Counted from the first letter of the stretch, positions 1 to 64,000 are shown. The stretch is DNA of 64,000 nucleotides from a virus (IMGVR_UViG_3300033992_001502:62001-126000); one strand, 5' to 3'. A program made the numbers and translations. The notes: a model not told the origin generated them from the letters alone.

Positions 1-231
1 CCTGGATATTCTCAATTAGTCGACAACGATACTCCAGAGGAAAAAGAGCACAATCGTAAAGTTTTCAATAGAGCACGTGAAATCGAAGATACTGAATGGT
101 CTGAACTATGGGCCATCTTACAAGGGCAAAACCGAACTCAATTTACCATGTTTGCAGACAAGTCAACTGACAAAGATTCAGCTTGGGACAATTGGTTTGA
201 TGGATCAGGTATGAAAGGTTGGTGGGATTAA
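1..231 (+). CDS. C-terminal fragment of an unknown protein (truncated by window edge)
   Basis: Frame 1 is open from the first base to a TAA at 229-231, giving 76 residues with no start in the window. The fragment is acidic, then rich in Trp near the end (WDNWFDGSG followed by MKGWWD). I do not recognise the family. It lies on the same strand as the ClpC-like gene 27 bases downstream and may share its transcript. Only the carboxy terminus is visible, so function cannot be assigned. Confidence 0.6.
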   Translation, partial: PGYSQLVDNDTPEEKEHNRKVFNRAREIEDTEWSELWAILQGQNRTQFTMFADKSTDKDSAWDNWFDGSGMKGWWD

Positions 232-258
232 CACTTAAAAAGAGTATAATAACTGTAT

Positions 259-2241
259 ATGGCAAAACAAAACAACAAAACCGGAAAAACTCCAATGCTC
301 GATTCGTTCGGGAAAGATCTTACTCAATTAGCTATTGAGGGAAAGTTAGATCCAGTCGTTGGTAGGGAAAAAGAAATAAAGCGTTGCAGTCAAATACTCG
401 CACGTAGAAAAAAGAACAATCCTCTCTTGATTGGAGAGCCTGGAGTTGGTAAAACTGCCATCGTCGAAGGTCTTGCAAAAATGATCATTGACAAAACTTG
501 TCCACGAGTTCTATTCGATAAAAAGATCGTTACTCTTGAGCTTGCGAATTTAGTAGCAGGTACAAAGTACAGAGGTCAATTCGAAGAGCGAATGGAACAA
601 ATAATTGACGAAGTTCAACAAAATCCGCATGTTATCCTATTCATAGATGAGATTCATACCCTAATTGGAGCTGGCTCAGCTAGCGGATCATTGGATGCGG
701 CGAATATCCTGAAACCTGCACTTTCTCGTGGACAGATTCAGTGTATTGGTGCAACAACGCTTGACGAATTTAGAGGATCTATTGAAAAAGATGGTGCCCT
801 GAATCGTAGATTTCAGCAAGTGATGGTAGATCCATCTACGCCAGAACAAGCTCGCCAGATCATCCAGAATATACGCCAGAAGTACGAAGACCATCACTCA
901 GTAAGATACACTGACGAAGCACTTGATGCTTGCGTTACCTACAGTGATCGATACTTACAGGACAGATTTCTACCGGATAAAGCGATTGACTTAATGGACG
1001 AAGCTGGCTCAGCAGTTCACATAAACGGAGTAGTTGTACCTGAAGAAATTAAGTCACTTGAGGTAAAATTAGTTGAGGTAAGCGAACGCAAACAAAAGGC
1101 AGTAGATGGACAACAGTACGAAGCGGCTGCTAAATTGAGAGACGAAGCACTTAAGGTAATGTCAGAAATTGACGAAGAAAAATCAAAATGGGAAGAATCA
1201 TTAAAGGTGAATCGCCTAAATGTTTCAGAAGAAGATATCGCATCAGTAGTTGCCGCAATTACTGGAATTCCAATTACTAGACTCAAAGGTTCTGAGCTTG
1301 AAAGACTTGCTAATATGGCAAGCTGGTTAAAGGATCGAGTAATCGGTCAGCCTGAAGCAGTGGTCAAATTAACAAAAGCAATCCAGCGATCAAGAGCAGG
1401 GCTTAAGTCTAAAAATAGACCAATTGGGACTTTCATGTTCCTCGGCCCAACTGGTGTTGGTAAAACCGAATTGGCAAAGCAGCTTGCAAAATTCATGTTC
1501 GACTCAGAGGACTCGTTAATCAGAATAGACATGACTGAGTTTGGAGAAAAATTTACGTCGACTAAATTAATAGGAGCTCCTCCAGGATACGTTGGATACG
1601 ATGAAGGTGGTCAGCTTACTGAGAGAGTTAAGCGTAAACCCTATTCAGTAGTTCTATTGGACGAGGTCGAAAAAGCTCATCCTGATATTTTTCACACTCT
1701 ACTTCAAGTATTGGATGAAGGCCATTTAACTGATGGGCTTGGTCGTAAAATAGATTTTAAAAATACTGTGATTATTATGACTTCTAATTTGGGAGTTAAG
1801 GAATTGCAAGATTTTGGAGGAGGTATTGGATTCTCGTCAGCTGTTGATCAATTTGAAAAGCAGAAAGAGATCGCAGCAAGCGTTCTAAAGAAGGCTGTTA
1901 GTAAGCAGTTTGCACCAGAGTTTATCAATCGACTAGATGATATTATTATCTTCGAGACTCTTAAGAAAGAAGATATTACTAAGATCGTTGAAATTGAACT
2001 TTTAGACCTGTATGCTAGAGTTAAGGAAAATGGATACACTGTTGAGTTGACTAAACAGGCAAAAGAATTCTTAATTGAAAATGGCTATGACCCTAAATTT
2101 GGAGCTCGTCCACTAAAGAGAGTTATTCAAAATCACGTAGAAGATCTTATAGCAGAGGCCTTTATCGACGGAAAGATTAAAGATGGTGATAAATTGGTGA
2201 TTACTCATAAAGCCAAAGAAGAAAACTTATCATTTAAGTAA
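259..2241 (+). CDS. ClpC/ClpA-like double-AAA+ protein unfoldase lacking the N domain
   Basis: A 660-residue Hsp100 ATPase that should thread proteins through a hexameric pore. The first AAA+ module has Walker A GEPGVGKT (59-66), Walker B (125-131), a KYRG pore loop (103-106) and an LNRRF finger (181-185). The second has GPTGVGKT (396-403), Walker B (464-471), a GYVGYDEGG pore loop (443-451) and sensor-2 GARPLKR (615-621). Residues 270-305 resemble the ClpC UVR/linker helices rather than the long ClpB middle domain. The usual N-terminal Clp-N repeats (about 150 residues) are absent; the protein starts just before the first AAA+ module. An IGF tripeptide (523-525) sits where ClpA/ClpC/ClpX carry their ClpP-docking loop, so partnership with host ClpP is plausible but inferred. 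A TATAAT box (245-250) lies just upstream. Confidence 0.9.
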   Translation: MAKQNNKTGKTPMLDSFGKDLTQLAIEGKLDPVVGREKEIKRCSQILARRKKNNPLLIGEPGVGKTAIVEGLAKMIIDKTCPRVLFDKKIVTLELANLVAGTKYRGQFEERMEQIIDEVQQNPHVILFIDEIHTLIGAGSASGSLDAANILKPALSRGQIQCIGATTLDEFRGSIEKDGALNRRFQQVMVDPSTPEQARQIIQNIRQKYEDHHSVRYTDEALDACVTYSDRYLQDRFLPDKAIDLMDEAGSAVHINGVVVPEEIKSLEVKLVEVSERKQKAVDGQQYEAAAKLRDEALKVMSEIDEEKSKWEESLKVNRLNVSEEDIASVVAAITGIPITRLKGSELERLANMASWLKDRVIGQPEAVVKLTKAIQRSRAGLKSKNRPIGTFMFLGPTGVGKTELAKQLAKFMFDSEDSLIRIDMTEFGEKFTSTKLIGAPPGYVGYDEGGQLTERVKRKPYSVVLLDEVEKAHPDIFHTLLQVLDEGHLTDGLGRKIDFKNTVIIMTSNLGVKELQDFGGGIGFSSAVDQFEKQKEIAASVLKKAVSKQFAPEFINRLDDIIIFETLKKEDITKIVEIELLDLYARVKENGYTVELTKQAKEFLIENGYDPKFGARPLKRVIQNHVEDLIAEAFIDGKIKDGDKLVITHKAKEENLSFK

Positions 2242-2251
2242 ACGTCTGCAG

Positions 2252-2260
2252 ATAAATAAT
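2252..2260 (+). promoter_or_regulatory. Late promoter element ATAAATAAT
   Basis: Matches the T4 late -10 (TATAAATA) except at its first base; the ATG of the EF-hand protein is 18 bases downstream of the element. Confidence 0.7.
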
Positions 2261-2278
2261 CAAAAATAACCATACATA

Positions 2279-3247
2279 ATGGGAAGATTTGGTAAAAACA
2301 GAGTGCCTAATTTCATGAAAGGTAAAGAAGATGCAATTGGCGCTAATCCAAGAGTAGCTGATGAAAATTTGGATGAAATGCATCCAGTAGAAATAGTTTC
2401 ATTGGGAGATCATGGAGACGACCATGCAATGATCGTTATTAGAAGTAAATCAGGTGAAGAGCTTGAGCTTAGATTCGACTATGACGGTAACGGCATGCTA
2501 ACGGCAATGCACGGAGATCATGAGTACTCTATTCCAGTAGAACTTGAAGTTGTATCTGATGAAATTGACGAAAAACTTAAAGGTAAACAAAAGAACTTAG
2601 ATAAGAATCGAAATGGAAAAATTGATTCAGGCGATTTTAAATTACTTAATAAGTCGAAAGAGGATACTGAAGGTAAAGCTTCTAACACATTTGAAAATTT
2701 CGTTAATGAGTGTTGGTCACCAATGACCGAAGGCTACAGCCCAGCAATGTCAGAAGAAGCACAGAATGCAGTTAAATCAGTATGCGAAGAAATTCTAATT
2801 AAAGAGGCTCAAATGTGCGATGAAGACGCAGATCCTAACCATACATACGAGAATTACTTAAATGAAGTTGGCTCGTACATGAGTAAGTGTATGATGGAAG
2901 CAGCGGCTGAGGTTGATGTGGAAGAGCCGATTAACGAAAGAGCTATTCAATATCCAAAGGCTGGAGGAAAATGGGTAACACCAGATGCGAGTAAATACGT
3001 AGTATATGTAGGAAAAACCCCATATAAAGTAACGGTGAAGTCTCCGATCTACAGCGGCCCTATCATTATTCAACACATAGACGGTCCAAAAGAAGGTTGG
3101 ATGGGAAATTACTATACGGTAACTGATAGTAAAGGACAAACTAAAGACTTTGATGAAAGCGAAATTGCTGCACTTGTTAAAAAAGAAGGAAGTAATGTTA
3201 TTGAACTAGGCGGAGCATTAGGCAAAGCTATTTTTACTAAAGCTTAA
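2279..3247 (+). CDS. Putative virion protein with EF-hand loop and capsid-targeting-like motif
   Basis: A 322-residue protein of unknown family. Residues 108-119 (DKNRNGKIDSGD) match a complete EF-hand calcium loop, with acidic or Asn ligands at loop positions 1, 3, 5, 9 and 12, Gly at 6 and Ile at 8. Residues 138-144 read FENFVNE, one of the short F-x-x-F-V-x-E motifs shared by several late proteins here. Before this the protein is acidic; after about residue 225 a separate domain follows. A late-promoter element ends 18 bases before the ATG and a terminator follows the stop, so it appears to be a single-gene late transcript. A packaged or structural role is inferred from promoter class and motif only. 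Confidence 0.7.
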   Translation: MGRFGKNRVPNFMKGKEDAIGANPRVADENLDEMHPVEIVSLGDHGDDHAMIVIRSKSGEELELRFDYDGNGMLTAMHGDHEYSIPVELEVVSDEIDEKLKGKQKNLDKNRNGKIDSGDFKLLNKSKEDTEGKASNTFENFVNECWSPMTEGYSPAMSEEAQNAVKSVCEEILIKEAQMCDEDADPNHTYENYLNEVGSYMSKCMMEAAAEVDVEEPINERAIQYPKAGGKWVTPDASKYVVYVGKTPYKVTVKSPIYSGPIIIQHIDGPKEGWMGNYYTVTDSKGQTKDFDESEIAALVKKEGSNVIELGGALGKAIFTKA

Positions 3248-3270
3248 ATTCATAATTAAATATAAAACTA

Positions 3271-3297
3271 AAGCTCGGAACATTCCGAGCTTTTTTA
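3271..3297 (+). terminator. Rho-independent terminator
   Basis: AAGCTCGGA / TCCGAGCTT stem followed by a T run, after the EF-hand protein gene. Confidence 0.85.
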
Positions 3298-3314
3298 TTT
3301 AGGTTAGGCCGTGA

Positions 3315-3323
3315 ATAAATAAT
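3315..3323 (+). promoter_or_regulatory. Late promoter element ATAAATAAT
   Basis: Lies 4 bases before the ATG at 3328, so the transcript would be nearly leaderless. It follows a terminator by about 20 bases. Confidence 0.7.
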
Positions 3324-3327
3324 CAAT

Positions 3328-3585
3328 ATGGACAATCCACATAATAATAAAATGTCATCTGGTGAAATTACTGTACCAGCCAGTTCATTTCAACAAAGAA
3401 CTGATATGAATATTCAACCTACTCCAGTAAATGTGGCTGTGGGTGGGCTTCCTCAGCACTGGTTGAATACAGCGCCGTATTCTAAGCGAGATATGACAAC
3501 TAATTCGACTCCATCCAGAATCGGCTCAAATCCTAGAGTTTATAAAGTCCTACGATTTAACGAGTATATGGAATCTAATAAATAA
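3328..3585 (+). CDS. Small late protein of unknown function with C-terminal F-x-x-Y motif
   Basis: An 85-residue protein, low complexity and polar in its first two thirds, ending with FNEYME (77-82) and then SNK. That ending resembles the capsid-targeting-like motif found at the N termini of other late proteins. The late promoter element ends only 4 bases before the ATG, implying an almost leaderless mRNA. The terminal Asn-Lys-stop codons form the next late promoter. No family recognised. Confidence 0.6.
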   Translation: MDNPHNNKMSSGEITVPASSFQQRTDMNIQPTPVNVAVGGLPQHWLNTAPYSKRDMTTNSTPSRIGSNPRVYKVLRFNEYMESNK

Positions 3586-3586
3586 T
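3578..3586 (+). promoter_or_regulatory. Late promoter element overlapping a stop codon
   Basis: ATAAATAAT is made of the last Asn-Lys-stop codons of the upstream gene; the next ATG is at 3601. Confidence 0.6.
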
Positions 3587-3600
3587 AAAAAGTAACTACT

Positions 3601-3966
3601 ATGAGTAACAAAATTTTAAACTTCGACGATTTTCATAAAGGGTCTAACTTAAGCGATCCCAAGAAACATGCAACGGCCTCAAAACCTGATCAAGTTAAGA
3701 AAGAAAAAACAATTGATCAAGTTAAGAGTGCTGATCTATCTCAAGTTAAGGTAACTGAGCCTGATTACACGAAAGTATCTAAAACTCCTATTCAAGAGAG
3801 CTCAGCTGATACTCAAGCACAGATCGATATAATTAATCAGACCAAAGCACTTAGGGACCAAGTCGCAGCTGCTGCAACTGATGCAGAAAAGATTCAGCTA
3901 TTGACTAAAATCAAGCAGATTGAACAACAAGCTGAGCAGAAAGCAAAGGCTACTAAGACTGCATAA
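3601..3966 (+). CDS. Small Lys-rich coiled-coil protein, putative internal head protein
   Basis: A 121-residue protein. The N terminus ILNFDDF (5-11) matches the shared capsid-targeting-like motif. Three imperfect copies of D/S-Q-V-K (around residues 30-52) follow, then PIQES (about 61-65), which fits the T4 gp21 cleavage rule (Leu/Ile-x-Glu). The last 50 residues are Ala/Lys/Gln-rich and predicted helical. It has its own late promoter, formed by the end of the preceding gene. The family is not recognised; packaging is inferred. Confidence 0.6.
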   Translation: MSNKILNFDDFHKGSNLSDPKKHATASKPDQVKKEKTIDQVKSADLSQVKVTEPDYTKVSKTPIQESSADTQAQIDIINQTKALRDQVAAAATDAEKIQLLTKIKQIEQQAEQKAKATKTA

Positions 3967-3980
3967 AATTACTTAACGAA

Positions 3981-4721
3981 ATGACGTTAGACGAGTTAAT
4001 ATTAGACATCCAGGATGAATTAACGTTTGCAAAAGCGCTACCTTATTCTATTCCAGAACCAGAGATTAAACGTATCATCACTAATTCTGAGAGATATTTT
4101 TATGATAACTGGAAACATGCAGTTGAACCGCGATATTTACTGATTCCTCAAGAAGTTTTTACGTCTACTGGATTTAAGCAGCACAGAACGATTCAGTTAC
4201 CTGAGTGCGTAGGTTTCGTTCATGATGTTAAGCAGCCCAATTCTTCAGGCTCAATGTTTGGAACAATGGATGCGGATTTTGCGGATAATAAGTTCATTGG
4301 GTCAGAGGTATTTTTAACACCATTCATTGGGGAATCTATTATGTACAGAACGATTATCTTCTCGTTTCTTGACCTAGTTAAAGGCTTTACCATTGACACT
4401 TTTGCATACGACTACAATAAGAATACTCGAAAACTAACAATACTCGGAAGAACCCCTAGACAAAACGGTATTGTTCTAACGATCGCTAAGAAAATCCCAG
4501 CTGATGATCTGTATAATGATGAATTGTTTCAAAGATACGTAAGAGCAAAGGCTAAATTGAGACTTGGTGATCTGTTAACGACATTCGATTATAATCTTCC
4601 AGGCGGAATCAAACCTAACTACACAAATCTAGTCACTAAAGCTGAAAATGAGCTTACTCAAGTACTTGAAATGATGAAAGGCGAAAATACTCCAGACTTC
4701 TTGTACTTTGCAAGATGGTAA
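3981..4721 (+). CDS. Putative neck/head-tail connector or baseplate structural protein
   Basis: A 246-residue protein, 14 bases after the preceding gene and 7 bases before gp25, so it is cotranscribed with a baseplate gene. It is rich in aromatic residues with alternating strand-like segments and has no enzyme motif. Size and position suggest a T4 gp13/gp14 neck-type or baseplate wedge-type protein, but I cannot establish homology from the sequence alone. Its role as a virion component is more secure than any specific name. Confidence 0.45.
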   Translation: MTLDELILDIQDELTFAKALPYSIPEPEIKRIITNSERYFYDNWKHAVEPRYLLIPQEVFTSTGFKQHRTIQLPECVGFVHDVKQPNSSGSMFGTMDADFADNKFIGSEVFLTPFIGESIMYRTIIFSFLDLVKGFTIDTFAYDYNKNTRKLTILGRTPRQNGIVLTIAKKIPADDLYNDELFQRYVRAKAKLRLGDLLTTFDYNLPGGIKPNYTNLVTKAENELTQVLEMMKGENTPDFLYFARW

Positions 4722-4728
4722 TTAAGAC

Positions 4729-5118
4729 ATGGCAACACAACCAGTAGGAAAAGACCTATACTTACGAGCACCAGGCGATCCAAACTACCAAGAAGGTATT
4801 TATGAATCAAATGACTCAATTGAAAATGCTCTTCAACAAATTAGAATGACGCTACTTACTAGAGCAGGTGAAGTTCTTGGGGAAGATATTGGATTCAATG
4901 CCGAAAAGTATCTTTTTGAATTTGAGCAATCAGACATTAGCGCTATGGAAAAGGAGGCAAACGATCAAATTAATGAATATGTTTTATTCAGTCGACCTTA
5001 CTCAATTGCAGCTAATGCATTTAAAATGGACGATATATCTGATCCATATAAAGTAGGATTAGGCTTGGACATTAAGATAGACGGACAGTCTGCGTTTGCT
5101 ACAATGTTTGACCTTTAA
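4729..5118 (+). CDS. 25: Baseplate wedge protein gp25 (GPW/gp25 family)
   Basis: A 129-residue protein, close to T4 gp25 (132 residues). It carries the family signature in which a short tail-lysozyme-like fold begins with IENALQQIRM (about 27-36), followed by TRAGEVLG (40-47) and the conserved aromatic EKYLFEF segment. gp25 forms part of the inner wedge and helps initiate sheath assembly on the baseplate. It closes the operon that starts at 3601. Its last 20 bases overlap the 3' end of the convergent epimerase gene, with no terminator hairpin between them. Confidence 0.85.
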   Translation: MATQPVGKDLYLRAPGDPNYQEGIYESNDSIENALQQIRMTLLTRAGEVLGEDIGFNAEKYLFEFEQSDISAMEKEANDQINEYVLFSRPYSIAANAFKMDDISDPYKVGLGLDIKIDGQSAFATMFDL

Positions 5119-6022
5119 GCCAATCTTCTAATTTAATTAACGGGTTCCAATCAAGATACGATTTAGCGGCAGTGACGTCAGCTAAACTAATCTTCGGCTC
5201 TAATCTAAAACCTACATTTACCGTTTTTCCGCCAACCATTTCAGCGATTTGATTTACGCTGATATTTTCTCCACTTCCTATATTAATAATTCGGTGATAC
5301 TTATCTGAAGCGTTAGCGAGCGCATTGTATGCTGGTGAGTGTAATGCAGCAATATTTGCTCTAACTACATCTGATACGTGAATAAAATCTCTTCGCTGTT
5401 CTCCGTCATTTGTGATTGGTAAAGGTTTGCCAGCCTTAGCTTTTTCTAAAAATATTGGAATGACTGAGCGGTATGAACTGTCAGGATTTGAATTTGGACC
5501 GTAAACATTGAAATATCTAAGGCACGTCGTTTTTATTCTGTAAATTGAAGAATATAATTTGCAATAATTTTCCCCAATCTGTTTAGTTAACGCATAGGTT
5601 GAAATTGGATCAAGCGGTACAGATTCATTAGTTGGAAATAACTCAGTGTTTCCGTATACTGCACTAGTTGAGCTAAACACTAATTCCGATACACCAGCGA
5701 TTCGACACGCTTCAAGCACGTTTGAGGTTCCTATTACATTTACTAAATTATATAGAGTAGGTGATTCTAATGACTCCTGGACAGAAGTTAATGCGGCTAA
5801 ATGGAATACGCATTCTGAACCTTTAATGATGGCGGCGATCTTCTTGGGATCCCCTGTAATATCGTAGACTCTTAGGTCAATCGCTAAGTTTTTAATGTTG
5901 CTTTTCTTACCGGTCGATAGATTATCGATTACGGTTACTCGGAACCCTTGCTCTACGAGTGATTTAACAAGGTGAGATCCGATAAATCCGGCCCCACCTA
6001 TTACTGTTACTTTACGATTCAT
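5099..6022 (-). CDS. NAD-dependent nucleotide-sugar epimerase/dehydratase (GalE-like SDR)
   Basis: A 307-residue extended short-chain dehydrogenase. The Rossmann dinucleotide motif is GGAGFIG (9-15). The catalytic triad is visible as S118/T119, Tyr143 and Lys147 within YALTK, and the RYFNVYGP segment is typical of UDP-hexose 4-epimerases. It probably interconverts UDP-sugars for glycan assembly. It is the distal gene of a minus-strand late operon (gp4, gp2-like, portal), an odd place for a sugar enzyme. It may supply the glycosyltransferases at 32059-36856. The substrate cannot be read from the sequence. Confidence 0.88.
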   Translation of the reverse strand: MNRKVTVIGGAGFIGSHLVKSLVEQGFRVTVIDNLSTGKKSNIKNLAIDLRVYDITGDPKKIAAIIKGSECVFHLAALTSVQESLESPTLYNLVNVIGTSNVLEACRIAGVSELVFSSTSAVYGNTELFPTNESVPLDPISTYALTKQIGENYCKLYSSIYRIKTTCLRYFNVYGPNSNPDSSYRSVIPIFLEKAKAGKPLPITNDGEQRRDFIHVSDVVRANIAALHSPAYNALANASDKYHRIINIGSGENISVNQIAEMVGGKTVNVGFRLEPKISLADVTAAKSYLDWNPLIKLEDWLKGQTL

Positions 6023-6034
6023 GTATACCTAAAA

Positions 6035-7717
6035 TTAAAGTTGTCCTGGTGTTCCTACTTCAGATGAGGTTTCTCCACCAGCCGGTTCTTCTCCAGCTGG
6101 GGCAGCAGGCGCTCCACCAGCAGCAGCGGCTCCACCAGCAGCGGCGCCACCGTCAGCTTTAGCATCATTGTCTTGAGTTGCTTGGTAGCTTCGGTTTTTA
6201 GCAATATCCTCGTCACTTAATTTCAAGTATTCTTTAATTAAGTATTCGGTTGAGAAGTAAGGTTTAGCATCATCATTCACTACCGCTTTCATTGCATTAA
6301 GGGTAGCAAGACGTTTATTAAGTAATTCCTGAGTTTTAATCTCCTCGAATACATTATCATTGTGCCATAGCATACCTACTGCATTTGAGAAACGGTGATC
6401 CGTTTTTAAATCCTTAATATCTAAGCACATTTGCAAATACAGAGGTTTGGTGATTAACTCTTTGAAGGCTGATCTTAATCTCTTGATGAATTTATTGTAG
6501 CGAATCTCCTCTCTTGAAATACCTTCCGCATTCATAGTGTATGCACCTTGACCTTCTGACCAACGTGAATATGGAAGTTTAGAGTCAAGCTTTAGTTTAT
6601 CTTGAAAGTATTTTAATAATTCAGAGCCTGATAAATTTGGGCCTGGATATTCAAGTGCTTCAATATCGATTTTCTCGCCTCTATCGTTTACTGGAAGAAC
6701 GTAGTTTTTATAGAAAAGAATATTAGGTTTTCCATCAACCATTAATTCTCCAGAGCTACCATCGAATGTTATATCTTCTTTTAAGGTATTGGTAAACTCA
6801 CGAACATCTTCTTTGGCTTTTTGCATTGATTTTGTTCCAACTGGTACGCTTGTTTTTAAACGAATTGGCGCATTCATTGTATGCCAAATAATCTTAGAGT
6901 GTTCAATTAAACGAAGTAGGTTAAATGAACGAAGTAGTCTCTCTACGAAACTAACTCGCTTGGTTCTAAATTCATTTGAATATGAAATGTAGATAATTTG
7001 TGAATCAGTTAAGGTACGATTCATCTTATTAATGGGATCACGTTGAGACCATTGCAGATAAATTTTTCCGCCTGAATCTTTTTTTACTTCAGGATAAAGA
7101 GTAGATGGATCTAATTCCTTAAATCCAATAATATCTTTTGGATTTGAGATATTGTCGTAAATGATTTCAAATGCCAAGTGACCTTCAATTAACCATTGGT
7201 AAAAGTACTGCCATGCTGAAATTCCTCTGTCGAAACTCCATGCACTATAGATCTTTGCAAAATTTTCTTGGTACTTCTCAATTACTTTTTCTTGATAGTT
7301 AAGACGTTGGTCTTTATTCTTTCCTCGGTAATTAATTTCTCCAACTAGGTCATTTGGATAACAGAATCGATTATCTTCATCGTATACAATTGCATCATCT
7401 GCAATAGTTTCAATAACGAATTCAATTTCGCCATTTGATGCAAGATCCCTAAGTCTCTCTCTTTTCTGAACATAGTCTAATTGAAAGAACGCGATTGACT
7501 TGTTCTTTAATGAGGATGTCGTATCGGATAGAGCAAGAGTAGCCTTCATCAGATCATCTCCCATTGCGTTGTTGAAACCCGTTAACTGACCTTCAATGTA
7601 ACCTATCGCTTGTGAGTTCTTCACAAGAAGGTCATCGTATTTCATACCAAATCGACTTAGTGCGGTTAAGCTTGATCTAAGCCCTTTCATTGGGTTACTG
7701 TCTAAAAATCCTGCCAT
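6035..7717 (-). CDS. 20: Portal vertex protein gp20
   Basis: A 560-residue protein matching T4 gp20 in size (524 residues) and conserved segments: an early IETIADDAI region (about 104-112), WQYFYQWLIEG in the wing/stem region and EYPGPNLSG followed by a Leu-rich stretch. Twelve copies form the DNA channel at one capsid vertex and nucleate prohead assembly. The last 45 residues are an Ala/Gly/Pro-rich acidic tail not typical of T4, probably disordered. It is encoded on the minus strand with gp4, away from gp21-gp23, unlike the T4 order 20-21-22-23. Confidence 0.92.
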   Translation of the reverse strand: MAGFLDSNPMKGLRSSLTALSRFGMKYDDLLVKNSQAIGYIEGQLTGFNNAMGDDLMKATLALSDTTSSLKNKSIAFFQLDYVQKRERLRDLASNGEIEFVIETIADDAIVYDEDNRFCYPNDLVGEINYRGKNKDQRLNYQEKVIEKYQENFAKIYSAWSFDRGISAWQYFYQWLIEGHLAFEIIYDNISNPKDIIGFKELDPSTLYPEVKKDSGGKIYLQWSQRDPINKMNRTLTDSQIIYISYSNEFRTKRVSFVERLLRSFNLLRLIEHSKIIWHTMNAPIRLKTSVPVGTKSMQKAKEDVREFTNTLKEDITFDGSSGELMVDGKPNILFYKNYVLPVNDRGEKIDIEALEYPGPNLSGSELLKYFQDKLKLDSKLPYSRWSEGQGAYTMNAEGISREEIRYNKFIKRLRSAFKELITKPLYLQMCLDIKDLKTDHRFSNAVGMLWHNDNVFEEIKTQELLNKRLATLNAMKAVVNDDAKPYFSTEYLIKEYLKLSDEDIAKNRSYQATQDNDAKADGGAAAGGAAAAGGAPAAPAGEEPAGGETSSEVGTPGQL

Positions 7718-7725
7718 TTAATTGT

Positions 7726-8391
7726 TTATTTTATTTCAAATAGAGAGAAACTTGATCTAGCCGATATTGTCCTGTCAGTTGAATAGTTCGCTAAGTGTAA
7801 GTTAGGAACAGTATCCCAGTCGATAAGGGTTAAGTTTCGCATCTTTTCTCTATTGTATTTATTCACCAGAAGATTGAATTTAATGTCCGGCATTCCAAGT
7901 AGGGTCTTTATAAATGTCGTATCGACCGTAAAAAATGGAGCAACTGCTCGTTCCCTGATTCGTTTATTAAATTCCATTAGGTTGCCGTCTTCAAAACAGT
8001 TAGCTAATGGAGTACTCATTTTATTTAAGTATGTCCGAATAAACCGTTTTCTTAGAGGTTGGGACATTAATTTAACATTTAGGCCCAATCCATCAGGGCT
8101 TAATGCTAGAAATATGGGGCGGTTATCATAATACGGCTTCTTTACTCGATATTTTGCAGCAAGGGCCACATCTTTTACGGAAGGATATTTAAGTAATTCG
8201 TATTCGTCCCAAGTTGGAACCTGATCTGGCCCAATTGGTTCAAGTTCAGTATGAGTATAAAAATGACCAGGAATCAGAATAGTACGGTCTCCACCACGAG
8301 TCATATTTATGAATACGTGATTTGGGTTTGGACTAAAGTCCGGGTCTGTTCCGTTTTGATAAAAGTCTTGTATAGTTTCTAATTGCGTCAT
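7726..8391 (-). CDS. 2: Probable DNA end protector protein gp2-like
   Basis: A 221-residue protein between gp4 and the portal. It has the pattern I associate with gp2-like proteins of T4-type marine phages: a PYYDNRP segment (about 92-98), then DGLGLN (104-109), then an NKYNREKMRNL...WDTVP segment near the C terminus. gp2 binds packaged DNA ends and protects them from host RecBCD-like nucleases after injection. T4 genes 2 and 4 are neighbours, which supports the call. There are no catalytic motifs. The family match is from memory and could be wrong. Confidence 0.5.
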   Translation of the reverse strand: MTQLETIQDFYQNGTDPDFSPNPNHVFINMTRGGDRTILIPGHFYTHTELEPIGPDQVPTWDEYELLKYPSVKDVALAAKYRVKKPYYDNRPIFLALSPDGLGLNVKLMSQPLRKRFIRTYLNKMSTPLANCFEDGNLMEFNKRIRERAVAPFFTVDTTFIKTLLGMPDIKFNLLVNKYNREKMRNLTLIDWDTVPNLHLANYSTDRTISARSSFSLFEIK

Positions 8392-8400
8392 TTATATCTT

Positions 8401-8907
8401 TTATATTGATTTGAACAGAAAGTTTTCGGTTATTATCCCAAATTTTAAACCTCTTACTGAAGCGAACTCTTTAGCTGCTTCAAATTTTGCCTGATTTACA
8501 ATGTATTGCTTGGCTGCATATACATAACTTGCAGTTTGCTTGTCAGTCATTCTTGCTGGGGCAGTAGGTGGTTTGGTATACTTGTCAGGCTTTACCTCAA
8601 TTAACCAAGACTGCTCCTTTCCTGAGCTATCTTTGGTTACGATATAAAAATCAACATAATATGTGTGTCCGCGTTTATCAAGAGGAGAATAGTAAGGAAT
8701 TCCTACTGGTTCGCTTGAGTATTTAATAACAGTCGGGCTGTGATCACACCATTTTAGGAATTTGAATTCCCAGCTTGATCTGAATATTATTTGCGAAGTA
8801 TCGCCAACGTACTTCTCAGGGAACGCTGGTTTAAAGTATCCCTGACGGATTGTTCCAGCTCGCGGTTTTAAGAAAGTCTTGATGCTCTTCTGCTCTTTCG
8901 GTTTCAT
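8401..8907 (-). CDS. 4: Head completion protein gp4 (TnsA-nuclease-like fold)
   Basis: A 168-residue homologue of T4 gp4 (also called gp50), with the N-terminal FLKPRAGTIRQGYF segment and FRSSWEFKF (42-50). Candidate restriction-like nuclease residues are Glu47, Asp86 in YVDF and Glu104/Lys106 in IEVK. The protein acts late in head maturation, after packaging. It is first in a minus-strand late operon with the gp2-like, portal and epimerase genes; a perfect TATAAATAAC late element lies 3 bases upstream of the ATG and overlaps the primase stop codon. Confidence 0.9.
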   Translation of the reverse strand: MKPKEQKSIKTFLKPRAGTIRQGYFKPAFPEKYVGDTSQIIFRSSWEFKFLKWCDHSPTVIKYSSEPVGIPYYSPLDKRGHTYYVDFYIVTKDSSGKEQSWLIEVKPDKYTKPPTAPARMTDKQTASYVYAAKQYIVNQAKFEAAKEFASVRGLKFGIITENFLFKSI

Positions 8908-8910
8908 ATA

Positions 8911-8920
8911 GTTATTTATA
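8911..8920 (-). promoter_or_regulatory. Late promoter element TATAAATAAC (minus strand)
   Basis: Perfect element 3 bases before the gp4 ATG and overlapping the primase stop. It would drive gp4, the gp2-like gene, portal and epimerase, i.e. late genes embedded behind early ones. Confidence 0.75.
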
Positions 8921-10040
8921 GGTACGCCATGTCAAACACGGAATCGCTAAAATAACTATTGATCCATTCATTAAAGCTTTCAATTGAAGTATTTGAATTT
9001 CTGTCATGCATGTAACAGAAAAGGTCATTAATATCTTTGACTTTTTGTAGAGCCATCATATCTTCAGTAGAACTAAATTTTCTCTTTAGGTCACCGATTG
9101 CTTTATTCCACAAAAACACAGAGTATCCTTGCTGGATAAAATTCATCATTTGAGTCTTGCCTGCCTTATCTCGGTCAAATATAACTTGAGTAGCACCCTT
9201 TGACCCTAGATTAGAGAAAATACTTCTGGCTTTAGATGCACCAGAGGTTGCAATCGCGTTAGTTATGAACATTGAATCGAATTGACCCTCAGTCATTCTG
9301 ATTGGCTTGCTGAAGTCAACGTTCAAGATATTGAAGTAGTTATTAAGAAAGTTCGCATCTTCCACCAGATCCTTCGAGAGTCCTATCTGAGAGAAGATAT
9401 GAATAATATCGGAATATGACTTGATTATGTACTTACGTTCGGAATTTGGATCGAGACTTCTAATTGAGAATCCTAGTATTTTACCGGATCTTCTATCGAA
9501 ATTAAAAATATAGACTTTATTATCGGATGAATCAGTATAGAGACAATCTCCGAAATCTTCAATTAAGTTGATCGCTCGGCCCTTTATGTACTGATACGCT
9601 CTAGATTCTTCTGAAACCATATCAAGTCTCTTTAACGAGAACCTATTGATTACTTCAGTTATTGTAACAAGACTTGATGTATCGGATGTTAAGAATCTAA
9701 TTAATTGATTCTCTGTCTTTTTGGGTTTTGCAACTGGTGAGTATTCTGTATCTAGGATAAAGCTTGGAAGCATGATTCCATGTTCCTTACTCATTCTGGC
9801 AACAAATTCTCCCATGGTCATATATGCCATACAACCATCATTAAAACATTTATAAGCCCCAGTATCTAAATAGAGGTTACCACGCTTCTTTGAAACCTTC
9901 TTGTCCGAGTCTCCGCAAATTGGACACGCGAAATTTAGCTTACGGCCAGTCTCTCCATCAATTTTTTGTTTCTCAGGAACATCGTGGAATCTCTTACGTA
10001 ATAAGGTTTCAATGAATGCGGTTATTTCCTCAATTCTCAT
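8916..10040 (-). CDS. 61: DNA primase gp61 (DnaG/Toprim type)
   Basis: A 374-residue primase. An N-terminal zinc ribbon has C39-P-I-C42 and C65...C70. A Toprim domain follows with TEGQFDS as the glutamate motif and FDRDKAG as the aspartate motif. It synthesises RNA primers with helicase gp41 (50501-52039). The start codon overlaps the last 11 bases of the DNA-polymerase C-terminal-half gene, implying translational coupling. T4 gp61 is 342 residues, so the length fits. Confidence 0.9.
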   Translation of the reverse strand: MRIEEITAFIETLLRKRFHDVPEKQKIDGETGRKLNFACPICGDSDKKVSKKRGNLYLDTGAYKCFNDGCMAYMTMGEFVARMSKEHGIMLPSFILDTEYSPVAKPKKTENQLIRFLTSDTSSLVTITEVINRFSLKRLDMVSEESRAYQYIKGRAINLIEDFGDCLYTDSSDNKVYIFNFDRRSGKILGFSIRSLDPNSERKYIIKSYSDIIHIFSQIGLSKDLVEDANFLNNYFNILNVDFSKPIRMTEGQFDSMFITNAIATSGASKARSIFSNLGSKGATQVIFDRDKAGKTQMMNFIQQGYSVFLWNKAIGDLKRKFSSTEDMMALQKVKDINDLFCYMHDRNSNTSIESFNEWINSYFSDSVFDMAYL

Positions 10041-11655
10041 CAGTTATAGTTACCTTCTTTACAGGTTTTGGTTTAGTTGCGTTTTTGTAAGCTTTGTCAA
10101 GATCGTATCCCATTTTGTAGTAATCCTTTCCGGTTTTAACAGCTTTTTCGTACTTGTCAGTTTGCAACCATGAACCACCAGACGGAGTATTGATTATTTC
10201 GCTCCAGCCATTCGATCTTAAGTATTCTTGCATCACTTCAACTGGAATTGCAAATGGATCTTCTACTTCAATTCCTAATTTCTTTGCTACTCGATCGCGA
10301 TACTTAGTAAGTTCGTGTTTTGGAACGATTACTGTATTTAGGCCAAATTTAGAAATTGCTGAAATGTAAACTGGGAATAAATTCGCAGGTACCGGCTTGT
10401 CTGGATTACCAATGTATTCTTGGCAGCTTTCCGGAATTTCAGAATAGGCTAGAGTTTTTGAGTCAACTGCATACAGTGGGAAAGTTTCTTCGTTTGTGAA
10501 TTCTTTGCTACGGCTTCTTGATTTAACAAGTTCAACTTTACGAACAAGGGCTGAAGTTAATTCCGGATAACCCATTGCAACTAATAATTTATTAATTGGC
10601 TCAATGATTAATCGGAAGAACTGTTGATCTCTATCCATAGGCACTGCGAATTCTTCTGGATAAGAGCCTGGAGCGTACGCAAAAATATCAAATTCATACT
10701 CATTCGGCGAAGCATAGTAAAATTTAATCTTTGAACCGCTTCGTATCAATGCATACTTTTGATTTTTGGTTTTCTTTATCACGTGATTGTGATATGCAGC
10801 AGCTCTACCGTAAATCGGCATTCCTTTCTCCATTACTAATGGATTTAGGCTCTTTAGGTAATCTTCGTAAACTCGAACTGAGAAGTTAAAAGCAATCTCA
10901 TCGACCGTTAGCGAATTACACTCGTCTTTTAGAGCCTGTAATTTCGGAATCAAGTCTTCTTCAAGATCCAAGTTATACCCGATTCCTAAAAGATATGAAT
11001 ACAGCTTTTGTAAGTGCTGTCTTGCCCAAATTGGATAGGAAGCTTGAATTGCTTCAAGACCCTTAATGATTAATGATTCTTTATCAAGTAGTCGTTCGTG
11101 CTTATTATCTTTATATGATACGCTTAAGATGTATTTCTTCTTAGCGAGCCAGATTCCTGAACTAGAAAGATTTTCAAGCTCAAAATTTTGGCGATTGTCT
11201 GTGTTGAAATGAACTGCGTATTTCTCAAAAGCTTGTTCAAAATAATCCTTTAATCGGTTTCGGTTAATTGCCAAACAGAACTCAAGAGACTCTTTATTAT
11301 CTAAGTCTAATCCTTCTACTGACTGAATTGCATAATCAAAACAGACATACACAGAGTCAGTATCTGTGTAAATTGCAGCTTCTTTTTCAATTTGAGAAAC
11401 TTTTTTGTCTGAAATTCCTAAAATTTCATGAAGTTCAGTATCTAGGTGCCACTTGTGCTGAAAGTAGTGATTTACTGCCCGGATTGAGAATTTAATTAAA
11501 TCTTGACCTTGTAGAGTAATAGATTTAGCTATTTCGTTATTATGAAAATAGAAATATCGGTTACCGAAGGCACCATAGAATGAGTTAATTAAGATTTTAA
11601 TTGCATTCTGCTTTAAATCTAGTGATTTAATTTGCTGTTCTAACTGTTTTGACAT
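10030..11655 (-). CDS. 43B: DNA polymerase family B, C-terminal half (gp43B; palm and thumb)
   Basis: A 541-residue fragment starting in the fingers helix. It holds polymerase motif B (K20-x3-N24-S25-x-Y27-G28) and motif C YTDTDS (96-101), the second metal-binding catalytic site, followed by thumb. It lacks the exonuclease domain and motif A, which are in a separate gene at 54829-56211. The two proteins must assemble to give an active replicase. It has its own early-type promoter (AAACC-N18-TACAAT) and overlaps the primase gene. There is no sign of decay: the reading frame is intact and the C terminus is natural. Confidence 0.92.
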   Translation of the reverse strand: MSKQLEQQIKSLDLKQNAIKILINSFYGAFGNRYFYFHNNEIAKSITLQGQDLIKFSIRAVNHYFQHKWHLDTELHEILGISDKKVSQIEKEAAIYTDTDSVYVCFDYAIQSVEGLDLDNKESLEFCLAINRNRLKDYFEQAFEKYAVHFNTDNRQNFELENLSSSGIWLAKKKYILSVSYKDNKHERLLDKESLIIKGLEAIQASYPIWARQHLQKLYSYLLGIGYNLDLEEDLIPKLQALKDECNSLTVDEIAFNFSVRVYEDYLKSLNPLVMEKGMPIYGRAAAYHNHVIKKTKNQKYALIRSGSKIKFYYASPNEYEFDIFAYAPGSYPEEFAVPMDRDQQFFRLIIEPINKLLVAMGYPELTSALVRKVELVKSRSRSKEFTNEETFPLYAVDSKTLAYSEIPESCQEYIGNPDKPVPANLFPVYISAISKFGLNTVIVPKHELTKYRDRVAKKLGIEVEDPFAIPVEVMQEYLRSNGWSEIINTPSGGSWLQTDKYEKAVKTGKDYYKMGYDLDKAYKNATKPKPVKKVTITDEN

Positions 11656-11663
11656 ATACGAGT

Positions 11664-11692
11664 ATTGTACTTGTGAATATTCATTTGGGTTT
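11664..11692 (-). promoter_or_regulatory. Early promoter AAACC-N18-TACAAT
   Basis: -35-like AAACC at 11692-11688 and -10 at 11669-11664 (minus strand) before the polymerase C-terminal-half and primase genes. Confidence 0.5.
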
Positions 11693-11702
11693 AATTTACC
11701 AA

Positions 11703-11711
11703 ATAAATAAC
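11703..11711 (+). promoter_or_regulatory. Late promoter element ATAAATAAC
   Basis: Intergenic; ATG of the 200-residue late protein is 15 bases downstream of the element. Confidence 0.7.
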
Positions 11712-11726
11712 TAAAAAGTTGAAAAC

Positions 11727-12329
11727 ATGGTAAACACTGATCGCTCTGTAATTAATAGAGCTTATCCATTTTTAAGCAATTTTCCATTTGATAAAGACTT
11801 TGATATTCAAATATCAACTTCTCCAGTCGCTGCTGTGATGTTCGATGACGATTTTGAAACAAGCAGATCATCAACTCCGTATGTTATCAATTTTAGACAC
11901 ACCGGATCTCCAATCAACGCAAGTATCTCAATTGTAAAGGATGAACTTATTTGGATCGGTGAAATTGCTGAATCCATCACAAAACTTGACAGGATAGCTA
12001 AGCGAATTGACCGAGGTATTAAAACCAAGGATCTTTTAGTAAAACGCGACATGTCTTTAGAAGCGGATGAATGGATGACTCTTGTTTCAGATCGCAAGAG
12101 CTCTCTTAGCCAGGAAACGTTTAACGAAGTGCTGGCAGGTCTAGTAGGAAATAGGTCAGTTAACCAAACTGTGACACTAATAAATAATTTGAATAAGCTT
12201 TACACTAAAACTGGTCTGGTTAAATTATCAAAGGCAGAATGTGACGTGATTTTCACGTTTCTTCATTTTAGACTGATTTATGCAAAGCTAATACTTGGCA
12301 TTGTAATTGCCTCAAAAATATCAATCTAA
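11727..12329 (+). CDS. Late protein of unknown function
   Basis: A 200-residue protein following a late promoter (element ends 15 bases before ATG). The C-terminal 25 residues (FLHFRLIYAKLILGIVIASK) are strongly hydrophobic, so a membrane or buried helix is possible. No recognised domain. It abuts the next gene exactly (TAA then ATG), and the two downstream genes carry capsid-targeting-like motifs, suggesting a morphogenesis or virion role. Another ATAAATAAT at 12180-12188 lies inside this gene and may be chance. Confidence 0.6.
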   Translation: MVNTDRSVINRAYPFLSNFPFDKDFDIQISTSPVAAVMFDDDFETSRSSTPYVINFRHTGSPINASISIVKDELIWIGEIAESITKLDRIAKRIDRGIKTKDLLVKRDMSLEADEWMTLVSDRKSSLSQETFNEVLAGLVGNRSVNQTVTLINNLNKLYTKTGLVKLSKAECDVIFTFLHFRLIYAKLILGIVIASKISI

Positions 12330-12602
12330 ATGGAACAATTGGATTCATTCATTGAGTATCTGTATACGGTAGAAGAGAACTTAACTCAACTAACGACAGA
12401 TCAAGTAAAAAAGCTACAGTCAATTCAAACTAAAGTAAGTGAATTAGTTAATAAAATTCAAACGCCTCAACCGGCCCAGCCTCAAAGCCAACCCCAAGTT
12501 CAAGTACGATCAATGGAATTACAGTTAGCTGAAAATAAGGTTCAAAGCTTCTCAAACTACATGGAGTTAAAAGAAACAACTAAAGCAAAGAATGCTAGGT
12601 AA
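12330..12602 (+). CDS. Small late protein: coiled coil, Pro/Gln linker, C-terminal motif
   Basis: A 90-residue protein starting directly after the preceding stop. Residues 1-44 look like an amphipathic coiled coil, 45-60 are a Pro/Gln-rich linker, and the C terminus has FSNYME (74-79), a variant of the shared capsid-targeting-like motif. It overlaps the next gene by 11 bases. Its function is unknown; it may be an internal head or scaffold-associated protein. Confidence 0.55.
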   Translation: MEQLDSFIEYLYTVEENLTQLTTDQVKKLQSIQTKVSELVNKIQTPQPAQPQSQPQVQVRSMELQLAENKVQSFSNYMELKETTKAKNAR

Positions 12603-13392
12603 AAGACTCCATACATTTTCACAATTTATTCTAGAAAGAGGTGATTGGAATTACGCAAATCACTATGCTCAATACCTAAATAAGTTCACAGAAGATTCTG
12701 TTATATTGGATCTACTTAAAGACTTTGATAAACAGGTTAATGAATTGGAGGATACTTACTGGTATAATAGAGAAAGTCGAAATTTTAGAAACGACCATTA
12801 TGCACTAGACATGAAAATCCACTCATACCCAGATGTACAGAAATGGGCAGCACTAAAAGGATATTCAGCTGAGGAAATTGAAGAAGATGAGTCGTCATTA
12901 GAATCAGCAATGTGGGATCAGTGGGGTAGATTCATGGAAGAGACTTACGAAGTTAATTCAGAAGACTATATGAATACGTATGACTGGTTAACTAAAGTTG
13001 GAGTAGGGGGCCAAAGCGGAGGCTGGCTATTACTAGCAATGGAGGACAGTCATTCTGACTTGGAAAGAATTCTAGAAGATAAATTCGATATGTACTTAGA
13101 AGAAGTAGCAGACGCAAATGCTGGATCAATTCAGTTACTAAAACAAATCATTGAAAATCCAGAAGAGACTGCTGAGCTCATTGAGTTTGGAATAATTGAT
13201 GAAGAGACTGCTGCTAAAGCAGAGGAGATTATTGAAGCTCGAGATGAAGTTGAAAACTGGTTACGTGAAAAACTGAATGAATTGTATCAAATAGAAAGGG
13301 ATCTTGATGCAATTAAAGATGATATTAATAGATTTAGACAGACTGCATTAGCTGATTTTTACGTATGGACCTCTGATTCAGAAGACTATTAA
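12592..13392 (+). CDS. Acidic putative internal head protein with N-terminal targeting-like motif
   Basis: A 266-residue, strongly acidic, mostly helical protein. The N terminus FSQFILE (9-15) fits the capsid-targeting-like consensus and ends in Ile-Leu-Glu, a candidate gp21-type cleavage site. The last 100 residues form a Glu-rich coiled coil. It is the last gene of the 11727 late operon and converges with uvsW, overlapping its end by 4 bases. No known family recognised; packaging is inferred from the motif. Confidence 0.6.
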   Translation: MLGKRLHTFSQFILERGDWNYANHYAQYLNKFTEDSVILDLLKDFDKQVNELEDTYWYNRESRNFRNDHYALDMKIHSYPDVQKWAALKGYSAEEIEEDESSLESAMWDQWGRFMEETYEVNSEDYMNTYDWLTKVGVGGQSGGWLLLAMEDSHSDLERILEDKFDMYLEEVADANAGSIQLLKQIIENPEETAELIEFGIIDEETAAKAEEIIEARDEVENWLREKLNELYQIERDLDAIKDDINRFRQTALADFYVWTSDSEDY

Positions 13393-14939
13393 TTAACGAA
13401 TCTATTTAAGTCAAATTTGTGTTTTGACACAATGAATTTCTGACTCTTATAAATTTTCTCTCTAGCATGACCGTGCTTAACGATGTAGCCATTAAGATCG
13501 TCTATTAGATCGTAAATCGTTACCTTAACTTTCCCTTTTAATCCACGCATTCCCCTACCAATAGATTGACGTATTGTTACCTCAGATTTGTAACTCTCGG
13601 CCAAGATAATGTGATTAACGTTTTTTAAGTCAATTCCAGTAGAGAAAGTTCCGTATGATGCGACTAGTGTAACGCCAGGACCAGCTTCCATAATTCTTTG
13701 ATATTCATCACGATCTGAGCTATCAACACCACCGTCTATGTAATAAACGTGCTCTCTCCATTCCTTAATCTTATCACAAATACGCTGGCCGTACTGATCC
13801 TTAACGTTTATGTATAGAATCAAAGTATTTCCTTCAAGTTTCTTAACGAATGCAGAAATGAAGTCAATTCTAGGTTCGTAAGAGACAATGAACGCTTTTT
13901 CAGAGTCGTACATCTCTTTACCGGACTTTCCTTCTTCTCGCAGAGCCATGTATTTCTCAACAAAAGGTTCAGTTTTAGGATATTCTAAGTAAACCATTTT
14001 AATATAGACATCAGGTGAGTAGTTATTCTCAATTAAGTGACTTGCGGATAGAGTCATACTTAATGGACCAAGAAATTCTTGAATTCTGAAGAAATCCGAA
14101 TAGTCTTCTTCTATTTTAATTGTTCCGGAAAGTCCAAGTTTGTATTCGACATTAACTGACTGTATTAAAATATCCCGAACAGAGTTTCCTCTACTTGTGT
14201 GACACTCATCGATACAAACAATGCTAAATTCCTTGAAGAATTCAGGAGGTCTGTTAATTAGACTTTGGTAAGTTGAAATAACTATCTCAGATTCAGCAAA
14301 TGCTTTGTCTGTGTACTTACTCTTTCCGCCGATCGTCATTACGTTAAAGCTCATCAGACCGGTATTGTAATCGTCTGTGAATTTTTCAGCAGTTTGACTA
14401 ACTAGTCCAGCTCTAGGAACTACGATTAGGGCTTTTTTGCCATTTCCGGCGAGAATACCCTTTCTCTTAAGAAAGGCTAAATATAAAAAGAAAATAATTG
14501 TTTTACCAGCAGATGTTGCAAGTTCAAGAGAACAGAACTTGTATTTTAAGGCACGAAATACTGCCTCTAATTGATAGTCTCTAGCCTCAATGTTTGAACC
14601 ATCCAGCATAACTGACGTAAACTTTGCAAGTTGATCCTTTGTGAAATTTAAGTTAAATAATTTCTCATAATCTTCGATATGAACCTCATACTCAAATTTC
14701 TTACTGAAATTAAATAGTTCTTTCCAAAGGCCGACTCCGATTTTGTGAGCGCCGGTTTCTTTATCGACTACAACAAAATGGTCGTATCCGTCCCATAACT
14801 TTCGTTTATATAGACGATTAAAAAGATAGCCTTTTTGCCTCTTTTTAAAATAGAATTGAAGATCTTTGAGTTCGCCCTTTGTGTCATGGCTTACAAGTAC
14901 AAGAAATTGTCGATCGTTTGATAATTTAAAGGTTAACAA
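13389..14939 (-). CDS. uvsW: UvsW-type ATP-dependent helicase
   Basis: A 516-residue superfamily-2 helicase, close to T4 UvsW (503). Visible motifs are ATSAGKT (Walker A), CIDECH (motif II), LSGT (motif III) and SIGRGMRG (motif VI). The N-terminal region containing KLWDGYDHF matches the small UvsW substrate-recognition domain. It remodels branched DNA and R-loops and switches origin-dependent to recombination-dependent replication. The start is a TTG at 14939: an in-frame TAA lies upstream and no ATG is available. It follows a 146-residue gene on the same strand. Confidence 0.93.
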   Translation of the reverse strand: MLTFKLSNDRQFLVLVSHDTKGELKDLQFYFKKRQKGYLFNRLYKRKLWDGYDHFVVVDKETGAHKIGVGLWKELFNFSKKFEYEVHIEDYEKLFNLNFTKDQLAKFTSVMLDGSNIEARDYQLEAVFRALKYKFCSLELATSAGKTIIFFLYLAFLKRKGILAGNGKKALIVVPRAGLVSQTAEKFTDDYNTGLMSFNVMTIGGKSKYTDKAFAESEIVISTYQSLINRPPEFFKEFSIVCIDECHTSRGNSVRDILIQSVNVEYKLGLSGTIKIEEDYSDFFRIQEFLGPLSMTLSASHLIENNYSPDVYIKMVYLEYPKTEPFVEKYMALREEGKSGKEMYDSEKAFIVSYEPRIDFISAFVKKLEGNTLILYINVKDQYGQRICDKIKEWREHVYYIDGGVDSSDRDEYQRIMEAGPGVTLVASYGTFSTGIDLKNVNHIILAESYKSEVTIRQSIGRGMRGLKGKVKVTIYDLIDDLNGYIVKHGHAREKIYKSQKFIVSKHKFDLNRFVN

Positions 14940-14954
14940 GCATTTAAAATATTT

Positions 14955-15395
14955 TTAATGCCCGTCTAGGAGCTTTTGTACGTCTAATCTGGTTTTAATA
15001 CCAAATAGAACTGCGTCAATTGTTTTAATGGAATCTGAGTAAAAAGTTATCTGATTTTCAACCTGTTCGATCTTTTCTTTAAGCGAGGCGGTCTTTCCAT
15101 CAACTATTGTATTCTTTTCATTAGCGCCATACCTCATTTGATGATTCTTTGATGCATCGATCCACTCTTCACCCTTCTTTTCACGGAAAGTCTTCTTAAG
15201 TTGAGTAAAGTGCTCAATAAGAGTGTGATTCTCCTCAAGCATTCTCTGCCTTAAGCTAAGAAATGTCACTTGAGCCTCAGGAATCTTACGAATGTGCTCG
15301 AGAAGTTTGATTCCTACATAGATTTCGCCAGAGAACGATTCTCGTTTCTCTCTAAAAACTTCAGCAATAGTTCTTTTTGGGGTAGTTTCTTCCAT
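14955..15395 (-). CDS. Unknown early coiled-coil protein
   Basis: A 146-residue, charged, helical protein; residues about 55-125 look like coiled coil. No enzyme motif or known family. It is the first gene of a two-gene operon with uvsW, 15 bases upstream of it, and sits behind a good early-type promoter (AAACT-N16-TAAAAT). A role in replication or recombination is suggested only by this context. Confidence 0.6.
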   Translation of the reverse strand: MEETTPKRTIAEVFREKRESFSGEIYVGIKLLEHIRKIPEAQVTFLSLRQRMLEENHTLIEHFTQLKKTFREKKGEEWIDASKNHQMRYGANEKNTIVDGKTASLKEKIEQVENQITFYSDSIKTIDAVLFGIKTRLDVQKLLDGH

Positions 15396-15401
15396 ACCTA
15401 T

Positions 15402-15428
15402 ATTTTATCAAAAACTTGCAGTAAGTTT
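15402..15428 (-). promoter_or_regulatory. Early promoter AAACT-N16-TAAAAT
   Basis: Boxes at 15428-15424 and 15407-15402; serves the 146-residue gene and uvsW. Confidence 0.6.
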
Positions 15429-15898
15429 TAACTGATAAAGCAATAATATAGACTTTCGATTTGATAGAAGTCACTATTGAACTCTTGAATTATATTACTT
15501 GAGTAAATTGAATCCCCAAGTTCATGATGATCACCGTTTGTGTAGAAGACAGAGACGCCTCCATCGTAAAGGCATACAACTGAGTCTAATTTATAGTGCT
15601 GAATTGACCCTCTAACCATCTCCTTGAATTGCTCATGAGATACGTCAGAACCCTCATTAGTAACAAAGATACTAGGAAATGATCTCTTGATCCGGTGGCC
15701 GCTATTTTCTATTGAATTTAGTATTTGTAGCACATAAGGCAGCTTGCCATAGTCATCTAGGTCTTTTAGGACTTGATTGTACTGTTTTGAATTAGTAAAG
15801 TTATAAATTACGAAAGGTTTTTGCGCCTGCACACAGTCTCTAACCAATTGATAATGGTTTCCATCGTATTCTCTTGTTTTTCTTAGCGATCTGTTCAT
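15428..15898 (-). CDS. Unknown protein (156 residues)
   Basis: A soluble alpha/beta-looking protein with no recognised motif. It is divergent from the RNA-repair-like cassette. The 51-base divergent intergenic region carries a late-type ATAAATAACC on this strand (15926-15935) and an early-type promoter on the other, so the two sides may be expressed at different times. Confidence 0.55.
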   Translation of the reverse strand: MNRSLRKTREYDGNHYQLVRDCVQAQKPFVIYNFTNSKQYNQVLKDLDDYGKLPYVLQILNSIENSGHRIKRSFPSIFVTNEGSDVSHEQFKEMVRGSIQHYKLDSVVCLYDGGVSVFYTNGDHHELGDSIYSSNIIQEFNSDFYQIESLYYCFIS

Positions 15899-15916
15899 AA
15901 TTTAGTATATTAGATA

Positions 15917-15944
15917 AAACTACTAGGTTATTTATCAGTAAAAT
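15917..15944 (+). promoter_or_regulatory. Early promoter AAACT-N17-TAAAAT
   Basis: -35-like AAACT at 15917-15921 and -10 at 15939-15944, 5 bases before the first gene of the RNA-repair-like operon. Same architecture as nine other operon fronts in the window. Confidence 0.6.
15927..15935 (-). promoter_or_regulatory. Late promoter element ATAAATAAC (minus strand)
   Basis: In the divergent intergenic region; would serve the gene starting at 15898. Confidence 0.55.
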
Positions 15945-15949
15945 ACTCT

Positions 15950-16489
15950 ATGGAAAATCATATTCATATTAACATATTCGACTTTGACGAAACTCTCTTT
16001 AGAGTGCCAGGTTACACATGCAAAGAAGCAAAGGGAATTACGCCCTACGACTGGTTTGACTCGCCTGAGTCTTTATCACCGGAGTTCAACATTCGAGCAA
16101 TCTTAAATACTTGCGAGCAAACTCAAGCGCAACCAGACGTTCTTAGTTTTTTAATAACTCACCGAGTTAAAGCCTGTCAAGAAAGAGTTCTTGAAATACT
16201 TAGAGATAATGGCGGAATCTTATTCGATAAAACGTTCTTTCTTGGAAGAGAATCTGCTAAGGCTGAGGTTGCCCTTAAATTGATTAGAACTCACGAAGCT
16301 AATTCAATCACAATATTTGAAGATTCACTATGGGAAATCATTAAGTACACAGAAGCATTCTTGGATGCAGGCTTAATGATTGATATTGAATTCATCTTTG
16401 TTGATAAGAGTCGAGTAATTACAATCGCATGGGAAACCGCTAGGTCCATTGCTGAACTATCTCAAATTGAAAAATTAAGCATACAATGA
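15950..16489 (+). CDS. HAD-superfamily phosphatase, Swiss-Army-Knife RNA-repair-like
   Basis: A 179-residue HAD hydrolase. The nucleophile motif is FDFDETL (10-16, Asp11 and Asp13). A DWFDSPESL segment follows, then LITHRV (motif II) and FEDS (motif IV). The conserved DSPESL after the first motif is a feature of the 'Swiss Army Knife RNA repair-like' HAD group. By analogy with T4 Pnkp it could remove 3'-phosphates from broken RNA. It is the first gene of an operon with a P-loop kinase (stop/start overlap of 4 bases) and a ligase-like fusion. The early promoter's -10 ends 5 bases before the ATG. Confidence 0.75.
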   Translation: MENHIHINIFDFDETLFRVPGYTCKEAKGITPYDWFDSPESLSPEFNIRAILNTCEQTQAQPDVLSFLITHRVKACQERVLEILRDNGGILFDKTFFLGRESAKAEVALKLIRTHEANSITIFEDSLWEIIKYTEAFLDAGLMIDIEFIFVDKSRVITIAWETARSIAELSQIEKLSIQ

Positions 16490-17094
16490 TATTATTCGTA
16501 GAAGGCGCCAGGCACTGTGGCAAAACATTTTTAATTAATCAATTTATCGAGAAGGCAAATGATCCAAGAATTGAGTACTACAAATTCTATTTCGCAGATC
16601 ATATTAAAACGTTAGGATTAGTTGGATTAGACACTGATCCAAGTCTTCATTATTTTAGCTTGGGAAATATCATGACCATTATGGAAATGAATCTTAGACC
16701 TGAATATTCAGATAAAATTTGGATATTTGATCGAGCTATCATATCTGCATACACTTGGGCAATCTTAAGAAAAAGATTAACTCGAACTAAAGCTGAGCTT
16801 GAATTCTTAACTCTATTGAAAACTAATTTATATGCAAATTCAAAAACGTTAGTAGTTTCAGTTGCAGGTCAAACTGGTGATTCTAGCAGAGTTAAAGATA
16901 CTTGGGATGGAGCACATTCTACACTAGAAGAACAGCAACTAATGGCTCATCTAATTGAGCTTGGTGTAAAAGATCTTGTAAATTCAGAAAAAAATAACAA
17001 ACTAAGCATCGTTTTTAATAAGTTTGATGAAGATTCGGTTAATTCATTTAATGCCGAGTGTTATACATTATTAGGAATAGAGCCTAATAAATAA
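16486..17094 (+). CDS. P-loop nucleoside/polynucleotide kinase-like protein
   Basis: A 202-residue P-loop protein with GARHCGKT (7-14) and FDRAIISAY around residues 83-91, the DR-x-x-x-S signature of deoxynucleoside and thymidylate kinases. It could phosphorylate nucleotides or RNA 5' ends. Placement between a HAD phosphatase and a KxDG ligase-like protein favours 5'-end healing, with nucleotide salvage as the alternative. Its final Asn-Lys-stop codons form a late-promoter-like element for the next gene. Confidence 0.7.
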   Translation: MILFVEGARHCGKTFLINQFIEKANDPRIEYYKFYFADHIKTLGLVGLDTDPSLHYFSLGNIMTIMEMNLRPEYSDKIWIFDRAIISAYTWAILRKRLTRTKAELEFLTLLKTNLYANSKTLVVSVAGQTGDSSRVKDTWDGAHSTLEEQQLMAHLIELGVKDLVNSEKNNKLSIVFNKFDEDSVNSFNAECYTLLGIEPNK

Positions 17095-17095
17095 C
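17087..17095 (+). promoter_or_regulatory. Late promoter-like element overlapping the kinase stop
   Basis: ATAAATAAC formed by Asn-Lys-stop; ATG of the ligase fusion follows 4 bases later. It may give late expression of the fusion alone. Confidence 0.5.
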
Positions 17096-17099
17096 AGAT

Positions 17100-18968
17100 A
17101 TGGCAGGATTATCACACTTACGAGACGTTTATGAAAAGCGTGGAAAGGACTTCCTTGACAGTCTTTTAAATAAGACAGTTATCATCAACGAAAAAATTGA
17201 CGGTGCCTATTTTGGTGCCAAGAAAGATGCACAACAGAATAACTTTAACTTCTTTAAAAAAGACAGCAAAATTGGTTACATCGACCGAGTTCTTAGTCGC
17301 TACTACGAGCCGGGCATTGGACATTTTGAGAGTCTTGGGACTGATGTAATTTCAGCAATTCCTGAAAATTACGTGTTTGGAATGGATTATACTCCGAATC
17401 GTGAAACTCCTCTAACCCTAAGTCACATTAAGGTATTGGATGAAAATTACCAATTATCTGAGATTATTCATGATTTCGGTAAATTAAACGAATGGGCTGG
17501 TAAGCTTGGAGTAAATCCTCCAGCGATTCTATTTCAAGGTAAACTTAATGACGAACAAAAGGTAAAGATACAGGAATTCCTGTTTACTCCAGCAGCTTCA
17601 TTGATTGAAAAGTTCAAAACGATCTCATTCACTAAACACATTATGGCAGTATTGGATCCAACTGTTGACGAAACGGCTCAAACTAAAGAGTATGAGAGAT
17701 CAATTGACGAAATTGTATTTAGATTCTTTGATGATAATAAAACAGCGAATGAAGCTTCAGTACTAGCGAAATTAGTTGATCCCGTTTTTTACGATAATGC
17801 AAAACAGCTATCGCCTGAGAAAGTTCAAAGGAAGAGTGATGATTATATTTGGATTATTGTTATTGATTTAATGAATTTTATTGAAGGCTACAGAATATCA
17901 GAGCTTAGGGAATTCGTTGAGGCTGGAGAAACTCCAGAGGAGAGATACGTTTCTCTGATAAATCGACTGTTTGCTGAGTTTATTAAAGAGTACGGCGACA
18001 AATACGGAGATCTAGATATTCAGGTCCCAGCGTTTCTACAAAAACCTGAGTTTGATATTAATTTAGACCTAATTAATGATCCATTCGTAACTACTATAAT
18101 TGCAAAGAATCCTAATTATAAAGAAATTTACCGAATATTCATTAATATTTTTAGAAAAAAGAAAGTTAAAGTAAATTCAAATCTATTCACTGATGCAATG
18201 AAGACTAATTTATTAGCACAAATCGATAAACTTGGACAGGTTGCAATGGGAGATCAATTATTTGAAAACTATTTTCCTTCATTCAATGAATTTGTAGGAG
18301 ACGATAAGAATCCTGGCTATTTTGAAACATACGATATCGCGCAAAATGAAGAGCGTAAAGTAAAGAAAGTTAATTTACTGATTTCAGAATTTCAACCGAT
18401 CCATAAAGGACACCTAAAGAATGCAAAAATCCTTACTGAGAAAAACGGACTTCCTACTCTATTAATATGCGTACATCCTGGAAAATCAGGAAAAATCTTC
18501 CCGTTTAAGAAAGAAACTATTAATAACGCCCTATCTAAATTAACGGCAAACGAGAAACCTAATATAGCAGGTCACGTAATGGTTGGAGATGGAAATATTG
18601 AATCTATACTTAAAGCAATAAAACCTGGTTTTGAGCCAGTTAGCATCGCAGCAGAACCTAGCCGAATTAAAGATATCGCACTACAATTAGACTTAGCAAA
18701 AAAGAGATCAAGAAACCTAAATATTAAGAGAGAGACTTCGTTAATTGAAGTACCTACTACAAGTATTGGAGAATCAATTATGACCTCAATTAAAAACAGA
18801 GATTTTGCTTCATTTAAAGAAGCTACCCCGATCACCATACATTCAGAATTCTATAACTTAAATAAAGATCTAATGGAATCATTAACTGAATCTATTAGTC
18901 ATGAGAATGTGATCGAAGATGAAATTAAGAAACCTAACCCAACTCCTATAATTCAAATAGAAGACTAA
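17100..18968 (+). CDS. KxDG RNA-ligase-like protein fused to an HxGH nucleotidyltransferase
   Basis: A 622-residue two-domain protein. The N-terminal half shows covalent nucleotidyltransferase (ligase) motifs: K32-I-D-G35 as the adenylylated-lysine motif I, FGMDY near 93-97, DEIVFRF (203-209) as motif IV, and QRKSDDY (243-249) as motif V. The C-terminal part (about 422-580) is a HIGH-superfamily nucleotidyltransferase with FQPIHKGH (431-438) and a VPTTSIGESI segment resembling the late ISTT motif of NMN adenylyltransferases and cytidylyltransferases. Between them lies FPSFNEFV (392-399), like the shared head-targeting motif. Possible roles are RNA sealing coupled to NAD or nucleotide metabolism. 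The exact substrates are unknown. Confidence 0.75.
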   Translation: MAGLSHLRDVYEKRGKDFLDSLLNKTVIINEKIDGAYFGAKKDAQQNNFNFFKKDSKIGYIDRVLSRYYEPGIGHFESLGTDVISAIPENYVFGMDYTPNRETPLTLSHIKVLDENYQLSEIIHDFGKLNEWAGKLGVNPPAILFQGKLNDEQKVKIQEFLFTPAASLIEKFKTISFTKHIMAVLDPTVDETAQTKEYERSIDEIVFRFFDDNKTANEASVLAKLVDPVFYDNAKQLSPEKVQRKSDDYIWIIVIDLMNFIEGYRISELREFVEAGETPEERYVSLINRLFAEFIKEYGDKYGDLDIQVPAFLQKPEFDINLDLINDPFVTTIIAKNPNYKEIYRIFINIFRKKKVKVNSNLFTDAMKTNLLAQIDKLGQVAMGDQLFENYFPSFNEFVGDDKNPGYFETYDIAQNEERKVKKVNLLISEFQPIHKGHLKNAKILTEKNGLPTLLICVHPGKSGKIFPFKKETINNALSKLTANEKPNIAGHVMVGDGNIESILKAIKPGFEPVSIAAEPSRIKDIALQLDLAKKRSRNLNIKRETSLIEVPTTSIGESIMTSIKNRDFASFKEATPITIHSEFYNLNKDLMESLTESISHENVIEDEIKKPNPTPIIQIED

Positions 18969-18976
18969 CTAAACTA

Positions 18977-19003
18977 AAAAAGCTCCATAAGGAGCTTTTT
19001 TTA
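18977..19003. terminator. Bidirectional terminator
   Basis: AAAAAAGCTCC - ATAA - GGAGCTTTTTTT between the convergent ligase-fusion and A1-like genes; works on both strands. Confidence 0.85.
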
Positions 19004-19021
19004 TGTGATTAGGTTAGGAAT

Positions 19022-20590
19022 CTACAGAGTTGTAAATTCTCCTTTTATAAAATTGATATGTTGCGCTTTACCATCATGGTGGATGATTACGTGTGACTGG
19101 AGCCATCCACTAGGTCCGACATTATAGTTAACTCTTAATTTAGTTGAAGTCCCTACAGCTAACGCGCCGTCCTTTCTTCCAGGAGAATGGTAATGTCCAA
19201 CTACAATTTTTGTATTTAATTTTCTAAATTGAAGCAGAGATCCGCGTGATCCGTTTGAACCTACATCTCCGTGTTGAGCAAGCTCCCAGCCATTTACGAC
19301 AAGGCTATCACTTCGGCCTAATGTTTTGAAACTTGGAAATCTCTCGTTGATTAGGTACGGAATAACTCCATTTGGTGCAACTCCCCTAAGCAGTAGAGAA
19401 CTGTATTCCATGTACTCAAGAGAGTTCTTTATGGTTGCAGCTTTTCTCCAGTCAGTGGTTTTTAACCAACGGTCTAGAAAATCGTCATGATTACTTCTAA
19501 CGATAGCTACATTATAGTCTCTAAAATCCTCAAGCCCGACTAGCATTGCATCGACCTCTTTTCTCAATGAGTTAGACCCGTCCTGCTCTCTGTGATATTG
19601 AATGAATGGGTCGTTTATTTCATGATGATTAATTGAAAGTCCATCAAATACGTCATGTAGAATAACATTTTCAGGATGAAGTTTCTTAAATAGGTCTAGG
19701 GTTTTATTAATTACACGTTGATCGTGTTGACCATAGTGAAGATCGCCTAGGATCGCGGCAGCTACTGAAGTTACTTCAGAGATTTCGCTTGATTCAGTAT
19801 CGTCATTGTATTCAACTCGATTGTATAGGTCAGTGAAATTACCATCGTCGGTTGCGGTTACTTGTCTAGCGAAGAATGTATTAGAGTCTTTTATTTCAAC
19901 GACTACAAAACCAAGAGTATGGTGGAATTCTCCCTTCTTACCTGATTTAGAATCAGTATAGTTAGAAACGGTGCATGCTCCAGTAGTCATCATCATTTTT
20001 GGAAGATTTCCTTCAAGTACAGGAACTGTTTCTAAATGAACTTTCGGAGAGCCAAAGACACATGAGTTAATACCAGTCATTCCCTGAAGACCAGTCATTG
20101 GATCAACTGCGGTTGGCTGAATTTTAATATCTGACATGATCCACATGTGTTTGTGAACCTCATGTCTATTTGCATCTAAATATGTTTCAATTCGACTAGA
20201 CCACGTTTCGTAATTTTTATCAGAGAAAACGGAGGTTGGGTTTTTATAGCGACCTGCGATTACGTGGATATCTGCATTAATGTGATCTGCGTACTTTTCG
20301 ATATTGGATACAAAGTCTTCATGAACTGGCGTATCGTTTTGGGCCCAGGTGATAATGAAACGTTTCTTCTTTTTATTGAATTTTCGCTCTCGGGCTTTAA
20401 TTAATTGCGGTGATTCTTGTATTGAACTTTCAGTTATTCCTAATTTGGCTAACCATTTCTGAACAGTTCTCTCGGACTTATTTAGAAATGAGCTTAATTC
20501 TTTCATTCTGGTGTCCCAACTTAAATCCTTATTCCAATAGAGATTAGATAGGTTGGAAACATCTTCTGGGGTTAATTCGTTAAACTTCAT
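19022..20590 (-). CDS. Phage T5 A1-like metallophosphoesterase with N-terminal HTH
   Basis: A 522-residue protein. Residues 26-51 look like a helix-turn-helix (NKSERTVQKWLAKLGI). The C-terminal calcineurin-like phosphoesterase domain has G282-D-L-H285, H312-D, S366-N-H-D369, H440-G-D and G465-H-Y-H468, the full set of metal ligands. Overall architecture and the late VGTSTKLRVNYN segment resemble phage T5 A1, an early protein needed for host DNA degradation and takeover. It stands alone behind a strong early promoter (AAACT-N16-TATAAT), which fits such a role. Nuclease activity is inferred. Its 3' end shares a bidirectional terminator with the ligase operon. Confidence 0.75.
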   Translation of the reverse strand: MKFNELTPEDVSNLSNLYWNKDLSWDTRMKELSSFLNKSERTVQKWLAKLGITESSIQESPQLIKARERKFNKKKKRFIITWAQNDTPVHEDFVSNIEKYADHINADIHVIAGRYKNPTSVFSDKNYETWSSRIETYLDANRHEVHKHMWIMSDIKIQPTAVDPMTGLQGMTGINSCVFGSPKVHLETVPVLEGNLPKMMMTTGACTVSNYTDSKSGKKGEFHHTLGFVVVEIKDSNTFFARQVTATDDGNFTDLYNRVEYNDDTESSEISEVTSVAAAILGDLHYGQHDQRVINKTLDLFKKLHPENVILHDVFDGLSINHHEINDPFIQYHREQDGSNSLRKEVDAMLVGLEDFRDYNVAIVRSNHDDFLDRWLKTTDWRKAATIKNSLEYMEYSSLLLRGVAPNGVIPYLINERFPSFKTLGRSDSLVVNGWELAQHGDVGSNGSRGSLLQFRKLNTKIVVGHYHSPGRKDGALAVGTSTKLRVNYNVGPSGWLQSHVIIHHDGKAQHINFIKGEFTTL

Positions 20591-20615
20591 TGATGTATAC
20601 AGTTTTTGTTAACTA

Positions 20616-20642
20616 ATTATATTTAATACTTGGATAAAGTTT
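20616..20642 (-). promoter_or_regulatory. Early promoter AAACT-N16-TATAAT
   Basis: Boxes at 20642-20638 and 20621-20616, with a perfect TATAAT; serves the T5 A1-like gene. Confidence 0.65.
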
Positions 20643-20678
20643 TACTTGAGAACTTCCAAAGTAGTGGAAGATTGCCTA

Positions 20679-20687
20679 ATAAATAAC
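20679..20687 (+). promoter_or_regulatory. Late promoter element ATAAATAAC
   Basis: 3 bases before the ATG at 20691; it decides that start over the upstream in-frame TTG. Drives the 20691-25980 operon. Confidence 0.7.
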
Positions 20688-20690
20688 CCT

Positions 20691-20936
20691 ATGGAAAAGA
20701 GCGCTAAAAACGTAGATAACTACCGGAAGGGTAAAGAACCTTTAAAGAATGCTGTGATGCAGCATCCAACCGGGAACGAAGTATACGATTTTTTACAGAA
20801 AAAAGTGAATCGCGACTTTTGGGTTACACCGTTTAAGAAATGGCAGAAAATCCAAAAATATAATAATAAAGCGAATGACTATATGCAGGATCACGACTAT
20901 CTTGGTCCGCTTGGCCGTGGAGATAATGACAGATAA
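20691..20936 (+). CDS. Small basic late protein of unknown function
   Basis: An 81-residue, Lys/Asn-rich protein. A TTG 45 bases upstream is in frame, but the late promoter element (20679-20687) lies between them, so the ATG at 20691 is the likely start, on a nearly leaderless mRNA. It is first in a long late operon running to 25980. No family recognised. Charge and promoter class fit a virion or DNA-associated protein. Confidence 0.6.
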   Translation: MEKSAKNVDNYRKGKEPLKNAVMQHPTGNEVYDFLQKKVNRDFWVTPFKKWQKIQKYNNKANDYMQDHDYLGPLGRGDNDR

Positions 20937-20953
20937 AAATACTTTAAAAACTA

Positions 20954-21373
20954 ATGTTTGGACTAGAAGACCTTACTGAACCACATACGGGTGAAGACAA
21001 AACAATCGCCTATTTCGTGCTATCTCTAATGCAGATCGCGGATCAGGCAAAAATAATTCACTGGCAAACTGGATACGATACTGAACACCGTCACTTTGGA
21101 GCTTTCTACGAAGGTTTTATTGAGAGCATGGACACAATAGTTGAAGCGATTGCTGGTAAATACGGATCACAAAATCTTAAGTTCGGAGAAGCAGCTATTA
21201 TGGTTTACGATTATGATATGGCTTACATGGAATTCTTTAAATTAGTAGATGAAGCATTACGTGGAACATTTGCAGAAATATTTGATAGAGAGGAAGATTC
21301 TGATCTGTATAATTTAATAGATGAGGTACTAGTCCTTAAAAACAAAACGCAATATTTGCTACAACAAAAGTAA
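20954..21373 (+). CDS. Ferritin/Dps-like four-helix protein (putative)
   Basis: A 139-residue, all-helical protein. The first half contains AKIIHWQTGYDTEHRHFGAF (residues 32-51), followed by Glu/Asp-containing helix IESMDTIVEAIA. This matches the Dps pattern of an early H-W, a spaced HxxF and a D-x-x-x-E ligand group. True Dps proteins bind iron at such residues; whether all ligands are present here is uncertain. It lies in the operon of putative internal head proteins. I am fairly sure of the fold resemblance, less of the function. Confidence 0.5.
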   Translation: MFGLEDLTEPHTGEDKTIAYFVLSLMQIADQAKIIHWQTGYDTEHRHFGAFYEGFIESMDTIVEAIAGKYGSQNLKFGEAAIMVYDYDMAYMEFFKLVDEALRGTFAEIFDREEDSDLYNLIDEVLVLKNKTQYLLQQK

Positions 21374-21374
21374 T

Positions 21375-22931
21375 ATGTTTTTAAAAGTAAGAAAATTACA
21401 ATCAATTGAGAATTTAATTCTTGAAACTGACCTGATTCAGATCGGCGATGAGGCTAACGATATTCTCAATAAAGTAAAGTCCGAAGATGATACGACTGGA
21501 TCTGGGCCTACTGGCGATAATAACGAGGACCTAAATCGTCTTCTTGATATGCTATTTAATTTAGGAGAAGATGAGCTTACTGGAAAATTAGATGATCCGA
21601 CTCTGTCAAAGATATTTTCGGATCCTAAAATGAAGCAAACTCTTGAGGAGTATTTTGCATATTTACAGGAAAGAATCAAAGTCTTTAGAGAAGAGTTAAT
21701 GAAAGCTCTAAATGAGGTTCCGGTAAATGAAGCAAAAGTTGGTCAAATTACAGATAAAATTACAAAATTTGTTTGTAGAGTTAGAGTAATTGAGCTAATT
21801 TATCAAAACAAAGCCTCTAAAAAGAAAGCTGGTGACGAGCCTGATTTTAGTGAAGAAATTAATAAAAAGGTTTCTGAAATAAACGATGAACTCTATAATT
21901 TGTATTCACTAATGGTAATTATACCAGCAGAGAAAACTAAACAGTCTTATTCTAAATTTCAAGGAGCTCAAAATCAAGAAGAAAAAGAAGCTGCTGCACA
22001 GGAAGTATTTTCAAATTTAGAAGCAGCTGAAATCTTAGCAGCGGAAATGCCGGAGGAAGTTTCAGCCGGAATTGAAGATGCTACAGCAACGTACACTTCT
22101 CAAATATCATCAGAACTTGGAAATGACGTAACCTCTGACATTAAGGCTGGAGTTTACGTAAATAAGAACGTTGCCTCTTTAATTAGACGAATATTTGAAT
22201 TTCAATACACAAATTGGACAAACGAGAATGATATTTTAGCGGAAGCGAATAAGCTTAGAACAAGCGTTAATGGATTTCCGGACGTATCGACTGAAGCAAA
22301 GGAATACCTATTGCGACTAATTGACCAGATTCAAGTAGCGTTAATTGAAAAGGCTAAGAATAAGCAATTCGATACCAAGAAATATAAAGGAATCCATTAC
22401 GATTTTAATAAGAAACTACCGTTATACGAAAGAACTTCTCTTCCAGTAAATGGAAAACAAATAGCAGACGAAACTAAATTAATGAAATTTAGAAAAGCTG
22501 CTCAATCGTTAATGGAGTTGATATTCGGTGGAGAAAAAACCGGCGGAGTAACTGCACAAGCTTTTGAAAGAACTGGTAAATGGGCACATGCGATTTATGC
22601 AAAAACCCTAAACGGCGCAGCTAAAGTAATAGGAAAAGCGGTAAAAGGCCGAGAAGGAGAAATGAAAGCTGATGCGTTTAGTCGACTATTCATATTCGAT
22701 ACTTCTGTAGTAGACGAACCTAAGGCTAAACAGGTTAGCGAAGATGGAGTAGCTCCTGGAGTTTCTCCACAGGTACCTGGATCAATTGGCGGAATGGGAG
22801 CTATTACACCACCGACTGAAACATCATTTGGTTCTGGAGATAATTTCGGAATTCAGAAAAAAGGCAAAAAGAAAAAGTATGGCGTTGTATTAGGCTTCGC
22901 TGATTTTATAAAAGAACAAAATAACCTATAA
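21375..22931 (+). CDS. Large putative internal/structural head protein with C-terminal motif
   Basis: A 518-residue protein starting 1 base after the preceding stop. It is rich in Glu/Lys/Ala and mostly helical, with an acidic N-terminal third and a Gly/Pro-rich linker about residues 455-490. The C terminus GFADFIKEQ (507-515) matches the F-x-x-F-I-x-E motif seen at the N termini of other late proteins. No known domain recognised. A head-core or packaged protein is inferred from operon position and the motif. Confidence 0.6.
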   Translation: MFLKVRKLQSIENLILETDLIQIGDEANDILNKVKSEDDTTGSGPTGDNNEDLNRLLDMLFNLGEDELTGKLDDPTLSKIFSDPKMKQTLEEYFAYLQERIKVFREELMKALNEVPVNEAKVGQITDKITKFVCRVRVIELIYQNKASKKKAGDEPDFSEEINKKVSEINDELYNLYSLMVIIPAEKTKQSYSKFQGAQNQEEKEAAAQEVFSNLEAAEILAAEMPEEVSAGIEDATATYTSQISSELGNDVTSDIKAGVYVNKNVASLIRRIFEFQYTNWTNENDILAEANKLRTSVNGFPDVSTEAKEYLLRLIDQIQVALIEKAKNKQFDTKKYKGIHYDFNKKLPLYERTSLPVNGKQIADETKLMKFRKAAQSLMELIFGGEKTGGVTAQAFERTGKWAHAIYAKTLNGAAKVIGKAVKGREGEMKADAFSRLFIFDTSVVDEPKAKQVSEDGVAPGVSPQVPGSIGGMGAITPPTETSFGSGDNFGIQKKGKKKKYGVVLGFADFIKEQNNL

Positions 22932-22933
22932 TA

Positions 22934-23359
22934 ATGAATAAAATTGTTAAAACATTTGAAAATTTCCTAGAAGGACCAGAACACCATGAAATGATGCCGC
23001 ATAGAGCGCCTCATCACGATATGGAACAACGAGTAGCTCACACAACTGATCATGATGATCATAGAGCTGAGAATTATATGTTCTTTGGAAATCTAGAGAC
23101 AATTAAGAGACTTGTTGATATTTTATTGGAAATGGATCCATCAAAAGTGGATGCGGTTCTAACGAATGGACACGATTGGGCAGCAGATCATATAGCTACA
23201 TCAAAGGACGATATCGAAGAAGTTGCAAATTTCTTAATCAATGAAATGGCAGAAGACTCTATTCGCGAGAACGACGAGTCGGAAGAAAACTCTATGGTTT
23301 GCGAAAACTGCGGAGTTGGGTATTCAGTTAACGAAGAACACCTTTGCGAAGAGGCTTAA
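22934..23359 (+). CDS. His-rich small late protein with targeting-like N terminus and Cys pair
   Basis: A 141-residue protein beginning with FENFLE (8-13), then a His/Met/Asp-rich stretch (17-45), a helical middle and a C-terminal C-E-N-C followed by HLC, which could bind zinc. The N-terminal motif matches the capsid-targeting-like consensus. It starts 2 bases after the preceding stop in the same late operon. No family recognised. Confidence 0.6.
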   Translation: MNKIVKTFENFLEGPEHHEMMPHRAPHHDMEQRVAHTTDHDDHRAENYMFFGNLETIKRLVDILLEMDPSKVDAVLTNGHDWAADHIATSKDDIEEVANFLINEMAEDSIRENDESEENSMVCENCGVGYSVNEEHLCEEA

Positions 23360-23372
23360 ATAATATTAAATT

Positions 23373-24320
23373 ATGCAAATGCAAAACCATATTAAACCAT
23401 TTAAAGCATTCAATGAATCAGTTGAAGAAGTAGATGGTGAATGGTACTATGGGATCGCTGATTGCAAGGGTCTTGAATCTTTTATGCCTGCTCCAAACGT
23501 AGAAGAACTAGGAGAGCTTGAAGACATGGGATTTACTGGAGGTCAAGCTAAATCGTTCAATCATACACTAAGTATGATGAGTATGAGATGCCACTTCAAT
23601 CAACAAAGACACCCAGTAGTTTACATGGCAAAACTTGCAGCAGACGATGCAGAAATGGTTCAGGATCTATTGGATTCAGGGGATTATATTAATGCATTAG
23701 AGGTAGTAAAAGCAAATTCAATAGAAGTTAAATTAGCTAGAGGTCAAGGAGCAAATCTAGAGAAACGATGGAGAATGATTCCTAATCCGGATCTTGATCC
23801 AATGTCTGAAGGTTTAGAATACCATATCACAAATAATTTATCAGTATGCGAGTCTATTTATAGACCAGCCAGTGATGCTCACTTTAGCCTATTAGCTGAA
23901 GCCCGAAGTCGATTTGAGTCAGGCGAATTAGCACTGTCTGGAATAGATCAGATTCTGTTTGAAGAAACGGATTTAGGTTTATTTGGAGAATACGGTGGAG
24001 AACTAGTTCCATTAGATTTTCTATTTGAGGCAGAGTATCAAGGAAGATCGGTTGAACTTGGAAAACCTGCTCGAGGTGGAGCCAAGAAATACCACGTTTA
24101 CGTAATGAATCCAAAAACAAAAAGGGTAAAGAAGATTTCATTTGGAGACGTTCACGGTGGACTAACTGCAAAGGTTAGTGATCCGAAAGCTAGAAAAAGT
24201 TTCGCGGCTAGGCACCAATGTCATCTAAAAAATGATAGACTTACTGCCGGTTATTGGGCATGTAGAATAAATCGATATGCTAACTTATGGGGAGGTAAAA
24301 CTTACCCAGGATTTTGGTAA
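23373..24320 (+). CDS. Late protein with N-terminal targeting-like motif and DUF5872-like C terminus
   Basis: A 315-residue protein. FKAFNE (10-15) at the N terminus fits the shared motif. The last 75 residues, from KKYHVYVMNPKTKRVKK to the end, resemble a small basic domain I recall from phage proteins as DUF5872, with FGDVHGGL, ARHQCHL and YWACRINRYA segments; its function is unknown. The middle (60-200) is helical and acidic. It is likely a packaged or prohead-core protein; the evidence is context and motif. Confidence 0.6.
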   Translation: MQMQNHIKPFKAFNESVEEVDGEWYYGIADCKGLESFMPAPNVEELGELEDMGFTGGQAKSFNHTLSMMSMRCHFNQQRHPVVYMAKLAADDAEMVQDLLDSGDYINALEVVKANSIEVKLARGQGANLEKRWRMIPNPDLDPMSEGLEYHITNNLSVCESIYRPASDAHFSLLAEARSRFESGELALSGIDQILFEETDLGLFGEYGGELVPLDFLFEAEYQGRSVELGKPARGGAKKYHVYVMNPKTKRVKKISFGDVHGGLTAKVSDPKARKSFAARHQCHLKNDRLTAGYWACRINRYANLWGGKTYPGFW

Positions 24321-24336
24321 AATAAAATAGGTACAA

Positions 24337-24834
24337 ATGAACGAAGGCAAGGTAACTGGAAAATCAGGTCCGTATTTTAAAGGACTGGCTAAGGATCAAA
24401 AGAATAAAAAGCTGAATCAAATGAATCGTCAATCAAAAATGAGCGATTCGGACGATAATGCATATAAACCAATGCCCGGAGACCTAGATAAATCAGGAAA
24501 ATTTAAAGGCTCTAAAGTTAAAAGCTCATTTACCAAAAAGGTGAATCGTGAAATGGATGAGACTCTCGTCTATAAATTTTCCGAATGGGTAGAAATTAAT
24601 GAGTCTAGCCCAGCAGACAAATCACTAAAGAAGAAAGCTGAAAAATATAAGATGCCATTTGGTATTCTTAAGCAAGTATTTAATAGAGGAATGGCTGCTT
24701 GGAAGACAGGTCACCGACCAGGTCAAAGTCAAGAAGCATGGGCCCATGCTAGAGTAAACTCTTTTGTTACAAAATCAAGTGGAACTTGGGGAAAGGCGGA
24801 TAAGGACTTAGCTCAAAAGGTAAGAAAGAAATGA
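24337..24834 (+). CDS. Late protein with DUF5824-like C-terminal domain
   Basis: A 165-residue basic protein. The first 70 residues are low-complexity and Lys/Gly-rich. FSEWVEINES (81-90) is the targeting-like motif with an Ile-Asn-Glu candidate cleavage site. It is immediately followed by a compact domain (about 92-160) with ILKQVFNRGMAAWKTGHRPG, which I recall as DUF5824 of phage and marine proteins. The motif could mark where a leader is removed. The start overlaps nothing; the stop overlaps the next start by 4 bases. Confidence 0.6.
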   Translation: MNEGKVTGKSGPYFKGLAKDQKNKKLNQMNRQSKMSDSDDNAYKPMPGDLDKSGKFKGSKVKSSFTKKVNREMDETLVYKFSEWVEINESSPADKSLKKKAEKYKMPFGILKQVFNRGMAAWKTGHRPGQSQEAWAHARVNSFVTKSSGTWGKADKDLAQKVRKK

Positions 24835-25100
24835 TAAAGCCTTATGTTGATATTAATGAGGTTGGTACTGAACTTGTTAGAACCTTCTCACAAGACATAG
24901 ATCCAATTGAGTTAAAATGGCATAGAGACGACGAAACTCGACATTTAATTTCAGAAAATGACACGGACTGGATGATTCAAATGGATAATGCACTGCCGAC
25001 GTCGTTAAATAATATAGTAACGATTCCTAAACATGACTGGCACCGCCTTATTAAAGGAACCGAAGACTTAACCCTAAAAATTAAAAAAGAGAAAGTATGA
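24831..25100 (+). CDS. Small cupin-like protein (putative)
   Basis: An 89-residue protein overlapping its upstream neighbour by 4 bases (ATGA). LKWHRDDETRHL and IPKHDWHRLIKG are arranged as in small single-domain cupins, with His and Glu residues at metal-ligand-like positions. The role is unknown. It is translationally coupled within the late operon. The cupin call is pattern-based and tentative. Confidence 0.5.
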   Translation: MIKPYVDINEVGTELVRTFSQDIDPIELKWHRDDETRHLISENDTDWMIQMDNALPTSLNNIVTIPKHDWHRLIKGTEDLTLKIKKEKV

Positions 25101-25483
25101 AATTTTCAGTCGGAGACAAGGTGGTAATCAAGACGGACGTTGAGGAGATGCAAAACGGTCTGTTGGAATTAGTAGATGGCCTTGAAGCAGTAATCACCGA
25201 GATTTATCAAAACAGTTACGAACCAGATGTGGATCGTTTTGAAGTAGAATTAGTTAGACCAATTGAGTTTAACGGAGAAGAAATTGTGGTAGTCCCAGGA
25301 CTTTACCAAGATAATATCGACCTTGTTAAGAAGGTTGATGAGTCTAAAAAACGTAATTTAGCTAAGAGTAAATTAGTTAATGAACGTCGAGTGTCTTCGT
25401 TTAAGGAGCTGGAATATAGATTAGCAGTAATTGCTAAATCCGAAGCAGTTTCAGAGAAGAAAAAATTAAAATTCGCTAAATAA
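25097..25483 (+). CDS. Small late protein with SH3-like beta domain and basic tail
   Basis: A 128-residue protein overlapping the preceding stop by 4 bases. VGDKVVIKTDV at the N terminus, followed by alternating strands, suggests an SH3/KOW-like barrel (1-75). The last 45 residues are Lys-rich and helical and include SSFKELE, a weak version of the shared motif. No specific family or role assigned. Confidence 0.5.
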   Translation: MKFSVGDKVVIKTDVEEMQNGLLELVDGLEAVITEIYQNSYEPDVDRFEVELVRPIEFNGEEIVVVPGLYQDNIDLVKKVDESKKRNLAKSKLVNERRVSSFKELEYRLAVIAKSEAVSEKKKLKFAK

Positions 25484-25980
25484 TGCAGAAACACGTAGCT
25501 CTATACGAAGAATACAAAAATCCATGGGCAGATGATGTATTGACCATGGAAGTGGAAAGATATGACGTTGACTTAACTAATTTTCCTAGACAGATTGAAA
25601 ACAAGGCTGCTGGTATTTCTCCTGAAGATAAGGACCAGCTGAAAGATTTAGGTTTTGACTCAATGGCGGAAATAAACGACCATTCTCACGGAACATGCAA
25701 GATACTGTATAAAATCGATGCAGTTCACTCACGACATGGAATTGAGGATATTGATTTTGAACTTAAGGGCTTCTATCTTATGATAGAATATTCAATTTGG
25801 GACGAGGCTACCGATGAAGAAATTTGGCACGAGATTGAATTAGAAGACGGCGGAGATTTCTCAGGAAGAGTTGAAGCTAAGATAGAAGGCTTGCCTTTTT
25901 ATCCACATGGTATTGAAATAGACATGCACGGTGGATTTGACGTAAGTAAATTTACATACACGGTGCAGATCGGAAGCTAA
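25483..25980 (+). CDS. Unknown late protein, acidic beta-rich
   Basis: A 165-residue protein starting within the preceding stop codon (TAATG). The N terminus ALYEEYKN resembles the aromatic spacing of the shared motif but lacks the Val/Ile-x-Glu end. The rest is acidic with predicted strands. It is the last gene of the 20691-25980 late operon, followed by a clear terminator. Function unknown. Confidence 0.55.
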   Translation: MQKHVALYEEYKNPWADDVLTMEVERYDVDLTNFPRQIENKAAGISPEDKDQLKDLGFDSMAEINDHSHGTCKILYKIDAVHSRHGIEDIDFELKGFYLMIEYSIWDEATDEEIWHEIELEDGGDFSGRVEAKIEGLPFYPHGIEIDMHGGFDVSKFTYTVQIGS

Positions 25981-26001
25981 TCAGTTACTCTGAAATACTG
26001 G

Positions 26002-26031
26002 AAAGGAAGGTCTGTCGATCTTCCTTTTTTT
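26002..26031 (+). terminator. Rho-independent terminator
   Basis: AAAGGAAG / CTTCCTTT stem plus T run, at the end of the 20691-25980 operon. Confidence 0.8.
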
Positions 26032-26041
26032 ATTTAGGTCG

Positions 26042-26050
26042 ATAAATAAC
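26042..26050 (+). promoter_or_regulatory. Late promoter element ATAAATAAC
   Basis: Directly after a terminator; drives the baseplate operon starting at 26074. Confidence 0.75.
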
Positions 26051-26073
26051 TATAACGAAACAAATCAAAAGAA

Positions 26074-28074
26074 ATGGCAGACGAAATAACAACGCATACT
26101 AATCTAGTAACCGATACGGCATTCGCTGGAGTTAATTACATGGAGGCCTTAGCTAAAGTTGGAGGTACTGGAACTCTAAAAGGCGATTTTGGAGAACTTG
26201 GATCTCTAATCGGAACTGAGAATAACGGAATAATCCAACATAATGTAAGTTCGATATTTAATAAATTTACAGTTTTTCAGTACTCTCCTTTAAATGCAGG
26301 AAGTAAATATCGAGCAGAAGGTCACTTTATTGGATTTTCAAGTAATTTAAAAGATTCAAGCCAATACGAAGCAGAAGATAAAGCAGCAAGTGACATACAA
26401 TTGGCGATTATTGGAATTAATGCCAGTGGAATAACTGACCCGGCAGAAAGGACTAAAGCTCTACTTGCAAAGCTTGCACAATGGGAAAAAGTGGCTGGCC
26501 CTCTTAGGCAGAAGGCTAGAAATTTTAAGACTAATCAAGAAGGAATTTTATCGAATCCGTCTGCTACTAAATTAAAGCAGTGGGGAGCAAACATATCGGC
26601 GGGGACCTCAGTTGGTTTCCAGCCTTATGCATTAACTGATTTTATGTATTGTAAAGACTATGGAAAGGTTCCGAATAATAGATTAGTAACCCTACGTAGA
26701 TACCCATTCCCAATTGCAGATAGCTTGAGACTCGGTCAAGCGGATCAGCGTAAAAATGCAATACCTATTGCACAGGCAGTTACTTGGTTTGGGTCAGACA
26801 CTCTTAACGACTTAAATAAATTAGGAATATTTGCTTGGGACATTCCATGGGAATCATTGACTGTTTCTGAACAAGAAATCACAGGTAATGAGGTTACGTT
26901 TAGTGAATTATTATCAACTATACAGGGTCTTCCTGGAGGAGCTGCATTAAAAACTACACTTGAGGCAGCATACGCAACATTTAGTGGGTCGGATCAAAAC
27001 ATCCAGGAGCTTAGTGGATACGATGCAAAAATGCAACAGTATCAAAAGAACTTATATACAACTGGTCCATATTGGAATAGAATATACGGGCCAGTTAACG
27101 TAATTGATAAGACTTCTAGAAGAAAACGCGGTATGCAAGAAACTAATAGTCAAACTGGAATGACGATTAAATTCGCATATTCATTTAGGTCTTTTAATGG
27201 ATTAAGTCCAAAAATAGCAGCACTAGACCTAATTTCTAATTTTATGAATTTAACTTACAATGATGCACAATTTTTAGGGCAGCTTGCTAGATATTACCCT
27301 AAAGTAGGTTTAAAGTTTAGCCCTACAATGACTGAGGCGTTGGGAAAGATGCTGACTAGCTGGGGGTCGACTTATTCAGGCAATAATTCAGAAGAATTTT
27401 CTAAGATCGTAAGCAGTATGTTGTCAGCAGTTGACCTAGCCGGTAGTAAATTTATGAATGACCCGGCTAAATTATTAAGTGATGGAATACAGTCTGCGCT
27501 GATGACTAAGCTTGGATCAGCAGTGCCTGACCTAATTTCAATTAAGGCAGCACTATCGGACCGACCGGTTGGAGAGTGGCATCTAGTCGTTGGAAATCCA
27601 ATGAACCCTATTTTCGTAATGGGGGATTTAATTTGTACGAATACTGCAATGGAGTGGGATCAAGAAATTGGCCCTGACGATTTTCCTACTGGCGTAACAT
27701 TTACGGTTACTTTAAAACAAGGAAAGCCGAGAGATAAAACGGCAATTGAGAGAATGCTTAACGCTGGTGAGACTAAGTTAACGGCAGGTATGCTAAAATC
27801 GTCAACTTTAGAAGACACCTTTGGCGAACAGAATAATACTACATGGAATGCTATTGCTGGAACAAGTGGAGATGCGTCTACTGAAAAATTAACTGAGTAT
27901 TACAATAGTCTAAGCGCGGGATCAAAAGGTCGCTATCATAACTTTAGAAATAGATTTCTCGGAGGATATGGATTTGAGCAAAATGAGGCTAAATTCAATG
28001 ATGCAGATAAGAGTGGAGGCCTTGATGATAGTTTACTTCTATACTATTACCAAAGAGAATACGGACAAAATTAA
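26074..28074 (+). CDS. Tail/baseplate structural protein
   Basis: A 666-residue protein opening a five-gene late operon that ends with the spike. A Ser/Gly-rich N terminus, helical middle and a C-terminal region with GEWHLVVGNPMNPI and GPDDFPTGVTFTVTL resemble phage baseplate or tube-initiator proteins I have seen in other myoviruses. Near the end D643-A-D-K-S-G-G-L-D is half of an EF-hand loop but lacks the acidic residue at position 12. A virion role is well supported by context; the exact counterpart in T4 is not identified. Confidence 0.6.
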   Translation: MADEITTHTNLVTDTAFAGVNYMEALAKVGGTGTLKGDFGELGSLIGTENNGIIQHNVSSIFNKFTVFQYSPLNAGSKYRAEGHFIGFSSNLKDSSQYEAEDKAASDIQLAIIGINASGITDPAERTKALLAKLAQWEKVAGPLRQKARNFKTNQEGILSNPSATKLKQWGANISAGTSVGFQPYALTDFMYCKDYGKVPNNRLVTLRRYPFPIADSLRLGQADQRKNAIPIAQAVTWFGSDTLNDLNKLGIFAWDIPWESLTVSEQEITGNEVTFSELLSTIQGLPGGAALKTTLEAAYATFSGSDQNIQELSGYDAKMQQYQKNLYTTGPYWNRIYGPVNVIDKTSRRKRGMQETNSQTGMTIKFAYSFRSFNGLSPKIAALDLISNFMNLTYNDAQFLGQLARYYPKVGLKFSPTMTEALGKMLTSWGSTYSGNNSEEFSKIVSSMLSAVDLAGSKFMNDPAKLLSDGIQSALMTKLGSAVPDLISIKAALSDRPVGEWHLVVGNPMNPIFVMGDLICTNTAMEWDQEIGPDDFPTGVTFTVTLKQGKPRDKTAIERMLNAGETKLTAGMLKSSTLEDTFGEQNNTTWNAIAGTSGDASTEKLTEYYNSLSAGSKGRYHNFRNRFLGGYGFEQNEAKFNDADKSGGLDDSLLLYYYQREYGQN

Positions 28075-28085
28075 TAAGATTAAGT

Positions 28086-28685
28086 ATGCTAGATTTAAAA
28101 GTTTTACAACAAAAAGGCGACTTTACAAAAACAAACGGCGATGTAGTTAACGACTTAACTCGGCGAAGTGTTTCGTTTAGAGGAGTTCTAGTTAACCAAG
28201 GAAGAACGTATGCAGTCGAAGAAGGAATTCAGATGCGAGGGGATTTGATTTCCAAAATATTTTATCAGACTGCCAGTTTCGTATGTGTTCTTTTTAAATA
28301 CAACGGAATCTCTAATCCATTTTCGCTAGACGTTAATGACTTAATAAAAGTACCAGACGGCTCTGCTCTATCTGGGATGTTGGTCAAACCGGTTGATATT
28401 AATGGAAATAATGAGAATTGGCAGACTTCTACTAGAAAGAAGAAAAAGACTGCGTTTATTTCTCCTAAAACTAAACAGGATAAGAATCGCCTTGACTATC
28501 TACAGGCTAATTCAGCAGCAACGGTGGCTCCGCCTAATATCGCTAAAGATAATTCAGTGAAGGTTGTTAATGGTAAAATTGTATTTGGAACCGACGTAAC
28601 GTCAGTTAAGAAAGAAGATTGTCCTGATCCAATTTCTAGAACCAAGCTACAGGCAGCGTTAGTAAAAAATAAGATATTTTCATAA
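28086..28685 (+). CDS. Baseplate protein with LysM-like segment (gp53-like role)
   Basis: A 199-residue protein. GDLISKIFYQTASFVCVLFK then YNGISNPFSLDVNDLIKVP follows the pattern of LysM-like domains found in baseplate proteins such as T4 gp53 and phage XkdP, ending in a D-x-L-x-V-P turn. The C-terminal third is basic and probably disordered. It lies between the large structural protein and the hub-like gene. Its stop overlaps the next start by 1 base. The gp53 equivalence is inferred. Confidence 0.5.
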   Translation: MLDLKVLQQKGDFTKTNGDVVNDLTRRSVSFRGVLVNQGRTYAVEEGIQMRGDLISKIFYQTASFVCVLFKYNGISNPFSLDVNDLIKVPDGSALSGMLVKPVDINGNNENWQTSTRKKKKTAFISPKTKQDKNRLDYLQANSAATVAPPNIAKDNSVKVVNGKIVFGTDVTSVKKEDCPDPISRTKLQAALVKNKIFS

Positions 28686-30175
28686 TGGCATTGTCCGACC
28701 AAATACTATTATCGCTTGAGCCAAAGATAACTCCGCCAAGTATTGATGTACTGGACCTAGAAACACCAGACTCTACTAGACAGATTCGTAATCCGGACGC
28801 TTCAGGTTTTGCTCAGAATTTGGGTAGAAAATCTCCATTAATAATGATTGGGAATTCTAGAATGCCAGCTGATAGTATTTTAGGAATGACGGTTTTTACA
28901 AACTCATTAATTCCAACCATTCATGTCAGTGTGTTAGATTCGACTGGCTCGCTAACCTCAGTAGGGTACCCAAAAACCAAGCCCCTATTAACAGCGTACG
29001 TTGCAACTGGCCATCCTAAGCTTAAATCATTTTCTCAAACTTTCCTGATTACTGGAGTTCAGTCAATTCCAGTCGGAGGTTTTTCAGTTAGATATGAATT
29101 CTTTGGAGAGTTATATGTCCCTAAGTTAAATGGGAATTTTATAAAGTCCTATTCAAATATGACGTCTGCTCAAGCTTTAAAAAAGATAGCAGAGGAACTT
29201 GGCCTTGGTTTTGCCAGTAATGAAGATTCAACTAATGATGCAATGACTTGGATTAATCCTAATCTAAATTATAAATCGTTTATTAAACAGGTAACAGATC
29301 ATTCATACAAGAACGAAAAGACGTTTTTTGACTGCTTTATTGACAGGTATTATGTCTTAAATTTTATTAACGTAGAGAAGCAATTTAAACAATTTAAAGA
29401 TGACGCTGAAATACCTCAAAGTTATCCATCGTACGCGACTGATTACTTAGACGTAAGCCGTGCAGAAAAAGGTGGAAAGTTAGATTCGACTGAATCGACT
29501 ATTTCATTAGTTCTATCAAACGCTGAAGTTGGAACAACTATGTCAGATCTAAAGATTCTTGAGTACTCAATGATAGGTGACAATGGTGATATCCTAAAAA
29601 CTGAAGGATTTCGAAAGAGGGTTGTTCTATACCGCCACGGAGAAGAATCTCCAGTAAAAGACTGGTATTCTGAGCCTTTATCTGAGCCTTCACCTGATGG
29701 ATTAAGCGTGTATCAGGCCCCTGAATTAACTGATTATTTGGAAAATGATATTGTTAAATGGGCTGGGACAGATTACCTTAACTCTCACACTAATTATAAA
29801 TTCTCAAAATTATTAAACACACATAATAAAATTGAAGCTGAAAAGAATGTATTGAAGGTAAAACTTCCAGGATTCAATCAAAATATACTAAGAGGAAGTA
29901 GAATAAAGGTTAACATTTACTCAAGTCGTGCAAAAAAAGCGTATGACGATAGTTTAAATGACGATAAAACTCAAACTAATTCGCAAAAGCCAGAGATTGC
30001 AGATAAAGCTAGATCAACTGACTTAGTACTTGATACAAATTTAACTGATACGTATTATGTTAAAGATATCGTGTACCGATACAACCCGCTAAACGAATCT
30101 ACATCGTTCACTACTGAAATTTTATTAAGTAGAAGAAATTGGATTCCTGCACAAAAAATGGAAAATAAAGTTTAA
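28685..30175 (+). CDS. Baseplate hub-like protein (gp27/gpD-like, putative)
   Basis: A 496-residue protein with several strand-rich domains. It contains a SYSNMTSAQALKKIAEELGL segment typical of hub proteins of the late-control D/gp27 group, and a C-terminal module (about 395-490) with VKLPGFNQNILRGSRIKVN, as in hubs that bind the spike. It is immediately upstream of a tube-cap-like and a spike-like gene, the expected company for a hub. There are no enzyme motifs. The exact T4 counterpart is not certain. Confidence 0.55.
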   Translation: MALSDQILLSLEPKITPPSIDVLDLETPDSTRQIRNPDASGFAQNLGRKSPLIMIGNSRMPADSILGMTVFTNSLIPTIHVSVLDSTGSLTSVGYPKTKPLLTAYVATGHPKLKSFSQTFLITGVQSIPVGGFSVRYEFFGELYVPKLNGNFIKSYSNMTSAQALKKIAEELGLGFASNEDSTNDAMTWINPNLNYKSFIKQVTDHSYKNEKTFFDCFIDRYYVLNFINVEKQFKQFKDDAEIPQSYPSYATDYLDVSRAEKGGKLDSTESTISLVLSNAEVGTTMSDLKILEYSMIGDNGDILKTEGFRKRVVLYRHGEESPVKDWYSEPLSEPSPDGLSVYQAPELTDYLENDIVKWAGTDYLNSHTNYKFSKLLNTHNKIEAEKNVLKVKLPGFNQNILRGSRIKVNIYSSRAKKAYDDSLNDDKTQTNSQKPEIADKARSTDLVLDTNLTDTYYVKDIVYRYNPLNESTSFTTEILLSRRNWIPAQKMENKV

Positions 30176-30177
30176 TT

Positions 30178-31257
30178 ATGGCAGTAGAATTTAAAACAAA
30201 CGGCCCAAGAAGATGGAAACAGTTCGTAAAGAGTTCCATATACGATATTCAGGATCCAGTATTCTTGACTTTTGATATTGATTTTTTTCCACCTAAATAT
30301 TCAAATGATGGAGAAATGGCTCTGTATTGGGACCAGTTATTTGCAAATCCTAATACTGATAAAACAATAAATACATACAATGTAGTAGAATGGTCAGCAA
30401 TTGACTTCTTAACTGCATACGATTCGCCGTGGACAAGGGCATACGCTCATCACTTAACCTCGGCGCAGGCTAATTTACAACTACTACAGAATTCTCCATG
30501 GTATTTTCAGTCAATAGCAGGAATAGATTCATTATGGAAAGCAGCAAGTAGAATAAAGGAGGGTAATAAAAAGGCTGAAATCACAATTAACTGCATTGAT
30601 TCTATACAGCAACCATTACTTAAGTTTGCAGAAAATTATAGACGAGCTATATACGATCAGGATAAATTAGCGTATACTCTTCCGGATAACTTAAGAACAT
30701 TTGACATGACAATTACTCTATTTGAAATAAGAGATATTAGGGATGATAACGGCCGCTTAGAAAGTGGAGTACAGCAGTTAAAGTACAGACTAAGTCGTTG
30801 TGAGTTTGATTTTGATGGATTTATGAGCGGCCCAACCTCGCTTGAAATGAAGGCGTTCACTCAAGATCAGCCATTTAACACTTCATTTAAGATTAAAGCT
30901 GGATGGGTAACCGAAGAATCAGAATCTTCAGCTCAATCTGATTATCAGTCTCTTGGTATTTTCTCAGGTTTAGCAAATAGCCTAGAAGGAAGAGCTCAGC
31001 GCTTTTTATCAAGTGCAGCAAGTCTACCTGCAAGATTAATAGGCGACTTAACTAACCAATTACAGACTAGACTTGAAACCGCATTATCGCAAAATGTGTA
31101 TAATAGAACAAATGAAGTACTTTCAACTAATCAGGTATTCGGGCGAAGATCGCCAGTTGGGCCGGTTGGAGGACAGACTGTAGGAGATGACACTTACCCA
31201 GGATCAGATGTAAAACCAAATGTATCAGATGGTTCATTGGGGGATGTTTATCCATAA
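30178..31257 (+). CDS. Tail tube initiator/baseplate cap-like protein (gp48/gp54-like, putative)
   Basis: A 359-residue protein. The central part has KAEITINCIDSI, then FAENYRRAIYD, then LPDNLRTFDMTITLFEIRDI, a layout I associate with baseplate tube-cap proteins that share the tube fold. The C terminus is Gly/Pro-rich. It starts 3 bases after the hub-like gene. It would nucleate the tail tube encoded at 43449. The identification is structural intuition, not proven. Confidence 0.45.
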   Translation: MAVEFKTNGPRRWKQFVKSSIYDIQDPVFLTFDIDFFPPKYSNDGEMALYWDQLFANPNTDKTINTYNVVEWSAIDFLTAYDSPWTRAYAHHLTSAQANLQLLQNSPWYFQSIAGIDSLWKAASRIKEGNKKAEITINCIDSIQQPLLKFAENYRRAIYDQDKLAYTLPDNLRTFDMTITLFEIRDIRDDNGRLESGVQQLKYRLSRCEFDFDGFMSGPTSLEMKAFTQDQPFNTSFKIKAGWVTEESESSAQSDYQSLGIFSGLANSLEGRAQRFLSSAASLPARLIGDLTNQLQTRLETALSQNVYNRTNEVLSTNQVFGRRSPVGPVGGQTVGDDTYPGSDVKPNVSDGSLGDVYP

Positions 31258-31272
31258 AATATAGAATAGCGA

Positions 31273-32073
31273 ATGAATCCAAATCACGATATAATGAAGG
31301 ATCCTACTGGGTCGGATCGCCTAACTACTAAGTATTTAGGAGAAGTCGTTGATGTGACTGATCCTCTAAGAGAAGGTCGCTGTAAAGTTAAAGTATTTAG
31401 CCTATTTGATACGTTGCCAGTTGAAGATATTCCATGGGCAGTTCAATCTCAAAAGCCCGCATTTTTCGGGCAGGACGCAAAGGCTGGATCAATATCAATT
31501 CCTAAAAAGGGAGCGATTGTTAATGTGAGATTTAATAATGGTGACTTATATTCGCCAGAGTACGAACAGGTTCAGGAAATAGGCGACGATATTAAGGAAG
31601 AGCTTAAGAAGAGTACAGAATACGAGTACGAAGGAGCTCACTATATCCTATTTGATGGAGATGAGCAGATAAAATTCTGGTTTAATAAAGGTCGAGGGTT
31701 AACTCTTGAAATGAAAGACTCTTACCTAAATATTGATCAAAATTCAAAAATTGAATTGTATCACAAAGACGGCCTTTCCTCAGTTGAATTAGATGGAAAC
31801 GTAATCACAGTAATGAGCCAGTCTCAAGTTAACGTTATTTCCAATTCAATTAAAACAAGCGCACAAACAGTTCACGTAGATGGAAAGACTACCCGATTGG
31901 GTTCGTCAAATGTTGTTGAAAGTGCAGTGATGGGTGATTCAATGTTTGCAGCTCTTATGGGATTAGCTGCAATGGTTGATGCTAAAATGCCTTCTACTGG
32001 AGCGGCAGCTCAATCTCTAATTAATAACATGAAAGATCAGATCCTATCTGAAACCGTATCAATTGGGCGTTAA
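31273..32073 (+). CDS. 5: Baseplate central spike protein, gp5/gpV-like, without lysozyme domain
   Basis: A 266-residue protein. Residues 20-110 match the gp5 OB-fold, with YLGEVVDVTDPLREGRCKV and IPKKGAIVNVRF. Residues 125-200 are short alternating-hydrophobic strands typical of the trimeric beta-helix. T4 gp5 (575 residues) has a lysozyme domain between these parts; none is seen here, so cell-wall digestion must come from elsewhere. It ends the baseplate operon and overlaps the convergent glycosyltransferase gene by 15 bases, without an obvious terminator. Confidence 0.78.
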   Translation: MNPNHDIMKDPTGSDRLTTKYLGEVVDVTDPLREGRCKVKVFSLFDTLPVEDIPWAVQSQKPAFFGQDAKAGSISIPKKGAIVNVRFNNGDLYSPEYEQVQEIGDDIKEELKKSTEYEYEGAHYILFDGDEQIKFWFNKGRGLTLEMKDSYLNIDQNSKIELYHKDGLSSVELDGNVITVMSQSQVNVISNSIKTSAQTVHVDGKTTRLGSSNVVESAVMGDSMFAALMGLAAMVDAKMPSTGAAAQSLINNMKDQILSETVSIGR

Positions 32074-32895
32074 TCCAAATTGATCTTCACATTTAACTAA
32101 TTCAAGCTCAGTATTTAAGTGACTAATTGCATCTCCGAAATGGATTGCATTATAGGTAAGTTTACCGGTGCTCTTAGCACGGTCAATATCTTCTGATAAA
32201 GTAGGTAACTGTTGTCTATTTCTAAAATATCGACTTGACGCTTGGTATTTTCCAAGCAAGTCTTCTCTGACCATTTCCATGTGATGCATCGTTATAACTC
32301 CTGGGTCAAATACTCGCGATCTTTCGTATGAGTCATCCGCTATTCCGCGAGTAGGGTCTATATCAGAAAACATGAATTGCACTGAATGATGCCTACTGGC
32401 CGATCCTATCTTGTAGATAAATGGGACCTTAAACTTGGAGTACCCTTGGTGTAGAGTTGGCGTTACGTAATTTATGTACTTAACCGCAGTCGCATGTAAA
32501 TTATTATCAATGATTTGTCGCTTAGCTTCGTCAAATTCGTCTTTAACATAGAATTCATCCGCGTCCATTGAAAGATAATGGGTTGCTCCTAATTCAAGAG
32601 ATTTTTCCAATAGGCTTTGACGTTTATTGCACTCATAAACCTTAGCTCTCAGCACATCTTCAGCAGTGGTTAGGGATGATGGTACAAAGTCTGTGAATAC
32701 TATTATGGCGTCAATTAATCCTTTCTTCTTGAGTCTCTCTAACATTGGAACTAGGTTAGGAGAACACTCAGTGTTTCCCCAAGAAACAGTTTGATATGAC
32801 ACGAGAACAAGGTCAACTGATTCTCGGATTGAGCGTATTGATTGCTCTAGTGTCTCTAGTCCGTCAAAGACAACGTATCCTGCTGATAATTTCAT
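32059..32895 (-). CDS. Glycosyltransferase (GT-A-like)
   Basis: A 278-residue protein with a Rossmann-like N terminus and a nucleotide-sugar metal site, D111-A-D113 in SMDADEFY. The layout resembles family 2-type glycosyltransferases. It is the last of four minus-strand genes for glycan modification. Donor and acceptor are unknown. It lies 2 bases downstream of the 2OG-oxygenase gene. Confidence 0.7.
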   Translation of the reverse strand: MKLSAGYVVFDGLETLEQSIRSIRESVDLVLVSYQTVSWGNTECSPNLVPMLERLKKKGLIDAIIVFTDFVPSSLTTAEDVLRAKVYECNKRQSLLEKSLELGATHYLSMDADEFYVKDEFDEAKRQIIDNNLHATAVKYINYVTPTLHQGYSKFKVPFIYKIGSASRHHSVQFMFSDIDPTRGIADDSYERSRVFDPGVITMHHMEMVREDLLGKYQASSRYFRNRQQLPTLSEDIDRAKSTGKLTYNAIHFGDAISHLNTELELVKCEDQFGLTPN

Positions 32896-32897
32896 AA

Positions 32898-33536
32898 TTA
32901 AAGTTTTTCAAAATATCCGCCTACTTCAAAAGACGAATTCATGTTAATTGAGCCTGCTTTAGTTGGAATAAATTTAGCTGGATCAACTAATCTAAAGTCA
33001 ACTGATACTCGAGTAGAGTCAGAGGTGTTTGTTTTATTTCCATGAAGTAGATTAGCTCCATTAAATACTAAAATTTCTCCGTATTTTACAGTATACGGCA
33101 TGAAATCTTCCTTTCCTTCAGAACTTTCCATCCAAATAGTATTGGTCTCGTTAGTATCAGTAAATGGCATCCAAAAGTTAACTTCAGAAGTTCCGTGATT
33201 GTATGCTCGGTCCCTGTGCCATTCGCCGACTGCTAAATTATTAACGAGTTGGGTTCTAAACGTTGGGATTTTTTGATAAATGATTGATTCATACTCGAAT
33301 GAGTTCGCTAATTCTTTAACTAATTCAACGTACGTTGGGTAAAACAACTCACTGAATTTTGAGTAATAAGCTTTGTGCCAATCAGTAGATTGATCCATTT
33401 CTCTAGAAAAGAAAAGGTAGTCTTTTAATTTGTGCAGTTCAGATAGATTATCAACTTCTAGAATTGACTCGACGATTTCCTTAAATGGAAATTTTTGTGT
33501 GTCATACTGAACTTTGTAAGGTACTGGTAAATACAT
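32898..33536 (-). CDS. Fe(II)/2-oxoglutarate-dependent oxygenase (StrG/phytanoyl-dioxygenase-like)
   Basis: A 212-residue jelly-roll oxygenase. The facial triad is H107-x-D109 (GEWHRDR) with distal H165 (LLHGNK), and Arg176 is placed to bind 2-oxoglutarate. NTIWMESSEG and KYGEILVFNG resemble the StrG-type and phytanoyl-CoA hydroxylase group. Placement inside a glycosyltransferase operon suggests hydroxylation of a sugar or glycan precursor. The substrate is not readable. Confidence 0.75.
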   Translation of the reverse strand: MYLPVPYKVQYDTQKFPFKEIVESILEVDNLSELHKLKDYLFFSREMDQSTDWHKAYYSKFSELFYPTYVELVKELANSFEYESIIYQKIPTFRTQLVNNLAVGEWHRDRAYNHGTSEVNFWMPFTDTNETNTIWMESSEGKEDFMPYTVKYGEILVFNGANLLHGNKTNTSDSTRVSVDFRLVDPAKFIPTKAGSINMNSSFEVGGYFEKL

Positions 33537-33538
33537 TA

Positions 33539-34288
33539 TTATTTTGTAGTTTTTTTATTAGTTATTAAGTTTAGAGCCGACTTGTCTACACCGTCATTTC
33601 TATTCGCCCAAAAGAAATCGTCAGTTGATCTAGGTTCAACATTGAGAGTTATGCGGCCTCGATTGATCTTCCAGTTGAATTCTTCCCATGATTTACAAAA
33701 ATAATGGTTGATTTGTGCAATACTAGTTGTATTTATTTGACTCGCATGACCTGTTACTAATTCACCAGTTAACTCGAATATTTCACCGTCGACTGTCAAA
33801 TCAGGCATGTGAGGATTTGTATACCTAACTACTTTTTTACAGTCGATGATTGTTTTGAAATGGTCAGAGCAATCGTCTTGGCATTTAATGAATCTCTCCA
33901 AGACTGGTCGATCTGAGTAACGAATATGACCGTTTGACCCAAAGAATCGCCAATGGATTACTACACCAGCTGAAGTTAAGTAGGTTTGAATGAATTCGTT
34001 AATTGATAAATCATTATGAATTACTAAAAACTCATCAATATCGAGTGCCATTGCATAGTCAAAGTCGCTAGCAAAATTTTCTAGAAAATTATTATATGCT
34101 GGAATTTGCATCCCTTTTCCAGGAAAATAGATGATCTTAACTGAGTCTGAGGCAAAGTCTCGTAGTTTGTTATTTGCTGAATTATCGTAAATGACAAAGT
34201 CAGTAACTCCTAATCTCTTGTGGTAGTCTAGCCATTCAGCTAAATACCTCTCCTCGTCTAATGCTATTGCAAAAATGGCAAGTTTCAT
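33539..34288 (-). CDS. Glycosyltransferase family 92-like
   Basis: A 249-residue protein starting AIFAIALDEERYLAEWLDYH, the hallmark of GT92/DUF23 enzymes, with the D83-I-D85 metal motif (ALDIDEFL) and a late NHYFCKSWEEF segment. It probably transfers a sugar to a glycan. It is 2 bases from the oxygenase gene and 3 from the large glycosyltransferase, so it is part of one operon. The acceptor is unknown. Confidence 0.78.
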   Translation of the reverse strand: MKLAIFAIALDEERYLAEWLDYHKRLGVTDFVIYDNSANNKLRDFASDSVKIIYFPGKGMQIPAYNNFLENFASDFDYAMALDIDEFLVIHNDLSINEFIQTYLTSAGVVIHWRFFGSNGHIRYSDRPVLERFIKCQDDCSDHFKTIIDCKKVVRYTNPHMPDLTVDGEIFELTGELVTGHASQINTTSIAQINHYFCKSWEEFNWKINRGRITLNVEPRSTDDFFWANRNDGVDKSALNLITNKKTTK

Positions 34289-34291
34289 TTA

Positions 34292-36856
34292 TTATCGTAT
34301 ATTTTTGTTAGGTGATTTCGGAGTCTTACCGATTCTAGAAATATGAGTTAGCATTTGATTAACTTGAGCTGATCCCAATTTAGAAATGAGGATCGGCTTC
34401 CAATAGTCAATTAGTTTATTATATGGGCCAGTTTCCTGATTTGGAACTAGTGCTAAGCATTTAATTAACGGAAATCCTATTTTTAGTAGAGTATAAAAAT
34501 GATCAGAATAGACATAGTCTCCTCCTATTTTTGAATGAAATATTCTTGACATTATATCGCTAGTTATGCCTGAATAATTTCCGGAAAGTAGCGAAAGGAC
34601 CTCAGTTGTTAATTGAGTATCATTCGATCTAATGTACTCATCTAGACTGACTGTGCTTATGTAACAACCGGTCCTATAACCATTCTTAATTAACATCTCA
34701 GATAAACCTAGCTCATACTTGTCAACTATTTCTGATTTATTATGAGAAACTGTTATACTGTTCATAAACTGAGAGAACGGTTTTGCCGTAAATACTGCTC
34801 GGTTAACTGAGAAAAAATTACTTTGTAAATAGCACTTGCCCTCTATTAGTTTTGGGTCGGGCGCATGATCACATAGTGCCCATGCATCAACGGATGCACC
34901 AGTCATAGTGTCAAAGACTGGAGTTAGATCGCCCACACAATAACCTGAATCATTAACAAAAAGAAATTGATCAATTTTAGAAATGTCAGACTTGTACTTT
35001 TCAATTATTAAATTGAAACCTCTCTTGTAACTACCTAAATCGTTTGATTCACCGTGCCTTCCACATATACTATCAGATATTAAATGAGAGATTTTTTCCA
35101 GCTCAGAAGGATTTACGTTACCGTCAGACACAAATATTATTTTGTCACAAAATTTACTAAGTTTAGTTAAATAGTCAACTACATAATCGTCGATCTGGTT
35201 AAGGACATCATAATGAGCAAATACTGCAATTCGATTGTGCATATTAAAACCAAGTCGACTCATCGCTGATTTAATAACAGCTTTATTACTTTTGTTAAAT
35301 TCACGAACCTGATTATCAGCTAGTGCCAATTTTAGAAGCCGATCTGCTTCAGTAACACTGGAATATCTTAAAATCGGTAAATCGTGGTAATTATCATCAA
35401 CTGAAACTTCGGAAACGACTTTACACCCGTAGCTTAAGGCTTCATATACTCTAACTACTTCAAGATTTCCATTATCGTAGTAGTGGTGATTTAGTACAAC
35501 TTTAGTTCTCTTGAGAATATCTACGATATCTGATCCAAACTTATGTACGCTAAATCCGTCTACTACTTTGATGGACCTAAGCTCTCTCATACTATCTAGA
35601 AATTCAGTTCTTCGACTGCTGCCTGAGTATTCTCCATAAAACAGGACATCTATATCTCTAGCTTGGTTAACTATATCAACATCATGTTCAACTCGACCGA
35701 TTGGTACAAATATATGAGGTCTTCCAAATTTTCCTTTGAAATAATTGATATTGTATTCTGAATAATCCCATATTTCAATCGCACAATTTAGCCTGTGTAT
35801 GTAATCTTTAGTGAACCAGCTTGAATGGGCTTGTTCAAATTGGTAGGCTATGTAATTCTTTGGGAAATCCGTGAATACATTTGGGCACATGACGATATGC
35901 AAGTTAGGGTCATTTGGGTTTAGAGCACTACCTGGAGATTTAATTGAAGACTTTACAATAAACCCTAATTCGGTTAGGGTCTTTTCTAAATTCTTAGCGT
36001 GATTAGCTACCTGTTTTGTGTAGATCAGATTGATCTGTACCGTATTGGTGAGTTTGTCTGAATACTTTTTAAAGTTTTCGTAAGATATTGGAACTGCTGC
36101 ATTATTTTGAGTAGCAGTAACTAGTGACTGATCTAGGTATTGGTATTTTTTCTTGATAAAGGCAAGTAGCTGCTTTTTCTTTTTGGCAACATGATTATCT
36201 CTAATTCCGGAAATTTCCTTGAAATGTGAAGTCCTACTTAAATTTAAAAAATCAAAGCCGAGTATCTTATCTTCCTTTAATTCAACTTCATCACTAGGTC
36301 TGGTAAAGATAAAAAGATCAGACCGTATCGACTTTTCAGAAAAGGCTAGTGAGTTCGTTATAAAGAAATTAAAGGCCTGGATTATTGATATGTTAGTATA
36401 ATCCTGGTTTATTAGAATTTGATTAGCAAGCCGACTAATCTCAGAAGAAGGCTTAAATTTAAAAAAGCTCGTAGATATTAATGAGTTCTGGGAAAAGAAA
36501 AATTGATTGGAATTATTGGTTAAGTCTATATCCTTTATTAAAAACACATGGGGGTCGAATACAGTAATATCCGATGCTTCTGAATAAGAAAGTGCTGTTA
36601 ATATGAAAGGGTTAACTATAGTTGGGTTAGAATTACTTGAAAATTTCTTCTTCAACGAGATAGATTGCTCGTTTGGGGAGATCTTAATCACTTGAATAAT
36701 TTCGCATAATGCCGATATTATGGTTTTAGGCAAAGGTATATCGGAGCAAATGACTAGGCTGTCGTATTTTCCTGAATAGTAGAGGAATGTTTCCACATTT
36801 TTTAAGAAAATATCGGAGACTGCATTTGAGTAATAGGTAAAAGCAATGGGCTTCAC
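34292..36856 (-). CDS. Multidomain glycosyltransferase with RgpF-like C terminus
   Basis: An 854-residue protein. The N-terminal ~250 residues look like a GT8-like or inactive sugar-binding module. Residues about 270-530 form a GT-B domain, with FYGEYSGSSRR and EALSYGCKVVSEVS as in CgeB/GT4-like enzymes. Residues about 545-840 match rhamnan-synthesis RgpF-type proteins: VFAHYDVLNQIDDYVVDYL, DLGSYKRG and FVNDSGYC. Such fusions build cell-surface rhamnose-type glycans. The start is a GTG at 36856; the overlapping upstream ATG is out of frame. A late-like TTAAATAA lies upstream. Confidence 0.78.
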   Translation of the reverse strand: MKPIAFTYYSNAVSDIFLKNVETFLYYSGKYDSLVICSDIPLPKTIISALCEIIQVIKISPNEQSISLKKKFSSNSNPTIVNPFILTALSYSEASDITVFDPHVFLIKDIDLTNNSNQFFFSQNSLISTSFFKFKPSSEISRLANQILINQDYTNISIIQAFNFFITNSLAFSEKSIRSDLFIFTRPSDEVELKEDKILGFDFLNLSRTSHFKEISGIRDNHVAKKKKQLLAFIKKKYQYLDQSLVTATQNNAAVPISYENFKKYSDKLTNTVQINLIYTKQVANHAKNLEKTLTELGFIVKSSIKSPGSALNPNDPNLHIVMCPNVFTDFPKNYIAYQFEQAHSSWFTKDYIHRLNCAIEIWDYSEYNINYFKGKFGRPHIFVPIGRVEHDVDIVNQARDIDVLFYGEYSGSSRRTEFLDSMRELRSIKVVDGFSVHKFGSDIVDILKRTKVVLNHHYYDNGNLEVVRVYEALSYGCKVVSEVSVDDNYHDLPILRYSSVTEADRLLKLALADNQVREFNKSNKAVIKSAMSRLGFNMHNRIAVFAHYDVLNQIDDYVVDYLTKLSKFCDKIIFVSDGNVNPSELEKISHLISDSICGRHGESNDLGSYKRGFNLIIEKYKSDISKIDQFLFVNDSGYCVGDLTPVFDTMTGASVDAWALCDHAPDPKLIEGKCYLQSNFFSVNRAVFTAKPFSQFMNSITVSHNKSEIVDKYELGLSEMLIKNGYRTGCYISTVSLDEYIRSNDTQLTTEVLSLLSGNYSGITSDIMSRIFHSKIGGDYVYSDHFYTLLKIGFPLIKCLALVPNQETGPYNKLIDYWKPILISKLGSAQVNQMLTHISRIGKTPKSPNKNIR

Positions 36857-36893
36857 ATAAATTGATTTTTTATAAGGTTATTTAATCGAAAGT

Positions 36894-36928
36894 AAACTAA
36901 CTAACGATTTCTAGTATTATACTAGAAA
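36894..36928 (+). promoter_or_regulatory. Early promoter AAACT-N16-TATTAT with palindrome
   Basis: AAACT 36894-36898, TATTAT 36915-36920. A perfect 9-base inverted repeat (TTTCTAGTA and TACTAGAAA, 36908-36928) covers the -10, a possible operator. Serves the DnaJ gene. Confidence 0.55.
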
Positions 36929-36948
36929 CAAAAAGACAGGTTTACCGT

Positions 36949-37854
36949 TTGAAAAATTATTATAAAATTCTCGAAGTTCCCGAAACAGCGGACTCTGCTG
37001 AAATAAAGAAAGCTTACAGAAAGCTTGCTTCTAAATACCACCCTGACAAAAATGGTGGAAGTAAAGAATTTGAAGAAAAATTCAAAGAAGTAGCTGAGGC
37101 GTATGAACATATTGGATCAGAAGATAAGAAACGAGTATACGATTCTGCCCGGGCACCTAAAAATTCTTCATTTAATTCGGAATTCTTTGGGTCGTTTCAT
37201 GATTTCTCTTTCTCTGGAGCAAGAACTCAAGACTTTAGGCACTTAACGGTTACTGTTGACAAATGGGCAACCATCAAAGAATTAATGGACGGTTCGGTAT
37301 TTGATATTGGATACCCGATATCAAAAAAGTCAAAAGACGGTGCATTAAAGTTCGAAGACAAGCAAATTAGAGCAGAAGTTAATTTAGCAATTAACCCTTA
37401 TCCAATTTCTTTTGAAAACGGTAAATATTTTTTAGTCCTAAAAGTCAGAGGAGGAGGGTCCAGTCAGGAAACTGAGGAAGTCGATTACTTTAACAGAAAG
37501 CGGGCAGGCAATGTGGTTGGCGATTTAATTATTCGCATAAATGTTGATATGCTGGGCCTTGAACTTGAAGATAGTGATCTAGTTCAAGAGATTGAGATCA
37601 GCCTATATGATATTTTGTTTAATGAAGAAGTCATTTTAGAGAGCCCATTGGGTAAAAAGTACAGAATAAAATCATTTAACCGGGATTCACTTAGTGACTT
37701 AGTAGTTAAGATACCCAACCAAGGACTCGTATCCGCATTTGGTAAAAGAGGAAGCCATCTCTTTAAAATAATTGTGAACCGTCCGGACTTTTCGAAATTA
37801 AGTGAAGAAAAGTTAAAGGAATTCAAAGACTTACTGATTAGCATTAATAAATAA
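36949..37854 (+). CDS. DnaJ-family co-chaperone (no zinc finger)
   Basis: A 301-residue J-protein. The N-terminal J domain has the HPD tripeptide (31-33) needed to stimulate DnaK. The Gly/Phe and zinc-finger regions are lacking, and two DnaJ C-terminal substrate-binding domains follow, ending [16 protein letters not shown], as in CbpA-type proteins. The start codon is TTG, with no better in-frame start. An early-type promoter (AAACT-N16-TATTAT) with a palindrome over the -10 drives it. Position just before protease, scaffold and capsid suggests a role in capsid folding with host DnaK. Confidence 0.88.
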
Positions 37855-37890
37855 TGTTAGTACGGCTCACCATGTATGACAGGTGGCGCG

Positions 37891-37900
37891 TATAAATAAT
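37891..37900 (+). promoter_or_regulatory. Late promoter element TATAAATAAT
   Basis: Perfect element 18 bases before the TTG start of the protease-scaffold gene. Confidence 0.75.
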
Positions 37901-37918
37901 CAAAAAAGTCTGATACAA

Positions 37919-39904
37919 TTGGCTAATCCTAAAATACAAAGTTTGAACAAGACATCTGTTCCTGACAACTCAGTATTCATTATTGAGAAAATCAACGAAG
38001 CTGTCACTGTAACTAGAGAAGATAACGACATTATCCTTGAAGGTACTGCCGCTGTTTTTGGAGTAATGAACGAGAATAATCGAGTTTACGAAAAACAGGA
38101 GTATTTACCTCATCTAGAATACCTAAAAAAGAAGATCGAAGAGCGCAGACTCTTTGGTGAACTTGATCACCCACAAAAATTTGATGTTTCTTTAGCTAAC
38201 GTATCTCACGTAGTAGAAGGACTTACTTACGATGAAGGTTCAAATAGCGTAAAGATTAGACTTCGTCTTCTTGATACTCCTTGTGGAAAGATCGCTAAGA
38301 CCTTAGTTGAAGCTGGTTGCACAACAGCAGTTTCATCAAGAGCAGCAGGTAACGTTTCTGAAAACGGAAAAGTTAAGTTGCATAAAATCTTTACTTATGA
38401 TTTAGTAGCAGAACCTGGTTTCTCTCAAGCATCATTAAGTCAAGTGTCTGAAAGTTTACAAGGTAACTTTGCTTCTATCTTTGAATCATTGGATACACTA
38501 AAGACAACTGCTATAACTAGCAAACTAACAGATATTTCTGAAAATTTCAACTTTGCAGATTCTGTAAAGATTTATAAAATAAATAATTCTGAAATTCCAA
38601 CCCAACAAAATAATACACAGCAAATGGCTAATGAGTTTGTAACAAAAGATGAAATGAACCAATACTCTGAATTGGTTAAGAAGAAATTCTCAACTTTACA
38701 AGAGAGTATTTCAAAAAACAATAAAGGTCTTAAGCAGATCAGCGAAAGCACAGCTGGTGAATCTCCAGTAGTTGCTAAAATGGTAGAATACGTTAATTAC
38801 CTAGCAGGTGAAATGGAGCAGTTAGTTGAATATTCTAACTACCTATCAGCAATGTTAGGAAAAGGTATCAACTACACTGAGCACGTTGCAGAAAAAGTTA
38901 ATAATGTTATTGACTATTCTGACTACTTAGGAGAAAAAGTTGAAAAGAATATCCAGTATTCTGAATACTTAGGAGAAAAAGTTAACCAAAACATTAACTA
39001 CTCTGAATACGTTGCAGAAAACGTTGAAAAAACTATCGAATACACTAATTACTTAGCTGAGAACGTTGATAGAGGAATTCAATACGCTGAATACGTTGGA
39101 GAAAATGCAGAAAAAGGAATCCACTATTCTAACTATATCGCTGAAAACTTAGAAGCCGCTATTAAATATTCTGATTACTTAGGTGAAAACTTAAATAAAG
39201 GTATTAAATACTCTGAGTATATCGCAGAATCACTTAATGAAAAAGTTCTTCCAGGAGCAACAGCTAAGACTCGTTCTCTACTTGGAGAAGTTAAGAAATT
39301 AAACGAAGGTGTTGAATTTGAAATCAGTGAAACTTCTACAGTAGATGACCTAGTTGGTGCAGTAGACGGTATCTTAACACATATTAAATCTAATTCAGCA
39401 AACGCAGTTCTAGAAGGTAAATATCCTTTCTTAAAATTGTTAAGCGAAGGCCGTAAACAAGCATTTTACAAGTTAGATCAACCTACTAAAACCGCAATCG
39501 TTGAAACTCTTAGAGGAGCAATCTACTTTAATGAAGAAGAGGTAGTTAATATCATGGAGGCAGTTCTTAACAAACAGGTTGAAAACACTCCTAACTATAT
39601 TAAATTTATGCCAGCTGCTTACAAAAATGTATTTGAAAGTATGACTGAAGGAGAAAGAAATTGGGTTGCTGCTCAAGCAAACACACTAGTTCTTAATTCA
39701 GCATATCAAGTTAAATCTTTCTGGGATTCTCGTGACTTCAGAGGAATTAATGAAAGAATTGCAACAGAGACTATTATAAATAATAACACTATTAACGAAA
39801 GCCAAGGTAAAGAAGGTTATGTGTCGTTAAATCAAGTACACGAAAGCTTAAGAGGCTATTCAAATACTTACATAGACATGCTTAAAAGAAAAGCACAAAA
39901 CTAA
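37919..39904 (+). CDS. 21-22: Prohead protease gp21 fused to scaffold gp22 with 11 x 14-residue repeats
   Basis: A 661-residue protein from a TTG at 37919. A longer GTG reading from 37883 would place the late promoter TATAAATAAT (37891-37900) inside the gene, so it is rejected. Residues 25-175 match T4 gp21, an assemblin-like serine protease: FGELDHP with catalytic His84, and AVSSRAAG with the candidate Ser at 139/140. Residues 236 onward are scaffold-like. Residues 289-442 are eleven uninterrupted 14-residue repeats of the form I-x-Y-S-x-Y-L-A/G-E-x-V-x-x-G/N. The gene directly precedes gp23, as 21-22-23 in T4, where protease and scaffold are separate genes. The protease would digest the core before packaging. 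Confidence 0.88.
   Translation: MANPKIQSLNKTSVPDNSVFIIEKINEAVTVTREDNDIILEGTAAVFGVMNENNRVYEKQEYLPHLEYLKKKIEERRLFGELDHPQKFDVSLANVSHVVEGLTYDEGSNSVKIRLRLLDTPCGKIAKTLVEAGCTTAVSSRAAGNVSENGKVKLHKIFTYDLVAEPGFSQASLSQVSESLQGNFASIFESLDTLKTTAITSKLTDISENFNFADSVKIYKINNSEIPTQQNNTQQMANEFVTKDEMNQYSELVKKKFSTLQESISKNNKGLKQISESTAGESPVVAKMVEYVNYLAGEMEQLVEYSNYLSAMLGKGINYTEHVAEKVNNVIDYSDYLGEKVEKNIQYSEYLGEKVNQNINYSEYVAENVEKTIEYTNYLAENVDRGIQYAEYVGENAEKGIHYSNYIAENLEAAIKYSDYLGENLNKGIKYSEYIAESLNEKVLPGATAKTRSLLGEVKKLNEGVEFEISETSTVDDLVGAVDGILTHIKSNSANAVLEGKYPFLKLLSEGRKQAFYKLDQPTKTAIVETLRGAIYFNEEEVVNIMEAVLNKQVENTPNYIKFMPAAYKNVFESMTEGERNWVAAQANTLVLNSAYQVKSFWDSRDFRGINERIATETIINNNTINESQGKEGYVSLNQVHESLRGYSNTYIDMLKRKAQN
38579..38587 (+). 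promoter_or_regulatory. Candidate internal late promoter for scaffold
   Basis: ATAAATAAT inside the protease-scaffold gene, 36 bases before the in-frame ATG at 38624. Could be a chance product of Ile-Asn-Asn codons. Confidence 0.4.
38624..39904 (+). CDS. 22: Candidate nested scaffold gene (gp22 alone) inside the fusion
   Basis: An in-frame ATG at 38624 (ATGGCTAATGAG) begins the scaffold part, encoding 426 residues that include all 14-residue repeats. Its context, A-rich then ATGGC, is like that of other strong late starts here. An ATAAATAAT late element at 38579-38587 lies 36 bases upstream, a spacing similar to that before the gene at 41709. Together these suggest that scaffold is also made on its own, in excess over protease. 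The element lies within coding sequence (codons Ile-Asn-Asn) and could be chance, so this is inference. Confidence 0.45.
   Translation: MANEFVTKDEMNQYSELVKKKFSTLQESISKNNKGLKQISESTAGESPVVAKMVEYVNYLAGEMEQLVEYSNYLSAMLGKGINYTEHVAEKVNNVIDYSDYLGEKVEKNIQYSEYLGEKVNQNINYSEYVAENVEKTIEYTNYLAENVDRGIQYAEYVGENAEKGIHYSNYIAENLEAAIKYSDYLGENLNKGIKYSEYIAESLNEKVLPGATAKTRSLLGEVKKLNEGVEFEISETSTVDDLVGAVDGILTHIKSNSANAVLEGKYPFLKLLSEGRKQAFYKLDQPTKTAIVETLRGAIYFNEEEVVNIMEAVLNKQVENTPNYIKFMPAAYKNVFESMTEGERNWVAAQANTLVLNSAYQVKSFWDSRDFRGINERIATETIINNNTINESQGKEGYVSLNQVHESLRGYSNTYIDMLKRKAQN
38783..39244 (+). repeat. Eleven tandem 42-base units coding 14-residue repeats
   Basis: Uninterrupted in-frame repeat in the scaffold region; protein consensus I-x-Y-S-x-Y-L/V-A/G-E-x-V/L-x-x-G/N. 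DNA copies have diverged at third positions, so the protein pattern is under selection. Confidence 0.9.
39775..39784 (+). promoter_or_regulatory. Candidate late promoter for major capsid gene
   Basis: Perfect TATAAATAAT within the end of the scaffold coding region, 137 bases before the gp23 ATG; a separate capsid transcript would parallel T4 gene 23. Confidence 0.45.
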
Positions 39905-39921
39905 AAAAACATTTTTAAAAA

Positions 39922-41589
39922 ATGGCAACTAAAATTTTCAAAAAATTGAACGACGCTTCAATTAACGAAACTTGGACTCCAGTTTTAGAAGGTTACGGTG
40001 CAGACGTAAAAGCTCGCCCTTGGTTAGTAGACTACGCTCACAACCACGCAATTTTCGATAACGCAGGTTCAATCAATGAATCAGCGGTAGCTCCAGGATT
40101 GTTCTTACAACAACCAGGTTCTATCTCTTCAATCGGTGCAATCTCTGCTCCAACTAGCTCAATGACTCCATTCTCATCTGCTGGTGTAAAAAACGGTTAC
40201 GGTGCTTCTGCATCAGGTTCTGGTGATAAATTCCCAAGCCTTTTACCGGTAGCTATCCAAGTAGCTGCTAAAACTATCGGTTTCGACCTAGTTGGTGTAG
40301 TTCCTATGGATTCTCCAGTAGGTTTCTTACCTTATTTGGATTACGTATACCAAGGTGGTAACACTGATAAAGCATACGAGCCATTCATGGTTAAAGTTCC
40401 TTCAATCAGCGCATCTATCGCAGTTGGTAAATTCATCGACGGTACTAACGCAGATTGGAAATTCCAATTGGTTGGAAAATCACGTGTTGATGGTCAACCA
40501 ATCCTTAAAGTAGTAACTGGTACTGATGGTGCTACTACTGTTGCTGACTTCCTTGCATCAATTAGTGCTACAGCAATCGGTTCTGGAACTGGTGCTACAG
40601 GCGATCCTTACGATGGTTTAGGTACAACTGCATTCGCAGCTAACACAGTTACTTTGGTATCTGCTTTAGAAAACCACATCTCTGGATTTACTTCAGTAAG
40701 TGATGATGATTATGCAACAACTGCATTTGATGGTCCTTTCTTAGGCGACACAGGTTCTCAATTACCATTCGAAGGAATGAAGAGAGAAGTTGCTGAGGTT
40801 TCTAAATTCCGTCAAATGGGTCTTCGTATGTTTACGAAATTCATTGAGGCTAAAGGTGACCAAGTTGCTATCTCTGCAACTGTTGAGCAAATCCAAGATC
40901 TTAACCGAGTTTGGAATTTCGACGTAATCTCTATGTTAGAGAACGTAGCAGTTAACGAGCTTGCTCAATCAATCAACAAAAAATTAGTTGACCGTGTATT
41001 CAAATTAGGTTCTGTTCACAACACTGCTATCGCAGCAGTTGAAGGTGCAGGAATCACTACTTTGGACTTAACTGTAGGTTCAACTGGTTTCGAGAACATC
41101 TCAACTTTACAACGTCGTGTTGTAACTAAAATCCTTGAAATGGCTAACTTGATTTATCATAGAGGTCGTTTCGGTGCAGGTACTTACATCGTTACTAACG
41201 GTCGTGTTGCTTCTGCTTTAGCAGACGTAGCTGGTTACTCGTTCGCTCCTTTCAATAACGATCTTCCATCTGCTGCTGGTCAATTGTACCCTGCAGGTAA
41301 AGTTCACGGTTTAACTGTGTACGTAGATCCTAACTTGAAATTCAGCGACGATCGTATCCATATCGGTCGTAAAGGCGCTGATGAAGAGCCAGGTGTTAAA
41401 TTCCTTCCATATATCATGGCAGAGTCTCTTCAAACAATCGCAGAGGGAACTTTCTCTCCGAAAATTGGTATGAAGTCTCGTTATGCTATTACAGAAGCTG
41501 GATGGCACCCAGAAACTCAATACATTACCTTGAACGTAACAGGTCTAGGTGTATTGACTGGTTCTACTCGTCCTTCTGCATCTTACTAA
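39922..41589 (+). CDS. 23: Major capsid protein gp23
   Basis: A 555-residue protein in the position of, and similar in length to, T4 gp23 (521). It is unusually rich in favourable Ala/Gly/Thr codons and follows the protease-scaffold gene by 17 bases. Two Ile-Asn-Glu sequences near the N terminus (14-16 and 51-53) fit the gp21 rule (Leu/Ile-x-Glu); cleavage after Glu53, before SAVAPG, would correspond to the T4 cut after residue 65. FGAGTYIVTNGRVASAL (about 416-432) lies in the HK97-like core. The C-terminal TLNVTGLG is strand-like. A TATAAATAAT element at 39775-39784 and a terminator at 41616 bracket it. Confidence 0.93.
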   Translation: MATKIFKKLNDASINETWTPVLEGYGADVKARPWLVDYAHNHAIFDNAGSINESAVAPGLFLQQPGSISSIGAISAPTSSMTPFSSAGVKNGYGASASGSGDKFPSLLPVAIQVAAKTIGFDLVGVVPMDSPVGFLPYLDYVYQGGNTDKAYEPFMVKVPSISASIAVGKFIDGTNADWKFQLVGKSRVDGQPILKVVTGTDGATTVADFLASISATAIGSGTGATGDPYDGLGTTAFAANTVTLVSALENHISGFTSVSDDDYATTAFDGPFLGDTGSQLPFEGMKREVAEVSKFRQMGLRMFTKFIEAKGDQVAISATVEQIQDLNRVWNFDVISMLENVAVNELAQSINKKLVDRVFKLGSVHNTAIAAVEGAGITTLDLTVGSTGFENISTLQRRVVTKILEMANLIYHRGRFGAGTYIVTNGRVASALADVAGYSFAPFNNDLPSAAGQLYPAGKVHGLTVYVDPNLKFSDDRIHIGRKGADEEPGVKFLPYIMAESLQTIAEGTFSPKIGMKSRYAITEAGWHPETQYITLNVTGLGVLTGSTRPSASY

Positions 41590-41615
41590 TCGTAAGCAAA
41601 CGGAAATACATAAGC

Positions 41616-41650
41616 AAAAGGCTCCTCAAAAGGGAGCCTTTTCTTTTTTT
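41616..41650 (+). terminator. Rho-independent terminator after major capsid gene
   Basis: AAAAGGCTCC / GGAGCCTTTT stem with T-rich tail. Confidence 0.85.
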
Positions 41651-41665
41651 ATAGGAGAATCGCTA

Positions 41666-41674
41666 ATAAATAAC
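41666..41674 (+). promoter_or_regulatory. Late promoter element ATAAATAAC
   Basis: Intergenic, 16 bases after the capsid terminator; drives 41709-43429. Confidence 0.72.
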
Positions 41675-41708
41675 TATCTAAAAACAATAAACAAAATAAT
41701 AAAGCACA

Positions 41709-42074
41709 ATGAGCAACACCGTTTTAAATTACGCACAATTTCTTTTAGAGAAAAAAGCGATCAACCAGGAAATGGCAGATCTTCCTAAGGGTAAAGGTTC
41801 TAAATCTAACAAGTCAGTTAATGCTGAGATGAAAGAACTTCCTAAAGGTAAAGGTTCTAACTCAAATAAAACTGTTAAACCTGAAATGGCAAGTCTTCCT
41901 AAAGGTAAAGGTACAACTAGTACAAAAACAGTTGATACTAAAACTTCTAAATTGCCTACTAGCAAAGGTACGGCTTCTAATAAAGTAGTAGATTCTAAAA
42001 TGGCGAAGATCGTTATTAAAGGAAATGCTATTAATAAGAAAGTTGAGCCTAGCATGGCTAAAATGCCTAAGTAA
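41709..42074 (+). CDS. Basic repeat protein, putative packaged internal protein
   Basis: A 121-residue, strongly basic protein. The N terminus YAQFLLE (8-14) is a capsid-targeting-like motif ending in Leu-Leu-Glu, a candidate gp21 site. Residues 19-121 are about 5.5 tandem units of 19 residues, best copies LPKGKGSKSNKSV, LPKGKGSNSNKTV and LPKGKGTTSTKTV, decaying toward the C terminus. Small, basic, repetitive and following the capsid gene under its own late promoter, it looks functionally like a T4 internal protein that enters the head with DNA. There is no sequence homology that I recognise. Confidence 0.65.
   Translation: MSNTVLNYAQFLLEKKAINQEMADLPKGKGSKSNKSVNAEMKELPKGKGSNSNKTVKPEMASLPKGKGTTSTKTVDTKTSKLPTSKGTASNKVVDSKMAKIVIKGNAINKKVEPSMAKMPK
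41763..42071 (+). repeat. Tandem ~57-base units coding 19-residue basic repeats
   Basis: About 5.5 units with the core L-P-K-G-K-G-S/T-x-S-N-K-x-V; the first three are well conserved, the last two degenerate. Confidence 0.85.
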
Positions 42075-42094
42075 TTAAAAAATCAATCTCGACC

Positions 42095-42400
42095 ATGTCA
42101 GATAAAAATAAAAACAGACTAACTCCATTTAAACAGTTCGTAATTCAAGAGAATTCTATAAAGGATTTAGTTGGAAAATCAGACGACGAGGAATTGGATT
42201 TAGATGATGCACGTAGCATCGGAAAGAAAATTTCACGTATGAAGGGCGAAGATCGTAAGAAATTCGTAGGGATTGTCAATTTCATGGGAGCTTCATGCCG
42301 AATCTATAATGAGATTTGGGCAAATTACAAGCCAGTTGATCCAACTAAGAAAAAATCCAACCGCGGAAAAGAATTCCAAGGCGAAAAAGAAATAGGATAA
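42095..42400 (+). CDS. Small late protein with targeting-like N terminus
   Basis: A 101-residue protein with FKQFVIQE (12-19), one of the clearest examples of the shared motif, ending in Ile-Gln-Glu. An acidic patch (29-38) follows, then a basic helical region containing KKISRMKGEDRKKF. It is in an operon with the basic repeat protein (20 bases upstream) and the next gene (3 bases downstream). No known family; a packaged protein is inferred. Confidence 0.6.
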   Translation: MSDKNKNRLTPFKQFVIQENSIKDLVGKSDDEELDLDDARSIGKKISRMKGEDRKKFVGIVNFMGASCRIYNEIWANYKPVDPTKKKSNRGKEFQGEKEIG

Positions 42401-42403
42401 TAA

Positions 42404-43429
42404 TTGAGCGCACAAGGAGTTATATCAGAATCACTAATTAGCTTTAACATAACTTGGAGTAATCCAGGGAAAGGTCAACAGTCTAAGTGGGATCAAACAA
42501 AGCAAGGAATCGAAATTCACGAGACTGACGTGTATCCTGATTTACAATATACGTCTGCCTATGCAGCTCCATTGTATGTTAAGTACACATCAGGGGCTCT
42601 ACTCAATGATCTAATATCTGAAATCAATAAGATAATTGATGCACGAATTGCAAGTGAATCTAGTAAAAAGAATGAGGCTACTGAAGCTTTACCTCCTGGG
42701 CCAAATGCACCCAAACAGTTAGGGTCTGGAGAAGAGGAGGAAGAGGATGAAGAAACTCAAAAAGCTTTACCTCCTGGGCCAGACGCTCCTAAACAATTAG
42801 CAGGATACTCGCCTGGTGGTGACCTGGTTAAGGTAGAAGAACCTGGATTACCTGCGATTATTGATACTAAGCCTGAGGAAATTGATGTACCAGATGTGAC
42901 GCCTGACGAAACTGCTGCAGTTAGCGACTATGCATACACAGTAGTAGTTAAAGGAGATCGTCTTAGATTTTTAGAAGGTCAGCAAGAAAGAGGAGCTTAC
43001 TCTGCAGGGGTTAAGTTTCTATATCAAGTATCAAATAATCTATCAAAAGTAGTATCGGGAGAAACGATTGATAATAAAACTAAAATTTATGCAGAAATTT
43101 CAATGTCAGGTCTATTAGGCAGAACATTTAGAATGGAATTTCCAGAGTTTGACGAAAAGGAATTTAAGTTTGGTGGAAATTTGTTAGCTCAAATATTACC
43201 ATCGATCGAATTAAGCTTTACGCCTGATCAAAATTCAGTATATTCAAAAGAGAAACCTGAATTAGATATAGCAGACGTTATTAAAGCAACAAATATTACA
43301 CTGGGAAGTAAAACTACTTCTGAAATTAAGGCTTTACAAAAGCAAATACAAAAAGAAATTGAAGCAAGGGAACCTTCTCAATCAGAAGGATCATCCGATA
43401 AACAAGTTGCTTCGGACAAGAATAAATAA
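42404..43429 (+). CDS. Unknown late protein with duplicated Pro-rich segment
   Basis: A 341-residue protein starting at a TTG, with no nearby ATG in frame. Residues 1-85 and about 175-300 appear to be two halves of a beta-rich structural unit, separated by an acidic, Pro-rich linker. The linker holds two near-identical segments (ALPPGPNAPKQL and ALPPGPDAPKQL), 26 codons apart. The final Asn-Lys-stop codons form the late promoter of the tail tube gene. Position suggests a tail or head structural protein. No family recognised. Confidence 0.55.
   Translation: MSAQGVISESLISFNITWSNPGKGQQSKWDQTKQGIEIHETDVYPDLQYTSAYAAPLYVKYTSGALLNDLISEINKIIDARIASESSKKNEATEALPPGPNAPKQLGSGEEEEEDEETQKALPPGPDAPKQLAGYSPGGDLVKVEEPGLPAIIDTKPEEIDVPDVTPDETAAVSDYAYTVVVKGDRLRFLEGQQERGAYSAGVKFLYQVSNNLSKVVSGETIDNKTKIYAEISMSGLLGRTFRMEFPEFDEKEFKFGGNLLAQILPSIELSFTPDQNSVYSKEKPELDIADVIKATNITLGSKTTSEIKALQKQIQKEIEAREPSQSEGSSDKQVASDKNK
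42685..42781 (+). repeat. Duplicated Pro-rich coding segment
   Basis: AGCTTTACCTCCTGGGCCA occurs at 42685-42703 and 42763-42781, period 78 bases, encoding ALPPGP-x-APKQL twice. Confidence 0.8.
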
Positions 43430-43430
43430 C
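43422..43430 (+). promoter_or_regulatory. Late promoter element overlapping a stop codon
   Basis: Formed by Asn-Lys-stop of the upstream gene; tail tube ATG at 43449. Confidence 0.65.
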
Positions 43431-43448
43431 TAAAAAATAAGAGACAAG

Positions 43449-44033
43449 ATGGCAGGTCTACCACATTTTAAAAACTCAACAGCCGGTCCTGGAAAGTACG
43501 AGCCGTTGTACCTTAATCAATTTGAGGTAATTATTACTCCTCCACCAGCAGTTGCTGGTAAAATAGGTTTCGGTAACAACTTAATGCTTGAACACGTTCT
43601 TAAGGTAACTAGTTTACCAGAGCTTGCAGGTTCAGGTTCAGCAGTAATTACGCAGAACTATAAATTCGCTCAAAGAACTTATGCTCCAGCTAAACCAGCT
43701 CAGACGTATCATCAGTTTAATATTGATTTTGAGGTTAACTTAAACAATAATAATGATATGTACATCTACAATGCACTAAGAGCATGGGCAGATTTAATTT
43801 ACGATCCATTAACTGGTCGTCAAGGTTTAAAAGTTGACTACGCGGATGCCAGCATTCAAGTAACGCAATTTAATAGAGCTGGTGTAATTTACAGAGACTT
43901 TATGTTCTCACCAGTATTCATTGGACCAAATAAATTAACTGAAACTGCACTAGATTACGCAGGAGACGGTATTTATAAACTAACCGCACAATTCACAGCG
44001 GATATGTACACTGAATCTAGAATCGGACAATAA
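43449..44033 (+). CDS. 19: Tail tube protein gp19
   Basis: A 194-residue protein, near T4 gp19 (163). LNQFEVIITPP at the start, FAQRTYAPAKPAQTYHQFNIDFEVN in the middle and a strand-rich C terminus match the T4-type tube fold. It forms stacked hexameric rings inside the sheath. A late promoter ends 18 bases before the ATG, overlapping the preceding stop. In T4 gene 19 follows sheath gene 18; here the sheath is 13 kb away at 56874. Confidence 0.85.
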   Translation: MAGLPHFKNSTAGPGKYEPLYLNQFEVIITPPPAVAGKIGFGNNLMLEHVLKVTSLPELAGSGSAVITQNYKFAQRTYAPAKPAQTYHQFNIDFEVNLNNNNDMYIYNALRAWADLIYDPLTGRQGLKVDYADASIQVTQFNRAGVIYRDFMFSPVFIGPNKLTETALDYAGDGIYKLTAQFTADMYTESRIGQ

Positions 44034-44054
44034 AAAAATCATCGCTAACTGACT

Positions 44055-44708
44055 ATGGACATGTTTAACGTAAAACGCAGAGATAATCCTTCTATGGATC
44101 GATACAGTGACTTGAAGAAGCCTGCATTCGGAGGTCCCAAAGAGAAGGAAGACTTTGATAAATCAAAAAGAAAATCACTTGATGGATACCAACGAGTAGT
44201 CGACAGAAATGCCGATTTTGAAGGTGGAAAATTCAATCATAATTATGACACGACGTGGAAAGCAGTAACTCGTGACTTAATCTCAAGAACTGCTAAGAAA
44301 AAACCATTTGACCCTATGTACGCAAAACCAACAATCGCAACAGTTGACGCTGTTGAAGAAGGAAAAATTAAACGTTTCGAACAATTCGTAAACGAAAATG
44401 AAGGCTATAACATGTTCGCAGAAGCTGAAGAGGAAGCTCCAGAAATGGAAGAGACTCCAGAAGAAGGAGCAGAAGTAGAAGAAATTGAAGTAGACGAAGA
44501 GCAATTAGAAAATCTAATGGCTGATTTCGGAGAAGATCTTGAAGCTATGATCGAAGATATCGCTGAAAAGATGGAAATTGAAAAAGAAGAAGTTTGCAAT
44601 CTACTTTGTGCAGCTGTTAAAAAACTTTGTTTAGAAGAAGAATCTGAAGAAGGTGAAGAAGACGAGAACGAAGAAGAAGAGAACGAAGAAGAAGACGAAA
44701 TGATGTAA
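44055..44708 (+). CDS. Acidic-tailed late protein with internal targeting-like motif
   Basis: A 217-residue protein. The first 90 residues are basic; FEQFVNE (108-114) is an exact match to the shared motif, now internal; and the remainder is extremely acidic, ending in a Glu/Asp run broken by CNLLCAAVKKLC (196-207 region). It follows the tail tube gene by 21 bases and ends at a bidirectional terminator. It could be a core or assembly protein. No known family recognised. Confidence 0.6.
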   Translation: MDMFNVKRRDNPSMDRYSDLKKPAFGGPKEKEDFDKSKRKSLDGYQRVVDRNADFEGGKFNHNYDTTWKAVTRDLISRTAKKKPFDPMYAKPTIATVDAVEEGKIKRFEQFVNENEGYNMFAEAEEEAPEMEETPEEGAEVEEIEVDEEQLENLMADFGEDLEAMIEDIAEKMEIEKEEVCNLLCAAVKKLCLEEESEEGEEDENEEEENEEEDEMM

Positions 44709-44732
44709 TTCTTTAGAAACTTAATAAAAAAG

Positions 44733-44759
44733 AAAAGGGACTTTATAGTCCCTTTTTTA
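44733..44759. terminator. Bidirectional terminator
   Basis: AAAAGGGACT - TTAT - AGTCCCTTTT between convergent genes; it contains the stop codon of the minus-strand gene. Confidence 0.85.
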
Positions 44760-45144
44760 TTGTTTCAACTCCAGTTAATTCTCCAATTTCAAGATCCCCA
44801 TCTATTAATTGAGGGATAAACTCTACTGACTGATACGCAGTATTTAGGAATTTTATAGCATTATTTACGCTACTTGCACTAAGTCCAGAATTAACGTAAA
44901 TGATTCTATTGTATTTACGGTTTCTAACGTTAATTGCTTTATCGATTAATTTCTTAATCTCATAATTAATTAGGAACGATTGGATCTTATTTGGCACAAG
45001 AATTTCCTGTTCAAATTTCTCCTTGATTATTTTATTTACGTTTAGTAAATAATCGCATTTCTGCTTCTTACTAAAGGTTTGAATAAATTGTTTTTGGTCT
45101 TTTACGAAAACGATTTCAAGTCTTCTGTCATCTGTATCAATCAT
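44743..45144 (-). CDS. Unknown early protein (133 residues)
   Basis: A Lys/Ile-rich alpha/beta protein with no catalytic motif I recognise. It overlaps the dCMP deaminase gene by 4 bases and ends inside a bidirectional terminator hairpin. It is the distal gene of the thyA-like operon, so a link to nucleotide metabolism is possible but unsupported by sequence. Confidence 0.55.
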   Translation of the reverse strand: MIDTDDRRLEIVFVKDQKQFIQTFSKKQKCDYLLNVNKIIKEKFEQEILVPNKIQSFLINYEIKKLIDKAINVRNRKYNRIIYVNSGLSASSVNNAIKFLNTAYQSVEFIPQLIDGDLEIGELTGVETIKKGL

Positions 45145-45635
45145 ATTGAATCTAGGCTGATTTTTTTAACGTCTACCCCGGCTCTTCTTAAAAAATCAAG
45201 TCCAGCAATATCTCGATATTCCTCTAGATAAACAACTTTTTTTATTCCAGCTTGAAGTATTAATTTACTGCAATCTGTACATGGGGAGTAAGTTATGTAT
45301 AAGGTCGATCCATCGCAACTTTGAGTAGATTTAGCAACTTTAGCTAAAGCATTAGACTCTGCGTGTAGAACGTACCATTTTGTTTTGTATTCTCTAAATG
45401 AACCGTCTTCGTTCATTACGGCCTCTTCGCATTCATTTTCAAATCCAGAAGGAGTACCATTGAATCCATCTGCAATAATCGTGTTATTCTTAACAATTAA
45501 TGCTCCAACTTTTTTACGAGTTGCATGAGATAATTCTGCCCAAACTTGGGCCATTTTGATGTAGGCGACATCAACCTTATGTTGCCTCTGTACGGATAGT
45601 GAGTTAGTAGTTGACATTTCCTTGAGATTTTTCAA
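45141..45635 (-). CDS. cd: dCMP deaminase
   Basis: A 164-residue zinc deaminase. HAE (91-93) supplies a zinc ligand and the catalytic Glu, and PCTDC (118-122) the two Cys ligands, as in T4 Cd. It converts dCMP to dUMP. The longest start overlaps the TS-family gene by 32 bases; Met7 (45617) is a plausible shorter start. Next to a TS-family protein with a dCMP-type residue it may balance dUMP against modified dCMP. Confidence 0.9.
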   Translation of the reverse strand: MKNLKEMSTTNSLSVQRQHKVDVAYIKMAQVWAELSHATRKKVGALIVKNNTIIADGFNGTPSGFENECEEAVMNEDGSFREYKTKWYVLHAESNALAKVAKSTQSCDGSTLYITYSPCTDCSKLILQAGIKKVVYLEEYRDIAGLDFLRRAGVDVKKISLDSI

Positions 45636-46494
45636 ATATCCATTTCAAAAGGTCTTCGCCATTTTGAAAAATTAGGACATCGTCTGTATGTTTATTAATA
45701 GAATCAAATAGTATTTCAAAATCTTTACTAGGAGTTCCGTCTATTTCGATTAAATCAGATACGATAGCTGGTAAAGTTACTGGTGAAAATTCATTTTGTA
45801 ACATGTAGCCAGCTAGATCGTAGTGTCTATCGTAAACATGATATGAATTAGCGACATGAGTATACGATCCTAATTCCAATTCTGGATAGAATTGCTTAAG
45901 ATGAGAATGGATTTGCATTTGTAGAGAACAGAAGAAAGCAACATCAGTTGGTGTACCCCATACTGCATCGTTACTTCTCATGAAAACACTCATGTAAAGT
46001 TTATTATTTCGAATATGAAGATTTGCGTACATAGTACAAACAAAATCTTTATTTGAAAAATGCTGGTGAACTGGTTTATTGAAGTGCAGAACTGCTTGGC
46101 GAGTGTTCGAATCGTTCATTAGGCTTTGAATTGCCCATTGATACTGAGTCAAATCATGAGAGTTTGTCTCTTTAAAGATTAGATTACCGTAAGCAGAGTT
46201 TGCGGTGCCGTCTGTGTTCTGAATTGTTTCCCAGAATTTAGCCCATTTTGAAATAAACGCTACATCATTACGACCCATGTAATACCATAGGAATTCAGCT
46301 GCAATGTATTTCATTTGCGAACTTCTAGCCTGATTTAGGTATAGGCATTGAGTTGGATCTTCGACTTCGAGTGCAACATCTAGTAATTCTTTACTGGTAG
46401 TTCCTCTAGCGTTATTCACAAGACCGTTAGCCATTAAATACTTAATGGAGTCTTCATAGCATGAAGCGAAAGTCTTTCCTTTAAATGTAATCAT
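45604..46494 (-). CDS. Thymidylate-synthase-family enzyme, possibly dCMP hydroxymethylase
   Basis: A 296-residue protein with the TS/dCMP-HMase fold. The catalytic Cys153 is in FVCTMY and the RSND box at 173-176; the nucleotide-contact residue after GTP-T is Asp184, where thymidylate synthases have Asn (E. coli Asn177). The Asn-to-Asp change is the known determinant of dCMP over dUMP binding, as in T4 gp42. It is therefore more likely to act on dCMP than an ordinary ThyA annotation would suggest, although TS activity cannot be excluded. It is first in its operon, under a TAACC-N17-TATTAT promoter. Confidence 0.75.
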   Translation of the reverse strand: MITFKGKTFASCYEDSIKYLMANGLVNNARGTTSKELLDVALEVEDPTQCLYLNQARSSQMKYIAAEFLWYYMGRNDVAFISKWAKFWETIQNTDGTANSAYGNLIFKETNSHDLTQYQWAIQSLMNDSNTRQAVLHFNKPVHQHFSNKDFVCTMYANLHIRNNKLYMSVFMRSNDAVWGTPTDVAFFCSLQMQIHSHLKQFYPELELGSYTHVANSYHVYDRHYDLAGYMLQNEFSPVTLPAIVSDLIEIDGTPSKDFEILFDSINKHTDDVLIFQNGEDLLKWIFEKSQGNVNY

Positions 46495-46518
46495 ATTAAT
46501 TGTGTTAAACTAGTAACT

Positions 46519-46546
46519 ATAATACTCAAAAAAAGGAAAAAGGTTA
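46519..46546 (-). promoter_or_regulatory. Early promoter TAACC-N17-TATTAT
   Basis: Boxes at 46546-46542 and 46524-46519; serves the TS-family, deaminase and 133-residue genes. Confidence 0.55.
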
Positions 46547-46547
46547 A

Positions 46548-48209
46548 CTATACAATAGCTAAATCTGAAAAATGGTCAGTATTTTCAACCTGGATCTTAG
46601 TATCGAAGTATTCTTCAGGTAATGGATCATGCGAGATAACAAACACGGTCATATTATACTTCTTTGAGAAAGTTTTTAAGAGGTCAACTACTCTAAAAAT
46701 AGAGTCTACGTCAAGAGAAGAAAATACTTCGTCTAAGAATAACACGTTTACTTTATTATGTTTAAGTTTAATAAGTTCAAGTATACAAAGCAGAACGATT
46801 AAGTTCATTTTCTTTTGTTCTCCAGCAGATAATGAGTCTGGTGAAACTTGCATTCCTAAATGAGTAATGATCGGATTGAACTCTAGGTCAAACTCGAACG
46901 AAAACTTAAATTCTAATACTTTAGCGGTTTTTAGGATCTTCTTATTTAATAGTGGAATAATTTGACTCATTAGCATACGTTTCATTCCGTTATCCGATAA
47001 GATCATTTCCATTTCTTGCGAAACTTTTAACTTTTCTTGCTCAACTTTTAAGGTCTTACTAGAATCATCAATTTCAGACTGTATGTTTTTAATTACTTCA
47101 GCTAAATGATGATCAGTTGTTTTAACTGTTTGCGTTTTTAATCCAGAGAGTTCTCTCTTAAGAGATGTAATATTTGCATCGATTGAATAGTAATCGGCCT
47201 TTGCTGTATTTTGAGACTCCTCAATCTTTTTAAGACCTGTCGCCTGACTTGCAAGCGATTCAGTAATCGATGGAATTAGGGACTCTTGTTGAATCTTCTT
47301 TGCCTGTAACTTATCTTTAATTTGGCTGTGTAATTCGTCAGTTAAGTCAGATAAACAGTGAGGGCATTTATTTTTTGCATAGATATCTAGCTTCTTTTGG
47401 ATTTCTGAGATATTTAAACGAGTAGAAGACTGGCTATCTTGACTAGTTCGGATTGAGGTTCGGATTTCCTCTATTTTAGTATTAAAAGAAGCTGCTTCAG
47501 TTCTCTTAGCCTGTTTGTCTATTTCTAATTGAGATATTTGAGCAGTAATTTCAGAAATTCGAGTCTCATTTGAAGTTTCAATTTCAACTTTTAGATTTTC
47601 AAGCTGAAGAAGAGACGACTCAAGAAGTCTCTGATTACTTGAAATAGCCGTTTCATGGGCAGAAACATCCCCTTTAATTTTCTTGGATTCTTCTTTCACG
47701 ATTTTAGACATGTCATTAACTATATCTAGTCCAAAGATCTTATCGATAATTTGACGTTTATCTGCTGGACTTAATTTAACGAAGCTCTTAAAATCATTTA
47801 CTGATAGACTGATTGTATTTGAGAATACGTTAAATGGGATTCTGGCTAATTCATCTTCTATGAACTCATCAACTCTGCGTTTATCCGGTAAGTTATATTC
47901 AGCGCCGTCTACTGATACTTTTGAAAAGTTTGGTTCAAGCCCACGTTCAATATCAATTAATTTACCACCATCGGTTAAGAATTTAATTTGAGTATAGGCA
48001 TTCTTGTTAATACGATTAGGAATCTCCTTGGTTTTTCGGATTGCCGATTTTCCATAGATAGAAACAGTTAAGGCATCAGAAATTGAAGATTTACCTGAGC
48101 CGTTTTTACCTTGAACTAGAACAAGTCGAGGCTCGTCAGTAAATTTAAACGTCTGTAATTTATTTCCGTATGAACAAATGTTTCGGAATGAGAATTCTTG
48201 TATCTTCAT
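46548..48209 (-). CDS. 46: Recombination nuclease subunit gp46 (SbcC/Rad50-like)
   Basis: A 553-residue SMC-type ATPase: Walker A GKNGSGKS (34-41), paired coiled coils around a zinc hook C282-P-H-C285, signature SAGEQKKMN and Walker B LFLDEVFSSLD. With gp47 it resects DNA ends for recombination-dependent replication. T4 gp46 has 560 residues. Its start overlaps the SET-like gene by 1 base. Confidence 0.95.
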   Translation of the reverse strand: MKIQEFSFRNICSYGNKLQTFKFTDEPRLVLVQGKNGSGKSSISDALTVSIYGKSAIRKTKEIPNRINKNAYTQIKFLTDGGKLIDIERGLEPNFSKVSVDGAEYNLPDKRRVDEFIEDELARIPFNVFSNTISLSVNDFKSFVKLSPADKRQIIDKIFGLDIVNDMSKIVKEESKKIKGDVSAHETAISSNQRLLESSLLQLENLKVEIETSNETRISEITAQISQLEIDKQAKRTEAASFNTKIEEIRTSIRTSQDSQSSTRLNISEIQKKLDIYAKNKCPHCLSDLTDELHSQIKDKLQAKKIQQESLIPSITESLASQATGLKKIEESQNTAKADYYSIDANITSLKRELSGLKTQTVKTTDHHLAEVIKNIQSEIDDSSKTLKVEQEKLKVSQEMEMILSDNGMKRMLMSQIIPLLNKKILKTAKVLEFKFSFEFDLEFNPIITHLGMQVSPDSLSAGEQKKMNLIVLLCILELIKLKHNKVNVLFLDEVFSSLDVDSIFRVVDLLKTFSKKYNMTVFVISHDPLPEEYFDTKIQVENTDHFSDLAIV

Positions 48210-48700
48210 TAGTTTGAAAAGTATGTAAGTTCTTGGTTGGGCATAATGTCTTGTACTGCATAGAATTTATACAGTTTTGAGGTAGAGTCATAGGACCAGT
48301 TTATATTGGGAGAATCTGAGCGTCTATAAACTGAGCCGTATCCTAATAGGATTGCATGCGAATTAATATTCATCATTTTATCTGGATTAACAACATCTAA
48401 TAAAATTGCTTTGAATTGAGCTTGAGAAATTAAGCCTTGATCAAGCCTTTCCTGTAGGTCAAGCTCAGCAAGTCGGCTCGCAATCTCTCTCTCCTTTTCG
48501 ATTCCATCAGGGTTAGGGAATAGTTTATTGGTTAAGAATTGATCATTTTTACTTAAAAGAATTTGGGTCCTTTGTGTAACCGGCAACCAGGCACAAACTT
48601 CAATAACTGAGTCTCTAAAAATCTGACGATTAGTAAAAACGCAAAACTCAGATCCTATTTTTTGGATTGATATTGATTCTAAAATATTTGGTCTATTCAT
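48209..48700 (-). CDS. SET-domain-like protein (putative lysine methyltransferase)
   Basis: A 163-residue protein between gp47 and gp46. The C-terminal 55 residues, with NSHAILLGYGSVYRRSDSPN and later FYAVQDIMPNQELTYF, follow the SET-domain end pattern: Gly-rich turn, SPN, then F-A-x-x-D-I-x-x-x-E-L-T-Y. The first part could supply the SET-N strands. SET enzymes methylate protein lysines with S-adenosylmethionine. It is translationally coupled on both sides (8-base and 1-base overlaps). The full catalytic site cannot be confirmed. Confidence 0.55.
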   Translation of the reverse strand: MNRPNILESISIQKIGSEFCVFTNRQIFRDSVIEVCAWLPVTQRTQILLSKNDQFLTNKLFPNPDGIEKEREIASRLAELDLQERLDQGLISQAQFKAILLDVVNPDKMMNINSHAILLGYGSVYRRSDSPNINWSYDSTSKLYKFYAVQDIMPNQELTYFSN

Positions 48701-49805
48701 CGCCTCTTTCTTGTTTTACCAGTCCATGTACTTCTATAAACTTTCGAGCTAAGTCCGTCTTAAAGGTCTGTGAGTAGTCTCTAGATTTAATGAAACTTTT
48801 AAAAATATCAATAACATTAAACTGATCTTCTGGATTAAAGTCTACTGACGTCTTATCGTCAGCGATATCGTCAACATACGTAAAAAATTCAACCTTTCTA
48901 TGTTTTGATTTTGAAATTAATTCAAGAAATCTTGTTACTGGAAATTTGTTTACGAAATTAACGCTAATCATCACATCAACGAATGAATTTTGAAAATGAG
49001 AAATAACTTGATCTGCTGGCATTTCCAATAATTCATAAATATCAAACTTTTTATAGGTAGGAGATTGAGTATTAAGAACGAATGTTTCAATTAGATTAGA
49101 GCCGCTTAGGTCTAATTGATAAAAACCTTTTTGATTATCTCTATCGCCTCGATCCATTTGATATGGGGTTCCAGTGTATAGAACATTTTTAAATTCTTGT
49201 CTATGATGAATATGACCTGCGTAAACGCGCTTGTATGAAGTTAACATGTCAACCTCTACTCCGTGCTCAACTTTAGTCCACTTATTAAAACGTAATCCTT
49301 TAATATCGGCATGGCATACGATGTATTCACATAGATCCTGATGATCGGTTATTATTTGATTGATTCTATTAGTGTCTTCTACCCAAGGTAACATTAGGAA
49401 ATTTTGAGTTCCATTAATCGTTAAGATTTCCGGGTTTTCAAACACATGAATGTTATCTGCAATATGCGAAATCGCCTTTAGTGAGTGAACCACATTTCGG
49501 TCTTTATAGTAGACATCATGGTTTCCAATAATAATGTAAATACCTCTCTTAAACTTCTCAGACAATTTCTTAAAGATAGTTAAAGCCTCATCGTGAATTC
49601 TAACATTAATTGATTCGCGTGAATGGAAAATATCTCCTTCTAAAAACAGAACATCTCGATCTTCATCGAAATCTTTGTCAACTTCACTAATTAAAAAATC
49701 CAGTAAAAAGTCCTTTTGTATTTGGAGCCACTCTACTGAATTGTTTTTAATTCCTAGGTGTAAATCACCAACTAGTGTTATTTTTCTAATATTGTTTAAT
49801 TTCAT
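48693..49805 (-). CDS. 47: Recombination nuclease subunit gp47 (SbcD/Mre11-like)
   Basis: A 370-residue metallophosphoesterase with GDLHLG, GDIFHSRESI, GNHD, CHAD and GHIHHR, the five Mre11 motifs. It pairs with gp46. I chose the ATG at 49805 (MKLNNIRKI) rather than one at 49850, because the former starts right before the first strand and leaves only one base after the preceding gene's stop. T4 gp47 has 339 residues. Confidence 0.94.
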   Translation of the reverse strand: MKLNNIRKITLVGDLHLGIKNNSVEWLQIQKDFLLDFLISEVDKDFDEDRDVLFLEGDIFHSRESINVRIHDEALTIFKKLSEKFKRGIYIIIGNHDVYYKDRNVVHSLKAISHIADNIHVFENPEILTINGTQNFLMLPWVEDTNRINQIITDHQDLCEYIVCHADIKGLRFNKWTKVEHGVEVDMLTSYKRVYAGHIHHRQEFKNVLYTGTPYQMDRGDRDNQKGFYQLDLSGSNLIETFVLNTQSPTYKKFDIYELLEMPADQVISHFQNSFVDVMISVNFVNKFPVTRFLELISKSKHRKVEFFTYVDDIADDKTSVDFNPEDQFNVIDIFKSFIKSRDYSQTFKTDLARKFIEVHGLVKQERGDE

Positions 49806-49806
49806 C

Positions 49807-50484
49807 TTAAAACATTTTATAGTTCTTACCCATACTATCAAGGAATCCATATTTGCTGTTTAGCTCAATAAGAAGAAGTTCCTTATTTTCATAAGTCAAC
49901 ATGTCAAATATTTTTTTGTATTCCATGTTAACGGTACTAGATATTGAATCAAGTACATGAATTGGACTAATGAATACGTTTAGGCTTACTCCTTTACTTA
50001 AACCTGATAGAATTAAATTAAATAGAAGATTCATCTCAGGTTTAGTAAATTTCTTCTTTTCAGGTTCATCACCAAGTATCGCTAGAACCTCTGAATTACC
50101 TTGGATGAATGAATTTATATCTTTACGGACGATCCCTAGATCCACATGTTCGGCGTATCGACTGGGATCAGTTAAGTGGTAATCGGCTGAGCTGCTATCT
50201 AATTTAATTTCAGAACTTCCTCTTGAAGATCCAGCATTATCTTCGTCTTCTTCAGTAAATTCTAATCCTAAATTATAAGTATTATTAAAGATTTTATCAG
50301 TCTTCTTTAGGTCTGAGTAAGCAGATCGACGTCTTTCCAATTCGTCTTCGTCATAGTCATCATCGGATATTCCGTTGTTTAAACGGTCATACTCATCTTC
50401 AAGACCTAATTCGAGTTCCTGATCGATATTATTGTCGTCTTCATGTAAATCTAAGAAATCTTCATCTGTTTGTTTTGGTATCAA
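49807..50484 (-). CDS. Unknown protein with acidic N terminus in replication operon
   Basis: A 225-residue protein. The first 95 residues are Asp/Glu-rich and probably disordered; the rest is helical. No motif recognised. It lies between the gp41 helicase and gp47, where some T4-like phages encode sigma factor gp55, but I see no sigma-like region and do not make that assignment. Confidence 0.55.
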   Translation of the reverse strand: MIPKQTDEDFLDLHEDDNNIDQELELGLEDEYDRLNNGISDDDYDEDELERRRSAYSDLKKTDKIFNNTYNLGLEFTEEDEDNAGSSRGSSEIKLDSSSADYHLTDPSRYAEHVDLGIVRKDINSFIQGNSEVLAILGDEPEKKKFTKPEMNLLFNLILSGLSKGVSLNVFISPIHVLDSISSTVNMEYKKIFDMLTYENKELLLIELNSKYGFLDSMGKNYKMF

Positions 50485-50500
50485 AATAGTTATGATTTTT

Positions 50501-52039
50501 TTATATTGAATTTAATAAGTCATCGTACTCAGCAGAAGATTTCCCTGGATTAGCTACTGGCGCTGGATAGTCAGGGCTTATTGCTAAGTCGTATGGAATT
50601 AAATTCGGTGGCATTGTTGTTGTGTGAACTGTATTGTATTGAGTTCGCATTTGATTTTCCAGAGATTGAGTATCATCATCATCTGAGTAGAACTCGCTAG
50701 CTGGATCGTATTCTTCAGTTAGTTTTGCAAATTCATAACTCATTCGATACATTTTGAAACTTTCGGTGTATCCACCATCACGGTTTGCAATTAACTTAAT
50801 CTTCATTCGTTTTTCCATAGGTCCTCTAATCAAACCGAATAGAGAATCTACTGTATGTACAAGCCCAAATGATTCTGCGATATCTGACATGCTTAAGTCT
50901 TGATCGTCTACTGCATCTCTTTTAATTTGAGTTGCTGTAATAATACACCATTCATTTCGAATAGCAACAGCTCTTAATTCCTCAGAGATTACTTTGATCT
51001 TTTCGTAAACGTTTCCTTGCTCTCGCATCGGTCTCATTAAGTTAATATAGTCAACTACGACTACTGTAAATTTCTTTCCAGTATTTTGCTGAACTTTTAG
51101 GAAATAATTTTCTACATCAATCGCTGAGGCAGTTCCGGTTGGAAATTCTTTAACTACTAATTCGCCTAGGTGAGAAGATTTGCTTCTAAGATCAGCGATC
51201 CGTTGAGTTACTTCTCCGACTTGAGTGTTATCTAGTAGGGCATCATAATTTTTAAATGGAATATCTAGAATCATTGACCCAAGTCGCTTCATGTATTTAC
51301 GGTCAGATAACTCAAGAGTTGCAATTCCGACATGACATCCGGCAACAAATGCTCGACCTGCAATATTAGAAAGGACCATTGACTTTCCTACTTTTGGACG
51401 CCCTTGAAAAACTACTAGCGTTTTAGGATTCCATCCACCGCCTAGTGTCTTATCAAAGAATGGGAAACCTGTAGGATTTCCAATTTTAGATAGCTGAACG
51501 TGATCAATTGGAGTAAAGAAGTCTAGGCCTGATTCGGCACTAGTAAATGATACGTTTAATTTTTGATTAAATTTTTCACGAACTTCGTTAGTTATTAGCT
51601 CAACATTCTCTGGGTTAATGTCAGTTGTTTTTAAATACGAAAGAACATCAATTACTGAACCGTTTAGATTTTTGTAAAAGATGAAGGCTTTTGTGTACTT
51701 AAATAAGAAATCGTAATTGTAAGTAGTCAAGTCTACTTCGAATAGAGCTTTGTATTTAGAATCAGGAATATCTAGATTCGCTAGATTAATAAGTTCACGA
51801 AGTTCATTACGAGTTGGGATCTTTGAATATTCGACGAAAAACTTCTTTGCGAGACGGTACACTCTTTGTAAAGTGTCGTCGTTAAAGTAGTGAGCTTTGA
51901 TTAATGGAATAACCTCCCTCTTGTCCATTGAATCGTAATTCTTAGGCTTAATGATAATATCATTATCGTCTTCAGTTAGGACAAAATTAAAGATTATTTT
52001 TTCGAGAAGCTCAATGTTCTCTTTGAAGTCTATCATCAT
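50501..52039 (-). CDS. 41: Replicative DNA helicase gp41 (DnaB-like)
   Basis: A 512-residue RecA-fold helicase: Walker A GRPKVGKS (213-220), Walker B VVVVDYINLM, and the DnaB-type segment beginning GFPFFDKTLGGGW. It unwinds the fork on the lagging strand with primase gp61. T4 gp41 has 475 residues. It is preceded by a 113-residue gene and uvsX on the same transcript. Confidence 0.93.
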   Translation of the reverse strand: MMIDFKENIELLEKIIFNFVLTEDDNDIIIKPKNYDSMDKREVIPLIKAHYFNDDTLQRVYRLAKKFFVEYSKIPTRNELRELINLANLDIPDSKYKALFEVDLTTYNYDFLFKYTKAFIFYKNLNGSVIDVLSYLKTTDINPENVELITNEVREKFNQKLNVSFTSAESGLDFFTPIDHVQLSKIGNPTGFPFFDKTLGGGWNPKTLVVFQGRPKVGKSMVLSNIAGRAFVAGCHVGIATLELSDRKYMKRLGSMILDIPFKNYDALLDNTQVGEVTQRIADLRSKSSHLGELVVKEFPTGTASAIDVENYFLKVQQNTGKKFTVVVVDYINLMRPMREQGNVYEKIKVISEELRAVAIRNEWCIITATQIKRDAVDDQDLSMSDIAESFGLVHTVDSLFGLIRGPMEKRMKIKLIANRDGGYTESFKMYRMSYEFAKLTEEYDPASEFYSDDDDTQSLENQMRTQYNTVHTTTMPPNLIPYDLAISPDYPAPVANPGKSSAEYDDLLNSI

Positions 52040-52044
52040 ATTTT

Positions 52045-52386
52045 TTAATTGGCTATTGTGTAATATTTTAAAAATTCAGATTCATTGATTGTAATGAATT
52101 CTCCTTTTTTTATAAGTATATCATCTTCTATCAAAGTTTTCATGATAAGTTTTATCTTATCTCTAAACTCTTCATCATTCATTTTATCCCCAAATACGTA
52201 TTTCAACGTTTTAGTAGAGAATTTAATGTCAGTTTGATCAAATTCCTTTGATTTTGAAATTGTGACTTTGACTATGTAGGACAGAATATCGAACACAAAG
52301 TCCTGCCCAGTTGGATAACTAGGCAGAGCGATGTGAGATTCTAGTAAGTATTTAAGTGGGATTGTTTGCTGTAAATTAATCTGCAT
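52045..52386 (-). CDS. Unknown protein between uvsX and gp41
   Basis: A 113-residue, probably winged-helix-like protein (helix-rich with a C-terminal KKGEFITIN hairpin). T4 has gene 40 here, and some relatives place small replication accessory genes here, but I cannot show homology. It overlaps the end of uvsX by 11 bases. Confidence 0.55.
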   Translation of the reverse strand: MQINLQQTIPLKYLLESHIALPSYPTGQDFVFDILSYIVKVTISKSKEFDQTDIKFSTKTLKYVFGDKMNDEEFRDKIKLIMKTLIEDDILIKKGEFITINESEFLKYYTIAN

Positions 52387-53566
52387 CTTCTGAACTAGTT
52401 AAGTCTTCTAATTCATCTATTTCAATCTCGTCTATTCCGTCTTGTGTTTCTGGGAATTTAAAAGTAGGTTTAATAACTTTCTCATCCAGTTCAGTTAAGA
52501 CTTCCTTGGTGAATAGTCGATCAGAGAAAAATTCTTTTACTGGAACGGCATCGCCATTATGTCTAATGATGTAGGTTTTTCCAAGTTTCTTAGGTAGGAA
52601 ATAAAAAGTCTCACCGTTTAATTGAAACGCTGAACATAAGTCAGCCTCATCAGGTTTAAGTTTTGAGAATTCTTTCTCGGTTAACTTATTACCACGACCG
52701 ACTCCACAATTTTCCCAGTTTACGTATTGTTCCAGTCCAACAAACTGATTCATACCTTTATGGAAAGAGATATGGAACTCAATATCAATTGGTCTAGCTA
52801 AACGATTCTTCTTAGTTTTAGATCTAACGATAATTCCAGTAGTTGTTTTAGCTTCATCCCTAAGGGTTCCTTTACTTAACATCAAGATAATTGAGGCAGA
52901 GAACTCTGGACCTCCACCGCCTGACATACCTTTTGGAGTATATTGATCCATTGAAGCGTATGTGTGGTTAGTAAAGATAAACGGAACTTTATAATTTGAA
53001 AGATCTAACGTTAATGACTTGAATAGGGATCTCATCTCTTTTGCACGTAATCCCATATCTGCTGCATTTTTACCTGCATCCATATCACGTTGACTTTTAT
53101 CAGTATCCAACATTCCTACTGAATCTACAAATAGAGCAAGCTTAAGTCCTGGATTTTCTTTAATTGTTTCAATTAGGTCATGAACGAAGAATTTAACTTC
53201 GCTGATAAGGCCCATACGTAAATATTTTAATTTAGTTAAGTCTACTCCAAATTTAACGTAATCACTTGAATCGATTGCACCTTCGGTGTCAATATAGATT
53301 ACCATGTAGTCTTTCTTCTGCAACTCACGAACTGCATTTAAACATAAGAATGTTTTACCTGAACCTGAGTCTCCAGCAATTCCAATACTACGAGTGTTAG
53401 GATAACCTCCAAAAAGGGATCCTGACATTTGAGCATTTAATAAGTAGTTTCCAGTCGGGATGTACTCTTCGATGTCAGAGAATCCGCGAATCTCAATTTT
53501 TGATTTTACTTTCTTTTCGAGCAAGTCGTTAAACTTAGCGAAAGCGTCCATTGTTGTTTTTGCCAT
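52376..53566 (-). CDS. uvsX: UvsX recombinase (RecA-like)
   Basis: A 396-residue strand-exchange protein: Walker A GDSGSGKT (65-72), IDTEGA after the P-loop and LALFVDSVGML as Walker B. The C terminus is acidic, as in T4 UvsX (391 residues). It works with gp32 and UvsY to invade homologous DNA and prime late replication. The promoter is AAACC-N17-TAAAAG, overlapped by an 11-base inverted repeat. Confidence 0.95.
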   Translation of the reverse strand: MAKTTMDAFAKFNDLLEKKVKSKIEIRGFSDIEEYIPTGNYLLNAQMSGSLFGGYPNTRSIGIAGDSGSGKTFLCLNAVRELQKKDYMVIYIDTEGAIDSSDYVKFGVDLTKLKYLRMGLISEVKFFVHDLIETIKENPGLKLALFVDSVGMLDTDKSQRDMDAGKNAADMGLRAKEMRSLFKSLTLDLSNYKVPFIFTNHTYASMDQYTPKGMSGGGGPEFSASIILMLSKGTLRDEAKTTTGIIVRSKTKKNRLARPIDIEFHISFHKGMNQFVGLEQYVNWENCGVGRGNKLTEKEFSKLKPDEADLCSAFQLNGETFYFLPKKLGKTYIIRHNGDAVPVKEFFSDRLFTKEVLTELDEKVIKPTFKFPETQDGIDEIEIDELEDLTSSEDAD

Positions 53567-53578
53567 GTTGTAAAAATT

Positions 53579-53616
53579 ATTTTAGTATCTTTTACAAGGG
53601 ATACTAAAATGGGTTT
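53579..53616 (-). promoter_or_regulatory. uvsX promoter with 11-base inverted repeat
   Basis: AAACC at 53616-53612, N17, TAAAAG at 53594-53589. Arms ATTTTAGTATC (53579-53589) and GATACTAAAAT (53600-53610) overlap the spacer and -10, suggesting an operator for a dimeric regulator. Confidence 0.55.
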
Positions 53617-54172
53617 AGTTAAAGTATGAAATTAATAAAAATGATCCAGAAAGGACCGTTGTGTCTGAGTAGTCTCCATTTACTACTTGGTGAAATCCGA
53701 CTTTCACTATATTAGAATTATCTTTAGTGAAGTGGTCCTTTGATAGGTTTCGAGTAAAAGAAATGTCGTTCTTTGAAGTTAGGTTAACTCCGTAACAGTG
53801 CATCTTTAGCGACATTGGAGAATTCATTGAAATATCTCCCAAGTAAAAAATACTGTCTTCAGTAAGTCCAACCTCATCGATATTTAAACCAGCTTCCTCA
53901 ATTAAAGCTCGACATACTGAGTCGTATGGAGTTTTATCTAGATCTGGGTTAACTGTGTCAATTACTAATGAATTACCGGTTTGGCCATTTACCATATTCG
54001 GAGACTCGAGTAAAAATATTGACTTAATTGACTTAGTATCTGGGCTTAATTCAAATGGAATAATGCAGATATAATCTAGATCATCTGATAAGTAATCGGC
54101 TGAATGTTGGTCCTTTTTTAAAGTTAACACCTTAAATTTTCCGATTTGGGTTCTAGTTTCGTTATTAGTCAT
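53615..54172 (-). CDS. Nudix-like protein with degenerate Nudix box
   Basis: A 185-residue protein. CRALIEEAGLNIDEV (about 107-121) carries the R-x-x-x-E-E-x-G-L core of the Nudix box, but the usual first Gly and Glu of the 23-residue motif are not in place. A hydrolase of nucleotide derivatives is possible, or an inactive relative. It lies between uvsX and the polymerase operon genes and overlaps its upstream neighbour by 8 bases. Confidence 0.55.
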   Translation of the reverse strand: MTNNETRTQIGKFKVLTLKKDQHSADYLSDDLDYICIIPFELSPDTKSIKSIFLLESPNMVNGQTGNSLVIDTVNPDLDKTPYDSVCRALIEEAGLNIDEVGLTEDSIFYLGDISMNSPMSLKMHCYGVNLTSKNDISFTRNLSKDHFTKDNSNIVKVGFHQVVNGDYSDTTVLSGSFLLISYFN

Positions 54173-54809
54173 TTGCGGCTACTCCTTTTTGTTTAGGTGA
54201 TGCGCTTAAAGTCTTCTTCATAGTTTTCTTAATCGCATCAACGGTTATGCTGTTATTTATATAGTTTGACAGTTTAGTCAAAAACTCCTCTTTGTTCTTG
54301 GAATTAGTGTACATCATTTTCAATAGACTCTTACTTGGAAGTTTAATCCTAACTGCTAAGTTTAGGTCAGTATCCTCCAATGAAAACATTCCAAATAGAT
54401 CGCTTGGATCTACTTGAACTTGTTGACGAAGAGCTGTTTGATTAACTGGTTCAGCAGGTCTAGCTACTGGTGCAATCTCTTTTACCGTATTAGCAAATTC
54501 AGCAGGAATTTCGGGAGCAACTTGAATATCTTCAGTTAAGGAAGGTATGTAGTTAATTGACTGGATTTCAGCCATTGATAATCTAGGCTGGTCGTCAGTG
54601 ATCATCATTAAGTCTGATGAAACTGCATCTGTGTCCATTTGACTTCCATCAGATAGGACTGCTAGAAATCGACCGTTTCGTCCAGGCAGTACGTCCCTAA
54701 CGGTTACAATAGTACCAGCTTTTCGTGGATCATTTGTTTTAATCCATTGAAACTCATTTGATTGAAAGCTACTCTTAATAGCCATCATCGTTTCGATATC
54801 GTAATTCAT
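54165..54809 (-). CDS. Unknown protein downstream of polymerase N-terminal half
   Basis: A 214-residue protein from the ATG at 54809; a longer reading from 54845 would overlap the polymerase gene by 17 bases and adds only a Lys-rich stretch. The N-terminal 75 residues have KAGTIVTVRDVLPGRNGR, an SH3-like strand pattern. A Pro/Ala-rich linker (about 105-135) and a helical basic C terminus follow. Function not recognised. Confidence 0.55.
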   Translation of the reverse strand: MNYDIETMMAIKSSFQSNEFQWIKTNDPRKAGTIVTVRDVLPGRNGRFLAVLSDGSQMDTDAVSSDLMMITDDQPRLSMAEIQSINYIPSLTEDIQVAPEIPAEFANTVKEIAPVARPAEPVNQTALRQQVQVDPSDLFGMFSLEDTDLNLAVRIKLPSKSLLKMMYTNSKNKEEFLTKLSNYINNSITVDAIKKTMKKTLSASPKQKGVAAND

Positions 54810-54828
54810 AATTATGTTTTTTATTTTT

Positions 54829-56211
54829 TTAAGCCACTTTATCACTGGACAATTGTTCTTCTAATTTTTTCATTTCGTCCTTAGTATCAACACGACCATT
54901 GTATAGTCTTGTTAAAATAGTTCGAGCAGCTGAATCGTATTTCTTAGTAAATAACGTGTCGTTCTTGGTTAAGACCTGATCAATCGTAGGTTCTTGACCA
55001 GCTTTAATTTTTCCACCGTATGAATCTGGTGAAATATTAAATTGGATTTGGATATTGGGATACATTGAGGCAAAGTCAAAACATGAAACGTATTTGTAAT
55101 ATCCAGGTTCAGGCTTAGCGACGTATGCTCCATCGTAAGTTGCATCTTCTTCTAATTCTCTTCGGTCGTTTGCCATATACAAACCTCTTTCTAAGAATTC
55201 ACGACACATTAGAGTTTCAGTAATGAATACTGCAGAGAATACTTTTGATACATCGACCTTTGCAAACTTGGAGATAGCGAAGGCTACATCAAGCAATCCA
55301 AGCTTATCTTCAATTAGTTTAACTAGAATTGTATCGATAATGTTATACTTTGTAAAGTTCTCAACGTCTTGCTGAGCTTCCATCATTGTTGCATATTCAC
55401 TATGTAATTTAGTTGTTCCTAATACTAAATTTGCAATGTAATCTAACTTGTAATTCTCAACTACTTTGTAAGGTTTAGTATTCATAAACACTTCCATGTA
55501 ATCCAGAAGTCCTAAGTGAACTGGCATTTTGGCCTTGCCGATTAGGGTTTTAGAAGGCATGTTTAACATTGGTTCAATTCCTAAATTCTTACAACGATTA
55601 ATTAAATACAACCAGTCAAATCCAATTACGTTCCAGCCTGTTAAGAAAGGAATCTTTGGAAGAACTTTGTGAAAGAAAGTTTTCATTAAGTCTTCTTCAT
55701 GTTCAAAGAATAGGTGCTTAACTACGAACGTTTGCTCATGCGCTTTAAAATAATCATTTACTTCGTCTTCTAGTCGAGTAACTACATCAGGTGCAAGATC
55801 TCGCATAGTTGACATTACGAAACATACGTTATCTTCATTTACGAAAGTAATCATATTAACCGGCATTGCGGCTTTAGCTGGATCTGGGAAATCTTGAGAA
55901 ATAAGCTGAATCTCAATATCCAGATAGTATTTCTTTGGGCTATCATCTGAATAAATTGAAGCGAGCTCAGTTTCGGCTAACCTAGTTTGAGTTAACTCTT
56001 CAAGCCTAAATCGACTTAACCATTTTCCTTGAACCTTCTTTAGGAATCTTCCATCCCAATTTCTATGTTCAGTTGGAGTTGGCGTTAGATTCCAGTTGTA
56101 CAGGTCATGCGGAAGTATTGGTTTCTTCATGAATCCGATATTTCCATCTGGTTTATAATATGAGATTAGAAGAGCTGAGTCTTCTGTGTGAAATTCTGTA
56201 CTTACAATCAT
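54829..56211 (-). CDS. 43A: DNA polymerase family B, N-terminal half (gp43A; exonuclease and motif A)
   Basis: A 460-residue protein with a complete 3'-5' exonuclease: Exo I D98-I-E100, Exo II N194...F198-D199, Exo III Y289-x3-D293. It then has polymerase motif A DFASMYPN (379-386) and the start of the fingers, ending naturally with a charged helix. Motifs B and C are in a separate gene 43 kb away (10030-11655). Proofreading and half of the polymerase site are thus on one polypeptide. It follows the dUTPase-like gene. Confidence 0.93.
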   Translation of the reverse strand: MIVSTEFHTEDSALLISYYKPDGNIGFMKKPILPHDLYNWNLTPTPTEHRNWDGRFLKKVQGKWLSRFRLEELTQTRLAETELASIYSDDSPKKYYLDIEIQLISQDFPDPAKAAMPVNMITFVNEDNVCFVMSTMRDLAPDVVTRLEDEVNDYFKAHEQTFVVKHLFFEHEEDLMKTFFHKVLPKIPFLTGWNVIGFDWLYLINRCKNLGIEPMLNMPSKTLIGKAKMPVHLGLLDYMEVFMNTKPYKVVENYKLDYIANLVLGTTKLHSEYATMMEAQQDVENFTKYNIIDTILVKLIEDKLGLLDVAFAISKFAKVDVSKVFSAVFITETLMCREFLERGLYMANDRRELEEDATYDGAYVAKPEPGYYKYVSCFDFASMYPNIQIQFNISPDSYGGKIKAGQEPTIDQVLTKNDTLFTKKYDSAARTILTRLYNGRVDTKDEMKKLEEQLSSDKVA

Positions 56212-56229
56212 ATTGTATATTTTACTAAA

Positions 56230-56709
56230 TTAATAACCTCTCTGTTGGCGAGCCTTGTTCTCCTCATTCTTAGACATGTACATATTGAACATTTCCTGAG
56301 AAGTCATTCCTACTGATACTGCATAGTTCATAAAGAAGTGTAGCATATCAATTATTTCAAATTTGCACTCAAGCTGATCAGACTCTGATAAATCTGAGAA
56401 CTTTTTATCTGAGTAGCCTTCATGTGCGGATTTCCAACGCTTCCAAATAGCATTACCTGAACCGTCATTGATTCCACCTAATGCATCGGTTGCTTCGTGG
56501 ATCTCATCTATCATTGCATGGTTATTCATGTGCCAAAAGGTCATAAGCTCCCTAAGATTCATGTTGGCAAAGTCATACCCGTAAACATTCTTTTGTGTAT
56601 CAGCCTGAATGTCCATGATTTGGCCTAATGTGTCTTCGTTCACTTCTGTTCTGTCTGACCAGTGATCTTTAATTTCTAATTTTGCACACGAGTTGTCTGT
56701 ATTTGCCAT
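56230..56709 (-). CDS. 56: Dimeric dUTPase/dCTPase-like (all-alpha NTP pyrophosphohydrolase, gp56-like)
   Basis: A 159-residue all-alpha pyrophosphatase: MIDEIHEATDAL and FEIIDMLHFFMNYA supply the E-x-x-x-E and E-x-x-D metal sites, and YMSKNEENKARQQRGY is the characteristic end of dimeric dUTPases and T4 gp56. It would hydrolyse dUTP and perhaps dCTP. If the TS-like protein makes modified dCMP, a gp56-like dCTPase would fit that pathway. It heads the polymerase operon under AAACC-N16-TAAAAG. Confidence 0.85.
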   Translation of the reverse strand: MANTDNSCAKLEIKDHWSDRTEVNEDTLGQIMDIQADTQKNVYGYDFANMNLRELMTFWHMNNHAMIDEIHEATDALGGINDGSGNAIWKRWKSAHEGYSDKKFSDLSESDQLECKFEIIDMLHFFMNYAVSVGMTSQEMFNMYMSKNEENKARQQRGY

Positions 56710-56730
56710 ATTTATGTAGTTTTACAGGAT

Positions 56731-56757
56731 CTTTTACCCTAAAAGTGAAAAAGGTTT
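56731..56757 (-). promoter_or_regulatory. Early promoter AAACC-N16-TAAAAG
   Basis: Boxes at 56757-56753 and 56736-56731; serves the dUTPase-like and polymerase N-terminal-half operon. Confidence 0.55.
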
Positions 56758-56779
56758 AAGTTTAGTTAGAATAATACTG

Positions 56780-56788
56780 ATAAATAAC
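56780..56788 (+). promoter_or_regulatory. Late promoter element upstream of sheath
   Basis: ATAAATAAC; first of a set of late elements in the 164-base intergenic region before the sheath gene. Confidence 0.6.
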
Positions 56789-56839
56789 AGTAGCAACAAC
56801 TAGACCAAGTTCAAAAGTTATGAATTTGGGACTAATGCG

Positions 56840-56852
56840 ATAAATAAATAAC
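56840..56852 (+). promoter_or_regulatory. Tandem overlapping late elements before sheath
   Basis: ATAAATAAATAAC holds two registers of the element; ATG of the sheath gene is at 56874. Confidence 0.7.
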
Positions 56853-56873
56853 TTAAAATAATACGCAAACTCG

Positions 56874-59800
56874 ATGGCAGAAAAATTAAATCTGAACCGA
56901 TACAAAGCAAGTGGTGTCTATACGGTAGAAATTGACGAAAGCACTAACCTTAGCTTACCTCTTTCAACTGGAAGATTAGTAATCGGCTCTAGCAAAAAAG
57001 GACCTATCAATTCAGTAGTATTAGTGAATGACAATCGTTCACTATCCGCTGTATATGGTGAGACTGACACTAAATTGGAAAAAAACGGAAGCTTTTTCCA
57101 CAGAACTATTGATGTTGCTTTACGTCAAGGCCCAGTTTACGCTTTAAACTTGTTACCGATTGCTGACACAGATGTTGCATACTTTACAACATTTAATACT
57201 GAGTCAGCATCTAACAATTCAACGTGGTCGGCAAATCTTTATCAAGATAGCATTTCAAGATTCTATAATACTCAAAAATTGTGGTTCGCTGATGTTGATG
57301 CGGTTAACAAATACAAAAATCTTGCGTTAGGTGATACGTTCCCTGCGACTGGAACAATAGACAAGGATGCTAACAAAATCTTAAGTTTAGTAAATCTTTC
57401 TAAGAAAGCAGTTACTGCATGGGCAAGAATTGCTGATACTACTGGTTATGATATTAAAGTTAAAGAATACTATCAACTATTAGGAGACCGAGTAGAAGTT
57501 CCAGAATTTTTACACCCGGACGATTATGTTGCAGATTACTTTGTTGAGCTTGCAGTAGTTGATGGTGATTGGACTGACTATATTCGTTTGTCGACTGACC
57601 CTATTTACAGACAGTACTTTACAGCAAACGGAATCATTCTTTCTAAACTGGACGACTTTTTATCACTAAGAGATGTTGTTGTAGTTAATCGTACAATTGG
57701 AGCAATCATTCCTGACTTTAAGGATTTGGCTGGATCAACTGCATCATTAGATACACTGTTTAATAGAAAATTCAGTAGCTCTAACGTATTTTGTGCAATT
57801 GACTACAAAAAAGTAGACTTAATTGACTTAACTAGCTCTACGTTTAATAGCGGTAGTTCAACTGAACCTATTGCACAACAGCGTATTGATTTAGTAGGTC
57901 ACGGATTTGGTGAGCTTAATACAACTGATGGTAGTAAAACACTATACACTGTAGATAATGGAATAAGCGGAACTGATCCAATTGCTCTAATCGACGTGTT
58001 AAGTTACAAAAAATCAGCTGGATACGAATACTACTTTGAGTTAGACGGTCTTGCTCACTCAACTACTTTAGCAGCTGGTGAAACATACACAATGAATACA
58101 GGTGGAGACCTCTATATTACGGCTACTCAAGGAAGTAAATTATATGAAGCATGGGCAAATGGATTTGTTAAAGCTGGAGATACTTTACACTATTTAGCTG
58201 CACCGTCTAGTACTCCTACTACTCTATATTTAGGAACTGACAACTTAGTTAAAACTCAAACTACTGGTCAAATTAAGTATATTGAATTTACAGCATATTC
58301 GGATATAACTAGAACTAATCAAGTAGATGCTCAATACATCACAGATGGAGCGCTTGAATTATTACACATTAAATCAACGGTAGTTAACCAATTTAATTAT
58401 GAGTTTGACTTAACTAGTTCAGCTTTCTTTAATACAGTTGGAGCAAATAACTATCAGTATTTTTCTCCAAATCAATTAGTGTTCACATTGAATACGAATC
58501 TTTATGGAAATGTGGCTAAGAAAGAAACTGTTAATTTAGCGTACGACTCAGCACGCAGAGCATTAATTGATGGGTTCTTTGTACCAGGTCAATACATTAA
58601 AGCTAAGATCGCAACTGATGCGAATGGTGATAATGTAATTAGAGATCGAGTTTTAAAAATTAAATCAGTTTACGCTCAACTAATATCAGTTCCAGTTGGA
58701 CCTTCTAGTACTCCTACTAAAACTTTAAAGTACACGATTACGGTAGATAATGCATACGATGCTAATGTTCAAGGAATTGATCTTACTGGTCAAACCGTTA
58801 AGGTTTATAAAGGAATTAAAAATTACGTAACTAATTTACGAGGTTTCCACGTTCCAGCAATGGTAGTTGATGAGACTGCTCTTTATCCAAACGGTACAGC
58901 TTCTAGACAAGATGAAATTCTTGACTATATGTTTGATTCAACTAATATTGCATCAACTCTAGCGGATAATGAGACTCTTGATTATCGTTATATTATTGAT
59001 TCGTATGAAGGTCAAATTTCAAATGCATCAAAACAACAACTTGTTCAACTTGCAGCAAATCACGGAAAAGCGTTAGCTATCTGTAATGCTCCATCTTTAG
59101 CACAATACGAAAAATCAAGTGACCCAAGCTTTATTGATTTTAATACTAACTTAGTATCAGCTGAATACATTTCAACTGGTGGTAATTTATCTTCTAACCC
59201 AGCATTTACTTTTGGATTTGCAACTGGAGATAAAAATGGTATTGCAATCTCTACTTACGCTGCATACTTTATGCCTAACTTGTTAATTTTCGAAGGAGGT
59301 AAAAACAAATCTATTCCGCCTGCAGCGTTCGTTGCTAACACGTACATGAAGAAATACTCAAGTGGAAATACTTTCTCTATCGTTGCTGGTAAAAGAGGTA
59401 TTATTACAGAAGCTGAAGTTACTGGACTTGAATACGATTTAACTGATGACGATCGCGCTTACTTAGAGCCTGTTGGATTTAACTTAATTGTTAGACGTAG
59501 AGGTTTTGGAGTAATGATTTTCTCTAATAACACAGGTTATCAAAGAGTAAGATCAGCACTTAATAACGTTCACGTTAGAGAGGCATTAGTAACAATCGAA
59601 AGAGACGTTGAGAGAATCTTATTGAACTTCTTATTTGAATTCAATGATCCTACTACACGATTAAGAGTTAAAACTCTAGTTAAAAACTACTTAACTGCAG
59701 TTCAAGACGCTAGAGGTATTGCAACTTTCGATATTGTATTTGATGATTCAAATAACGGTCCTGAAGTTCTTGAAAACAATGCAGGTATCATCGATATTAT

Positions 59801-59906
59801 CGTTGACTTCCCAAGAGGTATTCACAAGTTCATCAATCGTATTACAATCACAAGAGCTGGAGGTCAATTGGCTTCTAACTCAACAGGATTTACTCCTTCA
59901 TTCTAA
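56874..59906 (+). CDS. 18: Tail sheath protein gp18, enlarged
   Basis: A 1010-residue protein with the sheath N terminus (YKASGVYTVEIDES) and a conserved C-terminal half with RGFHVPAMVVDE, YAAYFMPNL, FGVMIFSNNTGYQRVRSALN and IHKFINRITITRAG. T4 gp18 has 659 residues; the extra ~350 lie in the middle (about 100-620), probably surface-exposed insert domains. It contracts to drive the tube into the host. Two or three overlapping late promoter elements precede it, consistent with high expression, and a bidirectional terminator follows. Confidence 0.9.
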   Translation: MAEKLNLNRYKASGVYTVEIDESTNLSLPLSTGRLVIGSSKKGPINSVVLVNDNRSLSAVYGETDTKLEKNGSFFHRTIDVALRQGPVYALNLLPIADTDVAYFTTFNTESASNNSTWSANLYQDSISRFYNTQKLWFADVDAVNKYKNLALGDTFPATGTIDKDANKILSLVNLSKKAVTAWARIADTTGYDIKVKEYYQLLGDRVEVPEFLHPDDYVADYFVELAVVDGDWTDYIRLSTDPIYRQYFTANGIILSKLDDFLSLRDVVVVNRTIGAIIPDFKDLAGSTASLDTLFNRKFSSSNVFCAIDYKKVDLIDLTSSTFNSGSSTEPIAQQRIDLVGHGFGELNTTDGSKTLYTVDNGISGTDPIALIDVLSYKKSAGYEYYFELDGLAHSTTLAAGETYTMNTGGDLYITATQGSKLYEAWANGFVKAGDTLHYLAAPSSTPTTLYLGTDNLVKTQTTGQIKYIEFTAYSDITRTNQVDAQYITDGALELLHIKSTVVNQFNYEFDLTSSAFFNTVGANNYQYFSPNQLVFTLNTNLYGNVAKKETVNLAYDSARRALIDGFFVPGQYIKAKIATDANGDNVIRDRVLKIKSVYAQLISVPVGPSSTPTKTLKYTITVDNAYDANVQGIDLTGQTVKVYKGIKNYVTNLRGFHVPAMVVDETALYPNGTASRQDEILDYMFDSTNIASTLADNETLDYRYIIDSYEGQISNASKQQLVQLAANHGKALAICNAPSLAQYEKSSDPSFIDFNTNLVSAEYISTGGNLSSNPAFTFGFATGDKNGIAISTYAAYFMPNLLIFEGGKNKSIPPAAFVANTYMKKYSSGNTFSIVAGKRGIITEAEVTGLEYDLTDDDRAYLEPVGFNLIVRRRGFGVMIFSNNTGYQRVRSALNNVHVREALVTIERDVERILLNFLFEFNDPTTRLRVKTLVKNYLTAVQDARGIATFDIVFDDSNNGPEVLENNAGIIDIIVDFPRGIHKFINRITITRAGGQLASNSTGFTPSF

Positions 59907-59925
59907 GGAATACATTAATAAAATA

Positions 59926-59959
59926 AAAAAGGACTCTAGTAATAGAGTCCTTTTTTTGT
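59926..59959. terminator. Bidirectional terminator after sheath gene
   Basis: AAAAAAGGACTCTA - GTAA - TAGAGTCCTTTTTT. Confidence 0.85.
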
Positions 59960-59960
59960 T

Positions 59961-60011
59961 AGGGCCGACTTGGAAGTCGAATTCCACCACTTGGTTTAAG
60001 TCCAAGAACTA
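59961..60011. other. Hairpin-rich intergenic stretch after the sheath terminator
   Basis: Contains CTTGG-TTTAAGT-CCAAG (5-bp stem, 7-base loop) and CGACTT-GG-AAGTCG. It looks tRNA-like but lacks a complete cloverleaf; no gene is called. Confidence 0.4.
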
Positions 60012-60599
60012 TTAGTCACGACCGGTCATGATCTCTTCCATAACTCTAACTGTATCAGTTGAATCGTTATGTAAGATACCCGTTCCGCCGTGCTCAATCC
60101 ATTTCTCCAATTTCTTTTTAAAATCGTCGATTAGAATGTCTTTTTCGCTAGTTGCGTACTTCCATTTGTCTTGATCTAGAACAAGCCTAGTATCAGGAGT
60201 CATATCCGCTGGGTCAGTTACTGGCTCTTGGTCAATTCCTAAATTTGAATTTACCCAACGAGTCTTACCAATAAGACACTCAGGACTACGGCTTGGTGCA
60301 GATAATAAAATTGGGTCATATCTTTGTAAGTAATCCCATAATTCTCTGCCGTCTTTGGTCCATTGTAGGTTAGCCCAGAAGTCTGCTCCTAACTTATCCA
60401 GTAATGGCCAAATTGAGTTCTTTCCGTTTTTCTTTTCGTATTCCTTAGGTGAAAGATTTTCAGTGTTTTCTTCAATATCTTGAAAGCCTCTATCAAAATC
60501 GACAAGGACTCCATCTAAATCACAGAACACTCGATATTTACCCTCTTTACCTTCGTTTACGAATTGTTTAAATTTCTTAAGCATTTTCTTTAAGTTCAA
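60012..60599 (-). CDS. HAD-type 5'(3')-deoxyribonucleotidase-like with targeting-like N terminus
   Basis: A 195-residue HAD protein: FCDLDGVLVDFD (25-36, Asp27 and Asp29), LLSAPSR as motif II, and LIDDFKKKLEKWIEHGG near the end, as in phage and bacterial 5'(3')-nucleotidases. The N terminus FKQFVNE (10-16) is an exact shared motif and is the only strong example on the minus strand. Met6 (60584) may be the true start. It overlaps the GroES gene by 23 bases. Confidence 0.75.
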   Translation of the reverse strand: MNLKKMLKKFKQFVNEGKEGKYRVFCDLDGVLVDFDRGFQDIEENTENLSPKEYEKKNGKNSIWPLLDKLGADFWANLQWTKDGRELWDYLQRYDPILLSAPSRSPECLIGKTRWVNSNLGIDQEPVTDPADMTPDTRLVLDQDKWKYATSEKDILIDDFKKKLEKWIEHGGTGILHNDSTDTVRVMEEIMTGRD

Positions 60600-60909
60600 A
60601 TTGTGTAGTCTCGTCTTTGTTTATAATGGCGACAAGATCGTTTGCCATAATGATGTGGTAGTTAGTACCGTCCCACTGGACGTCAAGTCCTGAGTATCGT
60701 TGATATAAAACTCGATCGCCTTCTTTGATTGGGCAACCTGAATTACTGGAAACCAGATGGCCTACTGCAATTACTACTCCGGTATTGGGTCTTTTTCTAG
60801 CATCAACTGATAAAATGATGCCTGTTTCAGTTTTAGACTCTACTGAGTCCGGTAAAACTAATATTCTTTCGAATAGAGGAATAAATCCTCCTTTGATTGG
60901 TGTACTCAT
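60577..60909 (-). CDS. GroES-like co-chaperonin
   Basis: A 110-residue Cpn10: PLFERILVLPD, TETGIILSVDA as the mobile loop region, a GVVIAVG strand, IKEGDRVLYQRYSG, then NDLVAIIN. Unlike T4 gp31 it looks like a direct GroES homologue. It should work with host GroEL, probably for capsid folding. It starts within the stop codon of the RNase H gene (TAATG). Confidence 0.9.
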   Translation of the reverse strand: MSTPIKGGFIPLFERILVLPDSVESKTETGIILSVDARKRPNTGVVIAVGHLVSSNSGCPIKEGDRVLYQRYSGLDVQWDGTNYHIIMANDLVAIINKDETTQFELKENA

Positions 60910-62018
60910 TAATTCTTGTAATTTTTTTTGAATTGGTAGTAATTGAATTTTCTACGAGTAGTCAAGTCAACGTTTTCTTTAATTGCATCAAGTACGTCTT
61001 TTGGAAAAACTGCTGTACTTAATCTGATTAAGGTCTTGTTACGATTAAGGTTGTTCTCGATCGTCAGCCATTCACCAGGTTCCTTTATTTTAAGGACTTC
61101 ACATGTTACTTCACGTAATAAATCCATGAAACCTAGATCACCTGAATCAATGAAGTAAATAACGTCTTTCCATTGAAGCGATTGCTTTACGTATTCGACA
61201 ATTTTTGTTACTTTAGAGGCTGTCATCTTGGGATGGACTCTTGGAATATTGTCTGATGCATCACCCGCTAAACACTTAACTAAGATATCTAAAGTTGGAT
61301 CAACGGTTAAGTGTTGATAGTCCTTTTGAGTTAAGTCGTTGATTATGTTAGTTACAGCTGAATTGTCTATTGAGTCAATATCAAAATTAAAAAGGTCAAC
61401 TTCAGCGGGTTCAACTTTACCGAAATCTTCAGTTGTGTAGATCTTTTTGTATTTCGTCATTTGCTTAGGCATAATCAAAATAACTTTACGTTTGTCACTT
61501 TCAAGTAACTGGGTTAAGTCTTTGTCTACTGACCAAATACAAATATCTTCTTTTAAATTTTCGCAAATGTAAGCAATTAAATCATCACCTTCTGCTCCAG
61601 GAACACGGTTTACTACAACTCCATAATCGTCAGATATTGTACTTAGAATTTCATTTTGAAAGTATTCAAAGAACAGATAAATTTTATCATCGTATTTTCT
61701 TTGACCTTTATAACTGAAATCCCCTTCTCCGTGTGTTTCAAAATGTTCTTTGATATATTTCTTTCTCCAACTCTTAGAGTCAAATACAAAAAATACTGAA
61801 CTGATGTTTTCCTTAAATGGAGCAAGAATGCTGCCAAAGTAATTTACAGAAAATTGTCTAAATGTATCTTTGCTTACCTGCTTTAGAATAAACTTATCGT
61901 CATTTAATAAGTCATTGACATAATACTTTTCGCCAACTCTCTTATCGTTAGCTAATATATTTTTTGCGATACTTACTGCGACATTCAGAAACGCATTTCC
62001 GTCAATGATTAAATTCAT
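60909..62018 (-). CDS. rnh: RNase H / 5' flap exonuclease (T4 Rnh-like)
   Basis: A 369-residue FEN-type nuclease: DGNAFL at the N terminus (Asp6), FVFDSKSWRKKY, GAEGDDLIAYI with clustered acids, WSVDKDLTQLL, and GDASDNIPRVHPKMT, all as in T4 RNase H (305 residues). It removes RNA primers on the lagging strand. In T4 the rnh gene also lies close to gene 32; here only one small gene separates them. Confidence 0.9.
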   Translation of the reverse strand: MNLIIDGNAFLNVAVSIAKNILANDKRVGEKYYVNDLLNDDKFILKQVSKDTFRQFSVNYFGSILAPFKENISSVFFVFDSKSWRKKYIKEHFETHGEGDFSYKGQRKYDDKIYLFFEYFQNEILSTISDDYGVVVNRVPGAEGDDLIAYICENLKEDICIWSVDKDLTQLLESDKRKVILIMPKQMTKYKKIYTTEDFGKVEPAEVDLFNFDIDSIDNSAVTNIINDLTQKDYQHLTVDPTLDILVKCLAGDASDNIPRVHPKMTASKVTKIVEYVKQSLQWKDVIYFIDSGDLGFMDLLREVTCEVLKIKEPGEWLTIENNLNRNKTLIRLSTAVFPKDVLDAIKENVDLTTRRKFNYYQFKKNYKN

Positions 62019-62021
62019 AGT

Positions 62022-62327
62022 TTAAGGTTTTGGAGCGTCAGCTTGTTCCGGCTGAACACTTAGTGTTTTAATTGACTTAGCAATTAACTCAGCTTCATCC
62101 AATGTAAATATACCCTTTGACTGACAGTGATTAGCTGCGGAAATCAAAACGATTACTGAATGTTCTGGTGTTAAATTAGCTAAGAAGTTATCGTAATCAG
62201 CTTGATTAGTATAACTGATTGAAGAAAGTAGTGTTGCAATCGGAGCAGCATCCGGCTGAACTTGGTCAGCCGGTGCACTCTTGATTTCTTCAACTACAGT
62301 CGCGGTTTGTTTTTTAGAACTTGCCAT
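62022..62327 (-). CDS. Unknown small protein between gp32 and RNase H
   Basis: A 101-residue protein with Ala/Pro/Gln-rich termini and a central helical core (about 38-90, NFLANLTPEHSVIVLISAAN). In T4 genes 59, 33 and dsbA lie here, so one of these functions is conceivable, but I see no sequence support. It is in the gp32 operon. Confidence 0.55.
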   Translation of the reverse strand: MASSKKQTATVVEEIKSAPADQVQPDAAPIATLLSSISYTNQADYDNFLANLTPEHSVIVLISAANHCQSKGIFTLDEAELIAKSIKTLSVQPEQADAPKP

Positions 62328-62346
62328 GTTTGTATGTTGTTATTTT

Positions 62347-63408
62347 TTATAGATCTTTGAATAAATCGTCTAAGTCATCTGCTTTAGCTGGAGCAGCTGG
62401 CGCAGATTTTACTGGAGCTGGACTTTCCGTTATTGAACCAAAATCATCGTCTAATTCAATTGACATATTAGAGCTTGATGTAGCTGGCGCAGCTGGCGTA
62501 TATTCCAAAGATTCTCCCATTGGTGCTTGAGAACGATTAACTGGAGCAGAGTTAGTAAAGTGTTTCTTCATTCTCTCATCTTTAGTGTTTGCAACTAAGT
62601 TATCGATGATTTGTTTGTAAGGAACGATTGCTTTGATAAATTCTGCAACTTTTTCATACTCATGGTCAGTCCACTCTTTTAAGAAGTATTGACTCATGTC
62701 CGGTGAGTTCTTTTTAAAGAACTCACTAGTAAATTGCATTACTTTAGGCTCATTAGATACTGCGATCTCTTTTCCTGCATGAGAGATAATCAAAGGACTA
62801 ACTTCATTCATGAATTTACTTGAACTGAAATCTCTCCATGCTTTCGTTTTACGTTTAATAACTAATACGAAGTCCTTACCAGTAGTAAGAGAGAATGGAT
62901 TGATTTTTTGAGTTGTTACTAACTCATTTTCTGGATTGATCTCTTGTTGAATCAAGTTATCAATAGTGTATCCGTAAGAATAAACTTTGATTTTGCCTTC
63001 CAATTGTGGAAATTGAGGGTCTTTCTTGATGTAAACACAAGAGTAATAATTGTAGTAACGATTGAAGTACTTCTGAATTTCTTCAACAATTGAAGGTTCT
63101 TCGTTTTTCAAACGTTTTAATTCCAAGTCCAATGTCCAAAGAATTGATGATGCGCCAGTAGTAGAAGGGCAGTCAACGTACAACTTCTCATTTGTTAGAG
63201 GGTTGATAAGTTTTGCTGCGTACTTCTTGTAGCGGCTTTTACTAGGATCCGTTACCCATGGGATAAAACGGATTACTGATTTGTAGATTCCGTTCTGACC
63301 TTGGTCTGGACCCGGATTGTACATGTTTTCGTCGACTTTGCGAGCGTTTGCTGATGATTTACCTGAGAAATCATCGAGATTGAGATTGAATAGATCTTCC
63401 ATGTTCAA
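62347..63408 (-). CDS. 32: Single-stranded DNA-binding protein gp32
   Basis: A 353-residue protein with the gp32 plan: a short N-terminal cooperativity region, an OB-type core containing SVIRFIPWVTD and aromatic-rich NRYYNYYSCVYIKK, and an acidic tail ending DDLDDLFKDL. T4 gp32 (301 residues) binds zinc through His/Cys; I do not see that Cys cluster here. Early promoter AAACC-N16-TATAAT lies directly behind the histone-like gene's terminator. Confidence 0.9.
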   Translation of the reverse strand: MNMEDLFNLNLDDFSGKSSANARKVDENMYNPGPDQGQNGIYKSVIRFIPWVTDPSKSRYKKYAAKLINPLTNEKLYVDCPSTTGASSILWTLDLELKRLKNEEPSIVEEIQKYFNRYYNYYSCVYIKKDPQFPQLEGKIKVYSYGYTIDNLIQQEINPENELVTTQKINPFSLTTGKDFVLVIKRKTKAWRDFSSSKFMNEVSPLIISHAGKEIAVSNEPKVMQFTSEFFKKNSPDMSQYFLKEWTDHEYEKVAEFIKAIVPYKQIIDNLVANTKDERMKKHFTNSAPVNRSQAPMGESLEYTPAAPATSSSNMSIELDDDFGSITESPAPVKSAPAAPAKADDLDDLFKDL

Positions 63409-63428
63409 AAATGATTTTAATTTATAGA

Positions 63429-63455
63429 ATTATACTAAATAAGTGTGAGAGGTTT
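63429..63455 (-). promoter_or_regulatory. Early promoter AAACC-N16-TATAAT (gp32)
   Basis: Boxes at 63455-63451 and 63434-63429; the -10 is perfect and the gp32 ATG is 20 bases downstream. Confidence 0.65.
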
Positions 63456-63457
63456 CC

Positions 63458-63489
63458 AAAAAAATAGGGCGAGTTTTAATACCCGCCCT
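63458..63489 (-). terminator. Terminator of histone-like gene
   Basis: On the minus strand AGGGCGGGT / ACTCGCCCT (one mismatch) is followed by a run of seven T. The gp32 promoter starts right after it. Confidence 0.75.
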
Positions 63490-63513
63490 CTAATGTGAAC
63501 TTTTAATCTAAAA

Positions 63514-63708
63514 TTAAGCTTTTGGAGCTGTCTTAGAAGATTGAACGTGAGTTCTTCCCTCTTGGCAAGTAGCTTTAATTTCTTGAAGAAGACCACGAGT
63601 TCTAGTACCCGCAGATTTATTTCCTTTTTCGTAGAATTTAACCGCTTCTGCTTCAAGTTGAGCAACTTGGTCCTTTAATTGTGTTAACCATTCTGGTGTC
63701 ATAATCAA
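63514..63708 (-). CDS. Hc1/histone-H1-like DNA-binding protein
   Basis: A 64-residue basic protein. FYEKGNKSAGTRTRGLLQEI (25-44) and EGRTHVQSSK follow the pattern of Hc1-type histone-H1-like proteins common in Bacteroidota: aromatic then K-G-N-x-x-A-G-T-R-x-R. It would bind DNA or compact it. It stands alone under AAACC-N16-TATAAG and ends at a terminator. The gene points to a Bacteroidota host or gene source. Confidence 0.7.
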   Translation of the reverse strand: MIMTPEWLTQLKDQVAQLEAEAVKFYEKGNKSAGTRTRGLLQEIKATCQEGRTHVQSSKTAPKA

Positions 63709-63723
63709 TAAGTATTTTTGTAT

Positions 63724-63750
63724 CTTATATTACGAAACTTCACCCGGTTT
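63724..63750 (-). promoter_or_regulatory. Early promoter AAACC-N16-TATAAG (histone-like gene)
   Basis: Boxes at 63750-63746 and 63729-63724; ATG at 63708. Confidence 0.6.
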
Positions 63751-63756
63751 TAAATA

Positions 63757-64000
63757 TTATTGATATTTGGTTGAAAATATTGCATCTGGGAATGATTTCT
63801 TAGTAAATCGTATCCAGGTTTGCATTACTTCTTCGAATTCTGATTTAGAGATTACGCCGGAAGAAACGAAAGGCCGTAAGTATGAATTGAATTCTGAATC
63901 TATTGGGACTCTCTTTTTAACAGCAGCTGCGTGCATCCCTGAGACCATTGCTGGTATTTCATCAGGTAAAAGAAAATACTTGTAATTGTCTTGAGCACCA
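63757..64000 (-). CDS. Unknown protein, 5' part beyond window
   Basis: The reading frame stays open to the window edge: upstream of Met at 63948 come FLLPDEIPA and preceding codons without a stop, so the gene starts outside. Visible are 80 residues, helical and basic near VKKRVPI. Not recognised. It ends 48 bases upstream of the histone-like gene. Confidence 0.5.
   Translation of the reverse strand, partial: GAQDNYKYFLLPDEIPAMVSGMHAAAVKKRVPIDSEFNSYLRPFVSSGVISKSEFEEVMQTWIRFTKKSFPDAIFSTKYQ

Follow-up and report, generated by a model that had tools for sequence, protein, structure and literature searches.

Many proteins of a 271-kb jumbo phage share an N-terminal motif that is probably a T4-type capsid-targeting tag

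The window analyzed here is a stretch of 64,000 bases at positions 62001-126000 in a virus record of 270,962 bases, a jumbo phage of about 271 kb. The head genes of the record are of the T4 type, with a gene for a gp21-like prohead protease followed by one for a gp23-like major capsid protein. At the protein level, the protease and the capsid protein have their best relatives in uncultured huge phages of 462-735 kb (LR756500-LR756504 and LR745206) and, for the capsid protein, also in Lak phages. A 735-kb genome is described in a survey of huge phages (PMC7162821). A DNA-level search of phage records with 24 kb of the window gave no matches. The first-pass annotation of the window had listed 14 peptides with aromatic residues at a fixed spacing, and it was proposed there that they mark a large set of packaged proteins. 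All 14 peptides are present in the ORFs named, and the six that do not fit exactly the motif under which they had been grouped are NFDDF, FNEYME, FSNYME, FENFLE, FKAFNE, and FNEFV. The features of the window, by window position and strand, are as follows; the motif is called the tag.

2690-2710, plus: internal tag FENFVNE of protein 2279, not significant alone, conserved as F[EQ][NS]FV
2846-2866, plus: second internal tag YENYLNE of protein 2279, conserved as YE[NTS]YLNE
3556-3573, plus: tag-like FNEYME at the C-terminus of protein 3328, aromatic spacing in most of 11 homologues
3622-3633, plus: tag-like FDDF at the N-terminus of protein 3601, without the cleavage Glu, q 0.39, aromatic spacing in ten homologues
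12616-12636, plus: N-terminal tag FSQFILE of protein 12592, profile q 0.0, elsewhere only in near-identical copies
22896-22916, plus: C-terminal tag FADFIKE of protein 21375, not significant alone
22955-22972, plus: N-terminal tag FENFLE of protein 22934, q 0.001, tags present on homologues
23400-23417, plus: N-terminal tag FKAFNE of protein 23373, q 0.0, QVKSFGQFINE in homologue L249
24577-24603, plus: internal tag-like FSEWVEINE of the DUF5824 protein (Pfam) 24337, conserved in three homologues
37883-39904, plus: gp21-like prohead protease with a scaffold-like helical region joined to it, PHROG 207, E 1.7e-37
38915-39229, plus: eight strict tag-like repeats of the YSEYLGE type in the scaffold-like region, spaced 14 residues apart
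39922-41589, plus: gp23-like major capsid protein, PHROG 138, candidate cleavage site INE/S at residues 51-54
41730-41750, plus: N-terminal tag YAQFLLE of protein 41709, kept in nine homologues
42128-42151, plus: N-terminal tag FKQFVIQE of protein 42095, q 0.087, aromatic spacing kept in most homologues
44376-44396, plus: internal tag FEQFVNE of protein 44055, preceding an acidic tail, kept in eight homologues
60552-60572, minus: N-terminal tag FKQFVNE of deoxyribonucleotidase 60012, q 0.0, kept in 13 diverged homologues
63757-64000, minus: 3' part of a gene at record 125757-126482, q 0.0

Gene calling on the whole record gave 284 genes and the motif was tested in all of them. The first-pass annotation had named shuffled proteins as the standard against which its proposal should be judged, and the excess over them is large. 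The strict motif, [FY]xx[FWY][VIL]xE, lies within the first 25 residues of 19 proteins of the record, whereas shuffling each protein gave a mean of 0.8 and a maximum of 4. When preceded by [KRHQ][LIV]xx it has 13 matches in total in the record against 0.24 in shuffles. A leave-one-out profile of 13 columns, for which shuffled N-termini served as the null, identified 33 of 283 genes of the record as tagged at a false discovery rate of 5%. The calls at record 131975 and 233910 are weak members of this set and are probably false; the real tag of 41709 is absent from it because the gene caller picked a later start. Thus defined, the tagged set holds about 30 otherwise unrelated proteins, which is about one gene in nine; the majority lie outside the window, and the bodies of these proteins have nothing in common in alignment. 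In addition, we carried out a scan that assumes no motif, in which all spaced residue pairs at residues 2-21 of each protein were set against stretches further along its sequence. In this record K....F ranked first and F..F second; among the relatives, LR756501 and one of 238 kb had F..F at the top and LR756502 had K....F.

The information in the tag profile is 2.76 bits for F/Y, 2.90 bits for F/W, 0.86 bits for the aliphatic residue, and 1.83 bits for Glu, and the first aromatic residue falls at residue 5-9 in 19 cases. The principle of a capsid-targeting tag is already known from T4, in which IPII and IPIII start with MKTYQEFIAEA and IPI with MKTFKEFTSTTTPVSTITEA. The aromatic peaks of the profile, at columns 0 and +3, match T4 residues 4 and 7, and the aliphatic-x-Glu site coincides with T4 residues 8 and 10, with V, L, or I in 23 of 33 and E in 23 of 33. 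In mutational work on T4 IPIII, residues 4 and 7 were the main ones needed for targeting and residues 8 and 10 were those needed for processing, and Asp at position 10 stopped processing with targeting intact (PMC9026906). Some members of our set have D, G, or another residue instead of E at the last position of the tag (Asp in four of 33, one of which is a weak call), and these may therefore escape cutting. Immediately after the tag Glu, Ala is enriched 5-fold and Ser 2.7-fold over six genomes. In T-even phages at least 10 internal proteins with the T4-type leader have been reported (PMC12373910). The system described here and that of T4 are alike in having aromatic-x-x-aromatic-aliphatic-x-Glu at the N-terminus near residue 4-10, a gp21-type protease, and cargo that is otherwise unrelated. 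They are unlike in number, because there are about 30 tagged genes here and 24-62 strict tags in relatives against three strict tags in T4, and in that the tags here often have a few extra residues ahead of the first aromatic, as in MKHIKLF.

Among the proteins listed in the first-pass annotation, significant N-terminal tags were found in 12592, 22934, 23373, and 60012. The search for homologues of 12592 gave near-identical copies only. The nucleotidase, 60012, had been predicted to be a tagged protein and this is supported because MLKKF[KD]QF[VIL]xE is present in all 14 readable ORFs compared, namely, its own and those of the 13 diverged homologues. The N-terminal tags of 41709, 42095, and 3601 are conserved but they are borderline in the profile or, as with 41709, were missed because of the start that was chosen. 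The gene at 63757 runs beyond the window and its tag, MIKRFSQFIYE, lies just past the window end. It had also been claimed that tags are sometimes internal or C-terminal. For a few proteins conservation bears this out, but the overall frequency does not: as a class, such copies are about as common as in shuffled sequence across the four genomes examined, with a slight C-terminal excess in LR756501. This record has an exception in 44055: its internal copy, at residue 108, is conserved and has the top profile score of the record. Diverged homologues conserve the copies in 2279 (two of them), 3328, 21375, and 24337, but the scores of these copies are not above those of shuffles. The two copies in 2279 are retained in homologues at 54-66% identity, and the C-terminus of 21375, LGFADFIKEQNNL, is identical in four homologues of 55-67% overall identity. 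Conservation of this kind supports several internal and C-terminal copies as tags in spite of the frequency of the class. For two of the proteins listed a tag is not supported. The ligase-like protein 17100 has the short internal FNEFV and one informative homologue, and for 12330, with FSNYME at its C-terminus, a diverged homologue was sought and none was found.

The protease encoded at 37883-39904 belongs to the gp21 fold and family, as judged from its sequence and its structure model, because the DHP and SSRA motifs are conserved and the model matches T4 gp21 (5jbl) with a Foldseek E of 3.8e-9. After the gp21 fold comes a predicted long helix, where confidence in the structure model is low, and this helix is the repeat region; C-terminal of it is a conserved helical domain. 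The repeats, for example YSEYLGEKVNQNIN, each have aromatic-x-x-aromatic-aliphatic-x-Glu, and they are mostly Tyr-x-x-Tyr whereas the tags are Phe/Tyr-x-x-Phe/Trp. The first-pass list had not included these repeated copies. Unlike T4 gp21, this protease is fused to a repeat scaffold. The scaffold-like region can be likened to T4 gp22 by its position beside the protease and capsid genes, by helix prediction, and by the repeats, but it differs from gp22 in being joined to the protease and built of 14-residue repeats. The same architecture of protease and repeats is found in LR756501, LR756502, and LR745206, in a degenerate form in LR756500, and in most of the best 80 viral contigs, where the genes adjoining the protease often start with tags like MKHIKLFEQFISEE or MKKIKTFETFLNES. 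A second motif-rich ORF of LR756501, at 21458-26533, was considered as another scaffold and set aside; its repeats are about 60 residues apart and late in a protein of 1691 residues. When the N-termini of the capsid proteins were compared, the corresponding region in this record, LR756501, and LR756502 was found to have a candidate I/M-x-E site with Asn or Ser as the next residue; INE/S is the putative cleavage site of the capsid protein in this record.

All five of the related genomes are enriched in strict N-terminal tags. The counts against those in shuffles are 24 and 3.1 in LR756500, 62 and 4.0 in LR756501 (735 kb), 26 and 3.1 in LR756502 (642 kb), and 30 and 1.2 and 28 and 1.0 in two IMG/VR records of 246 and 238 kb, respectively. 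For the 642- and 735-kb phages we relied on the strict counts of 26 and 62 because iterated profiles drifted and took in at least one tail-sheath-like protein. T4 has three strict tags against 0.6 in shuffles, and Sphingomonas phage PAU, which is a jumbo phage with a gp21 homologue in which no such repeats were seen, has none against 0.7. Reciprocal best hits between this record and three huge phages gave eight pairs with both members tagged, where 1.1 were expected, and 32 pairs with a tag in one member only. Thus, the tag seems to be gained or lost on conserved proteins; some of the apparently untagged members have weaker versions of it.

Several tagged proteins outside the window are recognizable, and they are given here by position in the record.

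969-1814: lysozyme
7603-8748: nucleotidyltransferase-like protein, weak match
14961-15512: Acb1-like 2H phosphoesterase with HxT motifs
218314-218784: NUDIX protein
231508-233116: VanY peptidase and a neighboring peptidoglycan-binding protein

The Acb1-like protein has a Pfam match with an E of 1.8e-5, which is slightly below the cut-off, and it matches PHROG 755, which is named RNA ligase, with an E of 2.3e-10. One of its HxT motifs aligns with T4 57B. Its homologues in other contigs carry differing sequences of the tag, for example MKNIRLFEQFVKD, MIKKFTEFVNE, and MHKFTSFKNWLSE, and in yet other homologues the tag is partial or absent. In the huge phages the tagged proteins include those with leucine-rich-repeat, methyltransferase, PPK2, PNK-phosphatase, and T4-type RNA-ligase domains. 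By reading, none of the replication and tail-structure genes within the window is tagged. Not every tagged protein need be cargo. Protein 44055 is more likely to be a component of the core. Its tag, an internal motif of the cleavage type, comes directly before the acidic tail, and in this layout it resembles gp67 among the T4 core proteins gp67 and gp68. A few other tagged proteins are also more likely to be core components.

Very probably, the motif serves as a capsid-targeting sequence of the T4 type on the scale of the proteome, for docking and for cutting by the protease. This reading is favored because of the N-terminal enrichment, the match to the T4 columns, the repeats in the protease-scaffold protein, the conservation, and the recurrence in relatives. 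The first-pass annotation had proposed such a tag on a large set of proteins, and the gp21-like protease along with the five enriched relatives bears this out. Points that weigh against it are the near-shuffled rate of C-terminal and internal copies as a class, a late-promoter association (below) that does not extend to relatives, the Tyr-x-x-Tyr of most scaffold repeats, the set members that lack the Glu, and the low model confidence in the repeat region. The sequences strongly suggest that the tagged proteins are packaged and cleaved; the tags would dock on the core, and the cargo may be injected. The tagged proteins would be made late, and the short, amphipathic N-terminal tag would dock on a prohead core made of the gp21-like protease fused to the helical scaffold, whose 14-residue repeats have the same aromatic-x-x-aromatic motif. 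The capsid shell would then close round the core, and the protease would cut after [VIL]-x-Glu in the tags, the scaffold repeats, and the capsid protein, thereby freeing the mature cargo and breaking down the scaffold. DNA would be packaged round the cargo, at least part of which would enter the next host with the DNA. We also think it somewhat probable that this is a general loading system of huge T4-like phages, in which a tag-studded protease-scaffold polyprotein recruits dozens of different proteins by their tags, of about 60 kinds in the 735-kb phage. About one-tenth of the genome may then encode effector cargo made beforehand, including the Acb1-like enzyme and the RNA-repair domains, that is delivered with the DNA and swapped by gain and loss of a label of about 10 residues.

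The main rival explanation, which we consider unlikely, is that the tag is a docking and cleavage signal of the prohead core and nothing more, so that the proteins bearing it belong to the core or scaffold, are degraded or expelled in maturation, and are never injected. The gp67-like layout of 44055 fits this explanation, as do several tagged proteins that are strongly acidic past the tag, and injection is not something that can be read from sequence. However, many tagged enzymes, such as the lysozyme, VanY peptidase, NUDIX protein, nucleotidase, and Acb1-like protein, have no obvious role in a core, and the T4 proteins that bear the capsid-targeting tag are injected (PMC12373910). In SPN3US a large set of head proteins is processed by the prohead protease and ejected (PMC5694885). 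SPN3US and other phiKZ-like giant phages resemble the phages described here in their large set of processed head proteins, but their propeptides are mostly longer than 100 residues whereas the tag here is about 10-16 residues, and they are without a confirmed gp22 counterpart. Less likely is a signal for sorting or interaction that has nothing to do with the capsid and is directed, for example, to a membrane, a replication compartment, or a chaperone. An amphipathic helix-like segment on proteins of diverse functions could be such a signal, but then the repetition of the same motif in the protease-scaffold protein, the identity of the conserved columns with those of the T4 tag, and the absence of the motif from PAU, which has a gp21 homologue without the repeats, would not be expected.

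Less likely still is that the shared N-termini are recent duplicates of one gene start with no common function. Some relatives do have very uniform tags, such as MKHIKLFEQFISEE in the 246-kb genome. In this record, however, the nucleotide identity between tags is 0.519, and 0.492 is expected from independent codon choice; the DNA upstream of the tags is no more similar than that between other genes, and the identity downstream is 0.285. Since the identity is near the expectation for independent codons and the upstream DNA is not unusually similar, the tags are not recent DNA copies, and duplication is largely refuted here. Chance, which would suit the near-shuffled rate of the internal and C-terminal copies as a class, deserves hardly any weight because it is refuted for the N-terminal tags by 19 against 0.8 in this record and 24-62 against 1-4 in the five relatives.

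If the motif is a T4-type capsid-targeting tag, it gives a readable label in phages whose head contents are mostly unknown because few giant phages can be grown. From this label a ranked list of candidate virion or injected proteins, most of them unannotated, can be drawn up for genomes of up to 735 kb. The tagged proteins of these giant viruses are probably in the virion and may enter bacteria, and counter-defense enzymes, for example the Acb1-like protein, may arrive ahead of any phage gene expression. In addition, the protease-scaffold repeats suggest a possible binding place of the T4-type tag. The literature that we searched, which had few subscription papers so that an earlier report may exist, does not describe the tag in these huge phages, a genome in which tens of proteins bear such a tag, or the fusion of protease and scaffold in which the motif is repeated in tandem.

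An octamer, ATAAATAA, which we take to be near the T4 late-promoter core, is present within 60 bases upstream of 17 of the 33 tagged genes but of only 30 of the 251 others (p 6e-7). The octamer occurs 78 times, and 64 of these sites are outside genes. It was found upstream of the 2279, 3328, and 3601 genes. The association of promoter and tag was not reproduced in relatives with the same octamer (core ATAAATA), and therefore late expression of the tagged genes is supported in this record only. The octamer is also found upstream of the genes for the tail sheath and the protease and of further genes with a structural reading, and the record encodes a protein with weak homology to gp55, the late sigma factor of T4 (E 7.5e-7).

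The proteins encoded by the genes that start at 23373 and 24337 have downstream parts that match phage families of unknown function, and these parts could be cargo domains that are freed from the tag:

Window 23884-24320: downstream part of the 23373 protein, matching PHROG 7595.
Window 24337-24834: downstream part of the 24337 protein, matching DUF5824 / PHROG 3041.

In the related uncultured 735-kb huge phage genome LR756501, a 1691-residue protein (21458-26533, minus strand) carries seven FVKYxIE-type motifs that are spaced about 58-61 residues apart, sit near its C-terminal part and may or may not be related to the tag. In L135, a homologue of the 23373 protein, the tag ESKVLRFSSFLNEAKNPA appears to be internal, lying past an acidic stretch, and not N-terminal. 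In T4 itself, the 54-residue hypothetical protein gp61.1 (NC_000866 18966-19130, gene 61.1, locus L276) has the N terminus MKTFKEFIKEDMVAGDSGG, which looks like an additional capsid-targeting sequence.

Nine tagged genes with MKHIKLFE-type starts are located near both ends of the record (record 266849-270455 and 969-8748), and in a circular or permuted genome they may form a single cluster.

The sequence ATAAATAA looks like a late promoter. It occurs 78 times in the whole record; 64 of these copies are outside genes, mostly 12-39 bases upstream of starts. A homologue of the T4 late sigma factor gp55, a weak match, is present at record 139686.

By our reading, two ORFs that are about 43 kb apart are the two halves of a B-family DNA polymerase:

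Window 54829-56211, minus strand: putative N-terminal half, with exonuclease and DFASMYPNI motif.
Window 10030-11655, minus strand: putative C-terminal half.
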